NCBI GenBank assembly: GCA_032622095.1
Contig: CP136066.1
Coordinates: forward strand, 206,730,978-206,794,977
DNA length: 64,000 nt
DNA from: Siphonodentalium dalli
Taxonomy: Eukaryota > Mollusca > Scaphopoda > Gadilida > Siphonodentaliidae
Direction of reading: 5' to 3'
Shown here: piece after piece, positions 1-64,000 of the stretch
Layout: every line of letters starts with the position of its first letter
How positions within the stretch are numbered: the stretch's first letter is position 1
Translations under genes and position numbers: made by a program
The notes under the pieces: model-generated
What the model saw: only the letters and a program-made list of their open reading frames with translations
What the model was told of the DNA's origin: nothing
The model's database searches: none

Positions 1-261
1 CTTGAACAGGATCTGTAATGCTGAACCACCACAGCCTTGGGTTAAATGTGAAAAGGTGACCTGGACATGCAATACTTGATCAAGAGATTCCAATATAATG
101 ATAATGTATCAAATTCTACCCACAACAGCAATCAAGATGAACACCTCACTGCTGACCGATTAATATATATTATACAGCAGAGCTGTCAATAAATCACAGG
201 CTTATGTTAAATAGGGCAAGGAATTCAAACTAAATTTATTTTTTTAAGAGTGAATACTTTT
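1..261. other. No recognisable feature
   Basis: AT-rich sequence with no gene, TIR or tandem structure I can support. Confidence 0.4.
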
Positions 262-493
262 TTTGTTGAAAAAGAGCCATAAATCAGTTAAAAATTGTCG
301 GATCAAACACATATTCGAACTCGATCTGTCTTTTGTACTGAGAAATTCATATACAAAAATTTGGTTCTGATCATATAAATAATGTTTGAGTTATCGCACC
401 ATGCGTAAAGTGTCTACAGACAGATGGATGGACTAATGACAGTTGGTCAATCCGGATGTTGACACTTCCATACTATTGTATGGGTAAACATAA
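262..493 (+). mobile_element. Family A tandem-repeat element, short copy
   Basis: About one and a half monomers (key words gaaaaagagccata, ggatcaaacacatattcgaa, ccaaaatttggttctgat), then a short gacagatggatggac stretch and the terminal palindrome around catactattgtatgg. Same order as the longer copies at 877-1418 and 33888-34749. Confidence 0.65.
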
Positions 494-876
494 AAATTAG
501 TCTTTTGTGGGTATTAAAGTATCAATTTTCCCATCTCCACCAGCATGGGCATGCATTTGATTTTTTTGTCTGTGAAACACTGGACAAACATGACAAAATA
601 TGTGATAAAACACAATTTATTCCCATCTTTCCTGGCATAGAGACCTTCTCAGAAACCCAGAGTAAGAGTGCAAATTAATTAGATAGAGCTACAGCCTGTA
701 AGCCAGTGTCCTGTCCCTCAAAAACATATATCTGGTTACACCTCACACTAATGTCTAAAAATAACTCTAATTATCAATAACTCAGATTTACTGTTTGTCT
801 CCACAGAGCTAAAGTGATACTGCTGGTAATCAATTAGTTGTTGACTGCTATGGTTATCTGTTCAATTCTTAGTTGA
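494..876. other. No recognisable feature
   Basis: Between two family-A copies. No ORF, TIR or tandem repeat that I can support. Confidence 0.35.
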
Positions 877-1418
877 AAAAGGGCCATAACTCTGGTATAA
901 AATGTTGGATCTAACCCATATTCAATCTCGATTTGTATTTTGAGTTGAGAAACTCGCATACCAAATTTGGTTCTTATCAGCTGAAAAATGGTTGATTTAT
1001 CAAAATATGCAGAAATTCTAAGTCAAAGGGCCATAACTCCATTAAAAAATATCGGATCAAACCCATATTCGAACTCGATCTGTATTTTAGTCCGAGAAAC
1101 TTGCATACCAAATTTGATTCTGATCAGATAAAAAAATTTTGAGTTATGGTAGCATGCATGAATTCTAAGTCGAAAAAGGGACATAACTCCGTAAAAAAAA
1201 ACTTGGATCGAACTCGATCTGTATTTGGTTCTGAGAAATTCATTATACAAAATTTGATTCCGATCAGATAGAAAATATTTCAGTTATCGCACCATGTGTA
1301 AAGTGTCTACAGACAGACAGCCAGCCAGACAGACAGACAGACAGACGGACGGACTAACAACGAGTGGTCAATCCGGACAACGACACTATGTTTACCATAC
1401 TATGGTATGGGTAAACAT
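877..1418 (+). mobile_element. Family A tandem-repeat element with (ACGG/ACAG)n and terminal palindrome
   Basis: Three ~150-bp monomers starting gggccataactc, then a gacagacagacggacgg microsatellite (1309-1353), then ggtcaatccggacaacgaca and the palindrome gtttaccatac/tatggtatgggtaaac. Non-coding. Family B starts on the next base. Confidence 0.75.
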
Positions 1419-1609
1419 AACAAGACAGTCAATGACTGTGGGGTCGCTCACCAGACTGCAAAGACTGATAAGACTGGGACTCTGGAGACCAAAACAGTCA
1501 GCACTTTTCATAATCACTTTAAAAGAAGTAGATTTAAACAGGATATGTGGCTAGAGAGACTTCAAGTATTTAGCTTGGTGAAAATCCACCTTGAAATTGC
1601 CAACTGTAC

Positions 1610-2802
1610 TAGTGATGAGCCGATTGTCAAATAGAGCCATGCGCCGATTGCCGATTATTTGAGATCACAATCGGCCGATTCAGGTGCCGATTCAGATTAT
1701 TTCAATAATTATAGCAGAATATGTTATATGTGTTATATAATACTTAGAATTAGAACCAAGCAACAAACTTAGTAATATGCCAGTACACTGTATACATAAG
1801 TATATGTTTGGGTAAGTAGATAGGTGCATGGTATGGGCAGACTAGTGATCGAATACAGGCAACATACCCATGTATTCTAGGCTATTCCACAACAAATTTT
1901 TTGAAAGTTTGATGTAGCCACGTGCATGACGACATGTCCATGGTCCGTTTTTGATAACAATTCATCAAACGGCATTTTTCTTTGATCCCAATTCAAAGAC
2001 ATCACATCAAAGGAATGAGCCGACTGAACTAGTTGCAAGTTACACCATGTTCATGTCAATTTCACAGACACGATTCAATTTCGGCGTGATCATCATAATA
2101 ATCATTTGTGGTGACATATACGTGACGTCACACGATGCTGACTGGATGGAATGACATTGTCTTCAACTATTTAAAGTCACGTGACATGCACTTTCGGTTT
2201 CTATAGTAGTGTTTATACCTGTTACGCTGTATGTACTATATAGATAGCTTTGTTGTACTGCGTATGCATACATTTTGATTTTTGATAGTTTGACATACAT
2301 AAATCAAAATGTCTACATGTTGACGAACAATAAAGTTACCTATGGGCGTACATGAGTCCCATGATATGTACGTTGTGTTACTTGTCACAATGCTAAAGAA
2401 ATCAATCCACTGAAACGACTGTTCGGTATGCCAATAATTAATGAATTATTATGCGCAATCACGGCGTCATGCTCACTGCCTCACTATAACCCAAAGTGTC
2501 ATGTGCTTCCCGGCGATCCCCACTAATATATTGTTCAAACATAGACACAGGTACGGCCGGGGTATTGCAGAAGACATGTATGTATATCAAGTTTGTGTTT
2601 GGTATCACTTTCCCCATGTTTACTGGTCATTTATTCAACAAAATATCGTCATATTTAAAACAGTTTATTGAAGAAAAACAAGCACTCATTTATTATTTAG
2701 ACAATCGGAAATCCCGATGTTCAAACCCGAGTACCGATTGTCATCCGATGGGCCACAATCGGCCGATTCCGATTGTCGTTCCCGATTATCGGCTCATCAC
2801 TA
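1610..2802. mobile_element. Non-autonomous hAT element, 1193 bp, perfect 8-bp TSD
   Basis: TIR TAGTGATGAGCCGAT at 1610, mirrored by atcggctcatcacta ending at 2802. TSD aactgtac at 1602-1609 and 2803-2810. The paralogous family-B copy has the uninterrupted site with one aactgtac (55944-55951), proving the insertion. Subterminal regions repeat CCGATTG-type words on both sides, as expected for transposase-binding sites. The interior has a TGACGTCA site near 2123 and a CACGTG near 2179 but no transposase. Confidence 0.93.
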
Positions 2803-3248
2803 AACTGTACACTACTGATCACCCCCCTCCTCCAGCTCAACAAGTCCCCTCCCGACCGGGCTCCAGACTCCCAAGTCTTAGGTTGGAATTTCACAACCGA
2901 CACCTCAAACTTTCTCAATTGTTGGAAATTTCCAATCTCACAAGCGCCTTTTTCTAAAACCATTTAAACATGTTTGAAGCCCAATTATCCATGGACCCAA
3001 AACACAATACATGTATGTCAGACCAATCAGTCAGGTGGTTCCAAGGTAGATGTTTTAATGAATTTGGTATTTCGATGATTTTATTGGACACAAAAGTGTT
3101 AACTCCCCATAGCCTGCCATTTCTTGACAGGTTGACCTCATTTTAACAAATCTGAATCTCAGTCACTAAAGGATCCTCCTGATTCCTCCATACTATATGT
3201 ATTAAAGCTAAATAGTCCAAACTATCTTGAGAAGACATTTTAAGAAAT

Positions 3249-3319
3249 ACTATAGAGACATATAGTTATGTCCCTGGTCCCACGGTGGGACCAGGGACAT
3301 AACTATATGTCTCTATAGT
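3249..3319. repeat. Perfect 35-bp-arm palindrome private to family-B copy 1
   Basis: Left arm 3249-3283, single spacer base, right arm 3285-3319, perfectly complementary. Copy 2 of family B has only the left-arm sequence at the same place (near 56390-56425), so the right arm arose in copy 1 by a local inverted duplication. Confidence 0.9.
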
Positions 3320-3689
3320 AATTCTCCCACCCTATTTAACCTGGTGACCCCATCTGAATAAATTTGAATCCTAGACACCAAAGAACCCTTCATACATATC
3401 ATAAATATCAGTAAAATAGACCTGATGGTCCTTATGAAGGAAGCATATTAAGAGGGAAACTGTCCTTCGCTTGGCCCCTATTTGACCAGGTGACCCCATT
3501 AAAAAAAATCTGCATTGCAGTCAAGGAAGAACATTCCATTCTATATAAGCCAACTAGTTCTTGCAAACATATTTTAAGAATTACTATGTAGTGAAATAGT
3601 TAAGTCTCTTGCTCTGGCCTTATTTGACTTTGTGATCCCATTTTCACAAAGGATAAGAATTAACTTCCCCAGTTGAAGTTGGTGATATT

Positions 3690-5620
3690 CACCCATTGGG
3701 CACCTCATTTATGAATTTTATCTTCTGCAAATTAGGGGATATAGAAACTTCCTAGAAGGGAAATTTAACTAACAACAATGTAAATTTGATACTATAGATA
3801 CTTCCCAGAAGATGAGGCCTCCAGAGGGTGAATTTGGTGATGCTAGCCTGCTGTGCGGGATAGCATCACAAAAAGCGTGTCTGTTTCTACATTGTGCATG
3901 CCTGGCCTCAAGCAACACAATGTATTATACAATCAAGCCTTGAAATAGTGTGATAGTGTGTCTGTCATTTGCAGAATGAGGTCCCCAGAGGGTGAATTTA
4001 GTGACGCTAAATTCACCCTCTGGGGACCTCATTCTGATAAGGCCCTCAACTGCTATGGAAGATCTAGAATAAAATTGAATTTCCCCAGTTGAAGTTGGTG
4101 ATGTTCACCCATTGGGCCCCTCAATTATGAATTTTATCTTCTGCAAATTAGGGGATATAGAAACTTCCTAGAAGGGAAATTTAACTAACAACAATGTAAA
4201 TTTGATACTATAGATACTTCCCAGAAGATGAGGCCTAAGCAGAATGAGGTCTCCAGATGGTGAATTTGGTGATGCTAGCCCGCTGTGTGGGATAGCATCA
4301 CTAAAAGCATGTCTGTTCCTACATTGTGCATGTCTGGCCTCAAGCAACACAATGTATTATACAATCAAGCCTTGAAATAGTCTGTCTGTTATTTGCAGAA
4401 TGAGGTCCCCAGAGGGTGAATTTAGTGACGCTATCCTGCACAGCGAGCTAGTATCACTAAATTCACCCTCTGGGGACCTCATTTATGAATTTTATCTTCT
4501 GCAAATTAGGGGATATAGAAACTTCCTAGAAGGGAAATTTAACTAACAACAATGTAAATTTGATACTATAGATACTTCACAGAAGATGAGGCCTAAGCAG
4601 AATGAGGTCTCCAGAGGGTGAATTTGGTGATGCTAGCCTGCTGTGCGGGATAGCATCACAAAAAGCGTGTCTGTTTCTACATTGTGCATGCCTGGCCTCA
4701 AGCAACACAATGTATTATACAATCAAGCCTTGAAATAGTGTGTCTGTCATTTGCAGAATGAGGTCCCCAGAGGGTGAATTTAGTGACGCTAAATTCACCC
4801 TCTGGGGACCTCATTCTGATAAGGCCCTCAACTGCTATGGAAGATCTAGAATAAAATTGAATTTCCCCAGTTGAAGTTGGTGATGTTCACCCATTGGGCC
4901 CCTCAATTATGAATTTTATCTTCTGCAAATTAGGGGATATAGAAACTTCCTAGAAGGGAAATTTAACTAACAACAATGTAAATTTGATACTATAGATACT
5001 TCCCAGAAGATGAGGCCTAAGCAGAATGAGGTCTCCAGATGGTGAATTTGGTGATGCTAGCCCGCTGTGTGGGATAGCATCACTAAAAGCATGTCTGTTC
5101 CTACATTGTGCATGTCTGGCCTCAAGCAACACAATGTATTATACAATCAAGCCTTGAAATAGTCTGTCTGTTATTTGCAGAATGAGGTCCCCAGAGGGTG
5201 AATTTAGTGACGCTATCCTGCACAGCGAGCTAGTATCACTAAATTCACCCTCTGGGGACCTCATTCTGATAAGGCCCTCAACTGCTATGGAAGACCTAGA
5301 ATAAGATTGAAGTTCCCCAGTTGAAGTTGGTGATGTTCACCCATTGGGCACCTCAATCATGAATTTTATCTTCTGCAAATTAGGGGATATATAAACTTCC
5401 TAGAAGGGAAATTTAACTAACAACAATGTAAATTTGATACTATAGATACTTCACAGAAGATGAGGCCTAAGCAGAATGAGATCTTGAGACTCTAGATACT
5501 TCCCAGAAGATGAGGCCTAAGCAGAATAAGGTTCTCAGAGGGTGTATTTGGTTATGCTAGCCTGCTGTGTGGAGCAACCCCCTAAATTCACCCTCTGGGA
5601 ACCTCATTCTAAAAATGCCA
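3690..5620. repeat. ~780-bp tandem duplication of a family-H foldback module inside family B
   Basis: The anchor tgaattttatcttctgcaaa recurs at about 3713, 4125, 4486, 4907 and 5360. Blocks 4125 and 4907 (782 bp apart) are virtually identical, as are 3713 and 4486 (773 bp), so a ~780-bp block was duplicated recently. Each block holds palindromic caccctctggggacctcatt units of the family-H hAT MITE. Confidence 0.85.
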
Positions 5621-5997
5621 GACACTCTTAATTCAAACTTGGAGAAAATGAAATTAATCTGATTTTAATGACCACTGAGTGATAATGTAAACAACAAGGG
5701 TGCTTCATTGATAACACCATTAATCTCAGTTAAATTACAAATGACACGAATTACACTCTCTGGGGATGGAAAGCACTATGGCACAGCAGATGTTATCTAC
5801 TCATCTGCCAGTTGTATAAACATGTGTCCATCAGAGCACATGGGTGGCTTGCTGTAGTAGAGAATACAAGGATTTAAAGTCATTTACTGAACATTTCTGT
5901 ACATCTGTCTGTTCCTGATTTCTCCCAAACCCCTGATTTCAACCAAATATAGTGGAGTGACTAGAGGTACCTCCCCTCCCCTCCCAAAGATGTAATG

Positions 5998-6165
5998 TCA
6001 TAGGTTCTTAAAAATTTTAATGAGTTTTTTTTTATTTTATTTAAAAATAAAATATTTTATTTAATAAAAAAAAAATTATTTATTAAAAATAAAATATATA
6101 TTTATTTTTTTTGGTTAAATTGAGCAATAAGTTAAATTGAAAAAAAAAAAAATAAATAAAGATTT
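5998..6165. repeat. A/T simple-sequence tract
   Basis: Almost pure A/T (taaaaataaaatattttatt and similar). Replaces monomer sequence seen in copy 2. Confidence 0.8.
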
Positions 6166-6540
6166 TGACCCAGTGATCTCATTTGAACAAATCTGAACCA
6201 CAGTCACCCAAGGTACCCTCATACCAAATATGAACCCATTCGGCCCGACAACTTCAGAAAAGAAGTCGTTTTAAGAATTACTATGTGGAAAAATAGTTAT
6301 GGTCCTGACATCAAAACTATTTGACTTGGTGACCTCATTTGAACAAATCTGAATGAGAGTCACCTAGGGAACATCCACACCAAATATGAACCAATTCGGT
6401 ATGATGGTTTCAGAGGAGAAGATGTTTTTTTTTAAGTTGACGGACGGACAGACAGACGGACAGACGGACAGACGGACGGACGACGGACGAGGAGTGATGA
6501 CTATAGCTCCACCGGAGACTTTGTCTCAGGTGAGCTAAAA

Positions 6541-7358
6541 AGCATCTATGCATTGTCCAATAATACCTAGCTGGGAGAATTGAATTAAGTATTTCCTAGA
6601 TTTTCAAGTAGCTTCCGTGAAAATGAAACTGATATATTCCATGTATTCTGTCAATCGTAAAACTATTTGTGCGCTCTGACGTCATATATACTGCAGGGTT
6701 TGTCCGCAGGAGATATTTATAGCGGCGAAATACGAATGGTATAGCGAAATCTTTCAAACTCGGAACGCGTAGCTTGTCAATAGTCTGTATTAGTCCAACA
6801 ACTGACGACCGCTGCTATAGAGTTTTAGCCAACGTGTTATAAAATATGATTGAGTTTTGGCGGGAAATGGGAACATGTGCGCCGTTGTTTGTGTTTGGGG
6901 ACCCAGGCGAAACTATTATTGACTGTACTTTGACTTTATCTCCATATTGGGGGGAGGGATGTTTATTGTGTTTATCCTCCATGCATGTAATATGGGTCAA
7001 ATGAATGGTGTTGTCACTATGAATTCCCGCTATAAAGACTGATTTGGGACAGGTTCCGTATTATAACAGTACGATAGCATCATAGCACGGGATCTCGGAG
7101 GTAGATACCTTCTTTGGTAGGAGAACCGCCTGCTGGAGTATGTTGATCCCTACTCTGCCTAACTCAGCAATTCGGCATTCTTTGATCAAATTATGTAATC
7201 GTACGATAGCACGGGATCTCCGAGCGTGAGTAGTTTCAACCACAGAAATCCCGTGCAAAATAATATCCGTACTCAGCAGTCCGACATTCTTTGATGTTAC
7301 CGCGACATTTATTACGCTGTATATAACGTCGCTATTTCAATGCACACCAAACATTACA
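6541..7358. other. Low-repeat region with promoter-like motifs
   Basis: No coding frame recognised. A consensus CRE TGACGTCA at 6677-6684 and a consensus E2F-type site ttttggcgggaaa at 6855-6867 lie 170 bp apart. Between 7070 and 7300 a ~130-bp segment is imperfectly duplicated (gtacgatagca...cacgggatctc; ggcattctttgatca / gacattctttgatgt). No transcript evidence. Confidence 0.3.
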
Positions 7359-8727
7359 TAGTCCAAGTCTTCTCGTACTAAAACCAGCTAAGATATTGGG
7401 ATGGCGAGATGCTGGATTTAGTCCGAGGCCGCTTGCATAGGCTTCTTATAACATGACTTACGCCCAGGATCTGTGGCGGGAATTTGTGGTGTATTTTACT
7501 CAATTTAACTAACAAATCAATACATGTTGCTATATACATCGGAAAGAGAGACATCTTATGGTCAGAATGGTGTATAATAATCTAACTTTAATGTTAGATT
7601 ACACATAGAATATTCCGGTTGATTGCCACAAACATCGCTTTGTTTCTCTGTTTGTTTACGTTTTAACTGAAAGCCGAAGTGGTCCGAATAACTTCGGCAT
7701 AATCCGCTGTTTGTTCTGGGTATTTCTAGTTTCCGTTTCTATATATAGTGCGGGATTTTCCGAACAAAATGGCGAAAACCGATCGCCCCAAAGTCCAGTT
7801 TCCTATGTGCTTTGAGAACAATTCCCGCACTAAAAACTTAATGACATAATGGAGGATCAGAACGGTAGTTTTGTTGACAATTTTCGCAAGCAACTTGTCA
7901 AAATTGGAGCAAATTAGAACTCTTGTGTCTGACTTGCCATGCGTGTGATGTGCATTTTGACATTTGTGTTGATAAAATAATCGGAGAACCGAATCACACA
8001 GTTTCGAAATATAGTTCTTCCGTTTTAGTGGGACTTTTCAAACTTAAGGTTCAAAATTTATACACATTTTGTTTGATTTTTTGTGTGCTTAACAAGAGTA
8101 GTATATTGCCCTGTTCGCTTAGTATATATCTTAATTTCGCGGAAGTCCACCAAATGTGGGTGAAATGTAGCACCATATAAGGCATATTATTTATTCTAAT
8201 GCTCGTTGTGTTTACACTGTTTTAAACTTTGAGAGGGTTGTAATTCCCGTAATTTATTTAATGTATTACATTTATATCTCCAATGTTTAATTAATCTATT
8301 TATTTTTTTATTTATTGACACACATAATTACGATTACAATGGAGAATTCATCGTAATTTGCGTTATTAGTCCAAAATCAACGGAATATTTTCAACGGAAA
8401 ATGCCGAACACAGTTCGCGAGGTCAACTGAGTTCGCATACGTTAAAAAAATTGTAAACATTGCGGTAAATGTCTCTTTTCGCATTAAATTACCGCTTTCA
8501 ATTCACAACTGATGTGGGTTTCAGATGAAACAGCATGTCTTCTGCGGAAAATATACGTTTATTGTCGCAATTGTGATATTTTATTTCATATAATTGTGGT
8601 TTTATTTGAGCGGGTCACTAACGCTTAAGTCATGTTATAAGAAGCCTATGCAAGCGGGCTCGGACTAAATCCAGCATCTCGCCATCCCAATATCTTAGCT
8701 GGTTTTAGTACGAGAAGACTTGGACTA
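7359..8727. mobile_element. Long-TIR DNA element (hAT-like TSD), 1369 bp
   Basis: Terminal inverted repeats of ~105 bp start TAGTCCAAGTCTTCTCGTAC at 7359 and are mirrored up to 8727. Flanks acattaca (7351-7358) and acattacg (8728-8735) form a 7/8 target duplication. No transposase. The interior 7740-8002 has a relative at 28305-28590, both with a 22-codon ORF (7849-7917; 28415-28483). TIRs this long are unusual for hAT, so the superfamily is open. Confidence 0.75.
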
Positions 8728-8819
8728 ACATTACGTTGTAGTTTTGGCGCTTTGATTTCAAAGTGTTACGCTTTACCGGTAACACACTGTACTCAATTGT
8801 GTACTTAGTTTTATTATTT

Positions 8820-9745
8820 TATAGTACACTAGCAGGTGACCCGACTTCGTCCGGGCTTTGACCTTGAATTGACCATTTTGAAGGTCAAGGTCAGGGCGGG
8901 GTAACGATTTGACCCATTGAGTTAATTCTGCCTTTTTAATGAGAAATGATGGTACCCGTCCCATGATGGTACCCGTCTCTAAAAGAGGTACGTTTGTGGG
9001 TACCCGTTTCAAGGTGAAGATCACCTTGGGCGGAAAAACTTACCCCATGATAATCTCCCCCGTTCCTTGGAACCCCTAAATACGAAGACAGACATAAGAA
9101 TCACAACTGGCGTGGTTCGTCTCATGGCTTTGTTCGAAAAAGCAATTGCAACAGCTTCCGAGACACGTATGCTGCACCTTGGTGTCAAATTTCATCGAAA
9201 TCCGCCAGTTTTACCCGATTTGACCTCGAATTGATCATTTTCAAGGTCAAGTCAGGGTCACAATTTAACCAGTCCATGACACTTCCCGTGGGTAGCAAGT
9301 TTGAGCTCAATCGGTTCGAGTCTATAAAGGACACACACATATATATCATTTGTGGGTACCCGTTTCAAGGTGAAGATCACCTCGGGCGAAAAAACTGACC
9401 CGATGAAAATCTCCCCCGTTCCTAGGAAGCCCGAAGTACGTAAGAATCACACAACACGCTCATGTCTGGATACAGTCACGATCACGTGTGGACCCAGACG
9501 TAAGAATCACATTACACGCATACGCTCTTTATCAACGACACTGCGGATACAAACGCTCTTTAACTATCAACAAGATTAACCCCACCGTGCCAATGGCGGT
9601 AATTTTTGTGACTGGGAGTGGAGAATGGGTGCTCTGATCTTCTCCAAAACGGCGGTAAACACTGCCTGTGGGTTTTAAACCTTAGATTGGAAGTTTGAGC
9701 TCAATCGGTCCAGCCGTTTTCCTGACCATATTTATAAGATGAAAA
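8820..9745 (+). repeat. Family E dispersed repeat with internal duplication
   Basis: Direct repeats of ggtacccgtttcaaggtgaa, gatcacctygggcg and atctcccccgttcct at about 8996-9065 and 9354-9425. Words such as aggtcaaggtcaggg and gagctcaatcggt recur. No coding capacity. Confidence 0.55.
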
Positions 9746-9760
9746 TAAAATGAAATAAAA

Positions 9761-10878
9761 GGTCGCAGACCACATGTCCCCCGACTGGAGTGGTAAACTT
9801 CATGATTGGATTTGTTAGAAGGATACTATTTGCAACAATGTTATGCAATATATAGATGTTGCAAACCACCGCAAAATTTCTTGGACAAAACAACCCGATG
9901 AACAAACGCATGCAAACGCGAAAAAAATGATATTTTTGTATTAGCTATATAGATGTTGCAAATCACCAACATGTTAGGAACAATATCCCAGAGTTTCAAA
10001 TCTCTACATTTAAAACTGTAGGAGGAGTTGATTACACCATGAAGGTACCCAATCTCATCCAAAAGGCAAAAATGTTCCAAATTTTCTAAGTCGAAAACCC
10101 CCCAAAAATATGGAAAATATAATATTTTTTATTAGCTATATAGATGTTGCAAATCACCAACATGTTAGGAACAATATCCCAGAGTTTCAAATCTCTACAT
10201 TTAAAACTGTAGGAGGAGTTGATTACACCATGAAGGTACCCAATCTCATCCAAAAGGCAAAAATGTTCCAAATTTTCTAAGTCGAAAACCCCCCCCCCCC
10301 CCAAAAATATGGAAAAAATGATATTTTTGATTAGCTATATAGATGTTGCAAATCACCAACATGTTAGGAACAATATCCCAGAGTTTCAAATCTCTACATT
10401 TAAAACTGTAGGAGGAGTTGATTACACCATGAAGGTACCCAATCTCATCCAAAAGGCAAAAATGTTCCAAGTCGAAAACCCCCCCAAAAATATGGAAAAA
10501 ATGATATTTTTGATTAGCTATATAGATGTTGCAAATCACCAACATGTTAGGAACAATATCCCAGAGTTTCAAATCTCTACATTTAAAACTGTAGTAGGAG
10601 TTGATTACACCATGAAGGTACCCAATCTCATCCAAAAGGCAAAAATGTTTCAAATTTTCTAAGTCGAAAACCCCCCCAAAAATATGGAAAAAATTATATT
10701 TTTGATTAGCTATATAGATGTTGCAAATCACCAACATGTTAGTAACAATATCCCAGAGTTTCAAATCTCTACGTTTAAAACTGTAGGAGGAGTTGATTAC
10801 ACCATGAAGGTACCCAATCTCGGACGCATGGACGGACGGACGCACGGACGGAAACGTCGGGGGACAAAAATAAAATGA
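9761..10878 (+). mobile_element. Family D element: ~175-bp monomers, (ACGG)n, inverted subterminal motifs
   Basis: About five to six monomers of ~175 bp (tagatgttgcaaatcaccaa, taggaggagttgattacacc, aggtacccaatctcatccaa), then ggacggacggacgcacgg. The 5' motif tgtcccccgac (near 9774) and 3' motif gtcgggggaca (near 10856) are perfect 11-bp inverted repeats. The word aaaataaaatgaaa sits outside both. Open frames on both strands here are tandem-repeat artefacts. Confidence 0.75.
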
Positions 10879-10935
10879 AAGCCACCCACCCACCCCTATT
10901 TTTTTGTCACAAGAAACACAGGTATATATTTTTTT

Positions 10936-11665
10936 GGCCAAAGAGTAAAATCCAAGATGGCTGCCGGTGGCCATGTTTTATGACCGAATGACCCCAAAAT
11001 GACTCGTTCCCATCTACATGTCAATATTAACATGAGTGACAAATTTCATGATGATCAAACGAACACTCCGGTGTGTAGCGCGTGCTAATAGATTGAATTT
11101 TGAAATTCAAGATGACTGCTGGAGGCCATGCTTTTTTACCGAATGGCCCCAAAATGACTCATTCCCATCTCCATGTCAATGTCAACAGCCATGACAAATT
11201 TCATAACGATCCGACCAAAGATACGACTTGTAGCCTGTGCCAAACGATTTAGTCATGCAAAGAGTTACTATCCAAGATGGCGGCCATGTTTTATGGCCAA
11301 ATGACCCCAAAATGAGTCGTTTCCCCATCTATATGTCAATGTTATCATCCATGACAAATTTCATGATGATCCAACAACAGGTATGACCTCTAACCCGTGC
11401 CAAAAGATTTAGTCATGCAAAGAGTAAAATCCAAGATGGCTGCCGGCCGTCATGTCTTTTGACCGAATGACCCCAAAATGACTCGTTTCCCATCTACATG
11501 TCAATGTCAACAGCCATGACAAATTTCATAATGATCCGACCAAAGATACGACCTGTAGCATGTGCTAATGGAAATTGTTGACGGACATCTCCACACACAC
11601 ACACGGACGACGGATACCAAGCCATGGCAATAGCTCAAACTTTACAAGTAAAGTTGAGCTAAAAA
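10936..11665 (+). mobile_element. Family C element, copy 1 (four monomers)
   Basis: Four ~155-bp monomers each opening with tccaagatggctgcc-like sequence and containing ccccaaaatgactcgt and catgacaaatttcat. They are followed by cacacggacgacgga and the palindrome tagctcaaacttta/taaagttgagcta. Confidence 0.8.
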
Positions 11666-12006
11666 TTATCCTAGTAAAAACAGTCAGTTTGGGTGGTTAG
11701 TTGTTTGTAGAGAACTTAATGTCACAGTTTTGGCGAAATCAAATGTTAAAGGTACGGATGGCCTTCGCATTGGGTATTGCTGTTAAAATAGTCACATCCG
11801 TTAAAACCGCTATAAACAGAAAGAATATTAAAATACACATGGATAGAAATACCTTGTTCTTTTGGCAATCATAAATATCGCGTAAATAGTATGTTATTGT
11901 CAACTTTGTAATGTAAGCAAAAGCCAAAATTGTTAAAGAACCTGGCTTTTGTTTACATAACACAGAGTACGAAGACAATAACATACTATTTGCATAATAT
12001 TCATGG
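11666..12006. other. No recognisable feature
   Basis: No supported gene or repeat boundary. The 108-aa frame on the minus strand lacks any recognisable domain and runs into the neighbouring hAT element. Confidence 0.35.
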
Positions 12007-12014
12007 TTGGTATA

Positions 12015-12565
12015 CAGGCTTCGCGCTGACACTTGCCAATGGCAAAAATAATTCACATTTGGCAAAAAATATTTTTATGTGGCAAGTAACTTTTTAATTC
12101 CCCAATACAGTTGAATTATATCGGTCAATCAATACCATTCATTTTTGGAAACTATTACAATAGAATTATATTAGTGATGTTTTATATGGTTTCGGAAAGT
12201 TAACACCTCCCTTGAGATGTTGTTAATCTGGTAACATTATTGAGGGGTGGAGGGATTACCAATATGAAGTGTGATGGTGGTGTTTACATAGCTAATCCTC
12301 TTGTGATGTTCCCTTCTGATGAAGTAACTCTTCTACCATTTTATTGTTCGGTGATTGGTTTATTGTTGTATGCTAACCACAATAGATAGGCCAGTATAAT
12401 TATTAACTAACTGCTTTGCTGTCGATATCAAACGTCATTCAAACCGCGAGCGTTGAAACATAAAACTCAATCAATGTTGCAGAAAATGATACTATCAGGT
12501 ATAAAAAATATTTTCATTTGGCAAATTATTTGGCAAAAGTAAATTTCGGTCCAGCGCGGACCCTG
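12015..12565. mobile_element. Non-autonomous hAT element, 551 bp (CAGGSTYCGCGCTG family)
   Basis: TIR caggcttcgcgctg at 12015 and cagcgcggaccctg ending at 12565. TSD ttggtata at 12007-12014 and 12566-12573, perfect. Same family as 30252-31011; both carry subterminal ttgccaatggc/gccaaatg-type words. Confidence 0.9.
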
Positions 12566-12708
12566 TTGGTATAAAAACAAAATATGAATATATTTTAATA
12601 TTCTTTCTGGTTATGGCAGTTTTAACAGTTTAACAGCATGTCCACCGTGAAGGCAATCCATGCCTTTAATTTCTATATTCAGCTACTTAAAAAATTTCTA
12701 AAACTTAC

Positions 12709-12745
12709 CCGTCAGAATCCATAATCAAAGACCCCAAAGCATCAT
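12709..12745 (-). CDS. Isolated exon-like segment of an unknown gene
   Basis: A 37-nt segment bounded by a textbook acceptor (ttattttcag) and donor (gtaagt) on the minus strand. Only one frame is open and it reads DALGSLIMDSDG. I do not recognise the protein, and no partner exon was found nearby. It lies in sequence without obvious repeats, between a hAT element and a piggyBac-like MITE. It could be a microexon of a neighbouring gene or a chance pairing of splice-like motifs. Confidence 0.33.
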
Positions 12746-13024
12746 CTGAAAATAAACAAATACAGTTTAGTGGCATGCGATACTGATGGGGACCCCCTGG
12801 ATGGTACAATATGCTAGCACATACGGTCTGGTCACATACATACACAGAGCGACACGGTGTGAATGGGTTTGTCGATACGGCATACATGTAGGTGTCAGTG
12901 CTCAAGAGTAGACCATGCAGCCTTACTAGTAAGTTCTATCCTTCCACAATGACTCAAGTGCTGTATCGAAAAAAATCACATGTGTCGTTCTGTGTTTATT
13001 ACAATCCAACTGTCCTAGATTCCA

Positions 13025-13257
13025 TTAACCCTTTGAGTGCCAGGGGCCGATCTCATCGGCCCTAAACCTACAAAATAAGTCTGTTAAAGAATATAAGAAT
13101 AAATTATTAAAATTGTAATAAAAAAAAATTGTTAGGCCAATGCATTCTCTTTAAATATATGCGAGGCGACCTATGGTCGACTCGCATATATAAGAGAATG
13201 CATTGGCACAGGGTATATGGTTTGATACAAAAATCGACCTGGCACTCAAAGGGTTAA
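13025..13257. mobile_element. piggyBac-like MITE with embedded 66-bp palindrome
   Basis: Flanked by TTAA at both ends, TIR CCCTTTGAGTGCCAGG / CCTGGCACTCAAAGGG. Its middle is the near-perfect palindrome ccaatgcattctctt...aagagaatgcattgg (about 13138-13206) found in several other MITEs here. Confidence 0.85.
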
Positions 13258-13705
13258 TTGAAAAAAAAGAGACTTACAAGGCTTATTCAGAAAATTATTT
13301 TATTCAGATACAAATGTACCGCAAAAAATTCTTTTAGCACAATGGTGACTGAGCAGTGAACTGAAAGAACTGTTTGTTGTGATTGACGAGCACATGGATC
13401 TGAACTTACAAAGATTCTAACATGCAGAGTTTGCACTGCCACTTGCCAATGGCAAAAAGTAATTACATTATTTTCATTTGGCTGATTTTAGCAAAATATT
13501 TTGCAAGTGGGTTTTTAATTACATGGTGTGAACTACATGTATCTAGTCATAAAACATCATCAAAGGTGGATTATCTGTTACATGTGCTGACTTACAGACA
13601 ATACAAAAAGAAACTTGATCAACAAATCTATCAACCTGGTGGTGAACAGGGATATGTCAAAAGTGTTTTGTGATCTTTAGTTTTCACAAAACGGTTATAC
13701 GTTTG

Positions 13706-13823
13706 GTATGCGACTGATACGGACCCTGGCTTATATGAACCCCACATGATACGGACCCTGGCTGATACAGATCCTGGCTGATATGGACCCTGACTGATAC
13801 AGACCCCAGCTGATATGGACCTT
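13706..13823. repeat. Imperfect ~18-bp minisatellite
   Basis: About six variants of ctgatacggaccctgg in tandem. Confidence 0.7.
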
Positions 13824-14198
13824 TTAATAAATTAATATAACACTTTTGGTTTTTTTTCACATACATGTAGAGCATGGACATTTTGTTATGTCAGTTTTGT
13901 ATGTTAGTCATATGTGAATGAAATACAGGCCTTGAAATCCATAATAATTTATAAGAATCAAAATATAGAATTTATACAGTGAATAAGTTGCTTTTATGAG
14001 AATCTAACTAAGAATCAGGATTCTGATTCTCGTCAGATCTTAAGGCCCAGCAAATCATTTAAAACGGCCTTTTAATCCGAAATCAGTTGCTCATGGAACA
14101 ATAAAAGTGTTCGTTGTTAGTCGCTTCCTTGTATGGCAAAAATAATGTCATACTCCTGATTATTTCTATGACTTTGGTATTGTTCATGGTGTATAAAG

Positions 14199-15352
14199 CA
14201 GGGCTGGCGATCTAGAAAATCCAGGAGGGCTATTAATAGCCCTCCTAGATATGCCTAGGAGGGCTATAGCCCTCCTCAACTTTTAAAGTTATGATTTATT
14301 TTATCTGAGTTACTACTGCCGTTAGTTTGTCTATTTTTGATGTTGTATAACTCCATCTAAATTAAAAAAAAATTATGTGGAAACAAAGTGTCCACAGAGT
14401 TGTGAATGTCAAAATCCCCCACAGTAATTATGGTATGGTGAATATGTAACTATGTTTTATATGTTATGATAATTTATATGAACAAGAAACAAAATGTAAG
14501 AGTGTTTGTACTCAACAATTTGTCAGTCGGTGTCCAACCCATGCAACGGAATTGGGTGAGTTTGTCCACGTTAAAAGCATTCTCATTGAAAGTGTAATTT
14601 TACATAAAATACACAATCAAGAACAATATTAAATCCAGTATATTTGCACTTGAATATTGACTGCTTTTTCTCTCAATGTAATCCATATTATTATTCCATT
14701 GCCGACCACAGACTGCTGCTTGCAGCAGTCAAGTCGCTATCTATAGATTTACTGGGTGTTTGCCATTGGGGACATAGAAAATAGTTTCGGAACTTTAATA
14801 ATTGAATAACAGTGTAAACTAGAATACGTGGATATATTTAGCTAATTATATTAAAATATTGTCAATCGAAGCGATAAAAGACGGCTGCAAGCTAAATACA
14901 ATTTTCACTGATAGGAACCGGAAACGGAACGAAAGGTTGAACTTAATTGGGACAGTGATATTTGGTTCTCACTATCCACAAACATGTGTTCATTTTATCC
15001 AGTGAAATATATTGTAAGCTCAATCTTATGAAGAGAAATAATTTATTTTGGTCATAAAATGTGTGAGAATCGATCAAAAGATCAGATTTACGAAACAGTT
15101 CGTTCCGGAATTTACTGATTCCGCTATAATTCCCATTTGACATTTCCGTCAGGTCACGCATGCGCACAGTCCCCACACTGTACAATATAATTACGATTTC
15201 GATGCAGTATTTTACTCATTAAACACAATAAAATAACTAAATAATAAATGTCCTATCGTAGACGAGGCGGGCTATAAAAAGCCCGCCTTGGAAAATTCTA
15301 GGCGGGCTGTAGGCGGGCAGCCCGCCAGCCCGCCTTGAGATTTCCAGGCCTG
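14199..15352. mobile_element. hAT-like non-autonomous element, 1.15 kb
   Basis: Ends cagggctggcgatct and (reverse) caggcctggaaatct. Subterminal palindromes are prominent: aggagggctat...atagccctcct on the left and gcgggctataaaaagcccgc on the right. Flanks share ataaag but do not give a clean 8-bp duplication. Confidence 0.6.
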
Positions 15353-17150
15353 ATAAAGTCCATGTATTAGTAATTAAGTACACCAAGTACGGTATGTTCA
15401 ACCAATTTTTATCACTTGAATGTCATGGACAAAAGCGATACATAACTAGATCTATATTGCGACATTAAAGTTGTGTTACAAATATTTGCTATTCAATGTG
15501 TGATTATAAAACAATTCAGTAGAAACAACACTGCTTCTGACCACAAACAATAGCTGTGCTTACTTGTCAAAAGAGTAACAATTAGTTGTTAATGCTGTAT
15601 ACACATGTATGCCCTATCTTAATCAATTGTCTCTATTTAACTGATTTATGCCTTCAACATGACATCAGTGAAAAAAAAAATTTACTTTAGTCACCATTTA
15701 TGCAATGCAGTTTCGAGCGGACACGACTGCATGGGATAGGATGACAAATCATGGCCTTGAAACAGATAGTGTACCAGTAATTAAGGTGCGGTATCGATTT
15801 ATATCCTAATTATTAAAAACAAAAAACTTGTGTCAACATTGAGCTCACAGGTCTGCAGGTAGCAGATGGAAAAAATTGAATTTTTGGAATGTCCTTGTAT
15901 CACAACATCTGCAAGTAGGACTACTACCAGCGTTAGTAAGCCCCCCCCCAATTCTTCAATGTTTATATTAGATGTTTGAGATGCCATACTTGTATTTAAG
16001 TTCGCGCAGTACTATTTTTCATGCAGCCAATAGATGCCATTAGAAATTGGAATGAATGGGCTTGAATATAAGTACTTGTACTTCGGGTATCTTCTTCAAC
16101 ACACCACCCATTGATAAGTTCGCTGAAATCACATTTTAACTAATATTATGAATCCTAAATATCCCCCTACTGCAAAATTCAAAAACTTGATAACAAAAAT
16201 GACTTGATATGTATTTTATTTTTATATGTTGATTTTCTGCAAATAAAGAAGTTCAAGTGACCAATTTCGAATGACGACTCATTATTAAAACAGCAGAGTG
16301 AATGTTTGTTGTGCATAATAAATGACTATCTGTTGTGAATATATTATAGTTTAATTCGCGGAAGTTTGATTGGCACATATAGAAGTCATGTGAGTTTGGC
16401 CGAGATTGTCACATTCAAATGTTATGTGACCATTAACTGGATGTTAATTAATTGTTCAAAATTAAAACGTAAATCATTTTGGCTTATATAAATACATGTA
16501 TGTAGTCTTTAATAGGCTGTGATAGCTTGGATTTTGCGCAGAATAACAAACAAACACACCAAAATTATTTTAGAGTGATAGCCTTTTATAAATATTGTTG
16601 TGTTTGAGCGCAACTGAGAAATGAGAAGTGCACCATGGTTGATACTAGTATACTAATAATATTAACAGTCCTGCCACTTTAATGAATTATCGATTGTGGG
16701 CAGTCGTTTGCAATTGATTTTAAAAATTATTATGGGAACCGGCAAATCTTATCTTTCTCACAACAAATAATTTTGCATGTGCAAATATGCGGAAGTCATC
16801 GAAACCCAAAATGTAGTGGCTTGTTTACACTTTTTTATAGATCGAATGAGCTAACATCGACCAAACAAGCTGTAACTAATAAGTCTCATGCCTAACGGAA
16901 GCTGTGCCCGACCTGTCAGTGTCACTGATGGGGTGTTGTCATACCGTATTATACATAAATGGACACCGGTCTCAGTTGGCGAGATTGAAATGTTGGCTGC
17001 CGAAACTATTTCAGTTTAGTTCTGATAAATCTATGTTAAAATTTATCATGGGTCACATATTGATCTAAAGTATGGTAGTATTAAACAGGGACTGAAATGT
17101 CAAAAGAACTTGGTTTGATTGATGAACATTGGAAGAACATGAACTTAAAC
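15353..17150. other. No recognisable feature
   Basis: Low-repeat sequence with a poly-C run near 15941. I see no exon, TIR or tandem array. The 62-aa minus frame at 15799-15987 has no domain I recognise. Confidence 0.35.
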
Positions 17151-17159
17151 ATGGTCAAC

Positions 17160-17800
17160 ATGTGGGCTTACGACAATGACGCAAATGGGGTCTTTGTCGT
17201 AATGTTTTATACATAGATGCTCAGTGTGCATTTCTGTATACCGTACATAAAGTGTCTTGTGACAGGGTCATTGTCGTAGTGTTTTCTACATAAATGCACA
17301 TGAGGTCGAGTTGATATGTAAGTTCATTTTTGATCAAAACAACCATGCAGTTCTTTCGGGTCCTGTTTAATACCAGTAGGGCCTACTAAGATCAATATGC
17401 GACCAATGATCAATTTTATTGCAGTTTCGCCATTGTGATAAAATGCCTTTATCATATTAAACTACGGAAGAAAAATAGTCTGAATTGAAGCAGACAGCAA
17501 TTATTTACGGTGTGCATTTATGTATAAAACGTTACGACAACGACCCCATTAGCGACAATGACCCCTGTCATGTGACATTACGCGAGACTGGTGCGCATAT
17601 ATGTATACAGGAATGCACACAGTGGGCATCTATGTATAAAATGTTTGTTTGTTACTAGTACTAGTAGTAGTAGTACTAGTAGTACGACAACAAACCCATC
17701 ATTACCTGAGATAAATGTGCATTTATGTATAGTATATACAGAAATGCATCATGTGCGCATTTATTTTAAAACATCATGACAATGACCCCATCACCATGAA
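17160..17800. repeat. Interspersed inverted copies of a ~60-bp word, possible MULE-like relic
   Basis: Variants of gtgcatttatgtataaaac and acgacaatgaccccat occur about five times in both orientations. The ggggtcattgtc words recall the MULE-type element at 26805-27343. A TAG/TAC microsatellite (tactagtagtagtag) sits at 17654-17690. Confidence 0.45.
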
Positions 17801-18700
17801 CACGGCATCAGCAGCACTTGACTTGATTGGCCTTGACTGAGTATGTTGTGTTGAGATTCCGAGTTTTGATAGTTTGACATTTAGAATTTGTGCAACTCAA
17901 ACATACACTTGTCAGAAGTCTATAGTAGACTATACTGTACTGTCTGTAGGAGACATACTTGGCGATAATCTAGAATTTCAATCAAAACTACAATCTTCAC
18001 TATAGCATTGAGAATTTGATTGACGATTCTTTGTAGTACATGTACTAGTAGATACTTCAGACATGACTATGAGACAAGTTATGTGGCAAAAATGTCAAAA
18101 ATATTCCATCGAAATGGGGGGCGAACGACGAATCGTTGCAGTGAATGGAAGATCTCAATAGTATATAGTCTTATAAATGCATACCAGATGTTGAATTTCA
18201 TTGACCACAAAGCACTCAGCTCGAACTGATTGTGTCCATTTGTGATAAAATAGGATCATTTGGTTGAAATGAGGACATAAAATGAGCTCAACATCAACAT
18301 TGATTCTTCAATGGCGGAAAATCTCGTATTTTCTCGAGTTGTGTGAGATTTGAAAAAATTCCAAGCAGGTGCGTTCCATTCGTTCCATACCTGATGTCAA
18401 GCTCTCCCATCGCTACAAATTTACTCTACTTCTAATTTGGGATAATAAAACAAATCATAATTTTCAGGCTTTAATTAGAGCTAAGAATTGTTTGCTTTTT
18501 AAAATTATTTTCCAAGCATCAAAATGGTCAAATAAATACATCGCATATATTGTCTTGGAAAAACTGAATTATGAAGAAAAAAAATAAAATAATTTCTAGT
18601 GCTCATAATAAAGAGCGTTTCTTGTTTGCTTTATCATAATGTGATAATATTTATGGGAGGCCCTTTTCACATTTATTACTTATTTGCATTTAAGTGCAAA
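17801..18700. other. No recognisable feature
   Basis: Short frames only; no repeat or splice structure that I can support. Confidence 0.3.
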
Positions 18701-18754
18701 AATTTGCATCTATCATTTGCGCTTAAGAGCAAGAAAGTCCTCAATGAAACCACA

Positions 18755-20140
18755 TTCACAGTATATGACCATGGAAATACTATAGATCTGTGCAAGAGAT
18801 GCTGATATAATAAAAATACTGAGACACCAAAGCTCCAGGAATGAAACACCAATTTTTGGGACAGGGATGCTGACAATATGAAAATAGGATCCCCCCCAGA
18901 TTTAAGGCATTATGTACACCATATGAGATAAACAAGTCCTCGTGCAGTGACACCTCATTCATGTTATATGACCCAAATCTGTGCAAAAATACTTTAGAAA
19001 AAATTAGATAAAAAATACTAAGAGTTCTGGGAAGGAGACATCAATTCTTAGGATATAGGGGTGCTGATAATATGAAATTAGGGATTATCTTTGATTGATG
19101 TATAGTCATACTCACAGTTGACTGTTGAGTAGTAGGCTAATTAAAACAGGTTAAAACTACCCCAAGCTCCTCTTGTGTTGCTAGGTTATACACCAGGTTA
19201 TGCCAATAGTTTATGGGTAGGTTAGATAGTAGTTACAATTACAATTGATTATATTTAAGTATGAATGCCCTATTTGTGCTTAAGCACAATATGTGGTACT
19301 TGTGCTTAATGCGCTTAAGCACAATTATTTGCACTGAAGTGTAATCAATTGCGCTTAAGCAAATATATCAGCATTCCTGCCCCAAGAATTGGTACCTCAC
19401 TCCAGGAGCTCTAGTTGTTTTTATTAAAGGGACAGCTCCTGCACAGATATATACCGGTACCATTTCCATGATCATAAAATGGGAATTAGGTGTCCCTGGG
19501 GGGGGGGGGGGGGGGGGGCTTGCTTCCCTGATATTTTCTTTTTTACTTAAAATTGGGTAAAAAACCCTATTTACATGAATATGCTTGCTTTCCTGATATA
19601 GTGAACTTATTGACTAGATCATGCATCAAATACAGTAATGCTCTAATTAATCGACTCCTTAACCACAGCAGAATTATGGGTAACTTTTCAGGATTTAGTC
19701 GGAAATATGGCTTGTTGCCATTCATCGGAAAGCTCTCACAGAGCTTTCCGATGAATGGCAACAAGCCATATTTCCGACTAATCCTGAAAAGTTACCCATA
19801 ATTCTGCTGTGGTTAAGGAGTCGATTACTTAGAGCATTACTGTGTCTACTCTGGCTAATGCTACAGACTTTAGCCAGAGTAGAGATTCATGGCACAATCT
19901 ACTTATTGACTTGAAATATGGGAAAAACCCCTATTTTCATATTATCAGCATTCCTGTCCCCAAGAATTTGTGTCTCCATCCCGGATATCTAGAATATTTT
20001 ATTAAAGGGACATCTCCTGCACAGATCTATACCATTTCTTAGATCATTGCATTAATCTCTAGATTCTCTAGTTAGCCAGAGTAGAGATTCATGGCATGAT
20101 CTGTACCATTTCCATGATCATAAAAGGGGTTGGGGGAGGG
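18755..20140. repeat. Large inverted repeat plus dispersed copies (GCGCTTAAGC-rich)
   Basis: 18760-18875 and 19375-19490 are inverted relatives (for example aggaatgaaacaccaa against ttggtacctcactcc), with further copies at about 19010-19090 and 19940-20040. Around 19267-19350 the palindromic word gcgcttaagc recurs. A G-run of about 20 lies at 19498-19519. A foldback MITE is embedded at 19633-19842. Confidence 0.55.
19633..19842. mobile_element. Mariner-type foldback MITE (family I), near-perfect palindrome
   Basis: TIR cagtaatgctctaattaatc; arms run almost the full length through ttaaccacagcagaattat and gaaatatggcttgttgcc to a short loop. TA precedes the left end; the right end is followed by TG. 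Confidence 0.85.
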
Positions 20141-20689
20141 GAGGGCTTGAAATAAAATGTGTAATTTGTTGGAGATGTACTGATCAACTATGTTTGAGTT
20201 CAGTATACTCTAAGGTTGTGCTGAGTATACAGTGTTCTAATTTCGCTTGGTTTGAGATCTAGAGATATTTTTACTGCTCAAAACATCATTCTCACAACTT
20301 TGCCTTTTCTGCTTTGCTCAAAGCGAAAATAGCCGAGTCATTGAGAATGTTCAAAACATGTCACCCAATTTTGACTCATGATGACTATATCTACATGTAC
20401 CTTTGCAATATAACAGTACCTATGTAGTTCAGAAAAAATGACGCCATTAAATGCAAATAATAGGCATGTGAAGATTGATCAAGATCGAATGAGGGCAATG
20501 GGCCATACTCAAAGCAATAGTGAGCCATGAATCTACTGCCATATATACAATGGACGCAACACCATGACTGTATGAAGTTCAGCCGGAAAGAGATAACAAG
20601 AAAATAATGCTTCTGTATGTTTTTATTCATGAAAATAATAACAGAATCAATGATCAAGCTTCTTTCATTTCTCCCAGACAGGGACAAGG

Positions 20690-21152
20690 TAAAGATAGAT
20701 ATGATGAATCGGTACCATAAAGATGCATTAACCGAATTAACGCTCCTAAATGACCATTTCCTTGGCTTCATGGTAAAAAATATTTGGTTTGAGTCGGGGA
20801 ACCCACCCATCAAAGCTCAGAGTCATTAGATATAAATTTTTGAAATCTATTATTTTTCACCATCAGGAATTATTAGTGGCCCAGTAAACAGTCGACGAGC
20901 TGACGGTCTCGGACCAAATTGTGGATGAAGATGGATAACTCTAAAATCAAGAGGCTTTCTGTATATAACAAGGCCAAATTTCATCCAACATGTTGATAAA
21001 TAACACGTTTTGGGAAATTTTATACTATAGTTGACAGGGGTTAGCATTATTTTTGGGCAATTAATCGATTCTGATAACTGAAGCGGCATTTCTAAAAATG
21101 TTGTTATCGTTGGAATCTGATTATATGGGGACCATCGATTAGGATTGAGTAC
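20690..21152 (+). mobile_element. Family L dispersed element, copy 1
   Basis: Runs from taaagatgcattaac to gattgagtacctttaa and is paralogous along its length to 32055-32505. The ends are weakly inverted (ttaaagrtgcat / ttaaaggtactc). The 140-aa minus frame crossing its left edge is not shared with the second copy. Confidence 0.65.
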
Positions 21153-21648
21153 CTTTAATGGTTAGAGTGTGTTCGACTTGTAGTCGCAGTCAACACAGGG
21201 ATATGAGTACGAAGCTCGATGACGGACTGCTGAGTTTCATAACAGTGGCTAGGTTTCCAGTCAAGCGGAGTGTGGCTGTAGAGTTACGGTATACAGTAAT
21301 GCTCTAATTAATCGACTCCTTAACCACAGCAGAATTATGGGTAATTTTTCAGGATTTAGTCGGAAATATGGCTTGTTGCCATTCATCGGAAAGCTCTAGT
21401 GAGAGCTTTCCAATGAATGGCAACAAGCCATATTTCGGACTAAATCCTGAAAAATTACCTATAATTCTGCTGTGGTTAAGGGGTCGATTACTTAGGGCAT
21501 TACTGTACCTTTAATGGTTAGAGTGTTAAACTTTTAGTTGCAGTCAACACAGGGATATGAGTACGAAGTTCCACGGCGGACTGTTTAGTTTCAGAACAGT
21601 GGCTAGGTTTCCAGTCAAGCGGAGTGTGGCTGTAGAGTTACGGTATAC
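21149..21648 (+). repeat. 145-bp direct repeat flanking a MITE
   Basis: tacctttaatggttagagtg...gagttacggtatac at 21149-21292 recurs at 21506-21648, with the 212-bp family-I MITE between. Confidence 0.8.
21294..21505. mobile_element. Mariner-type foldback MITE (family I)
   Basis: TIR cagtaatgctctaattaatc and its complement ending gcattactg, flanked by TA on both sides. Arms nearly perfect. Confidence 0.88.
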
Positions 21649-21782
21649 ACTGGTCTAATTTTGAGTCACTTGTTACCCTTGAGAAAAGTCAATCATACAG
21701 TGTTGTATTGCTGAAATATAAAGTGAGGGAACGGACCATTCACCCCGACGCGGAAAATTAAAATGAAAGTGTCAATGACACT

Positions 21783-23595
21783 GTAGCTCAACTTAGGTAG
21801 GGGAATAATTTAATGGTCGACAGTAAATGGAGGAATAGGAAAAGTGCTAATTGAAATGTCTAAGTAAGACTAGATGTACATGTCAATATCAACATTCATA
21901 ACAGGTTTCATAATGATCGGATCAGGGATGTGGTGATTATGGTGCAAAGAGTAAATTCTAAAATGGCCACCGGCAGCCATGTTTTTTCCGAATAACCCCA
22001 AAATGACTTGTTCCCATCTACAGCCTTTACAAATCTCATAATGATCTGATCAAAGGTATGACCTGTAGCCTGTGCCAATGGATTTAGTCATGCAAAGAGT
22101 AAAATCCAAGATGGCTGCTGGTGGCCATGTTTTTCGGCTGAACGACCCCAAAATGACTCGTTTCCCCATCTACATGTCATTGTTAACATACATGAAAAAT
22201 TTCATGAAGTTCCGACCAAAGGATTTATTCATGCAAAGAGTAAAATCCAATATGGCTGCTGGCGGACATGTTTTTTAGCCAAACGACCCCAAAATGACTC
22301 GTTCCCATCTACATGTTAATATTAACATCCATGATAAATATCATGATGATCAGATAAACAGTACGACCTGTAGCCCGTGCCAATGGATTGAATTTTGAAA
22401 TCCAAGATGGCTGCCAGCGGCCATGTTTTTTGGCCGAATGACCCCAAAATGACTCGGTCCCATATACATGTCAATATCAATATTCATGACAAATTTCATA
22501 AAGGTCAGACCAAAGGTACGACCTGTAACCCGCGCCAAAGGATTTAGTCATGCAAAGAGTAAAATCCATGATGGCTGCTGGCGGCCATGTTTTTTCGCCG
22601 AACAACCCCAAAATAACTTGTTCCCATCTACATGTCATTGTTAACATCCATGACAAATTTCATGAAGTTCTGATCAAAACTACGACCTGTAGCCTGCGCC
22701 AAAGGATTTAGTCACGCAAAGAGTAAAATCCAAGATGGCTGCCAGCGGCCATGTTTTTTGGCCGAACGACCCCAAAATGACTCGTTCCCATCTACATGTC
22801 AATATTAACATCCATGACAAATTTCATAATGATCAGACGAACAGTACGACCTGTAGCCCGCGCCAATGGATTGAATTTTGAAATCCAAAATGGTCACCAG
22901 CGGCCATGTTTTTTGGCCGAATGACCCCAAAATGACTCGTTCCCATCTGCATGTCAATGTCAACATTCATGACAAATTTCATAAAGATCAGACCAAAGGT
23001 ACGACCTGTAGCCCGCGCCAAAGGATTTAGTCATGCAAAGAGTAAAATCCAAGATGGCTGCTGGCGGCCATGTTTTTTGGCCGAACAACCCCAAAATCAC
23101 TCGTTCCCATCTACATGTCATTGTTAACATCCATGACAAATTTCATGAAGTTCTGATCAAAACTACGACCTGTAGCCTGCGCCAAAGGATTTAGTCATGC
23201 AAAGATTAAAATCCAAGATGGCTGCCAGCGGCCATGTTTTTTGGCCGAACGACCCCAAAATGACTCGTTCCCATCTACATGTCAATATTAACATCCATGA
23301 CAAATTTCATGATGATCAAACGAACAGTACGACCTGTAGCCCGCGCCAATGGATTGAATTTTGAAATCCAAGATGGCCACCAACGGCCATGTTTTTTGGC
23401 CGAATGACCCCAAAATGACTCGTTCCCATCTACATGTCAATGTCAACATTCATGCAAAATTTCATAAAGATCAGACCAAAGGTACGACCTGTAGCCTGCA
23501 CCAAAGGAAATTGTTGACGGACACACGCACACACGGACGACGGACGCCAAGCCATGGCAATAGCTCAAACTTACAAAAGTAAGTTGAGCTAAAAA
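21783..23595 (+). mobile_element. Family C element, copy 2 (about ten monomers, higher-order repeat)
   Basis: 5' motif tagctcaactta at about 21787 is complementary to the 3' terminal taagttgagcta. About ten monomers start near 21960, 22108, 22248, 22401, 22567, 22732, 22886, 23050, 23214 and 23367, each with a ccaagatggc-type word. Monomers preceded by ggattgaattttgaaatc recur every third unit from 22401 on (period ~483 bp). The array is followed by cacacacggacgacgga and the terminal palindrome. Confidence 0.85.
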
Positions 23596-23599
23596 CGCA

Positions 23600-24130
23600 T
23601 CAAAGGAGGCATTTTCTAACATCTCCTCATCATATAGTCCACAAAACTGCCATAACTTTTTGCGTATGTATACAAATTGTCTGTATATTTATTATATATA
23701 TAGAACTGACAGGATCCATTCATTTGTCAACCCCACCCCCCATATTTTCAAGTAGATCTATATCGGGTAGCGGGAATACCGAGGGATAACAATAGTCTAT
23801 TGACTATTCTAAGTTCAGCCTTATAATATAATTTGAATACAGTTGGTGTATGTGGCTATTAAATTGCTTCGTGTGCTGCACAATGAGTAATTTCACCACG
23901 ACAGCTACATGTATATGTCCCTTCTGGCTAAAAAGTGAGTGGACGCTGTTCCCACAGAAAAATTGCTGCAATCATACCAGTACCAGTCAGCTTGTCATAC
24001 AGGGGAGTTTCAGCTAGAGCATGTTCTGATCAAACTAGAGCAGCGCCTGTACAAATGGCTGCAGTCGGTTCATTGATTGGCTTGTATAATAGACTCGGAT
24101 AATAGTGTAATGTTAAAAAGCATCTTAGAG
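23600..24130. other. No recognisable feature
   Basis: No ORF, repeat or splice structure that I can support. Confidence 0.35.
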
Positions 24131-24136
24131 CAAGTA

Positions 24137-24259
24137 CAGTACTGCCCTAAATAATCGAATCCTTAACCACAGCAGAATTATGGGTAATTTTTAAGGATTT
24201 ATTTGGAAATATGGCGTTCAGACGACCATTCATCGGAAAGCTCTCACTGAGCATTACTG
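24137..24259. mobile_element. Family I foldback MITE, internally deleted
   Basis: Left half cagtactgccctaaataatc through ttcatcggaaagctctc intact; the right half is reduced to gagcattactg. TA at both ends. Confidence 0.75.
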
Positions 24260-24300
24260 TATCTTACCAAAACAAATTGTGTTTTGAATTGAAGCTGGAC

Positions 24301-24670
24301 TATCTTTAACCTGGTCATGACAGGAGCTGCGCTGGTGCAGCATTAAATATTATTTGCCAGTGCATTCTCTTATATATGCAAGTCTCCCATAAGGAGCCTC
24401 ACATATTTAAGAGAATGCACTGGCTTACACGGTCAAAGTATATACTATTAAGCCAATGTATTCTCTATTGTCGAGTATTTATCTCTTAGTAAGTGATCAG
24501 ATATTAAGTTCAACAAACGGACTAACTTATTATCTGAACATTTCCCACCAATAGAAATCCTTCTGCACTTGTTTTATTTGCTCCTCTGTCTGTTGTCTGA
24601 GCACCCCTCCAACTGAATGATAGACTATTCAAATACATAATTTTACAACTGGGTAGAATACATTTAGATG
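24301..24670. mobile_element. Degraded piggyBac-like MITE fragments
   Basis: Contains the 66-bp palindrome module (24358-24424) next to ggtgcagcattaaa, then a segment (24490-24665) matching the MITE at 42192-42453 (acttattatctgaacatttc). Ends not clean. Confidence 0.5.
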
Positions 24671-24921
24671 TCCCAGGGTGAAAGAGACGAAAGAAACATA
24701 AACATGGTCTAACATTATAACAGACAAATAAATTACATAAAATATGAGTTAGAATGTATATGAAATAATATGAAAAACTTCACATTTGTTTCGTCCATGA
24801 AACGGAATAATGGATTATAGCATATAAATTCATTGAGCATATGTGAAAGGCAAACTTAATATAGCTGAATTGGTTATGATTACTGGAGTACCCAAATTAG
24901 CTGAAATTAATACTAGGGTAC

Positions 24922-25735
24922 CAAGCCTGGAAATAATGTGTCTGTCATTTGCAAAATGAGGTCCCCCAAATGTGAATTTAGTGACGCTATCCCGCATGGT
25001 GTGTTAGTGAACGTTCAGACGACCACAATACAATCATAAGTGGAGGAATCTGGCCCAACGAGATTGTAGATAGTTTGCTCACACGATTGCGATGTCGTCG
25101 TACATGATGATATCGTAGGTTGTTCGTAAACATGTGATTGACTACCCAGCGATCTTTCCAGCCACGATTTTAACGTACACACGTAAAATGTTACTGTATC
25201 GAAATTGTGAGGTATCCAAGGATACGCCACAATTTCAAACTAAAATCAAACAGTGCTTGATATTATTTTTTGACTTGCGATTTTGATGTGAGCATGCACA
25301 GTCTAACTACCGGTTACTTCCTACGATGGAAATCCTTCCACTTACGATTGAATCGTGGTCATCTGAACGTTCACTTAGCGTTATCAAATTCAACCTCTGG
25401 GGACCTCATTCAGCTTAGGCCTCATCTTCTGGGAAGTATTTATTTTCTCAAATTAACATTGTTTTAGTTACTTTATCCCTTCTGTTCAGTTTCTATATCC
25501 CCCTAATTTTCAGAAGATAAAATGCATAATCAAGGTAACTAATGGGTGAACATCACCGACTTCAACTGGGGAACTTCAATATTATCCTAGGTCTCCCATA
25601 GCAGTTGAAGCCTCAGTGGAATGAGGTTCCCAAAGGGTGAAATTGGTGATGCTAGCCCACTGTGTGTGATAGCATCACTAAATTTACCCTCTGGGAACCT
25701 TATTCTGCATGACAGGCGCACCATTTCCAGGCTTG
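24922..25735. mobile_element. Family H hAT MITE, long form, with nested Harbinger-type MITE
   Basis: TIR CAAGCCTGGAAATA / mirrored tttccaggcttg. TSD tagggtac at 24914-24921 and 25736-25743, perfect. Contains the palindromic gagggtgaattt/aaattcaccctc units. Interrupted at 25007-25374. Confidence 0.88.
25007..25374. mobile_element. Nested PIF/Harbinger-type MITE, 368 bp
   Basis: TIR GTGAACGTTCAGACGACCAC (left) against GTGAACGTTCAGATGACCAC (right, reverse). Flanked by TTA on both sides, the 3-bp duplication usual for PIF/Harbinger. Sits inside a family-H palindrome. Confidence 0.8.
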
Positions 25736-25906
25736 TAGGGTACTCAAGTTGGTATTGAAAATGTTACTGTTTAATGTACAGGAGCACAGAAATGAAACAT
25801 GTATTACTACATGTATTGTCAAAAGTCACCTTGTATATAAATGTTAGTGTCAATTGGTAAGTCTAAGGCACATTATCAACCTCTTCATTGTAAAGAATAA
25901 ATTGGG

Positions 25907-25990
25907 GGCCTCAGTGGCTCAGTCAGTTAGGGGTACAACTCCAAGCCGTCTCGTCCTTCAGTGCCAGCGATGAGGGTTCAAATCCACATG
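25907..25990 (+). repeat. tRNA-derived SINE head
   Basis: Box A tggctcagtcagttagg (25915-25931) and box B ggttcaaatcc (25975-25985) at tRNA spacing. The tRNA fold is not kept, so it is a SINE head rather than a tRNA gene. The 3' end is not defined. Confidence 0.65.
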
Positions 25991-26341
25991 TTTCCATCAT
26001 GATCTTTGTAACTTGAAATAGTTGAAAATTATAAAGTAGTAAAACATGATACAAAGTTATAAACCCCAAGGTCAGCATATCATGATGGTATTTAAGCAGG
26101 CCGCACACTAAGCGATATTTGTCATGCAATCCTTGTCAGGCACCGGTTACGAAGCGAAATCGTAGCATGTGAAGCAGGCAATAGAGCAACTTTTTATTGC
26201 ACGAGCCCTAATAGAGTATAAAATAATATCAACTTATTCTGATTCTAGCAATGAGCCGTGCGATTTATTAGAAGTAGCAAATCAGATTCAGCTATTAATA
26301 TCATCATGTGGCGATCACATGTTATATTACAAAACGACAAA

Positions 26342-26458
26342 ATGTCATCCAACGTCCTTCAAGTTCACATTGATTCACAGAGTCAGAGTGGCAGGACATT
26401 TTGGATGGAAGAAGAAAAAGATGCATTGATTGAGGAATGGGTACCATTAGAAATTTAG
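26342..26458 (+). pseudogene. Short ORF resembling a Myb/SANT (MADF-like) first exon
   Basis: A 38-codon ORF containing GRTFWMEEEKDALIEEW, the opening of the first helix of Myb/SANT-type DNA-binding domains such as those of the accessory proteins of PIF/Harbinger transposons. It runs into a possible donor (TGG|gtacca). It lies inside a region with degraded terminal inverted repeats (26100-26785). Nothing downstream continues the domain, so this is a fragment. Confidence 0.4.
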
Positions 26459-26510
26459 AAATTTAATAACAATTTCCAATAACTTGTTGGAAATTGTTAT
26501 TAAATTTCCA
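26459..26510. repeat. 23-bp-arm hairpin
   Basis: gaaatttaataacaatttcc and its complement separated by a short loop. Confidence 0.85.
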
Positions 26511-26804
26511 TCGATAAATACACATACATGTACCTACCACTTGAATAATATAATAATCCACTGCTTTCATGAGAAAATAAGGCCGAACCTCAAACTAATT
26601 GCAACATGAACAAAGTGATCACATGACAACAAGATCGTACAATCCAATCATATCGTGTGTGGTTGTAGAAATCACTCTATCGTAATCGACCGAGACAGAA
26701 ATCGTAGTGCTACATGGATCTTACATCGCAAGGTTCTGTGACAGGGATTGTAGGACAAATATTGGATCATGTGCAACTTGAACATTATAGGTCCCTCTAA
26801 TAAC

Positions 26805-27343
26805 GCTGATGGGGTCATTGTCACAAGGCATCGATCACATTCGTAGCCAGCTGTTCAAATTGATCACAAAATGCAGTAATGCCCTAAATAATCGACTCTA
26901 TAACCACAGCAGAATTATGGGTAACTCTCACTGAGAGCTTTCCGATGAATGGCAACAAGCCATATTTCCTACTAAATCCTGAAAAGTTACCCATAATTCC
27001 ACTGTGGTTAAGGAGTCGATTATTTAGAGCATTACTGTAGCTAGCTTTTTGAAGGGCGATGACATTCATAGCCAGCTTTTAATATTCATGTCTGTCTAAT
27101 GAATGAAACTAATGGTTTGGTAAATTACATTCATGAGTAGATGAATGAAAAACTTACATTTATAAGGGAAGAAATAATTTAAATATAGGTTAATCATTTA
27201 CATACCTAAGGGTTTCGATTTATGTTATGAAATTGCTCAAGTTCTATTCATATAGGGCCTATCTTAATAAACGAAACCAGATTTTAGAGCATGACTTTGT
27301 TATTTTCGTTGCGCGGATACCTTGTGACAATGACCCCATCGGC
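26805..27343. mobile_element. MULE-type non-autonomous element with 9-bp TSD
   Basis: TIR GCTGATGGGGTCATTGTCAC / (reverse) GCCGATGGGGTCATTGTCAC. TSD tctaataac at 26796-26804 and 27344-27352, perfect 9 bp, as for Mutator-like elements. A family-I MITE (26874-27037) is nested inside. Confidence 0.85.
26874..27037. mobile_element. Family I foldback MITE, shortened, nested in the MULE-type element
   Basis: cagtaatgccctaaataatc at the left, gagcattactg at the right; the left arm lacks the middle of the palindrome. Confidence 0.8.
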
Positions 27344-27387
27344 TCTAATAACACAACTACATTCATCATCTCAATAAGAGTTCCTTA

Positions 27388-27570
27388 GCCAGCAAGGAAC
27401 AAATGCAATGTTTGACCACACTGACGGTCACTATTATCTTCACTCAGCGCAAAACAAGGAACAGATGCAATGTTTGACCACACTGACGGTCACTATTATC
27501 TTCACTCAGCGCTATACAAGGAACAGATGCAATGTTTGACCACACTGACGGTCACTATTATCTTCACTCA
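27388..27570. repeat. 62-bp minisatellite, 3 copies
   Basis: caaggaacagatgcaatgtt, tgaccacactgacggtcact and attatcttcactcagcgc repeat three times almost identically, ending at the target site of the next MITE. Confidence 0.9.
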
Positions 27571-27578
27571 GTGCCATA

Positions 27579-28013
27579 CAAGCCTGAATATAGTGTGTCT
27601 GACATTTGCAGAATGAGGTCCCCAGAGGGGGAATTTAGTGCAGGGGGCTAGTATGACCAAACTCACCCTCTAGGGACCTCATTCTGCTTAGGCCTCATAT
27701 TCTAGGAAGAATCTGTAGTATCAAATTAACATGGTTTTTAGTTACTTTTTCCCTTCTGTTCAGTTTCTTTATCCCCTAATTTGCAGAAGATAAAAGTCAT
27801 AATCGAGGTGACTAATGGGTGAATATCACCAACATCAACTGGGGAGCTTCAATCTGATCCTAGGTGTCCCATAGCAGTTGAGGCCTAAGCAGAGTGAGGT
27901 TCCCAGAGGGTGAATTTGATGATGCTAGCCCACCGTGTTGCGGGAGAGCGTCACTAAATTAACCCTCTGGGGACCTCATTCTGCAAATTTCAGACACACT
28001 ATATTCAGGCTTG
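27579..28013. mobile_element. Family H hAT MITE, long form
   Basis: TIR caagcctgaatatagtgtgt and mirrored acacactatattcaggcttg. TSD gtgccata / gcgccata (7 of 8). Confidence 0.87.
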
Positions 28014-28304
28014 GCGCCATATATGAGTGCCGGAGTGAATTCTGGATTAGCATTGTCTCAATTGGCTGCACCAATTATAATTTCGACTCTGGAATGCCAT
28101 GAAGCCTCGTAGCCCATGATGCTACCATGTGGCGGAATGGATTATTTCTTCATTTGTCCTCATTTTCCTTAGGTTTTCCATTTGTGAGACTGAAATACAG
28201 AGAAACAATTAATTTTGAGTGATAACTGTTAGCAATCTCTACCAGAGCACACCAGTCATACTTCCTTTCTGACTCTGTCACCGGCTGGGTACTGGTCTGC
28301 CATT

Positions 28305-28590
28305 TCTATATTTAGCGCAGGGTTTTCCAAACAAAATGGCGAAAACGATCGCCCCAAAGTCAAATTTCCTATGTGCTTTGAGAACAATTCCCGCTCTAAA
28401 AACTTAATGACAGAATGGAGGATCAGGGCGGTAGTTTTTTTGATGATTTTCGCAAGCAACTCGTAAAAATTGGAGCAAATTAGAACTCTTGTGACTGACT
28501 TGCCATGCATTTTGTCGGGACATTGTTGTCCATGTGCGTTTTTAGACTTTTGTGTTGATAAAATAATCGGAGAACCAAATCACACCTTAA
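28305..28590 (+). repeat. Copy of the interior of the 7359-8727 element
   Basis: Matches 7740-8002 closely (aacaaaatggcgaaaac, tttcctatgtgctttgagaa). Both hold a 22-codon ORF beginning MEDQ and ending KIGAN. No TIRs here. Confidence 0.75.
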
Positions 28591-28601
28591 TGGCTAGGGA
28601 C

Positions 28602-29681
28602 CAGACCTGTTAAGTTTTGAAAATGTCAATCCGTGAGATTTTTGCGGGAGGTATGCCCAAATATGTTCATGTTCCAAAAATAATTTTTATGATGAAGATT
28701 GCATAATTTTTATGAGTTTCTATTTTATAAATATATAGACCTAAATAAAATGGCAATGAATATCCTGTTGGTAATTGTAATAGAGCTGCTCTGTGTGGGA
28801 GATACCACCATTTATTAAAAAGAAAGAAGCAGATCACACTTCGTAAAAATACTCAGAATTCCACCGGAAACAGCCGGATATGCGTGAAACCGAAAGTACA
28901 ACATCGTAATAAACGACAAAATGGACTCGTCTTACGGTTTAACCCACAAAAGAAATGCACACATTCCACCATTTATTAACAAATTTTAAGAAGCAGAAAC
29001 TTTGTTTAAAGTTAGTCAAAACGAATCCGAGTTACACAGGTGACAACCGGACATGTATGCGTGAAACCGAAAGTACAAAATGACCCGTCTTAAAAGTTTT
29101 ACCCGCAAAATAAAAGACACATTCCGTTCTCAATGCATACCACTATCAGTGAACTTAAATCATAAAGTATCCATTACTTATGTTCATCAATGAGGCCTCA
29201 CAATACAGCTGCACGCTTGTGATTAAACGTATTGTTTTATTTCGTTTGCAATGCATGCCACTAATCCGTTACTAAGAAATGTTCATCAATGAGGCCTAAC
29301 AATACAGAACTTTGCACACTTGTGATTATACGTATTGTTTACTAAAACAACACCCTCCATACGTGTGGCTTCACCAGAGTGTGAAAATCAATTAATATCA
29401 GTCACAGTTCACCACAAATTGAGTCTTCAATCAAAAGTTACCGACGATACATTCTGTGAATGTTAATGTGTGGGTATTTACGGTACCGGAAATAAGGAAG
29501 TCACTGTCATTTGGGGAATTCCCGCAAATGCACAAATTTAAAAAATAACAAAAACTTCGTTTTGGGATTTTCAATGTGGGGTTTTGACGAATCCGTGAGA
29601 AATTGGGGGTTATCCGTGTTTGCGGAATTGCCGTGGAAATCCGTGAGTCTCACGGACAATCCGTGGAACTTAACAGCTCTG
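28602..29681. mobile_element. Non-autonomous hAT element, 1080 bp
   Basis: TIR CAGACCTGTTAAGTT / (reverse) CAGAGCTGTTAAGTT. TSD ctagggac at 28594-28601 and 29682-29689, perfect. Subterminal copies of aatccgtgag and tctcacgg at both ends. Internal duplications: gcgtgaaaccgaaagtacaa at 28881 and 29062; tgttcatcaatgaggcct at about 29180 and 29280. No transposase. Confidence 0.9.
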
Positions 29682-29911
29682 CTAGGGACAGTGTAGCTCA
29701 ATTGGGTTGTGAAAAATGTTTTACCCCTCATTAAAATGATATACCATTCATACTTGATTAACTAAAATGTAGAGGCTCTAACAAGAACACAGAAGAAAGT
29801 CATTTGGTTGAACTATTTGTAAACTTTAGCACTAATGAAATATAAAGAGGATATCTGGGCATTTTTTGAGTGGAAATGGAAAATTATGTCATGAGTGAGC
29901 AAGACAAATGT

Positions 29912-29952
29912 TTATTTTCATGAGTGGCTTGCCACGAGCGAAAATAAACAAT
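29912..29952. repeat. Short hairpin
   Basis: gtttattttcatgagtgg and ccacgagcgaaaataaac form an imperfect stem. Confidence 0.6.
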
Positions 29953-29976
29953 TATTTCAATCACAAATGACAGATT

Positions 29977-30070
29977 TTTCAGTTTCCACTCGAAAACACT
30001 AGAAATTCTTCAGTTTCCAATCGAAAACACTAGAAATTCATTAGTTTCCACTCAAAAACAATAGAAATAC
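29977..30070. repeat. 31-bp minisatellite, 3 copies
   Basis: cagtttccactcgaaaacac then tagaaattc, three times with point changes. Confidence 0.85.
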
Positions 30071-30251
30071 TTTTTATTTACGCATTTCCAAAGAATTTCA
30101 CAATTTATGATGATAATTGTTCTCACAGTCGCCGTCAATCGATGTATCAAAGCCAACATCTGACGCTGCCTGTTCATTTCACCATCCGCAGAATAGAGAA
30201 ATAATGTTCCTGTATATTTCCATTTATTTACCCCATAATTTCAATTTTTAT

Positions 30252-31011
30252 CAGGGTTCGCGCTGGCCCAAAATTTTCAGGTGCCAACACTGTTGCCAAT
30301 TGAATTATTTTTAGAGCCACTTTATACTTTCTGTTGCCACTTTTTTCCGACCAGTATTTTTTGGTGCCACTTTTGAATTTGGTATACCAAAACAAACCAA
30401 AAAAACAAGCAAATTATCTATAATATGTATATATTTATTTTTATAATGTCTGAATGTCCGAAGAAATCAGTAACTTTTTTCATTTTAGAAGGGTGTTGCG
30501 TGTCTTAAATCTAACTTGCACTTACGATTCATATTTGCTGTCTTTCACAGTTTGTTAAAGCTGAGTTACGAAGGAGATATTTATGATAATTTATCACCTA
30601 ACACCTACTATCAACACACAACGTCCTAACGATGTAGACTTCATGAAGCACTTTGTTTGACTAATGTTTGTCAAATATGAGTCAATAGCCGTTTGTAGTG
30701 TTACCGAGTTACCGAGGTATTATCGAGTAGAACTTCGAAACCATGTCACCCCCGCGATAAAATAAGTCGATCTGACATAAGCCGCGAATCTATTATACCC
30801 TTTCAATTAGGACACAATTAGCTATGTCGCGACCGGATATCGATGTGTGTTTTGTTTCCGACCGATTAACTGCAAGCTTTATTATATGCCCGATGGGTAC
30901 CAATTGCCAAAAAGCTAGGAGCCACTTTTTGTAGCCAATCGGGATTGTTTTGGAGCCATTTCATTTTTTTATAGCAATTTGCTAAATTGGCAATAGGCAG
31001 CGCGAACCCTG
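30252..31011. mobile_element. Non-autonomous hAT element, 760 bp (CAGGGTTCGCGCTG family)
   Basis: Perfect 14-bp TIR CAGGGTTCGCGCTG. TSD atttttat at 30244-30251 and 31012-31019, perfect. Sister of 12015-12565. Confidence 0.93.
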
Positions 31012-31164
31012 ATTTTTATAGATCAATGGTACACACAAGTGAATCAGTCGCACATGTGAGCTAGTGTGAAAGTATAAACTTTCTCACTCCCCTTCTGAGA
31101 TATCAAAATTGATTTAATAGAGAGTTTTTCGACAAACCATCATTGAACGTATAATATATATAAT

Positions 31165-31360
31165 TACTGAGTTCTGTAGTTCATACAATGCATAGCGCTC
31201 CTATGAGTTGGGAGGCAGAGTTTTCATATGTATACTTACTGAGTTCTGTAGTTCATACAATGCATAGCGCTCCTATGAGTTGGGAGGCAGAGTTTTCATA
31301 TGTATACTTACTGAGTTCTGTAGTTCATACAATGCATAGCGCTCCTCAGATGAGTTGGGA
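31165..31360 (+). repeat. 72-bp minisatellite, ~3 copies
   Basis: tgagttctgtagttcataca, atgcatagcgctcctatgag and ttgggaggcagagttttcat in tandem; the third copy has three extra bases and diverges. In frame as 24-residue repeats, but no gene evidence. Confidence 0.85.
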
Positions 31361-31499
31361 GGGAGAGTTTTCCGATATTCTTCCAGTTGGGTTTTATCCT
31401 TCTGAGAGACATACACCTGAATATATTATGAAAGAGTCCATGACACGGCTATTCAGTTTATATGTAGAATTATCTATTTTTAAAATTTGATTTGGTTTG

Positions 31500-32050
31500 A
31501 AAAAGTGTTTGCCAAGTGAAAATGCTGGTGTTGAATATATGAAGACAGCCAATTAAGCTACAAATGCAATTTAGTCATTAATGTTCCTTGTAATTGAAAG
31601 GCTGAATTAATCAAAACCAGTGTGGAGATCACTCTGTTCAAATATGTTTGGTCTGACAATAAATGACCTCTTAGTCACATATCCCCTGAAGCTGAATCGC
31701 AAAATTCAACATTAGCTCTATCAAAAAGATATCATTCAGAAACTCAACAAAAACTTCCAGGAGATCAATTTCCATAAATTGGAAGTTATCTTCCAAAAAA
31801 AAACCACCTGAATTTCAAAGTCGACAAAGGTCAGTAACTCGAGCAAAAATGGGTGGACAGAACTGAAGATTGAATGTGACATGTACTTTATGGTTTCAAA
31901 CCTGCAAACCAAATTTCATTCCTTTAAGTCCAAATTAACTGAAGTTATCATCTGGAAACCAAGAATACCAGAATTAAAAAAAATTATACATGACCCATAT
32001 TTTAAGGTTGTAAACCTACATATCAAGTTTCATTCCATTCAGTTAACATT
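31500..32050 (+). repeat. Family N dispersed repeat
   Basis: Words accaaatttcattcctttaa, agttatcatctggaaacca and tatcaagtttcattccattc recur here and at 32570-32730 and 60780-60960. Confidence 0.5.
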
Positions 32051-32054
32051 AACT

Positions 32055-32505
32055 TAAAGATGCATAATCCAAATTAACGCCCCCAAATTACTATTTATTT
32101 GGCTTCAGGGGTAAAAAATATTTGAATAGAGCTGAGGAATCCGCCCATCAAAGCTCAGATTGATCAGCTATCAATTTTTATAATCTATTATCTTTCACCT
32201 CCGGTACTTTTTAGTGGCCTGGTAAAAGGTACTAGAAGAGGGTCTCGAACCAAATTGCAGATGGATAACTCTAAAAATCAAGTGGCTTTTGTGTGTCAGA
32301 TATTCGACGAACCGGCCAAATTTCGGTGAACAAAATGTTGATAAATAACAGGTTTTGGGAAGTTTTATACTATAGTTGACTGTGGTTAGCATTATTTTTG
32401 GGCAATTAATCAATCCTGATAACTGACGTTGCATTTCAAAAAATGTTGTTGGAATCTGATGAAATGGGGACCATCGAATGGGATTGAGTACCTTTAAATA
32501 TCATC
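32055..32505 (+). mobile_element. Family L dispersed element, copy 2
   Basis: Paralogue of 20690-21152 (ttttatactatagttgac, gttagcattatttttgggca, gattgagtacctttaa), about 80-85 percent alike by eye. Confidence 0.65.
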
Positions 32506-32740
32506 CAGAAATGAAAATTAACCCCAAGTCTGGTAAAAATGGGCAGACGGACACCAAAATCAAACTGGACTCGTATTTAGTATAAACATATTTTTACTCG
32601 TATTTGTGTCAGTGAACCTACACACCAAATTTATCTAAAGTTATCATCTGGAAATGAAATATGAATGGTCGGACAGACCAAAAACATAATACATCCTGTT
32701 TATAAATGGGCGTATAATAAATAAAATTCTGCCCAATTTT
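32506..32740 (+). repeat. Family N dispersed repeat, 3' part
   Basis: agttatcatctggaaatgaa, then cggacagaccaaaaacataa and tacatcctgtttataaatgg, matching 60840-60970. Confidence 0.55.
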
Positions 32741-33880
32741 ATGTGGTATATATCATGTGTTGACCACTTTAAGGGAAATAGACATGTTTAGCCACATGTA
32801 CATGTAACTTGTAACGTTCATTACTATGGTATTGTTATGGAGATGGACTTGGTGGGTATCACATGCTTTTATGATATGACGTTTATAAGTATCGGTCCAA
32901 TGTCTAGCAAAACGTTTAAACACTAGTTCCTGCATAGAGTTAGTAGCTCATTCAGTTATTAGAGGATTGGATTATTTCTTTTTGCTACAAGTTGGACTAA
33001 AAAATTTGAAACGGAATGGCAATGGCAACACACAACCTCTCCAAACCGAACACCATTCGGACTGACCCTTCTGTTTGGTTTAGAGAGGTGTTCGGTTTAT
33101 AGAAAATCACACTACGATTGGAATGTATTGACGTTGTTACTAGGCATTGTTGAAGTACAATCAACTTATTTTTGAATAATTAAAGTTCATTCTATTAAGT
33201 ACCAAATAAGATATAAATGACAATAGATAAAACATGGTATAATAAGGTTTAATAAGAACTAACGAGGGGCCGATCACGATCGGCAGATGTTTAACCCATC
33301 CCTTGGCGATAGTAAATTGTTAAGATCAGAATCATAATCTTTTAATGTTGAATTATAGAGTATACTGTTATGATCTAAAGTAGTATATGACAAATGTACA
33401 TAATAACCAGTAATAACACAAATTATTGGAATGTATGAGTCAATATAGAAGGGTTAATATAACATCTAAACTCTAGAGCCTGTCACCACTATCATAGTGT
33501 GAGCAGTTCTATTCATGTTGTTGCAAATTGCCATGTGAGATATCAAAATAATATAATTATTTATTTAATGGAAAAGGTTAAAAGACATGGAATGGGTAAA
33601 AGGGGTTAAATCACCTATCTCTGCCCTGTTTGATCCAATGTAGTCCCATCATCCAAGGACTTAGAGAGCTCCATTGGTCTAGTTAAATAAATTCACCTGG
33701 CTAAGTTGTGGTTAAAAAGATAGCTAAATCAATTTATCCAATAATTCACTGTGTCTCTTATACAGACCTAACATATGAGGGCTATAAATAACTCTCAAAG
33801 CAATAAACTATATTGTCTTTTATCTTGCTCACAGAGAAGCAGGTATTCATTAATTGTAAGTTACTTGGGTTATAATCTGG
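32741..33880. other. Mostly unrecognised, with a pogo/Tc1-like TIR trace
   Basis: 33029-33110 (caacctctccaaaccgaaca) mirrors 35215-35335 (gagaggtttcactgta), suggesting ends of an old TA-type element now interrupted by family A. No gene seen. Confidence 0.35.
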
Positions 33881-33887
33881 ATAATTC

Positions 33888-34749
33888 TTAGTTTAAAAAG
33901 GGCCATATCTCTGGTATAACAAATTGGATCTAACCCATATTCAAACTCGTTCTGTATTTTGAGTTGAGAAACTCACATACCAAATTTGGTTCCTATCAGA
34001 TGAAAAATGGTTGATTTATCGAAGTACATGTACGTGTGAATCATATGTCAAAGGACCATAACACCATTAAAAAAAATCCGATCAAACCCATATTCGAAAT
34101 CAATCTGTATGTTGGTCTGAGAAACTCATACACCAAATTTGGTTCCAATCAGATAAAAAATGTTTGAGTTATGGCAGAATTCATGAATTCCAAGTCGAAA
34201 AAGGGCCATAACTCCGTAAAAAAAACTCCGATCAAACCCATATTCGAACTCGATCTGTATTTTGGGTCGAGAAACTGACATACCAAATTTGGTTCCGATC
34301 AGATAAAAAATGTTTGAGTTACGGCAGAATTCATTAATTCTAAGTCGAAAAAGGTCCATAACTCCGTAATAAAAAGTCGGATCAAACCCATATTCGAACT
34401 CGATCTGTATTTTGGGCCGAGAAACTCACATACCAAATTTGGTTCCGATCAGATAAAAAATGTTTGAGTTATGGCAGAATGCGTGAATTCTAAGTCGAAA
34501 AAGGGCCATAACTCCGTAAAAAAAAGTCGGATCAAACCCATATTCGAACTCGATCTGTATTTTGGGCTGAAAACCCCATATACAAAATTTGGTTTTGATC
34601 AGGTAAAAAATGTTTGAGTTATCGCATTACACGTAAAGTGTCTACGGACGGACAGACAGACGGACGGACAGACGGACGGACGGACGCACGACGAGTGGTC
34701 AATCCGGACAACGACACTATGTTTACCATACATGGTATGGGTAAACATA
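33888..34749 (+). mobile_element. Family A element, five ~150-bp monomers plus (ACGG)n and palindrome
   Basis: Monomers begin near 33900, 34054, 34203, 34352 and 34501 (gggccataactccg). They are followed by cggacagacagacggacgg (34645-34690), then ggtcaatccggacaacgaca and the palindrome gtttaccatacatggtatgg. Confidence 0.85.
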
Positions 34750-35406
34750 AAAATGTAATTAGCTCTATATGGTTCAATGGTCATATATCTGTTAATAAAT
34801 ATGCTTAAATCGAATGGAAAAAAATCAACAATGAATTAGAAAAACACCACGGAAATCCAGCGTGCATAGTAGTTAGAGCATCACTTACTTAGTTGGTATA
34901 AAATTGCTATCAAAGTGTTTATTTTATCACCCAATGACTGAACCAATGATGCAAAGCCTAATATAGCAATAAATGAGAAAACTGCATTTCCAAATTATGT
35001 AAGCTACCTTCAGATTTAATATGTAAAATATCTGGCTTAGACCAATTGTTTATCTCATACCATGTGTTCCAGAGCTCAGCATCAAGTATGTAAAATCTGC
35101 TGCACGTGCGTTCGGTCGGTATTAATTTCCTCGTTTGGATTTCGGAGGTAAAAAATTAATGTATTTGTTCACTTATTGACTAAATAATCCATCCGATTTT
35201 GGGAATAGAGAGGTTTCGGTTTATAGAGGTAATTTTTAGTGAGAATGCACTTGTGTGGATTTGGGACCGGACAATTTGTTCGGTATGGAGAGGGATTCAG
35301 TTTATAGAGGGTCTGGTTTGGAGAGGTTTCACTGTACAAGTTACAGGTCTGTGTGGCTAAACCTGGCTATCATCTAACCTCACATGTGAGATTCTTAAGT
35401 ACTTAC

Positions 35407-35496
35407 ATCTATAACTACTCTGTGACATTTGAATTTCTTAGCAAGTATCATTCTTTTATCTACATCATCCACCAATCGCATGTATTTTTCAAGAAC
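35407..35496 (-). CDS. VIPAS39: VIPAS39 exon n (last exon identified)
   Basis: 90 nt, phase 0 to 0. Acceptor ...aatttttcag, donor ATAGAT|gtaagt. Reads [20 protein letters not shown] then [10 protein letters not shown]. Because it ends in a clean donor, at least one more exon (LKDR and C-terminal WKN region in vertebrates) should follow at lower coordinates; I could not identify it. Confidence 0.96.
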
Positions 35497-38400
35497 CTGA
35501 AAAATTAAGGGGAAAATAGCTCCCATCTAGACTAGAATTGATCCTGAACGTGCCTGTAAATGTCTAATAAATGTTGGTGCAAGGTTTGAGTTTGAGTTTG
35601 AGTTATTTATTCGTTCAACACATACAATTGTCAATAGACAAATAATAACATAATTATACATAGTTATACAATTTCAACATAATAAGGTGTGCCGATGGAT
35701 GCAATTTTGAAATCCAAGATGGCCGTTAGCGGCCATGATTTTTAACAAAGTTTGGAAATATTTGAAGGCTCCCATCCAGTGGTCACCGAGAAGATCCATA
35801 AGATGTTTGGTGATGATTGGATGATGGATGTAGTCTGTAGGATGTGCTAAAGGATTTAGTCATGCAAAGATGGCTGCTGGTGGCCATGTTATTCATCGAA
35901 TGTCGTTGATAATTTGATATTGATAGCTGCCATCTAAATTTGACCCTAAACATGCCTATTAATTTTCAAAACAATTCTCAAATAAATGCGGGTTACAGGG
36001 TGTGCCAATGGATACAAATTTGAAATTCAAGATGGCTACTGGCCATTGTCAAGTTGAGCTACTGAAGTAACACTCACATCTTTAGGTGCATTTTCTCTAT
36101 GGAAGACTTCACAAACTTTATCAAACCCAATTGGTGACTTCATCTTTGTTGTACCAAACCAACCCTGTAAAAGAAAACAATCCTTGCTTGAGAAATTGTC
36201 ATTGTGCCATGGCGCGCATATTCTAAGGAGATGATGCAACATAACCACAGTTCAGCATCAATAATATTTTATGAAGAACAGACAAGCTTTGAAATAGGGT
36301 GTCTGTCATTTGCAGAATGAGGTCCCCAGAGGGTGAATTTAGTTATGCTACCCCACATAGTGGGCTAGCATCACCAAATTCACCCTCTGGGGACCTCATT
36401 CTGCTTACACCTCAGCAGAATGAGGTTCCCAGAGGGTGAATTTGGTGATGCTAGACCGCTATGCGGGGTAGCATCACTAAATTCACCTTCTGTGAACCTC
36501 ATTCTGCAAATGACAGACACCCTATTTCAAGGATTGAGAACAGATAGCCTGTTTATCGCTATATCTTCATTTCATTGTTCTTTTAATTGGTGAATCTTGT
36601 ATTCTTTTATAGTGAAGCAAACACATTTTATACCACAATCGCCTATCTTACTATATAAATAAAGCCATCTGTTTAACTTTTACATGTAATCAACACCTGT
36701 TGATTAAACGTGCCTACTGTTGATTAAACTTCACAGAGTGGATTAAACTTTCTCCATACAATTTGAACGGAAAAGTGTTTATCCATCACATTGTAAAGAT
36801 CGTGGCATAAACTTCGCAGAGTGGATTAAACTTTCTCCATACAATTTGAACGGAAAAGTGTTTATCCATCACATTGTAAAGATCGTGGCATAAACAAAAT
36901 ATATGCATAGTGTTTCTGAATAACAAATTTGAAGCTCGTGGTGTAAATCGCCAATCCCACTCGTGGATTAAATTTGTTATTCAGAAACACTATGTGTATA
37001 CTCTATATACACAGCCAACCAACATCGAAACTAGCATGGACTCTCTACTAGAGAGTGCCTCTGAAACTACCTTTATTGAGAACAAGGAACAAACTAAGTG
37101 CACTGACCAGACACCAGATAATGGTCTGGAACCCACCATATACACACAAAGGCAGATATATCCACAGACATTATCAATCTGTATAAAGCCATTGGCAACA
37201 AGACAGCAAAGGAAATTATACTGAATATACAGTCCAGCTTCCTAGAATATGCGATTCCAAATGGAGTAAGCCCCAAAGGGCTAACTGCCAATACACCATC
37301 AGGGAAAGCCCCACCCGGACATAACCAGAGAACACTTCAACGAGATCCTGTATGGAGATAGTTAATGTCATCACAGACTATCTCTGCTGCAAACATGACA
37401 GACAACACTTGTCGCATTGGACTGCAACCAATTCGGTCACAGTATATCCCGCCTTACATACTAAATCATTGATATACTGCCCGGGGACTCAGATAATGAC
37501 GCAATCACCAAAGTCTGCGAAATTAGGGAAACATACTTTACATTTTACTCAGAATGCTATTTCCTTATGGCTTGAATAGGAAGGACTTTATAGTCACCTC
37601 TCTTCTTATATTCTATATTTATTACACGAAAATTGGTTAACCCTTTACCCAACAGAACGGCCCTGTGCCAATGCATTCTCTTATATATGCGAGTCGACCA
37701 TAGGTCGCCTCGCATATATAAGAGAATGCATTGGCTTAACCCTTTACCCAACAGAACGGCCCTGTGCCAAGGCATTCTCTTATATATGCGAGTCGACCAT
37801 AGGTCGCCTCACATATATAAGAGAATGCATTGGCTTAACACATTAAAAATTATAAAATTGTTAAAGAAAGTAAGAAAAAATGGTAAAAAGTGTAAAAAAA
37901 AGATTTTATTTAGGCCAATGCATTCTCTTATATATGCGAGGCGACCTATGGTCGACTCGCATATATAAGAGAATGCATTGGCACAGGGCATAACTGTAAC
38001 TATCACAATGTGGTCAAGGAGCCGGTTCCAATGATATCCATATGTGTATGGTTCTATTGAGACAGACCGAAGATATTTTAGGCTGTTGAAACTTTATTTG
38101 GCCGGTTTTGGCCGGTTTGTTGGGTAAAGGGTTAACACATTAAAAATTATAAAATTGTTAAAGAATGTAAGAAAAAATGGTAAAAAGTGTTAAAAAAAGA
38201 TTTTTTTTAGGCCAATGCATTCTCTTATATATGCGAGGCGACCTATGGTCGACTCGCATATATAAGAGAATGCATTGCCACAGGTCATCACTGTAACCAT
38301 CACAATGTGGTCAAGGAGCCGGTTCCAATGATATCCATATTTGTATGGTTCTATTGAGACAGACCGAAGATATTTTAGGCTGTTGAAGCTTTATTTGGCC

Positions 38401-41400
38401 GGTTTTGGCCGGTTTTTTTTTGGGTAAAGGGTTAAAGGAAAAGAGACCACTCTTATAAACACATGCATCTTTACATGAAGTCATAATAATTAAGTAATAT
38501 TCATGATGTACTGACCATGTCTATCATTTCAGGCGCACGTGCGTAGGTCATTGTGTGGATCACAAATAAAACATTGCCTTATTTGAGGACATGATTATTA
38601 ATGAGTTTTCACAAAATGGGGGTTTCCTCCTTCATCCCTGAAATCAGTTAGACTACCAGTGTCATCAGACGTAGTTGATAGAAATGAGACGGAGTCAGGA
38701 TATTTACCAGACTGTCAGAGACATATCGGTAGGGGAGAGGGTATTGCATTTTTCACACATCCACCCCAATGGCAACCTAAGTTTTGAAATTTGAAAAGTC
38801 AAGAGAGTCAAAATCATGAACGCTGTAAATTCAAAGCAAGAAAATACTATATTTTTGTTGAAATAGTTACCTAATTGATTTAAATATGATACAATTTCAC
38901 AAATTTAGAGAAATTCAGTTTTTAAGCAACCACCAAGGATGATAGAGTTAGAAATCTGTAGGTGGACCCTCTAGCTATGATTCTGAATGGTACAAAGTTG
39001 CAACTGAAACTGAGAATGTAAACAGGATTTGCAAACCATTTCGAGAAAAAAAATCCAATTATTTTTTCAAAACTTTTATTGCAATTTAAAGGAAATTTCA
39101 TAGGTTTCCTGATCCACTGAAATTCTAGGACCTTTAATGACCAAACATGAAAAGTAATATTTTTAGTTTTCAAACAGATTCAGTATGTAACATGCAAAGC
39201 CAGTTTGGCCTGTATTGCAGATCATTATAGTCGACTGCCATCTCTGTGTGAATCCAAAGCTGCTTCAAATGTTCAATAAGTCTTTGTTACACAATGTTAC
39301 ACATTGAGTAATTTGCAAACTGTATGTATGTTTTCCAGGCATTAGGTCACAAAGATAAAACAAAAATGTGCAAACAGCTTAATGTGAGCGCCTTCTAATT
39401 TTGGTAAAAATATATTACGGAGTCCAAATGCTACTGAAAAGGAACTTGTATTTGTCTGACTGCTGCAATTGCGATCACCATTTTATGAGCAGCACAAGTT
39501 TTAGTAGACCAAATATGCTACCATTTGCAAGTTGATTAAACATTTGTGGGCTTTTCCAGGTTCCAGATAAAAATACCCCCATTTTTACATGACTTCCAGG
39601 CCTGGAAATTTATTTTTCATTTTCCATGACATTTGCAGGATATCAGGACCTGAACGAAGCCCATATAATTAAGTAATATTCATGATGTACTGACATATCA
39701 ATCGTTTGGTGACAGGTTATTGTGCTGTTCAAATATAATGGTAGATCCATTTGGTGTTCAGACTGATATGCAGCTCAACTCTTGGTAAAGGGCTTTCTTT
39801 TTAAGGATGATGCCGTAGCCGAGGTGGTTAGAACATGGATACCATCATCGCAGTCTGGGCCAAGCTTGGTTGGCACGAATTCAAACTCCGACATGGGGGA
39901 AAACCGATTTTCAAACTTGATTTGAGTTGAGGGACATCTCAATGTGCCATTCCAATTGATACATGGCCATTTCGATAAGAAATGAGAATGTGTTCACGCT
40001 CACAGAAACAAGCACATTGAAGCAATGAACACTCATACTGAGTACGTGCCTACATATCTCTCACATATCTATAAACTGGCAAATTTTATTGGGTTCCAAC
40101 AGCAGGTATGAAATTTTTCACAATTCCATTAAATTAACTGTCAGAATATGACCTATTTATAAGACTTAAACCTGTCCACAAAGCTTGATTTATCCAGATA
40201 AATAGGAATAATGGTTATGATTATACATTACCTTTGTCGTCAGTAATTCTTCAAGCTCCTTCCATCGTTTAAGCTTTGCCCTTGCACTTAGTGCAATCCA
40301 TAAGAACTGCTTATCTGTCAACTACCAAGACAAAATAAGATTTGATTGAGAAGTTCAATGGCGTCACACTAAATGCATACACTGTTACTTAGTTTAAAGC
40401 CTTTCATGACTGGAGCATCCTGAAATTTTGCGAAAACCCTGTGACAATCCATTCTCTTATATATGGCGAGTATAGGGAGCCTCGCATATATAAGAGAATA
40501 CAGACGCCTAACAATATTAACCTTGACCTTGTCTTGAAATACTGTGTCTGTCATTTGCAGAATGAGGTCCCCAGAGGGTGAATTTAGTGACGCTATCTCT
40601 CACAGTGGGCTAACATCACTAAATTCACCCTCTGGAGACCTCATTCTGCTTAGGCCTCATCTTCTGGGAAGTATCTATAGTCTCAAATTAACATTATTTT
40701 CAGTTGCTTTTTCCCTTCTGTTCAGTTTTATATCGCCTAATTTGGAGAAGATAAAATGCATAATCGAGGTGACTAATGGGTGAACATCAGCAACTTCAAC
40801 TGGGGAACTTCATTCAGATCCTAGGTCTCCCATAGCAGTTAAGGCCTCAGCAGAATGAGGTTCCTAGAGGGTGAACTTGATGATGCTACCCTGCTGTGTG
40901 GGATAGTCACTAAATTCACCCTTTGTGGACCTCATTCTGCACATGGAACACTATTTGCAGGCTTGACCCTGACTTTAGTCTCAAATACAAAGCCTTGATA
41001 TAGTGTGTCTGTCATTTGCAGAATGAGGTCCCCAGAGGGTAAATTTAGTGATGCTACCCCGCATATCGGGCTAGCATCACCAAATTCACCCTCTGGGGAC
41101 CTCATTCTGCTTACAACTCAGCAGAATGAGGTTCCCAGAGGGTGAATTTGATGATGCTAGCCTACTATGCGGGGTAGCATCACTAAATTCACCCTCTGGG
41201 GACCTCATTCTGCAAATGACAGGCATGCTATTTCAAGGCTTGACAAATACATACCTGGAAATCTTTCTTTATTGAAAACGGACTAGCAATCGATGCCTAA
41301 AAAATGAATAAAACATGTTTTGAAGTTTACAAAAGTCATATAGTGATTTAGAACACAGCTACTAGAATGAAACACTTCATTACAAAATTGACCATGAGTG

Positions 41401-44400
41401 TTCTGTTCAAATTACTTGCCATTCGCTTGGCATATTAAAATTCCAAGCAAAGTTAATAGGACAAGATGGTTGCTTACCGGTATTGGCCACACATCCTCCG
41501 AATAAACTTTAAAAGTGACGTTATTTGACCGGTGGCTTTTTAAGAAATGAAAAATTTGATTCTGGGAACACTCTTTGAATCAGACTTTCTATGTAGAAAA
41601 AGAGCATAACTCCAACAGAAATGGTCGGACCGAAACCCAAATTCGAACATGACCTGTATTATCATGTGATTAATCAACATACTAAATTTGAAAGCGATTG
41701 GATAATCATAACTTGAGTTATCATCAAGACAACATAATAATCAGCAAAGTCTAAGTCGAAAAAGGGCACAACTCCACCAGAAATTGTTGAACCAGATTCA
41801 AATTCAAAATTTTATCGAGACTCTCCAATATGAAGGCCACATACCAGGTTTCATTGAATTGTGTCAAATACTATTCAAGTTATCATCCGGACAACAAACG
41901 TTTCAGACGGACACATGGATGGGCCGACGCAGCTCATTTCTATAGTCCCCTGAAAATTTTGGTTTTGAAGGACAAAAATGTGTATGCATCAAGACAGATA
42001 CCGGTAGTGATCTAACAAATTTTTATGATCAGATAAGAAAAATTGACGTAATCCATGTGATTCCTAAGTGACCTTGACCTGGTATGACTTGCAGCATGTT
42101 TTATTTTTGACTGTCCTCGACACGACCATCTGTGACCGTTATGGTAACAAAAGAGGTCAATTCGCAAATTGAAGCAGAAATTGAGGATTTTTTAACTTAC
42201 TTCAATATTAAACACTCATTGATGAGTAGTTCCCTTATGAAATGTTCAGATAATAATTTCAACAAACTATTGTTGAACTTATTATCTAAACATTTCCCAC
42301 CAGTGAATATGAATTCTTCTGCAGTTGTATTATCATTTCGTCTAGCTGTCATCTGCTAATATGTCCTTAACATCCCTCCAAATGAATAATAGACCATTCC
42401 AATATACATTTTTGTACTTGGTGGGAGAATCCATTTAGTATAGAAAGGGTTAACTTACTTCTGGGAGATCATAATGGTAGAAGGCAGTGTAGTACAGAGT
42501 TGTTATTAACGACTGGTTCATGACGTTGGCTTTGCGTGGATAATCCCTGAGAAGGATGTGACGACCTTCTTGAGCTATCCTTGTATCATCATCCTGTAAA
42601 AGACATAGAGGATCTCGTATGAGTCGCAATTCTATAAAAAATGTATTAACTGGGTGTACTATATTTGATTTGATCCGAGCTGAAGCGAGCCTCGAATCAA
42701 ATTTACAACATAATCACATTTCAGCAAGGAAAAACAATCTCGAAACGGCTGGGGTTAAAAAAAAAATTAATACTGATTTCCTTGTAACAACCAAAGTGGA
42801 AGAAAAGACACCTTCAAGAAAAAATAGAATTCAATTTTAAATGTGTCTTTTCATCTTGATAAAAATTTTCAACCCATGTTTATCTCACATTCAAAACTAA
42901 ATAACCCAGCACAATTTGAATATCATAATTATATTCTAATTAACAGAACTGAAAAAGACAGTATGATTGCGCTCAGCTCTTATGTCACTTCACGTGCCAA
43001 TAATACATGTGTGTCTTACTAAAATATTAGGCCGGGTTTAGGGGCTAATTGATGAATCTCAGATTATTGACAGACAGCGGTAACTGACAAATCGCATTGC
43101 AGCGAACGAAGTTCAAGGACGTCGCCTTCCCAAACAAAAGAACCTCTCGATGATGCATTTACACTCGTTTTAAAATGCTGTTTAACACGATAATATAACT
43201 TCTTTCCGAGATTTTAATGAGGTGTGCGTATGCATCTTGCAATAGTGACATTCGTTATATAAAAACAAATTGGAGCCAGATTCTAACGGTAAATCAACGG
43301 TGATATTTTGGCCAATGCCGAAAACCGACAATGAACGATGTTTACGTTGGATCAGACTGTGTAACAAAAGTCACGAAAACTTCAATATCGACAGGATTAC
43401 AAGGAATACATATGTTTGTTCAAAGGTAGGTTAGTATAGTTTATAAATATATTTCGGATTTTTAAGTGATATAGTTTGCTAAAATAACTTTCGTTTCAAA
43501 GAGGGACAACACAACAGAACAATGATACAAACAAATTACCACCGTTCTTTTTCGGTAGACAACGCCTCAAAGAAATCCAACCTTGTACAATATTATACCG
43601 AATTCTGCCGGATTCAGTAATTATAGTTTCGATGCGGTATACAAGTTTCTTGTTTCAAATGATTCTACTCATCCGTTACCATATGTACAAGGTGTCAAGA
43701 AATCAGACATGGGGAAGTTAGATTTGACGGAGCAGTTCTATCTGACATTAATTATGTAACCTAAGACAAAACTTCGACTTTAGACGATGCGTATTATAAA
43801 CACTACCGAGATTCGACTACATAAACCGGCATCGTTGAATGTACAAAGTCAAACTTAATAGTGACTAAAAATCTATAATAGAAATTAGAGCAAAACATAT
43901 TGTTATTAGTCGATGCATGGATGCAGATAGTTGGTTGGAAGTACTAACAGTTTAAACAATATCTTTCTTCCAGAAGGCATATAAGTTTATCACTTCCGTG
44001 TTATTACAGCTCATTTTGTTATATTATGCAACAACTAAGCTCTATTATTTCTCTAGTGTCGATTACCAATGCCTTCGCAGATCAAACGTGTGAAAAATCA
44101 AATGAAATGCAGCCTTGTTTCCTGTGTGTTAATCCGACACATCCGTTATAGGTTGTGACATCCATTAGTTTATAACCTCTTTAAGAATAACACGGGTGCT
44201 TGTCCCGGCGATTCGAAATGGCCATCGGCTTAACATTACACTCAAAACCAAACACCATATACTTTAAGAACAGTTTGTTTTGCTTCCTTTGTGTGACGTC
44301 ACATCGGTACATCAAAGAAAAAAACCGACGCGTAACTCAGATGAATGGTTGTCACTTTATGGCAAAATCGCACGTTCAATGCTTTCTGACTTCATTTATG

Positions 44401-47400
44401 TTATGACTGCTTTTGAGAAACTGACATGTCTGGCTGGGTAGGGCCAGTTACTTGCTAAAATACCGGCACATGTGTGGAAATTAAGATTGAAAGGGAGGGC
44501 TACTTTCACTACGTATATACATTGGCCCCTACATGTTATCCTTTACAAATAGTTTTTCTCACTTCATAATCATTGCTAGGACCGACAAGCATTACCGTGC
44601 GAATTTCATTCACACTGAAGAAAAAGAAATCACTTAGGACGAAATTATTTCGCATAATTTTTGTCTGGCACATTATTAATTTTTATTGGGCGCAGACGTG
44701 TCCTGGAACATGAATTGATTCAGTCTTAAATCATATCAAAACATTATATTGTTTCCCTCATTTGTATACCATTTTTGATTTTATGCCCAAACAATTCTGG
44801 AAATTAGCACCATGCACTCGCTCTAGCTCACAGCCTCATAAGCCGCTATGATAAAATGGGTGTGTACTTACATCGATGGGTTTCTGTCGTCCAAGGAGAT
44901 CAATCTGCTGTTGTATCATGGCTGAGTCATGTGTTAGCGAGCTGAATCCCTCAAAATGACTCCTGTAAAATGAGTGTCATTCATGTTAACTATCAAATAT
45001 TTATATAACTCTTTGAAAATATATAAAGGAAGATTCGATCGGAACTTTGAACACAGCGATGAGGAGAAACTATATCAATACATGTAGTATGGAAAATTAT
45101 AATTGACAAAAAAATATTTTCAACAAACTATGGATAACATTGCTTGAAATTCTTCACCATAGAGAGGTAGTGATATGTTCTTTGTAAATTAAACCACAAT
45201 GCTTTGTTTAGCTGACTGAATTTGGATGAGGGATAACAAATCTAAAATTCAACCTCATAACATGCTCAGTTGTCTATAACATATACAAGATTTATATCAC
45301 TGGGCTCTAGATGTCACTAGCCAAGAATATCAAGGTCTTATAACTTTTGCTATAAGCAGAGGATCTAAAATTACATAAATTTGTATAATCGCTGATACTT
45401 CTTTTCCACAATCTTTTCTGGCAACATGTCATAATCCTGGTAGTTACAGTTTAACCCTTTCAGTGCCAAGTCCGATTTTTGTATCAACCCATATTTCCTT
45501 GATCATTTTTCAAATTTATTGATTATAATAATGTGATACATTGATGGAAAGAGCTCTATCACATTTTATTATAATCAATAAATTTGAAAAATGATCAAGG
45601 AAATATGGGTTGATACAAAAATCGGACTTGGCACTGAAAGGGTTAAAAGATATCACTATTCATCTGGTGTAAACTTACGTGTAACATTTCTTGAGATTGC
45701 TCAACTTCACTGGCACATTGCTTGTAGCTACTGCTTGTTTATAAATAAGCATCTAAAAAAAATGTAACTGTTTGAAAATGTCATAGATATCTGTTTGTTA
45801 TTATCTGTGATTTACCTTGTCTTTTCAGTTAATAATGAGTATCAATTATTATTTAAATGCAACATGATTTTAGAAATCGATATCTTGTCAAGAAGAATGA
45901 AAAGATTTAAACCATGAACTAGGATAGAAAATTAAATAACAAGAAAAAATATAGTTTTAATTCAGAATGGGGAACTGGTATCATTTGTCTCTGAAACAGA
46001 TTTTACAGAAAAGTCAAAACTTCATGATTGTTGGCTATTAAATTAGTTAATTAAAACTAGTTAATAGATGATGTCAAAATCTTACCTATGTCAATACAAT
46101 GGGGCTAATCTAAGAATAAAGTATGCATTGAATGACCAGACTAAAGGGAAATTCAACAATGATATAATGTTGATATACCGACTGGTATAAAATAGTTTAT
46201 TTTCTCTATATCACCAAATTGGCAGACAACACAATGCACAATCGAGGTGCCTACATCAAAATCTTCATCATCTGGGAACCTAAATATGTGTCTAGGTCTC
46301 CCATAGCAGATGAGGCCATGCAGAATGAGGAAACCAGAGGATGAATTTGTTGATGCTAGCATGCTGTGCATGGTAGCGTTACCAAATCAAGCCTGTCTGT
46401 CATCTGTCATTTGTCATCTGCAGAATGAGGTCCCCAGAGGGTGAATTTAGTGATGCTACCGCGCATAGCGGGCTAGCATCACCAAATTCACCCTCTGGGG
46501 ACCTCATTCTGCTTACACCTCAGCAGAATGAGGTTCCCAGAGGGTGAATTTGGTGATGCTAGCCCGCTATGCGGGGTAGCATCACTAAATTAACCCTCTG
46601 GGAACCTCACTCTGCAAATGACAGACACACTATTTCAAGGCTTGTACCAAATTCACCCACTGGGGACCTCATTCTGAAAATGACAGACATACTATTTCAA
46701 GGCTTGTACCAAATTCACCCACTGGGGACCTCATTCTGCAAATGACAGACATACTATTTCAAAGCTTGTACTAAATTCACCCACTGGGGACCTCATTCTG
46801 CAAATATCCGGTACCAGAATAATACTCACAGCTGCTTCTTCTTTTCTGCCTAAAAATCTAAAAATAGAAAATGGCAGTCAGAATACGAATTTCCATGGAC
46901 AAGACCTAATCAAATTCACGGATAATGGATTGGGCAAAGCGTGGCGCACATGATCGTGTAAAAAAATTATGTTGTTAAGGGGAGTAAACTCAAACCACTC
47001 ACTGACTAGTGACTATACAATGACTTAATGGGTATATGGGACTAGTATGCATATAATATAACATTTATTTGATACATTTGCTTGAAAACTGTCCAAAAAT
47101 TACTCGACAACGACAATTGGTATTTTCGCATTCCGGCTAATCTGCCATCCGTAACATTACATCGTACTCAACAGACTTTCAAATAATGGAAATTTGGTTA
47201 CCTTATTCTACAACTCAGAGACATTGGCGAGTAGAATGACATATATATCGTCTATCGGTTGAGGAGTAGAACGACATATATGTCGTTTCAGAGTGTTATT
47301 TTATGTAGACAAAACTTCAATAAATCATCTGATTTATAAATGATTTGTATAGGAGTTATTTTGATTAATATAATGCCCCAAATGTATAAGTGCAATCGAT

Positions 47401-50400
47401 TATGATAACACACGTTAAAAAAAAATGCACATAAATTAAAACGAATTATTGGACCCTTTTGACCCAAACTTGTTAATAATTATTGCTATGACGCTCACGT
47501 TTAATTTACTCATGACGTCATGTATATGACGTTACAGATACTCTCCAATGGGTTAAGAAACCAACAACAACATTTGGATACAGTATCCCCTTAAAGAAAA
47601 TTTCCAACTCACATAAGTAAATCTTCTAATTCCTTGAGTTTATGACTGGACTTGAGATAGGTGATGTAATGATTAACAGCTACCTGACGCTGTATAAGCT
47701 CTTTGTTGAATATCGGAGCTTTCAATGTCATTTTCAGGAACAATATTATCTGTAAATAAATTAGCAATGAAGCATCACAATCATTAGATTTAACCGTTTC
47801 ATGAATGGAACTTCCTGAAATTTTGCAAAAATACTGTGCCAATGCATTCTCTTATAGGGAGCCTCACATATATAAGAGAATACATTGGCCTAACAATATT
47901 TACCTTCACCTTGTAAGCCAGTGCATTCTCTTATATATGTGAGACTCCCTATGGGAGACTCGCATTTATCACATAATTTGGCCATAAAAGCAGTTTCATA
48001 ATTATCGGTAATAGACACGTTTAATATCAGCGCGTGCGATGACGTCACGGCGTTCTTCAGATAACTTGCGATCGCTGTAGTTTATGATTGTTGTTTTCGA
48101 TGAATATTTCGCGTTGCTTCGGGTTTATTTGATCATGTGATAAAAGGTATCTCACACTCGTCCTATTTTATACGTAATTTATCAACCTCGTCCTCTAAAT
48201 TCTATTTGAGCCTCGGTAAACCTCGGCTCAATCGAATTTAGTGAACTCGGTTGATAAATTCCGTATAAAATAGGAACTCATGTGAGATCCTCTATATATA
48301 AGAGAATGCACTGACCCAGGATACTTAATGCTGCACCAGCAAAGCTCCCATCATGAATGGTTTCAAATATTACAAATTTATACATTCTGATCAATGACCA
48401 ATAAACTTTAATAAATTCCTAAATGTTTGATTTCAGAAGATTCTAGTTAATAATTTCTTCAAAATATAGGTTCAAATTATTGAGTAACATTATTGAGTCT
48501 AACTAGCGTTATCTCATGTATTACAATGTGTTTTATACATCACTTCATGTGATTTGTCATGTTTTGGTTGGTGGTTTTAACCCTTTACCCAACAAACCGG
48601 CCTAAAAGGGCCGTTCTGTTGGGTAAAGGGTTAACATGATGACTGCCAACTCGTACACAATCATTCAAGTCAAATTTATAGTAGGATCATCTGCTAATTG
48701 ATTAGGTGATACAGCTTAACTGGTAAAAAAAAGCGCTCATGGCAGTGGACTATCAAATAGTGGGCCACCAAATTCAATAAAACAGTAATGAGGATAAACA
48801 CCAATGAATCCTTTGTTTGTCATAAGGCTACATTGTAGATAGTGGGTAGTGGTATATTGTCAAGTAACAATGGTGAGATTAAATAAGTCTAGACATGGTA
48901 TTTGAAGGTATGGACATAATTATATAGAAGATTAGATGTTAAGTAAAACAAAAGTATTAATATTAATTGCGAGACCAGAAATTGAGATTTTAATTTGTCC
49001 AAAGTTTTTTTAATTTGGCCAAAAAAAATCAGAATTTGCAACAACAAAAATTGGCCCAGCATGAACACTGACAATGAGTAATTAGTGTAGATAAGGTTAA
49101 TTTGTTAGCTGAAGATCCTTACACATTAATCTAAAGAGGTTTCTGATCGTTTCTCTGACTGTCGTCTGCTTATAAAATATGAACATTGCTAGGGGCTTGT
49201 TACATAAGCCGGGACAACTCTGTCGTACTGTTACAAGAGCAGAGATAACTCTCAGCATCACTAAATTCACCCTCTGCGGACCTCATTCTGTAAATGTCAG
49301 ACACACTAAATCCAGGCTTGGCTGTATCTAATATACTTACAGCCATTATTGCATTCCCATCATGCAATTCTATTGACTTATCAAGCAACTTAAGCTTATC
49401 CTCTTTTGATTTATACATCTCCAGTGAATATTTCTGTAAATCGAAATGGTGATATGATACATAAGATTGAGACAATGCATACTGTCTGTGTGGTTAACAC
49501 AAAATCATGTTTGCCAATAGGTCAGTTGCCAATCGGGTCTAGTTTTTGATATGGGGAAACCACCATCGACTGTTAACAATATATATATACAATATATAGT
49601 ACAAAAAGTAATGCAATATAGACAGTTATCATAAAAACAATTAACCATATTGTCTGGTTTTTTAACTTTTAACTGAACAGTATAGTCACAGTTACCGAAT
49701 ATAAAGCGAAAAATAAATTAATATTGCGTTCAGTTGATAATACATTGAACTTTATGATCCAGCAATGAAGACAATTATCTGCAGGTAGATTTAAGATTGC
49801 CTGCGAGGACAGCAGGCCGTGACAAAATGCGACTTACAAACGCATATTGAATTACATCATAATTATGTCAAGCAATTTATCTGCGCATGCGCCACATTCT
49901 ACTTTCACTTAATGCAGAGTTAGCGTTTACAATGATATGATTTAATTTATTTGAATGGACGTATGATCCCAGTGACATTTAAACATTTTGTCGTGGTTGA
50001 TATTCCAAATAACCCAAAATGACCATATTCCTGATTACAGTAATGCCCTAATTAATCGACTCCATAACCACAGCAGAATTATGGGTAACTAAATCCTGAA
50101 AAATTACCCATAATTCTGCTGTGGTTATGGAGTCGATTAATTAGGGCATTACTGTACTTCTCAATATCACTAATATTATATTATAAAGCCGAGTTTTGAG
50201 CCTATGACTTCGAGTTCTATGTGTATTCACACATTTATCGCGACAAAAATATTCCCCAATCTCGGTGGTAACAGTCAGTCAGACACACAGTGTCATCAGG
50301 TACATTTCAAGGTATCATATATTACATCGGTTGTCGAAATTTCTACATGATGATGGCCGTTGTCTGATATCCCAGTCAATGTTCGTCTTGTGTAGCAAAG

Positions 50401-53400
50401 AATCTATTTTAGTTACATCAAAGGACAGCCGTCGGCCTTGCAGACAGGCAGAATAAGATTTTTGGCGCAATTAATTTCCTGATTTTTTCGGAATGTCAAT
50501 TAGTTTATATATTGGCTAAAACATGATTTTCCATCTGTACAAGAAAACTACATACGTACAGTGAAACCTGCAATTTACAACCATGAGCGACCACCTGTCT
50601 TTTGTGACCAAATTCCTTTTGTACAGACCATTTTAACTATATAAATGACCACCAGTCGGTATAGTGCGGCAAAAACATAAATATTTACTTGTTATGAACG
50701 ACCACCGGTGAGCGACCACCGGTTGGTATATCGTGGCAAAAACATAAATATTTACTTGCTAAGAACGGCCAATTCCATAGAAAAAATAAATAAATTTGTG
50801 CAAAAAAGTTAAACTTTAAATGCACACAAACATATGTACTTATTTTATTCCCCGCTGTGAACCCCGAGTCTGTCAGTATATGATGCACGTGAGGGTATTC
50901 GTTTCACATGTCAATTAAGGTTACCGTATATTTTAAAGAGGTGAGAACTGCTCACTGGTGATTAAGAATGTATGAATAGAAGACACTTGAGGCCCATTTG
51001 GTAGATAAAAGGGTTTATGCAAGCAGTTAATTATGAAGTCACTTTGGTCTCGAGAATGGATTCATGTTTACACTTTGAAGACGCACGGTCTGAAATTGTA
51101 TTGTTTTACTTATAATCTACGGAAAGCGTACAAATCATCTCGGCTTGTATTACATGGGCTTCTTCCTATATAGGTTCATATACCATTATGCAACAGTTAT
51201 ATTTCAAATCTTTCTCATGCTCTTCAGTTACTTATAATTTCAAAATTTATTGTGTTGGTACTCCTTCCAAAAAGCGTAAGAATCTTAATTTAGAGGAGCG
51301 AATGAAAGTTTTAGATCGTTCAGAACAGTGCTCGCAAAATCGCATTGGACTTTAGTGTAAGGGAAAATTCAATCTATATTAAATCAAAGCTCTTACCTCA
51401 CCGTTGATCATGCGACTAAGCATATCGTCGATTGGAACTTTAGCATATTTACTCTCTTCTGCTGCCTGTGGAATAATCAATATTTATCACTTTATTATTC
51501 ATACATTTATTAGTAATTTAAATATTGAGGACTTATTTCATTGAATAAAATTAATTAGTTAGTATCAGTTATTTCATTGAATAAAATTAATCAGTTAGTA
51601 TCAGTTATTTCATTGAATAAAATTAATCAGTTAGTATCAGTTATTTCATTGAATAAAATTAATCAGTTAGTATCAGTTATTTCATTGAATAAAATTAATC
51701 AGTTAGTATCAGTTATTTCATTGAATAAAATTAATCAGTTAGTATCAGTTATTTCATTGAATAAAATTAATGTTAGTATCAGTTATTTCATTGAATAAAA
51801 TTAATCAGTTAGTATCAGTTATTTCATTGAATAAAATTAATCAGTTAGTATCAGTTATTTCATTGAATAAAATTAATCAGTTAGTATCAGTTATTTCATT
51901 GAATAAAATTAATCAGTTAGTATCAAAACACTCATTGGAAGAATGTAGCGATGAAATAATATTGGCGAACATTCCAACCAAATCAACTGTACCATTTCAG
52001 AGTTTCAGATAACACAACGGTAATTGTAAATATTTACTACTTATTTGGGATGCATTATTGGGCATAAACATTACGGTAATGATAATAATCACTGCAAGTA
52101 ATTTGTTTATTACGGTAATGATAATAATCACTGCATGTAACATTACGGTAATGATAATAATCACTGCATGTAATTTGTTTATTACGGTAATGATAATAAT
52201 CACTGCATGTAATTTGTTTATTACGGTAATGATAATAATCACTGCATGTAATTTGTTTATTACGGTAATGATAATAATCACTGCATGTAATTTGTTTATT
52301 ACGGTAATGATAATAATCACTGCATGTAATTTGTTTATTACGGTAATGATAATAATCACTGCATGTAATTTGTTTATTACGGTAATGATAATAATCACTG
52401 CATGTAATTTGTTTATTACGGTAATGATAATAATCACTGCATGTAATTTGTTTATTACGGTAATGATAATAATCACTGCATGTAATTTGTTTATAACGGT
52501 AATGATAATAATCACTGCATGTAATTTGTTTATAACGGTAATGATAATAATCACTGCATGTAATTTGTTTATAACGGTAATGATAATAATCACTGCATGT
52601 AATTTGTTTATAACGGTAATGATAATAATCACTGCATGTAATTTGTTTATTACGGTAATGATAATAATCACGGCATGTAATTTGTTTATAACGATAATGA
52701 TAATAATCACTGCATGTAATTTGTTTATTACGGTAATGATAATAATCACTGCATGTAATTTGTTTATTACGGTAATGATAATAATCACTGCATGTAATTT
52801 GTTTATTACGGTAATGATAATAATCACTGCATGTAATTTGTTTATAACGATAATGATAATAATCAATGCATGTAATTTGTTTATAACGATAATGATAATA
52901 ATCACTGCATGTAATTAGTTTATAACGATAATGATAATAATCACTGCATGTAATTTGTTTATTACGGTAATGATAATAATCACTGCATGTAATTTGTTTA
53001 TAACGATAATGCTGTTTTCTGCCTATTATGATATCAAATTAATGAAAATAACTTATTTTTGCATGGCTATTTGTGACCCGCCATATCAAATCCGGTATTT
53101 TTTTACCCTGTGCCAATGCATTCTCTTATATATGCGAGTCGACCATAGGTCGCCTCGCATATATAAGAGAATGCATTGGCCTAACAATTTTTTACAATTT
53201 TAATAATTTTTTCTTGTATTCTTTAACAATTTTATAATTTCACCCATACAGAGCCCCAGACAAACATGAGCAGACGACACTCTTCTATATGCTTCTATAT
53301 ATGTGTGGGGCTCCCTGCAGGGTAATGGATGTTTTTTATTTTATGTCCTAAAAATTGTCAGAAACATTTATTTAAAAAAAAAGGAAAAAAAATTGTTAGG

Positions 53401-56400
53401 CCAATGCATTCTCTTATATATGCGAGGCGACCTATGGTCGACTCGCATATATAAGAGAACGCATTGGCACAGGGTAAAAAAATCCTGACTTCCGACTGGA
53501 TTTGATATGGCGGGTCAAATTTGTTATACCGCCGGAACACATCAGCTGAGTGTTTCACATCAAACTTGACTTTGAGCTAAAAACGCACCTTCATGTCAAA
53601 ATTCAATAGCAGTAGAAAAAGATAGTAAAGAGTAAGTAAATGAAAGAGAAGCCTAAAGTAATGCCCTAAATAATCGACTCCTTAACCACAGCAGAATTAT
53701 GGGTAATTGTTTTAGGATTTAGTCAGAAATATAGCTTGTTGCCATTCATTGGAAAGCTCTTAGTGAGAGCTTTCCGATGAATGGCAACAAGCCATATTTC
53801 CGACTAAATCCTGAAAAATTACCCATAATTCTGCTGTGGATAAGCAGTAGATTATTTAGGGCATTACTGTACCTCTAGTCGTCTTGTTAACATATTGCAC
53901 TGTGCTTCCAAGTGAGCCAGATCAGCCAGGTTTGGTGTCTTCTTAGGTACATTTGGCTCAGTAACTGAAAAAGATGTTATTACAGATTTTTGGTGGTCTA
54001 CAGCAAAGACACTTGTCTGGTATTTTTATCACTTATTGGAACAACAATATACTCCACCCTTGTACATTGGTTTACCAGTTTAATTTAGGTAACTTCACCA
54101 TAATTTGTTTTGATTACTTCATTTTCGTGCCCTGAGGCAGGACCATCCATGCACTATGATCAATTCTTTGAGTGTTGCAAACAATATGTACATCTAGTTA
54201 GAGGCTTTTCTGGAAAAAATACATAAAATCAGCTGTGAGCCGGTGCATACCACAACACAGCATCCGGTGAATCAAGGATTACCACAAAATAATCAAGTGC
54301 AACACCAATCAACACCAAGCCCCCGATGCTCAGTTTAGAGCGGGCAATATTAAATATTTGTATGGATGGAAAAAAAAAAAAAATCGGAATCCAAGAAGGT
54401 CCATTACTCGGGGGTAATCAATTGATAAAACACATTGTATTCTTTCCCACATATTGACCTATCACTATTCTAAAGATATTGAAATCCAAAGAAGGAAAAT
54501 CTTGCTATTTCCAACAAGAGCAATCACTCTGATAAAAGACTTAGACAAAACGTGTCAGTATACTTCAATCAATCATTCCAAATAACATTCAAGCAAGCCT
54601 TGGAATAGTGTGTCTGTCATTTGCAGAATGAGGTCCCTAGAGGGTGAATATAGTGATGCTACCCCGCATAGCGGGCTAGCATCACCAAATTCACCCTCTT
54701 GGGACCTCATTCTGCTTACACCTCAGCAGAATTAGGTTCCCAGAGGGTGAATTTGGTGATGCTAGCCCACTATGTGGGGTACCATCGCTTCATTCACCCT
54801 TTGGGGACCTCATTCTGCAAATGACAGACACCCTATTTCAAGGCTAACATTCAAGTTTGACCATTTCTACTGGAGTTACGATGCAGAATGTCTGTACAGA
54901 GTGAGAATTAAATATAATTCTAAGTCCAACATTTCCATTACTCTGTTAACGATGAACAGACAAACCCCACAGTAAGTGGGTATCTGTTCCCCTAAACTGG
55001 ACTATCAACAAACCAAAGCACAACCAAATCTGCTGATCCATGTTACAAGTTCATACAGACACAAAATTCACAAGCCAAACAAGGGCTGTAACTCTGGTAT
55101 AAATACTGTACTGAATTAGATAGTCCCTAGAGGATGAATTTGGTCACATTAGCCCACTGTACAGGGCAGCGTCACTAAATTCACCCTCTGGGGACCTCAC
55201 TTTTCAAATGTTCGGCCCCATATTTTCAGGCGTGAATACCTTCTTGAATGGAGGGTTCACTGGAGTTCAAACTGCTTTTCACCTCTCCAGCTTTGAATTG
55301 GACAGAGGGCCATGCATCAGTAGTTCCTGAAAATTTGTCATAATATTAACCCCTTCATGATGAGAGCAAGGCTCAAAATAAATGGCCGGTCATCGTCATT
55401 GTCCGATGAAAAATAGCTTTTGTCCAGTGCACTTCAGTGTCCATCGGACATTTTGTCCAATGCAATTCTTTAACCCTTTGAGTGCCAGGTCCGATTTTTG
55501 TATCAACCCATATACCCTATGCCAATGCATTCTCTTATATATGCGAGTCGACCATAGGTCGCCTCGCATATATAAGAGAATGCATTGGCCTAACAATTTT
55601 TTTTTTTTTTTTTTTTTTGGTGACAATTTTTTACAATTTTAATAATTTATTCTTTAACAGACTTATTTTGTAGGTTTAGGGCCGATGAGATCGGCCCCTG
55701 GCACTCAAAGGGTTAAACAATCTGTATCTGTCCAAGGAGCCAAATAGGACATTGAAAATAAACAAGACAGTCAATGACTGTGGGGTCGCTCACCAGACTG
55801 CAAAGACTGATAAGACTGGGACTCTGGAGACCAAAACAGTCAGCACTTTTCATAATCACTTTAAAAGAAGTAGATTTAAACAGGATATGTGGCTAGAGAG
55901 ACTTCAAGTATGTAGCTTGGTAAAAATCCACCTTGAAATTGCCAACTGTACACTACTGATCACCCCCCTCCTCCAGCTCAACAAGTCCCCTCCCGACCGG
56001 GATCCAGACTCCCAAGTCTTAGGTTGGAATTTCACAACCGACACCTCAAACTTTCTCAATTGTTGGAAATTTCCAATCTCACAAGCGCCTTTTTCTAAAA
56101 CCATTTAAACATGTTTGAAGCCCAATTATCCATGGACCCAAAACACAATACATGTATGTCAGACCAATCAGTCAGGTGGTTCCAAGGTAGATGTTTTAAT
56201 GAATTTGGTTTTTCTATGATTTTATTGGACACAAAAGTGTTAACTCCTTATAGACTGCCATTTCTTGACAGGTTGACCTCATTTTAACAAATCTGTATCT
56301 CAGTCACTAAAGGATCTTCCTGATTCCTCCATACTATATGTAAGCTAAATAGTCCAAAATCCCTTGAGAAGACATTTTAAGAATTACTATAGAGACATAT

Positions 56401-59400
56401 AGTTATGTCCCTGGTCCCACCCTATTTAACCGGGTGACCCCATCTGAATAAATTTGAATCCCAGACACCAAAGAACCCTTCATACATATCATAAATATCA
56501 GTCAAATAGACCTGATGGTCCTTGTGAAGGAAGCATATTAAGAGGGAAACTGTCCTTCGCTTGGCCCCTATTTGACCAGGTGACCCCATTAAAAAAATCT
56601 GAATTGCAGTCAACGAAGAACATTCCATTCTATATAAGCCAACTAGTTCTTGCAAACATATTTTAAGAATTACTATGTAGCGAAATAGTTAAGTCTCTTG
56701 CTCTGCCCTTATTTGACTTTGTGATCCCATTTTCACAAATCTGATAAGGATAAAAATTAAGTTCCCCAGTTGAAGTTGGTGATATTCACCCATTGGGCAC
56801 CTCATTTATGAATTTTATCTTCTGCAAATTAGGGGATATAGAAACTTCCTAGAAGGGAAATTTAACTAACAACAATGTAAATTTGATACTATAGATACTT
56901 CCCAGAAGATGAGGCCTAAGCAGAATGAGGTCGCCAGAGGGTGAATTTGGTGATGCTAGCCTGCTGTGCCGGATAGCATCACAAAAAGCGTGTCTGTTCC
57001 TACATTGTGTATGCCTGGCCTCAAGCAACACAATGTATTATACAACAAGCCTTGAAATAGTGTGATAGTGTGTCTGTCATTTGCAGAGTGAGGTCCCCAG
57101 AGGGTGAATTTAGTGACGCTAAATTCACCCTCTGGGGACCTCATTCTGATAAAGTCCTCAACTGCTATGGAAGACCTAGAATAAAATTGAATTTCCCCAG
57201 TTGAAGTTGGTGATGTTCACCCATTGGGCCCCTCAATTATGAATTTTATCTTCTGCAAATTAGGGGATATAGAAACTTCCTAGAAGGGAAATTTAACTAA
57301 CAACAATGTAAATATGATACTATAGATACTTCCCAGAAGATGAGGCCTAAGCACAATGAGGTCCCCAAATGGTGAATTTGGTGATGCTAGCCTTGAATCA
57401 AGCTTTGAAATAGTCTGTCTGTTATTTGCAGAATGAGGTCGCCAGAGGGTGAATTTGGTGATGCTAGCCTGCTGTGCCGGATAGCATCACAAAAAGCGTG
57501 TCTGTTCCTACATTGTGTATGCCTGGCCTCAAGCAACACAATGTATTATACAACAAGCCTTGAAATAGTGTGATAGTGTGTCTGTCATTTGCAGAGTGAG
57601 GTCCCCAGAGGGTGAATTTAGTGACGCTAAATTCACCCTCTGGGGACCTCATTCTGATAAGGCCCTCAACTGCTATGGAAGACCTAGAATAAGATTGAAG
57701 TTCCCCAGTTTAAATTGGTGATGTTCACCCATTGGGCACCTCAATCATGAATTTTATCTTCTGCAAATTAAGGGATACAGAAACTTCCTAGAAGGGAAAT
57801 TTAACTAACAACAATGTAAATTTGATACTATAGATACTTCCCAGAAGATGAGGCCTAAGCAGAATGAGATCTTGAGACCCTAGATACTTCCCAGAAGATG
57901 AGGCCTAAGTGGAATAAGGTTCTCAGAGGGTGTATTTGGTTATGCTAGCCTGCTGTGTAGGATAGCGTCACTAAATTCACCCTCTGGGAACCTCATTCTC
58001 CAAATGCCAGGCACTCTGAGAAAATGAAATTAATCTGATTTTAATGACCACTGAGTGATAATGTAAACAACAAGGGTGCTTCATTGATAACACCATTAAT
58101 CTCATTTAAATTATGGATGACATGAATACACTCCCTGGGGACTCTGCCTAAGGCTGCAGAAGCTATCTTTATCTCTCTATCTGCCTTGCCATGTGCCTAT
58201 CAGTTCATAGGAGAGTTGCCTTGTAATGGGAATTTAAAAAAAAAAAAACTTTATTTACCTGTGAGTTAGGATATGAGATAGGGTGGAATGCTGTTGGTTG
58301 GGGGCAGGGTGGGGTTCTGGGTCATGTGGGGGGGGGGGTGATATTTTTTTTTGTATGTTAAATTGATGAAGGAGTTCCTGAATTTTTTATTATTTTTTGG
58401 GGAATTATGGAACTATTTGACCCAGTGACCCCATTTGAACAAATCTGAACCCCAGTCATTCAATGACCCCACATACCAAATATAAACTAAATCGGCATAA
58501 TGGTTGTTGACAAGAAGTCGTTATAAGAATTACCAAGGAGGAATATAGTTATGGGCCTGGTTTCGCAACTGTTTGACACAGTGACCTCATTTGAACAAAT
58601 CTGAATGACAGGTACCTAGGGAACATCCACACCAAATATGATCAAAATGCAAAAATGTAATTTTTTGGTTTTTAGAGTTATGTCCCTGGCTCTGTCCCTA
58701 TTTGACCCAGTGACCCAATTTGAACAAATCTGATTCCCAGTCACCCAAGGTCCCTCGGTAGCAAATATAAGCTAAATCGGCCCAATATATTTTTAGAAGA
58801 AGTCATTGTAAGAATCACTATGAGTTATGGCCCTGGTTTCTCAACTAATTGACCGGGTGACCTCATTTGAACAAATCTGAACACCAGTCACCCAAGGACT
58901 CTCCATACCAAATATTAGCTAAATTGGCACAATGGTTATGGACAAGAAGCTGTTGTAAGAATTACTGTGGAGGAATAGAGTTATGGCCCTGGTTTCGCAA
59001 CTATTTGACCCAGTGACCTCATTTGAACAAATCTGAATGAGAGTCACCTAGGGAACATACACACCAAATATGAACCAATTCGGTATGATGGTTTAAGAGG
59101 AGAAGATGTTTTTTAAAAAGTTGACGGACGGACAGACGGACAGACGGACAGACGGACAGACGGATGGACAGACAGACGGACAGACGGATGGACGGACGAC
59201 GGACGAGGAGTGATGACTATAGCTCCACCGGAGACTTTGTCTCAGGTGAGCTAAAAATAGTTCTTTTCTAATTTCAGATCAATTCATAGTGAATATAATT
59301 ATGTCTAATTGCATATGTATTTATTAATCGACATACAGTTTTTGAACTTTTGAAAATAAAAATAACATGGGTTTTTCCTAGGTGGCAATTGGACGCTCAC

Positions 59401-62400
59401 TAAAATGTGCGCATCATTGACAAATAATAAGTTGATTGAAAATTTAAATACTGTCTCATACAGTACATCTGAAAATTTGACAGGCACCATTTTGAAATGA
59501 CCAACACCATCCATTTGGTGCCTGTCATTTTGACAGTTGGTTAAAAAATTATTATTTTGAGCCTTGGATGGGAGCTGTGAGGGTGCAGCATTAAAGATCC
59601 TGTGCCAGTGCATTATCTTATATATGCGAGTCTCCCATAGGGAGCCTCGCATATATTAAAGAATGCACTGGCTTACATGGTCAAGGTAGATATTGTTAGG
59701 CCAATGTATTCTCTTATATATGCGAGGCTCCCCATGGGAGACTTGCTTATATAAGAGAATGCATTGGTACAGATTTTTCGCAAAACTTCAGGAAGCTCCA
59801 GTCATGGAAGGGTTAACCATGTCTGTACTCAATGAATTCTCCATACAGTTATAAATGTATACATTGGAATGGTCTATTATTCATCTGGAGGTGTTTGTGG
59901 AAAATCATAAGCAGACAAAAGATAATACAAGTATACAAGTACAAAAAGGACTTATTGGAGACAAATGTTTAGATAATAAGTTTCTTGAACTTATTATCTG
60001 AACATTTCCTATGGCATAACTACTAATCAATGATGCTTGAGTATAGAAAGGGTTGACAATCATGACCGCTAAAGAATAAATAAGGAAGCTGAGGCCATTT
60101 TGACAGAAGCCATAAATGTCATTTGTGTGTATACCTAGTTAGATGTCACAGACCTCAAAATTAGCCAAGGCACTAAGCAATGCCGTGGAAAATGCAGTGA
60201 CAACATTTGAATCTAACATGCCACAGCATTAAATTGCTGCGGGACATTTTTCCTAATTTTGAGGGCTGGATGAGTGGATGTCATCAGTATTTTTTAAAAG
60301 GGTTCAAGACATATTATGTACTTATTTCAGGGCATCAGACTAATTAGTGTGTACCCACATTTCCCACTGATATAATGTACAGTAATGCTCTAAGTAATCG
60401 ACCCGTTAACCACAGAAGAATTATGGGTAACTTTTCAGGATTTAGTCGGAAATATGGTTTGTTGCCATTCATCGGAAAGCTCTTGGCGAGAGCTTTCCTA
60501 TGAATGGCAACAAGCCATATTTCCGACTAAATCATGAAAAGTTACCCATACCACGTACCAAATATCAAGAAATCAGTTGAATATTGCTCAAGTTGTCATC
60601 CAGGCAACCCAAAAAAGCAATTACTAAGTCAAATAGAAGGTCGCAGACCCCATATCCCCCGAATCGAGGTGGCTTTTTGGGATGTTCGCTTTTTTTAGGA
60701 ACAAAGGAGTAAAATAAATTCTGTCAATATTTGACTCCAACTAGACGATGTCCTGCGTGTTCTCAAAGGTGAGCCACACTCAAGTATCAAGAGATTCATT
60801 TGAAGATTGCCCAATTTATCATTAAGACAAATTTCATTCCATTCAGCTGAGACTATCTAAAGTTATCATCCGGGAACCAAAAAGTGAACGAATGGACAGA
60901 CAGATGGTTGGATGGATGCCCCAACGAATGCACCAAAAACATTATACATCCTGTTTTTTAAAACGAGCGTATCAAAATTGATACTGTATGTAAAATACAT
61001 ATATATGTATATCCTCAATGTAATAATTGTCAACGTGTGTATTCTTAGAGAGACTTATTTTCATAATGGTCAGTGTTAGCTGGCAAATAAAATTATCTTT
61101 GTTTATCATTCCCCATTGGTTTTATTTAGTGGGAGATTCACAGGCATTATAAGCATTGGAGTGGGATGTGTACAGGTATATTATGTGCGGGAGAAAAAAT
61201 TTGGGCTCGGGTAAAGAGGCCCTAAAAGGGGAAAAAAGCGGAAACCCTGGGTATAGTTCACTTAATACATTGTATCAGCTGAACAATCGCATATTTTTCA
61301 TGAAGGAATTATTTATTGAACTCTTACATTGTATGTATCTCAGAATATAAAGACATGGATGTGTAATAAACACAGAACGACACAAGTGTGTTAATGGGTT
61401 TGTTGATACAGCACGAGTGCTAACACGGAATGATAGAATGAGAGGCACAGCCTCCGCGATGGCACAAGTGCCCTGTCAACAAACTCAGGGGTGATAGGAA
61501 GACAGGCAGTCATGACTATATCACCCCTAACAATACACATGTATAGTCTATTAATATTATATTTATTTGTAATTGTACTTTCCATGCATGTATATTGTAA
61601 ATAAAACAAGAGGTGTGCACTCGCGTGCTAGCATACCCCCACTGTGGCAAATTCAACCCGCATTATCCGTAAACCTAATAAAAAAGATTTTTAACTTTAA
61701 AGAAAAATTTAGATTAATTATATCGATATGGTGTCGCAAGAAGCTCATACAGGAAAAAATATTCAAATTGGTTCATCCACAAAAAAAAAATCCCAAAATT
61801 TTCTAAGTCAAAATAAGTCGAAAATGAAGTGTAATGTTAGGAAAAACAGTCCGAGCCAACCCTGAGCCGCATCATGTAGAGAGGGTGTTGTGAGAAGCAT
61901 GTATACCAAAAATTATTGAAATCGGTCCATATTTGTTAAAGTTATTAAGTCGGACAGAATTTTCTAAGTCAAAATAAGTCGAAAAGTAAGGCGTAACTTA
62001 AACAAGAGGTGTGCACTCGAGTGCTAGCATACCCCCACCGTGGCAAATTCAACCCGCATTATCCGTAAACTCAACCAAAAAGATTTTTAACTTTAAAGAA
62101 TAATTCGGACTAATAATATCGATATGGTGTCACAAGAAGCTTGTACAGAAAAAATTATTCAAATCGGTTCATATTTGTTAAAGTTATTAAGTCAGACAGA
62201 ATTTTCTAAGTCAAAATAAGTTGAAAATGAGGTGTAATATTACGAAAAACAGTCTGAGCCAACCCCTAGCCGCATCATGTAGAGAGGGTATTGTGAGAAG
62301 CATGTATACCAAAAATTATTGAAATCGGTTCATAGTTGTTCGAGTTATGAGGTCGGAAGGACGGACGGACGGACGGACGTACCAACAAATGGGTAGATAT

Positions 62401-63704
62401 GTGGCTTCGACCTATGTGGCTAGAAATGGTAATGTGGCTTTAGTTTTTATGTGGCTTCTCAAGTAGCCATAAAATTTTAAGTGGCTATCAAGTAGTAGAT
62501 AGTGATAAAACTCCAGATTATGGATTCATAACATGTTGGAATTATAGCAGAAGAAGCTGATTAAAACTCAAAAACTTGCTCACAGCAACTGGGACAGTGG
62601 AATAGGAGAAACTGACAGGTCCGTGATTGGGTGGCTAGCCACACAAATGTCTTGTCAGTGTCCGACATCTCCTATTGACGGGTCATGGATGTCTAAATCG
62701 ATGGACTTTTTTTTCTCCAAATTTTGAGTGACTACAAATTAAATAAGCTGATTAGGCCAAATAGATCATTTTAGAACGTCCATCTGAAAGCTGTTACGTG
62801 GCTAGCCACGCAACGGAAGTTATGCACATAAATATCCATTTTACACAATCTTAGCCACATAAGTAGTCATTAGTAAACACGGACGAACGGAGAAAGCATG
62901 ACGGACGGACAGACGGACGGTACGACAGACGCAGTCAATCCAGTATACCCCCCATTTTCTTCGAAAGTGGGGGTATAAAAAAGAAAGTCGGACCGCACCG
63001 CAATTAGCATCATGCGGAGAGGCGGTCATAAGGAGATTGCATACACAAAATTATTGAAATCAATTTCATAGTTGTTCGAGTTATGAGGTCGGACACACGG
63101 AGGGAGAAAGTGTGACGGACGGACAGACGCAGTCAATCCAGTATACCCCCATTTTCTTCAAAAGTGGGGGTATAATTATCCTATCCTCCTATCCTATCCT
63201 AACCCATTAACACATGTGTCGTTCTGTGTTCATTACACGTTACCCAACCTAGAATATGAGCATTAAAAAATGCAGTCTTTCAAGGGTTAGTTAGGCACAT
63301 ATAGGGCTTGTTTTGTCATGTGTGATGATGCTTTTATTTTATAGTTCCAGTTTCATGGTTGAGGCGAACATCATGTACGTGTCAACGAGATGTGTATGGA
63401 ATGTGTCTAGATTTGAAAATATTGAACAGCAATAACACTGTACTTCTGGGAACAAGCGTGTAATAAATTAGCATGATGAATGAGCTATGTAAACCTGTAG
63501 TAAGGCTGTGCGATCGGTTGTGGGATAATGGATTGAAGGTAGAGGAGTTGGATTGGACGATGCTGCTGGTTTTATTAGCTGGAGTGTCGACTGTGCGGCT
63601 GGAAGTGGAGGGTATGTTGGAGCTAGCAGTGCTCTGGCTGCTGGTAACTTTTGATGGTGTGCTGTCATTCTTGGCAGGATGGTGATAACGGGCCGATTTG
63701 TGAC
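35407..63704 (-). CDS. VIPAS39: VIPAS39 / SPE-39 / VPS16B, VPS33B-interacting trafficking protein (14 exons, partial)
   Basis: Fourteen exons on the minus strand join in consistent phase into 441 stop-free codons. Order 5' to 3': 63495-63704, 55240-55326, 53873-53964, 51397-51465, 49341-49433, 47613-47749, 46830-46857, 45679-45752, 44872-44962, 42459-42593, 41255-41296, 40232-40321, 36078-36164, 35407-35496. All introns are GT-AG. The first ~130 codons are Ser/Thr/Pro-rich and probably disordered. The rest matches my recollection of the Vps16_C-type region of vertebrate VIPAS39, with conserved blocks [52 protein letters not shown] and AKKFKCH.VVID. Known role of the family: VIPAS39 pairs with VPS33B (CHEVI complex) on endosomes in lysosome and lysosome-related-organelle traffic. 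Human protein is 493 aa; the N-terminal start lies past the window edge and the C-terminal exon(s) were not found. Introns are full of MITEs, minisatellites and one family-B element. Assignment from memory of the family, not a search. Confidence 0.93.
35690..36062 (+). mobile_element. Family C element, degraded copy 3
   Basis: Three diverged monomers (aaatccaagatggcc near 35711, aagatggctgctgg near 35868, aaattcaagatggc near 36023), ending caagttgagcta at 36062, about 15 bp from the VIPAS39 exon-m donor. Confidence 0.65.
36078..36164 (-). CDS. VIPAS39: VIPAS39 exon m
   Basis: 87 nt, phase 0 to 0. Acceptor ...tcttttacag, donor AAAGAT|gtgagt. Reads [20 protein letters not shown] then FHRENAPKD, matching NWLGYTKKRAPIGF...NNAP. 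A family-C repeat ends about 15 bp past the donor. Confidence 0.97.
36283..36536. mobile_element. Family H hAT MITE, short form, 254 bp
   Basis: TIR CAAGCTTTGAAATAGGGTG and its complement. TSD agaacaga at 36275-36282 and 36537-36544, perfect. Two internal palindromes around a central gcttacacctcagc. Confidence 0.93.
36726..36891 (+). repeat. 83-bp tandem duplication
   Basis: agagtggattaaactttctc through gtaaagatcgtggcat appears twice with one visible base change. Confidence 0.9.
36903..36993. repeat. Inverted repeat, ~25-bp arms
   Basis: tagtgtttctgaataacaaa and tttgttattcagaaacacta, separated by ~40 bp, just upstream of the decayed ORF. Confidence 0.9.
36985..37580 (+). pseudogene. Decayed coding relic, family not recognised
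   Basis: Low-repeat sequence with balanced codon-like composition inside a VIPAS39 intron. One frame reads [20 protein letters not shown] from 37036; after a frame change another reads [20 protein letters not shown] and [14 protein letters not shown]; a third later reads [20 protein letters not shown]. Stops and frame changes break it at least twice. It may be the remains of a retroelement ORF or a processed gene, but I recognise no domain. Confidence 0.28.
37639..38436. mobile_element. Tandem array of piggyBac-like MITEs joined at TTAA
   Basis: TIR TTAACCCTTTACCCAACA repeated at about 37639 and 37737; mirrored tgttgggtaaagggttaa near 38120 and 38420. Four copies of the 66-bp palindrome (37671, 37769, 37915, 38213). 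A ~297-bp unit starting ttaacacattaaaaattata is directly repeated (about 37835 and 38132). Confidence 0.8.
38440..39800. other. VIPAS39 intron, no recognisable feature
   Basis: Low-repeat AT-rich sequence. The 83-aa minus frame at 38922-39173 has no recognisable domain. Confidence 0.35.
39805..39905 (+). repeat. tRNA-derived SINE head
   Basis: Box A-like tagccgaggtggttagaac (39816-39834) and box B-like gaattcaaactcc (39877-39889) at tRNA spacing. Distinct sequence from the SINE at 25907. Confidence 0.65.
40232..40321 (-). CDS. VIPAS39: VIPAS39 exon l
   Basis: 90 nt, phase 0 to 0. Acceptor ...cttggtag, donor ACAAAG|gtaatg. Reads [20 protein letters not shown] then [10 protein letters not shown], a strong match to DKQYVLTALAARAKLRAW of the vertebrate protein. 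Confidence 0.96.
40442..40507. repeat. 66-bp palindrome module, diverged
   Basis: cattctcttatatatggcga / tatataagagaat, next to ttcatgactggagc, the inner TIR words of the MITE at 63731. Confidence 0.7.
40528..40965. mobile_element. Family H hAT MITE, long form
   Basis: Ends cttgtcttgaaatac and tttgcaggcttg. TSD accttgac / accctgac (7 of 8). Confidence 0.8.
40990..41243. mobile_element. Family H hAT MITE, short form, abutting a VIPAS39 donor
   Basis: TIR aagccttgatatagtgtgtc and mirrored tatttcaaggcttga. TSD caaataca at 40982-40989 and 41244-41251; the right copy occupies intron +4 to +11 of the exon-k donor. Confidence 0.92.
41255..41296 (-). CDS. VIPAS39: VIPAS39 exon k
   Basis: 42 nt, phase 0 to 0, encoding [14 protein letters not shown] (compare SSPVNLKKTF in vertebrates). 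Donor TTCCAG|gtatgtatttg. Bases +4 to +11 of this donor are one copy of the 8-bp target duplication of a family-H MITE. Confidence 0.92.
41581..42020 (+). repeat. Diverged family A-like monomers
   Basis: gaaaaagagcataactccaa, gaaaaagggcacaactccac and caaattcgaacatgacctgt echo family-A words, with cagacggacacatggatggg at the end. No clear palindrome. Confidence 0.45.
42192..42453. mobile_element. piggyBac-like MITE (family M) abutting the VIPAS39 exon-j donor
   Basis: TTAA at 42192-42195 and 42450-42453. The right TIR gtatagaaagggttaa matches the MITE at 59813-60056; internal aacttattatct and aaatgttcagataata words are shared. The right TTAA is intron +6 to +9 of the exon-j donor gtaagttaa. 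Confidence 0.8.
42459..42593 (-). CDS. VIPAS39: VIPAS39 exon j
   Basis: 135 nt, phase 0 to 0. Acceptor ...cttttacag, donor CCAGAA|gtaagttaa. Contains [20 protein letters not shown] and FYHYDLPE, matching the KHPRKAS...LVTTLFY..FYHY block of the vertebrate protein. The TTAA at intron +6 to +9 is the target site of a piggyBac-like MITE (42192-42453). Confidence 0.96.
43217..43425 (+). pseudogene. THAP zinc-finger domain exon, frameshifted relic
   Basis: Inside a VIPAS39 intron, on the opposite strand. The ATG at 43217 opens [10 protein letters not shown], giving the C-x4-C start of a THAP domain. A frame change near 43255 (an extra AT in a tatata run would explain it) leads into the second frame, which reads [20 protein letters not shown], then [10 protein letters not shown] and TYVCSK, before a donor-like AAG|gtagg. 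Trp, Pro and the late Cys sit where THAP domains have them; the final His-Phe would be in the next exon, which I could not find. THAP domains bind DNA and occur in P-element, ISL2EU-type and Kolobok transposases and in host regulators. Most likely a fossil of a DNA transposon; superfamily unresolved. Confidence 0.6.
43426..44871. other. VIPAS39 intron, no recognisable feature
   Basis: No continuation of the THAP exon, no TIR and no tandem array found. Confidence 0.35.
44872..44962 (-). CDS. VIPAS39: VIPAS39 exon i
   Basis: 91 nt. Acceptor ...cattttacag, donor ATCGAT|gtaagt. Reads [20 protein letters not shown] then [10 protein letters not shown]. The phase-0 frame has an early stop; the frame set by the previous exon is open. 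Confidence 0.93.
45451..45646. mobile_element. Palindromic piggyBac-like MITE, 196 bp
   Basis: TTAA both ends. TIR CCCTTTCAGTGCCAAGTCCG; arms are almost perfectly complementary for the full length (caaatttattgattataata and reverse) around a small loop. Confidence 0.92.
45679..45752 (-). CDS. VIPAS39: VIPAS39 exon h
   Basis: 74 nt, phase 0 to 2. Acceptor ...tttttttag, donor TACAC|gtaagt. Reads [20 protein letters not shown] then KKCYT. A palindromic piggyBac-like MITE ends 31 bp downstream of the donor. Confidence 0.9.
46150..46387. mobile_element. Interrupted family H MITE (left part)
   Basis: Degraded family-H long-form sequence (gcagaatgaggaaaccagag, gctagcatgctgtgc) that resumes as taccaaattcaccca after the nested copy. 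Confidence 0.65.
46388..46644. mobile_element. Family H hAT MITE nested in another family H copy
   Basis: TIR caagcctgtctgtcat... and mirrored actatttcaaggcttg. TSD taccaaat at 46380-46387 and 46645-46652, perfect. Confidence 0.9.
46645..46808. repeat. 62-bp tandem repeat made of TSD plus MITE end
   Basis: taccaaattcacccactggg, gacctcattctgcaaatgac and agacatactatttcaaggct, about 2.6 copies. Confidence 0.88.
46830..46857 (-). CDS. VIPAS39: VIPAS39 exon g (28-nt microexon)
   Basis: A 28-nt microexon: one base of a split codon, then FLGRKEEAA. Donor GCAGCT|gtgagt. A second AG eight bases further in could serve as an alternative acceptor but would break the frame, so the upstream AG is chosen. 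The family has a matching F(M/L)GR.EE motif here. Confidence 0.87.
47613..47749 (-). CDS. VIPAS39: VIPAS39 exon f
   Basis: 137 nt, phase 0 to 2. Acceptor ...tttatttacag, donor CTTAT|gtgagt. Reads [20 protein letters not shown] then [20 protein letters not shown], aligning with the LIFLKRTL..RELEVRQVAL region of vertebrate VIPAS39. Confidence 0.95.
47790..48365. mobile_element. piggyBac-like MITE remnant with palindrome modules and a nested foldback
   Basis: Starts ttaaccgtttcatgaatgga, contains two diverged palindrome modules (47838-47888; from 47921) and ends near gctcccatcatgaatgg. A nested foldback lies at about 48150-48292 (ctattttatacgtaattta / taaattccgtataaaatag). Confidence 0.6.
48577..48634. 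mobile_element. Minimal 58-bp piggyBac-like MITE
   Basis: TTAA, TIR CCCTTTACCCAACAAACCGG, a few bases, then the complementary TIR and TTAA. Same TIR as the 37639-38436 array. Confidence 0.9.
49250..49320. mobile_element. Solo right end of a family H MITE
   Basis: agcatcactaaattcaccct, ggacctcattctg and a terminal taaatccaggcttg, ending 20 bp from the exon-e donor. Confidence 0.75.
49341..49433 (-). CDS. VIPAS39: VIPAS39 exon e
   Basis: 93 nt, phase 0 to 0. Acceptor ...cgatttacag, donor ATGGCT|gtaagt. Contains [20 protein letters not shown] and HDGN, one of the best family matches (human has SLERFRS..DKL and HDGN at this point). A degenerate end of the family-H MITE stops about 20 bp downstream of the donor. 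Confidence 0.95.
49740..50037. other. Low-repeat intron sequence with an NRF1-like site
   Basis: ctgcgcatgcgcc near 49881 matches the NRF1 consensus. No gene structure on either strand. Confidence 0.2.
50038..50154. mobile_element. Family I foldback MITE, short derivative
   Basis: cagtaatgccctaattaatc and complement, TA flanks; the central kaatatggcttgttg segment is deleted from both arms. Confidence 0.87.
50558..50780 (+). mobile_element. pogo/Tigger-like element end with internal duplication
   Basis: Starts TA|cagtgaaacctgcaattt. Contains gcgaccacc and gtcggtatagtg words typical of such ends, and an ~80-bp segment (ggcaaaaacataaatattta) repeated twice. Right end not found. Confidence 0.45.
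51397..51465 (-). CDS. VIPAS39: VIPAS39 exon d
   Basis: 69 nt, phase 0 to 0. Acceptor ...attccacag, donor GGTGAG|gtaaga. Reads [20 protein letters not shown] then NGE, running directly into the conserved SLEMYKS block of the next exon. Confidence 0.88.
51533..51926. repeat. 36-bp minisatellite, ~11 copies
   Basis: Unit ttatttcattgaataaaatt plus aatcagttagtatcag, almost invariant; one copy lacks four bases (near 51770). No spacers, so not a CRISPR. Confidence 0.97.
52062..53008. repeat. 39-bp minisatellite, ~24 copies
   Basis: Unit tttgtttattacggtaatga plus taataatcactgcatgtaa; variants tataacggt and tataacgat form runs. Because 39 is divisible by three and the unit lacks stops, long frames exist on both strands; they are not genes. 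Confidence 0.97.
53075..53518. mobile_element. Foldback element with two palindrome modules
   Basis: TIR tgacccgccatatcaaatcc and its mirror ggatttgatatggcgggtca. Each arm holds a 66-bp palindrome module (53109-53178; 53401-53469). Centre is AT-rich. Confidence 0.8.
53656..53869. mobile_element. Family I foldback MITE at the exon-c donor
   Basis: aagtaatgccctaaataatc at the left (first base changed from c), gcattactg at the right; TA at 53654-53655 and 53870-53871. Arms nearly perfect. Confidence 0.92.
53873..53964 (-). CDS. VIPAS39: VIPAS39 exon c
   Basis: 92 nt. Acceptor ...ctttttcag, donor CTAGAG|gtacagtaatg. Reads [20 protein letters not shown] then CNMLTRRLE. The donor is unusual: everything from intron position +4 onward is the terminal repeat of a 214-bp foldback MITE (53656-53869) inserted at the TA of the original gta. 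Confidence 0.87.
54594..54847. mobile_element. Family H hAT MITE, short form, 254 bp
   Basis: TIR CAAGCCTTGGAATAGTGTG; right end altered to ggctaa. TSD cattcaag at 54586-54593 and 54848-54855. Confidence 0.88.
55118..55234. mobile_element. Truncated family H MITE abutting the exon-b donor
   Basis: gatagtccctagaggatgaa, agcgtcactaaattcaccct and a degenerate right end ttttcaggcgtg ending at 55234. Confidence 0.7.
55240..55326 (-). CDS. VIPAS39: VIPAS39 exon b
   Basis: 87 nt. Acceptor ...aaattttcag, donor AAG|gtattc. Reads [20 protein letters not shown] and onward. A degenerate hAT-type MITE end (TIR remnant ttcaggcgtg on the plus strand) stops at 55234, five bases into the intron from the donor. 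Confidence 0.82.
55470..55716. mobile_element. piggyBac-like MITE with palindrome module
   Basis: TTAA both ends, TIR CCCTTTGAGTGCCAGG. Same family as 13025-13257 but inverted; carries the 66-bp palindrome (about 55520-55590) and a poly-T run. Confidence 0.88.
55761..59256 (+). mobile_element. Family B element, copy 2 (Helentron/pearl-like, 3.5 kb) in a VIPAS39 intron
   Basis: Same ends as copy 1 (aacaagacagtcaatgactg ... gtctcaggtgagctaaaa). Lacks the hAT insertion and the private palindrome of copy 1. Has four or five ~190-bp monomers at 58400-59110, then gacggacagacgg (59124-59210) and the terminal hairpin. Contains its own 508-bp tandem duplication of the family-H module (56937-57160 repeated at 57445-57665). 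Confidence 0.82.
59565..59816. mobile_element. piggyBac-like MITE with two palindrome modules
   Basis: Left ggtgcagcattaaagatcct; right ccagtcatggaagggttaa ending at TTAA 59813-59816. Modules at 59602-59672 and 59700-59767. Confidence 0.65.
59813..60056. mobile_element. piggyBac-like MITE (family M)
   Basis: ttaaccatgtctgtactcaa at the left, ttgagtatagaaagggttga at the right. Shares its TTAA with the preceding MITE. Confidence 0.7.
60147..60261. mobile_element. Short hAT-like inverted-repeat element
   Basis: Ends cagacctcaaaattag and (reverse) cagccctcaaaattag. Target duplication not clean. Confidence 0.4.
60380..60550. mobile_element. Family I foldback MITE, right end truncated
   Basis: TA|cagtaatgctctaagtaatc through the loop; the second arm stops at gttacccata. 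Confidence 0.82.
60637..60985 (+). repeat. Family D 5' end joined to family N
   Basis: aaggtcgcagaccccatatc matches the start of family D; later ttatcatccgggaaccaaaa and ttatacatcctg match family N. Confidence 0.5.
61605..61997 (+). mobile_element. Family F element, copy 1 (3' truncated)
   Basis: Starts aacaagaggtgtgcactcgc, gctagcatacccccactg; monomer words aaaattattgaaatcggtcc, gaattttctaagtcaaaata. Confidence 0.7.
61998..62972 (+). mobile_element. Family F element, copy 2, with insertion
   Basis: Start acaagaggtgtgcactcgag; first microsatellite cggacggacggacgtacc near 62365. A ~480-bp gtggct-rich insertion (62389-62860; ends atgtggct / agccacat) follows, then more acggacggacagacgg and the palindrome atacccccc...agtgggggtata. 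The 5' catacccccac is complementary to the 3' gtgggggtata. Confidence 0.7.
62975..63173 (+). mobile_element. Family F 3' fragment
   Basis: attgaaatcaatttcatagt, then ggacggacagacgcagtcaa and the terminal palindrome tatacccccattttcttc / gtgggggtata. Confidence 0.75.
63174..63494. other. VIPAS39 intron, little recognisable
   Basis: Contains acacatgtgtcgttctgtgt (63209-63229), a word also at 12978 and, inverted, near 61370, so a further small dispersed repeat is likely. Confidence 0.35.
63495..63704 (-). CDS. VIPAS39: VIPAS39 exon a (most upstream visible; Ser/Thr-rich linker)
   Basis: Acceptor ...cattttcag, donor CTACAG|gtttac. Enters with 2 nt of a split codon and leaves with 1 nt, which fits the next exon exactly. 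Encodes a low-complexity stretch rich in S, T, P and N (for example [20 protein letters not shown]). This is the least conserved exon; it is included because only this frame is open throughout and its phase matches. The alternative open frame, starting VTNRP, does not fit the next exon's phase. Upstream exons must lie beyond position 64000. Confidence 0.7.
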
Positions 63705-63730
63705 CTGAAAATGACAAAGTGATAACATTT

Positions 63731-63934
63731 TTAACTCTTCCATGACTGGAGCTTCCTGAAATATTTTGAAAACCCTGAGCCAATGCATTCTCTTATATAA
63801 GCCAGTGAGCCATATATAAGCCATATAAGCCAGTGCATTCTTTAATATATGCAAGGCTTCCTCACATATATAAGATATACTGGCACAGGATATTTAATGC
63901 TGCACCAGCGCAGCTCCCGTCATGAGAGGGTTAA
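63731..63934. mobile_element. piggyBac-like MITE with diverged palindrome modules
   Basis: TTAA|ctcttccatgactggagc at the left, gctcccgtcatgagagg|TTAA at the right; contains partial 66-bp modules. Confidence 0.75.
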
Positions 63935-64000
63935 CACTTTCTTTACCAAATGGATTCTCCCATCAGTTATAAAAGTATACATTGGTGTGGTCTTTTATTC
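63931..64000. mobile_element. piggyBac-like MITE (family M), cut by window edge
   Basis: ttaacactttctttaccaaa then ggattctcccatcagttata, collinear with 59813-59890; shares TTAA with the preceding MITE. Confidence 0.6.

Follow-up and report, generated by a model that had tools for sequence, protein, structure and literature searches.

The window analysed here, a stretch of 64,000 nucleotides from the scaphopod Siphonodentalium dalli, carries on its minus strand (31312 to 63704) a VIPAS39-like gene, of which 16 exons were placed and whose 5' part runs beyond the window edge (Table 1). The assignment is based on the translation of the joined exons, which matches the Pfam family Vps16_C with 51.9 bits (cutoff 21), and on exons g to q, which are 44% identical to human VIPAS39 over 312 aligned positions. 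No relative of VIPAS39 was found in the PDB at an E-value of 0.1 or better. The exon phases from e to g mismatch unless a short intervening exon, f, is assumed, and a search of 50346-49434 did not locate it; the donor of exon e (CAT/GTAGAA, exon/intron) is weak. The last VIPAS39 exon was not located either. The exons called a to n in an earlier reading of the sequence alone were taken to correspond to a, b, c, e, g, h, i, j, k, l, m, n, o and p of the present model, exons d and q being additions. Two tandem repeats were observed within the span of the gene and at its lower edge. In the intron between c and d, a 39-bp array (52067-53011) comprises about 24 copies with 96% matches and keeps more than 300 codons open in two minus-strand frames. 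At 31154-31372, on the minus strand, the end of exon q has been copied along with the donor that follows it in a 72-bp repeat, producing two GTAAGT donors and a third that reads GTAATT, with short gt...ag stretches separating the units. A stringent splice-site scan found no second gene in the window: it returned 13 candidates, none ending below 31500, one of them on the plus strand within the VIPAS39 span (54004-54088) and the other 12 on the minus strand above 31.5 kb, and its cut-offs would also lose several VIPAS39 exons, which makes it weak evidence of absence. A Pfam search of 10 of the 254 open segments gave nothing above the cutoffs.

Table 1. Exons of the VIPAS39-like gene model and transposable elements lying next to its splice sites (window coordinates; F1, hAT-like family; F2, TA-flanked family; plus signs count intronic bases from the donor)
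Feature	Coordinates	Strand	Place and remarks
Exon a	63704-63495	-	
Exon b	55326-55240	-	
Exon c	53964-53873	-	
Exon d	51465-51402	-	from phase and splice sites
Exon e	50436-50347	-	
Exon g	49433-49341	-	
Exon h	47749-47613	-	
Exon i	46857-46830	-	
Exon j	45752-45679	-	from phase and splice sites
Exon k	44962-44872	-	
Exon l	42593-42459	-	
Exon m	41296-41255	-	from phase and splice sites
Exon n	40321-40232	-	
Exon o	36164-36078	-	
Exon p	35496-35407	-	
Exon q	about 31417-31312	-	from reading the sequence
F1 hAT-like element, degenerate	55113-55234		+6 of donor b (55240)
F2 TA-flanked palindromic element	53656-53869		+4 of donor c (53873), inserted at the TA of GTA
F1 element, near end only	49253-49320		+21 of donor g (49341)
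F1-derived block, 62-bp tandem units, truncated	46205-46806		similarity from about +24 of donor i (46830)
Palindromic TTAA element	45451-45646		+33 of donor j (45679)
TTAA-ended element	42193-42453		+6 of donor l (42459)
F1 element, exact 8-bp TSD TGTATTTG	40990-41243		+12 of donor m (41255)
TTAA element	63731-63934		ends 26 bp upstream of acceptor a (63704)
TTAA element	47790-47983		ends 40 bp upstream of acceptor h (47749)
Relative of palindromic element near 48149-48297	42605-42705		ends about 11 bp upstream of acceptor l (42593)

By self-comparison, about 44% of the window is repeated sequence, and three classes of elements bear on the pattern described below. The F1 family is near-palindromic, about 250 bp long, with CAAGCC-type ends and 8-bp target site duplications (TSDs); its three short TSD-bearing copies have CAAGCCTTGAAATAG-type ends and are about 87-90% palindromic over about 250 bp. 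The 8-bp TSD is exact at 24922-25735, 36283-36536 and 40990-41243, is contained in an 11-bp flank repeat at 54594-54844 and has one mismatch at 27579-28013; no such duplication was recovered beside the donor b, g and i elements. Such duplications, together with terminal inverted repeats and a lack of coding capacity (judged from size only), are those of hAT-like MITEs, as which these elements can be provisionally classed. Two blocks (2803-5766 and 55761-58141) contain many F1-type cores and share flanking sequence, and are perhaps a longer composite relative of this family. The F2 family is palindromic, with CAGTAATGCCC ends at TA; the dinucleotide is found on both sides in three of the five copies with both ends listed, and on one side only in the other two. 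Tc1-type ends begin with CAGT, and the TA duplication and the inverted repeats starting with CAGT suggest that F2 is a Tc1/mariner-like MITE. The third class, the TTAA group, consists of several families that start with TTAACCC. A TTAA on both sides, as expected of piggyBac-like elements, was found at 45451/45646 and 63731/63934; the element at donor l also has TTAA at both ends, yet its far end bears a 12-bp repeat of the donor, which makes it a less clean case of this class. A search of viral_contigs with two exact patterns of terminal inverted repeats gave no matches.

Once element ends had been reset by termini and TSDs, 7 of the 16 donors had an element no more than 35 bp away, and in three cases (c, b and l) at most 5 bp separated donor and element. 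The pattern reported by the sequence-only reading is partly borne out, with its numbers corrected: it had counted eight of fourteen donors within about 35 bp, four of them within 5 bp. The seven elements are hAT-like, TA-flanked and TTAA-flanked. TSDs accompany those at donors c, m and j, and the one at donor j, with 82-nt arms that are 100% complementary, looks young. The far end of the element at donor b and its far-end TSD were looked for and neither was found. Donors a, d, e, h, k, n and p are free of elements out to 35 bp in the curated annotation, one loose mask putting a repeat 36 bp from donor p. Two donors were left uncounted: donor o, flanked by a degenerate repeat of about 60% identity whose start varies between +32 and +41 according to how it is scored (it is included by two of the four automatic masks), and donor q, where the neighbouring sequence is the 72-bp tandem duplication of the exon end and no MITE. 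Raw self-similarity counts (9/16 donors and 4/16 acceptors within 35 bp) were discarded because, under permissive scoring, elements were drawn out into exons b, c, g and i. This displacement is also what would be expected if the whole pattern were an annotation artefact, in which similarity extended past the true ends brings elements nearer to donors; the seven elements, however, stay within 35 bp after their ends are reset, and such an origin is very unlikely.

On the acceptor side, an element lies within 35 bp of 2 of the 16 sites, acceptors l and a. The sequence-only reading had named acceptors a and b as the only close ones; the TTAA end near acceptor a is upheld, the one proposed for acceptor b (55346) is not distinguishable from shuffled sequence (scores of at most 31 against eight copies, with 300 shuffles of one copy reaching 35), and the exclusivity is lost with acceptor l, where the alignment of the element scores 93 versus a maximum of 58 in 200 shuffles. 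The sequence upstream of acceptor l, perhaps including its branch point, sits inside that element. The element at acceptor h is 40 bp away in the curated set and 34 bp away by the automatic masks. Acceptor d was dropped as a candidate: similarity to a 36-bp array reaches to 13 bp from it, and the array itself starts 67 bp away.

The counts were compared with simulations in which the element blocks of each intron were placed at random inside that same intron, with ends as curated. Elements occur in 14 of 15 introns of the curated set and in 12-13 of 15 under the four automatic masks; acceptor a and donor q stayed outside the simulations, as the window or the gene model does not contain their introns in full. 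All P values that follow are post hoc, as the gene and the distance were picked after seeing the pattern. An element within 35 bp was seen at 7 donors versus 1.79 expected (P 0.0004), within 12 bp at 4 versus 0.63 (P 0.002) and within 100 bp at 8 versus 4.5 (P 0.026); among the acceptors covered by the simulation, 1 was seen within 35 bp versus 1.79 expected. For the donor-minus-acceptor difference, the simulation gave P 0.001, 0.013 and 0.057 at 35, 12 and 100 bp, respectively. A threshold-free Fisher combination gave P 0.003 for donors and 0.58 for acceptors, and the curated ends yielded 0.012 in a Kolmogorov-Smirnov test of donors and 0.086 in a paired Wilcoxon test. The four automatic masks gave similar numbers, with 7, 7, 8 and 8 donors within 35 bp (1.4-1.7 expected, P 0.0003 or less), 1, 2, 2 and 2 acceptors (1.4-1.7 expected) and paired Wilcoxon values of 0.013, 0.064, 0.034 and 0.047. 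The direct contrast between donors and acceptors is borderline (one-sided Fisher tests: 7/16 versus 2/16 within 35 bp, P 0.057, or 7/16 versus 3/16, P 0.126; 4/16 versus 1/16 within 12 bp, P 0.17; 3/16 versus 0/16 within 5 bp, P 0.11). The pattern is thus an excess at donors without a shortage at acceptors.

Donors c, m and l were examined at close range, with donor scores taken from a generic matrix. The reconstructed empty site of donor c, GAG/GTAGGC, has a score of 3.69 and a modelled U1 pairing of -9.3 kcal/mol, versus 0.20 and -5.7 kcal/mol for the present GAG/GTACAG, in which the F2 insertion replaced bases +4 to +6. Donor c is thus predicted to have been weakened by the insertion, which did not leave its 6-base donor as before, and it now forms the foot of a long hairpin, the fold of exon c with the element and flank giving -168.5 kcal/mol. 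Donor m (CAG/GTATGT) scores 5.96 both today and in its reconstructed empty site. At donor l, the 12-mer GAA/GTAAGTTAA (42450-42461) has an exact second copy 258 nt downstream, at the distal end of the neighbouring element (42192-42203), as if the donor had been copied along with the target; a TTAA element should duplicate 4 bp only. Exact matches of at least 12 bp within 700 bp downstream were found for 39 of 400 random GT sites in the gene, chance matches of this length being common because the region is repeat-rich, and the repeat at donor l may be of little meaning. These sites bear on an introner-like origin, according to which MITEs created the introns or their donors. The element does supply +4 to +6 of donor c, introners can recruit a 5' splice site from their TSD according to excerpts of a published study (PMC9860276), and a merged repeat block covers 849 of the 933 bp of the intron between m and n. 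However, none of the 15 introns is spanned from donor to acceptor by an element block, the nearest being this same m-n intron with gaps of 11 and 73 bp, and its block contains more than one element, since 40990-41243 has its own TSD. Furthermore, the good donors in the reconstructed empty sites of c and m predate their elements, which speaks against the creation of those introns by introner-like insertion and leaves this origin extremely improbable.

Insertion preference near donors, the alternative offered by the sequence-only reading, can be divided into a form guided by DNA sequence and a form guided by the state of the locus. Regarding the first, TTAA occurs at 7.6 per kb in the first 35 bp of 15 donors versus 8.0 in all introns, and the pattern.T....A. 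at 91 versus 101 per kb. For TA, the density in this stretch is 1.5-fold that of all introns (126 versus 84 per kb), a figure that describes the present-day sequence and partly reflects the donors' own GTA and the element ends. The 136 other element edges in the window show no adjacency to donor-like motifs (P 0.67; a good donor beside 4.4% of them versus 3.3% of 4000 random places) in what is a blunt test, the edges coming from similarity and few being TSD-defined, so that attraction to donor-like sequence left no sign. The donor pattern is moreover shared by three TSD classes, and therefore no single transposase's target explains it. Regarding the second form, several DNA-transposon families might favour sites just downstream of exons through chromatin or co-transcriptional state, with no DNA motif involved, the candidates being a nucleosome edge, a paused polymerase or U1 bound at 5' splice sites. 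In agreement with this, the donor excess persists under every mask and in the threshold-free combination, it is common to different families of which one element (donor j) looks young, and, of the roughly eight F1 loci that a hand count gives for the gene, four lie within 25 bp downstream of a donor. However, these observations come from one gene and are post hoc, the edges elsewhere leave only an effect of functional sites, and the stringent scan offered no second gene for comparison in the window, making such guidance a rather unlikely cause. Its broader version, that cut-and-paste transposons of several superfamilies favour the roughly 35 bp downstream of functional 5' splice sites in this genome under chromatin, splicing or transcriptional guidance rather than that of a DNA motif, with the 3' edges of exons as integration hot spots, is doubtful to a slightly greater degree.

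The explanation that we favour, on balance and with some reservation, combines MITE insertions with tolerance on the donor side, the excess being mostly due to chance and case selection and perhaps to protection at exon edges. Non-autonomous DNA transposons with three kinds of TSDs (8 bp, TA and TTAA) would have repeatedly entered the introns of the repeat-rich VIPAS39 gene. Insertions just 3' of a 5' splice site would survive because the exon and the first intronic bases remain intact upstream of the element, and the duplicated target kept on the donor side would partly preserve the donor. Near acceptors, an insertion would persist only where the region of the branch point and pyrimidine tract is retained or is provided by the element itself. 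We infer that tolerance of this kind, with selection at acceptors, makes donor-adjacent insertions possible. The argument of the sequence-only reading that a donor needs only about six intronic bases accounts for such tolerance, but not for the donor excess or the undepleted acceptors, and the six-base rule is not strict at this gene, where one element starts at +4 of donor c and another ends about 11 bp from acceptor l. If constraint by splice signals were at work alone, acceptors would be expected below the random level and donors no higher than about that level; with 7 donors versus 1.8 expected and 1-2 acceptors versus 1.4-1.8 expected, tolerance alone is insufficient here. The excess would most likely stem from chance and from the choice of a gene that shows it, with a possible addition from elements flanking exons that are shielded from deletion. 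As a cause in its own right, this last process supposes that deletions slowly clear intronic elements and spare those flush with an exon, as their deletion would cut the exon, and that near acceptors selection against insertion counterbalances the effect. Consistent with it, the donor b and g elements retain the exon-facing end, and their far end was not found; those at c, j and m have both ends, though, and the one at donor i is without its exon-facing end. The complementary arms and young look of the donor j element also do not fit a slow enrichment by deletion, and edge protection as the main cause is unlikely.

Mammalian retrotransposons offer the closest comparison. Excerpts of a study of these elements (PMC3088655) describe a donor-side bias at distances below 20 bp, explained by splice signals through a constraint of about 6 bp at the donor versus 20-50 bp at the acceptor. 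In both systems, as far as those excerpts go, the elements nearest to exons tend towards the donor side, with a borderline contrast in VIPAS39, and the length of the splice signals has been offered as the explanation. The mammalian near-exon elements are described there as underrepresented overall, whereas in VIPAS39 donors lie above and acceptors at expectation; furthermore, DNA transposons were excluded from the mammalian donor/acceptor analysis, unlike the MITEs considered here in one gene, and the mammalian elements were mostly old and fixed, with little trace of insertion preference. Among molluscs, the haemoglobin genes of Lucina pectinata (PMC4732748) also have MITE-like elements in several introns, although the passages available to us describe their short direct repeats as unidentifiable and contain no splice-site distances. 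Introners, as portrayed in excerpts of PMC9860276, resemble the VIPAS39 elements in being DNA-transposon-like, with terminal inverted repeats and TSDs touching splice sites, and differ from them in that an introner is a whole intron, whereas the long introns of VIPAS39 contain elements whose insertions at c and m are postdated to the reconstructed donors. Among the titles listed by the literature searches, none was a genome-wide study of donor distances of DNA transposons in molluscs.

Taken together, the donor-side pattern first noted from sequence is partly confirmed as real but small, and is of a known kind, the tolerance of intronic elements on the donor side. The surplus relative to random placement is suggestive, one gene being too little for a new rule and unable to decide among chance with case selection, protection from deletion and preference for functional splice sites. 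An excess that held across the whole genome would allow insertion preference to be told apart from selection at splice sites, a test for which young palindromic MITEs are suited, unlike the mostly old, fixed elements of mammals as described in excerpts of PMC3088655. As a single gene, the locus mainly extends a known bias to the DNA transposons of another animal, and donor c provides a concrete case in which an insertion altered positions +4 to +6 of a splice site and the reading frame of the gene is still open.
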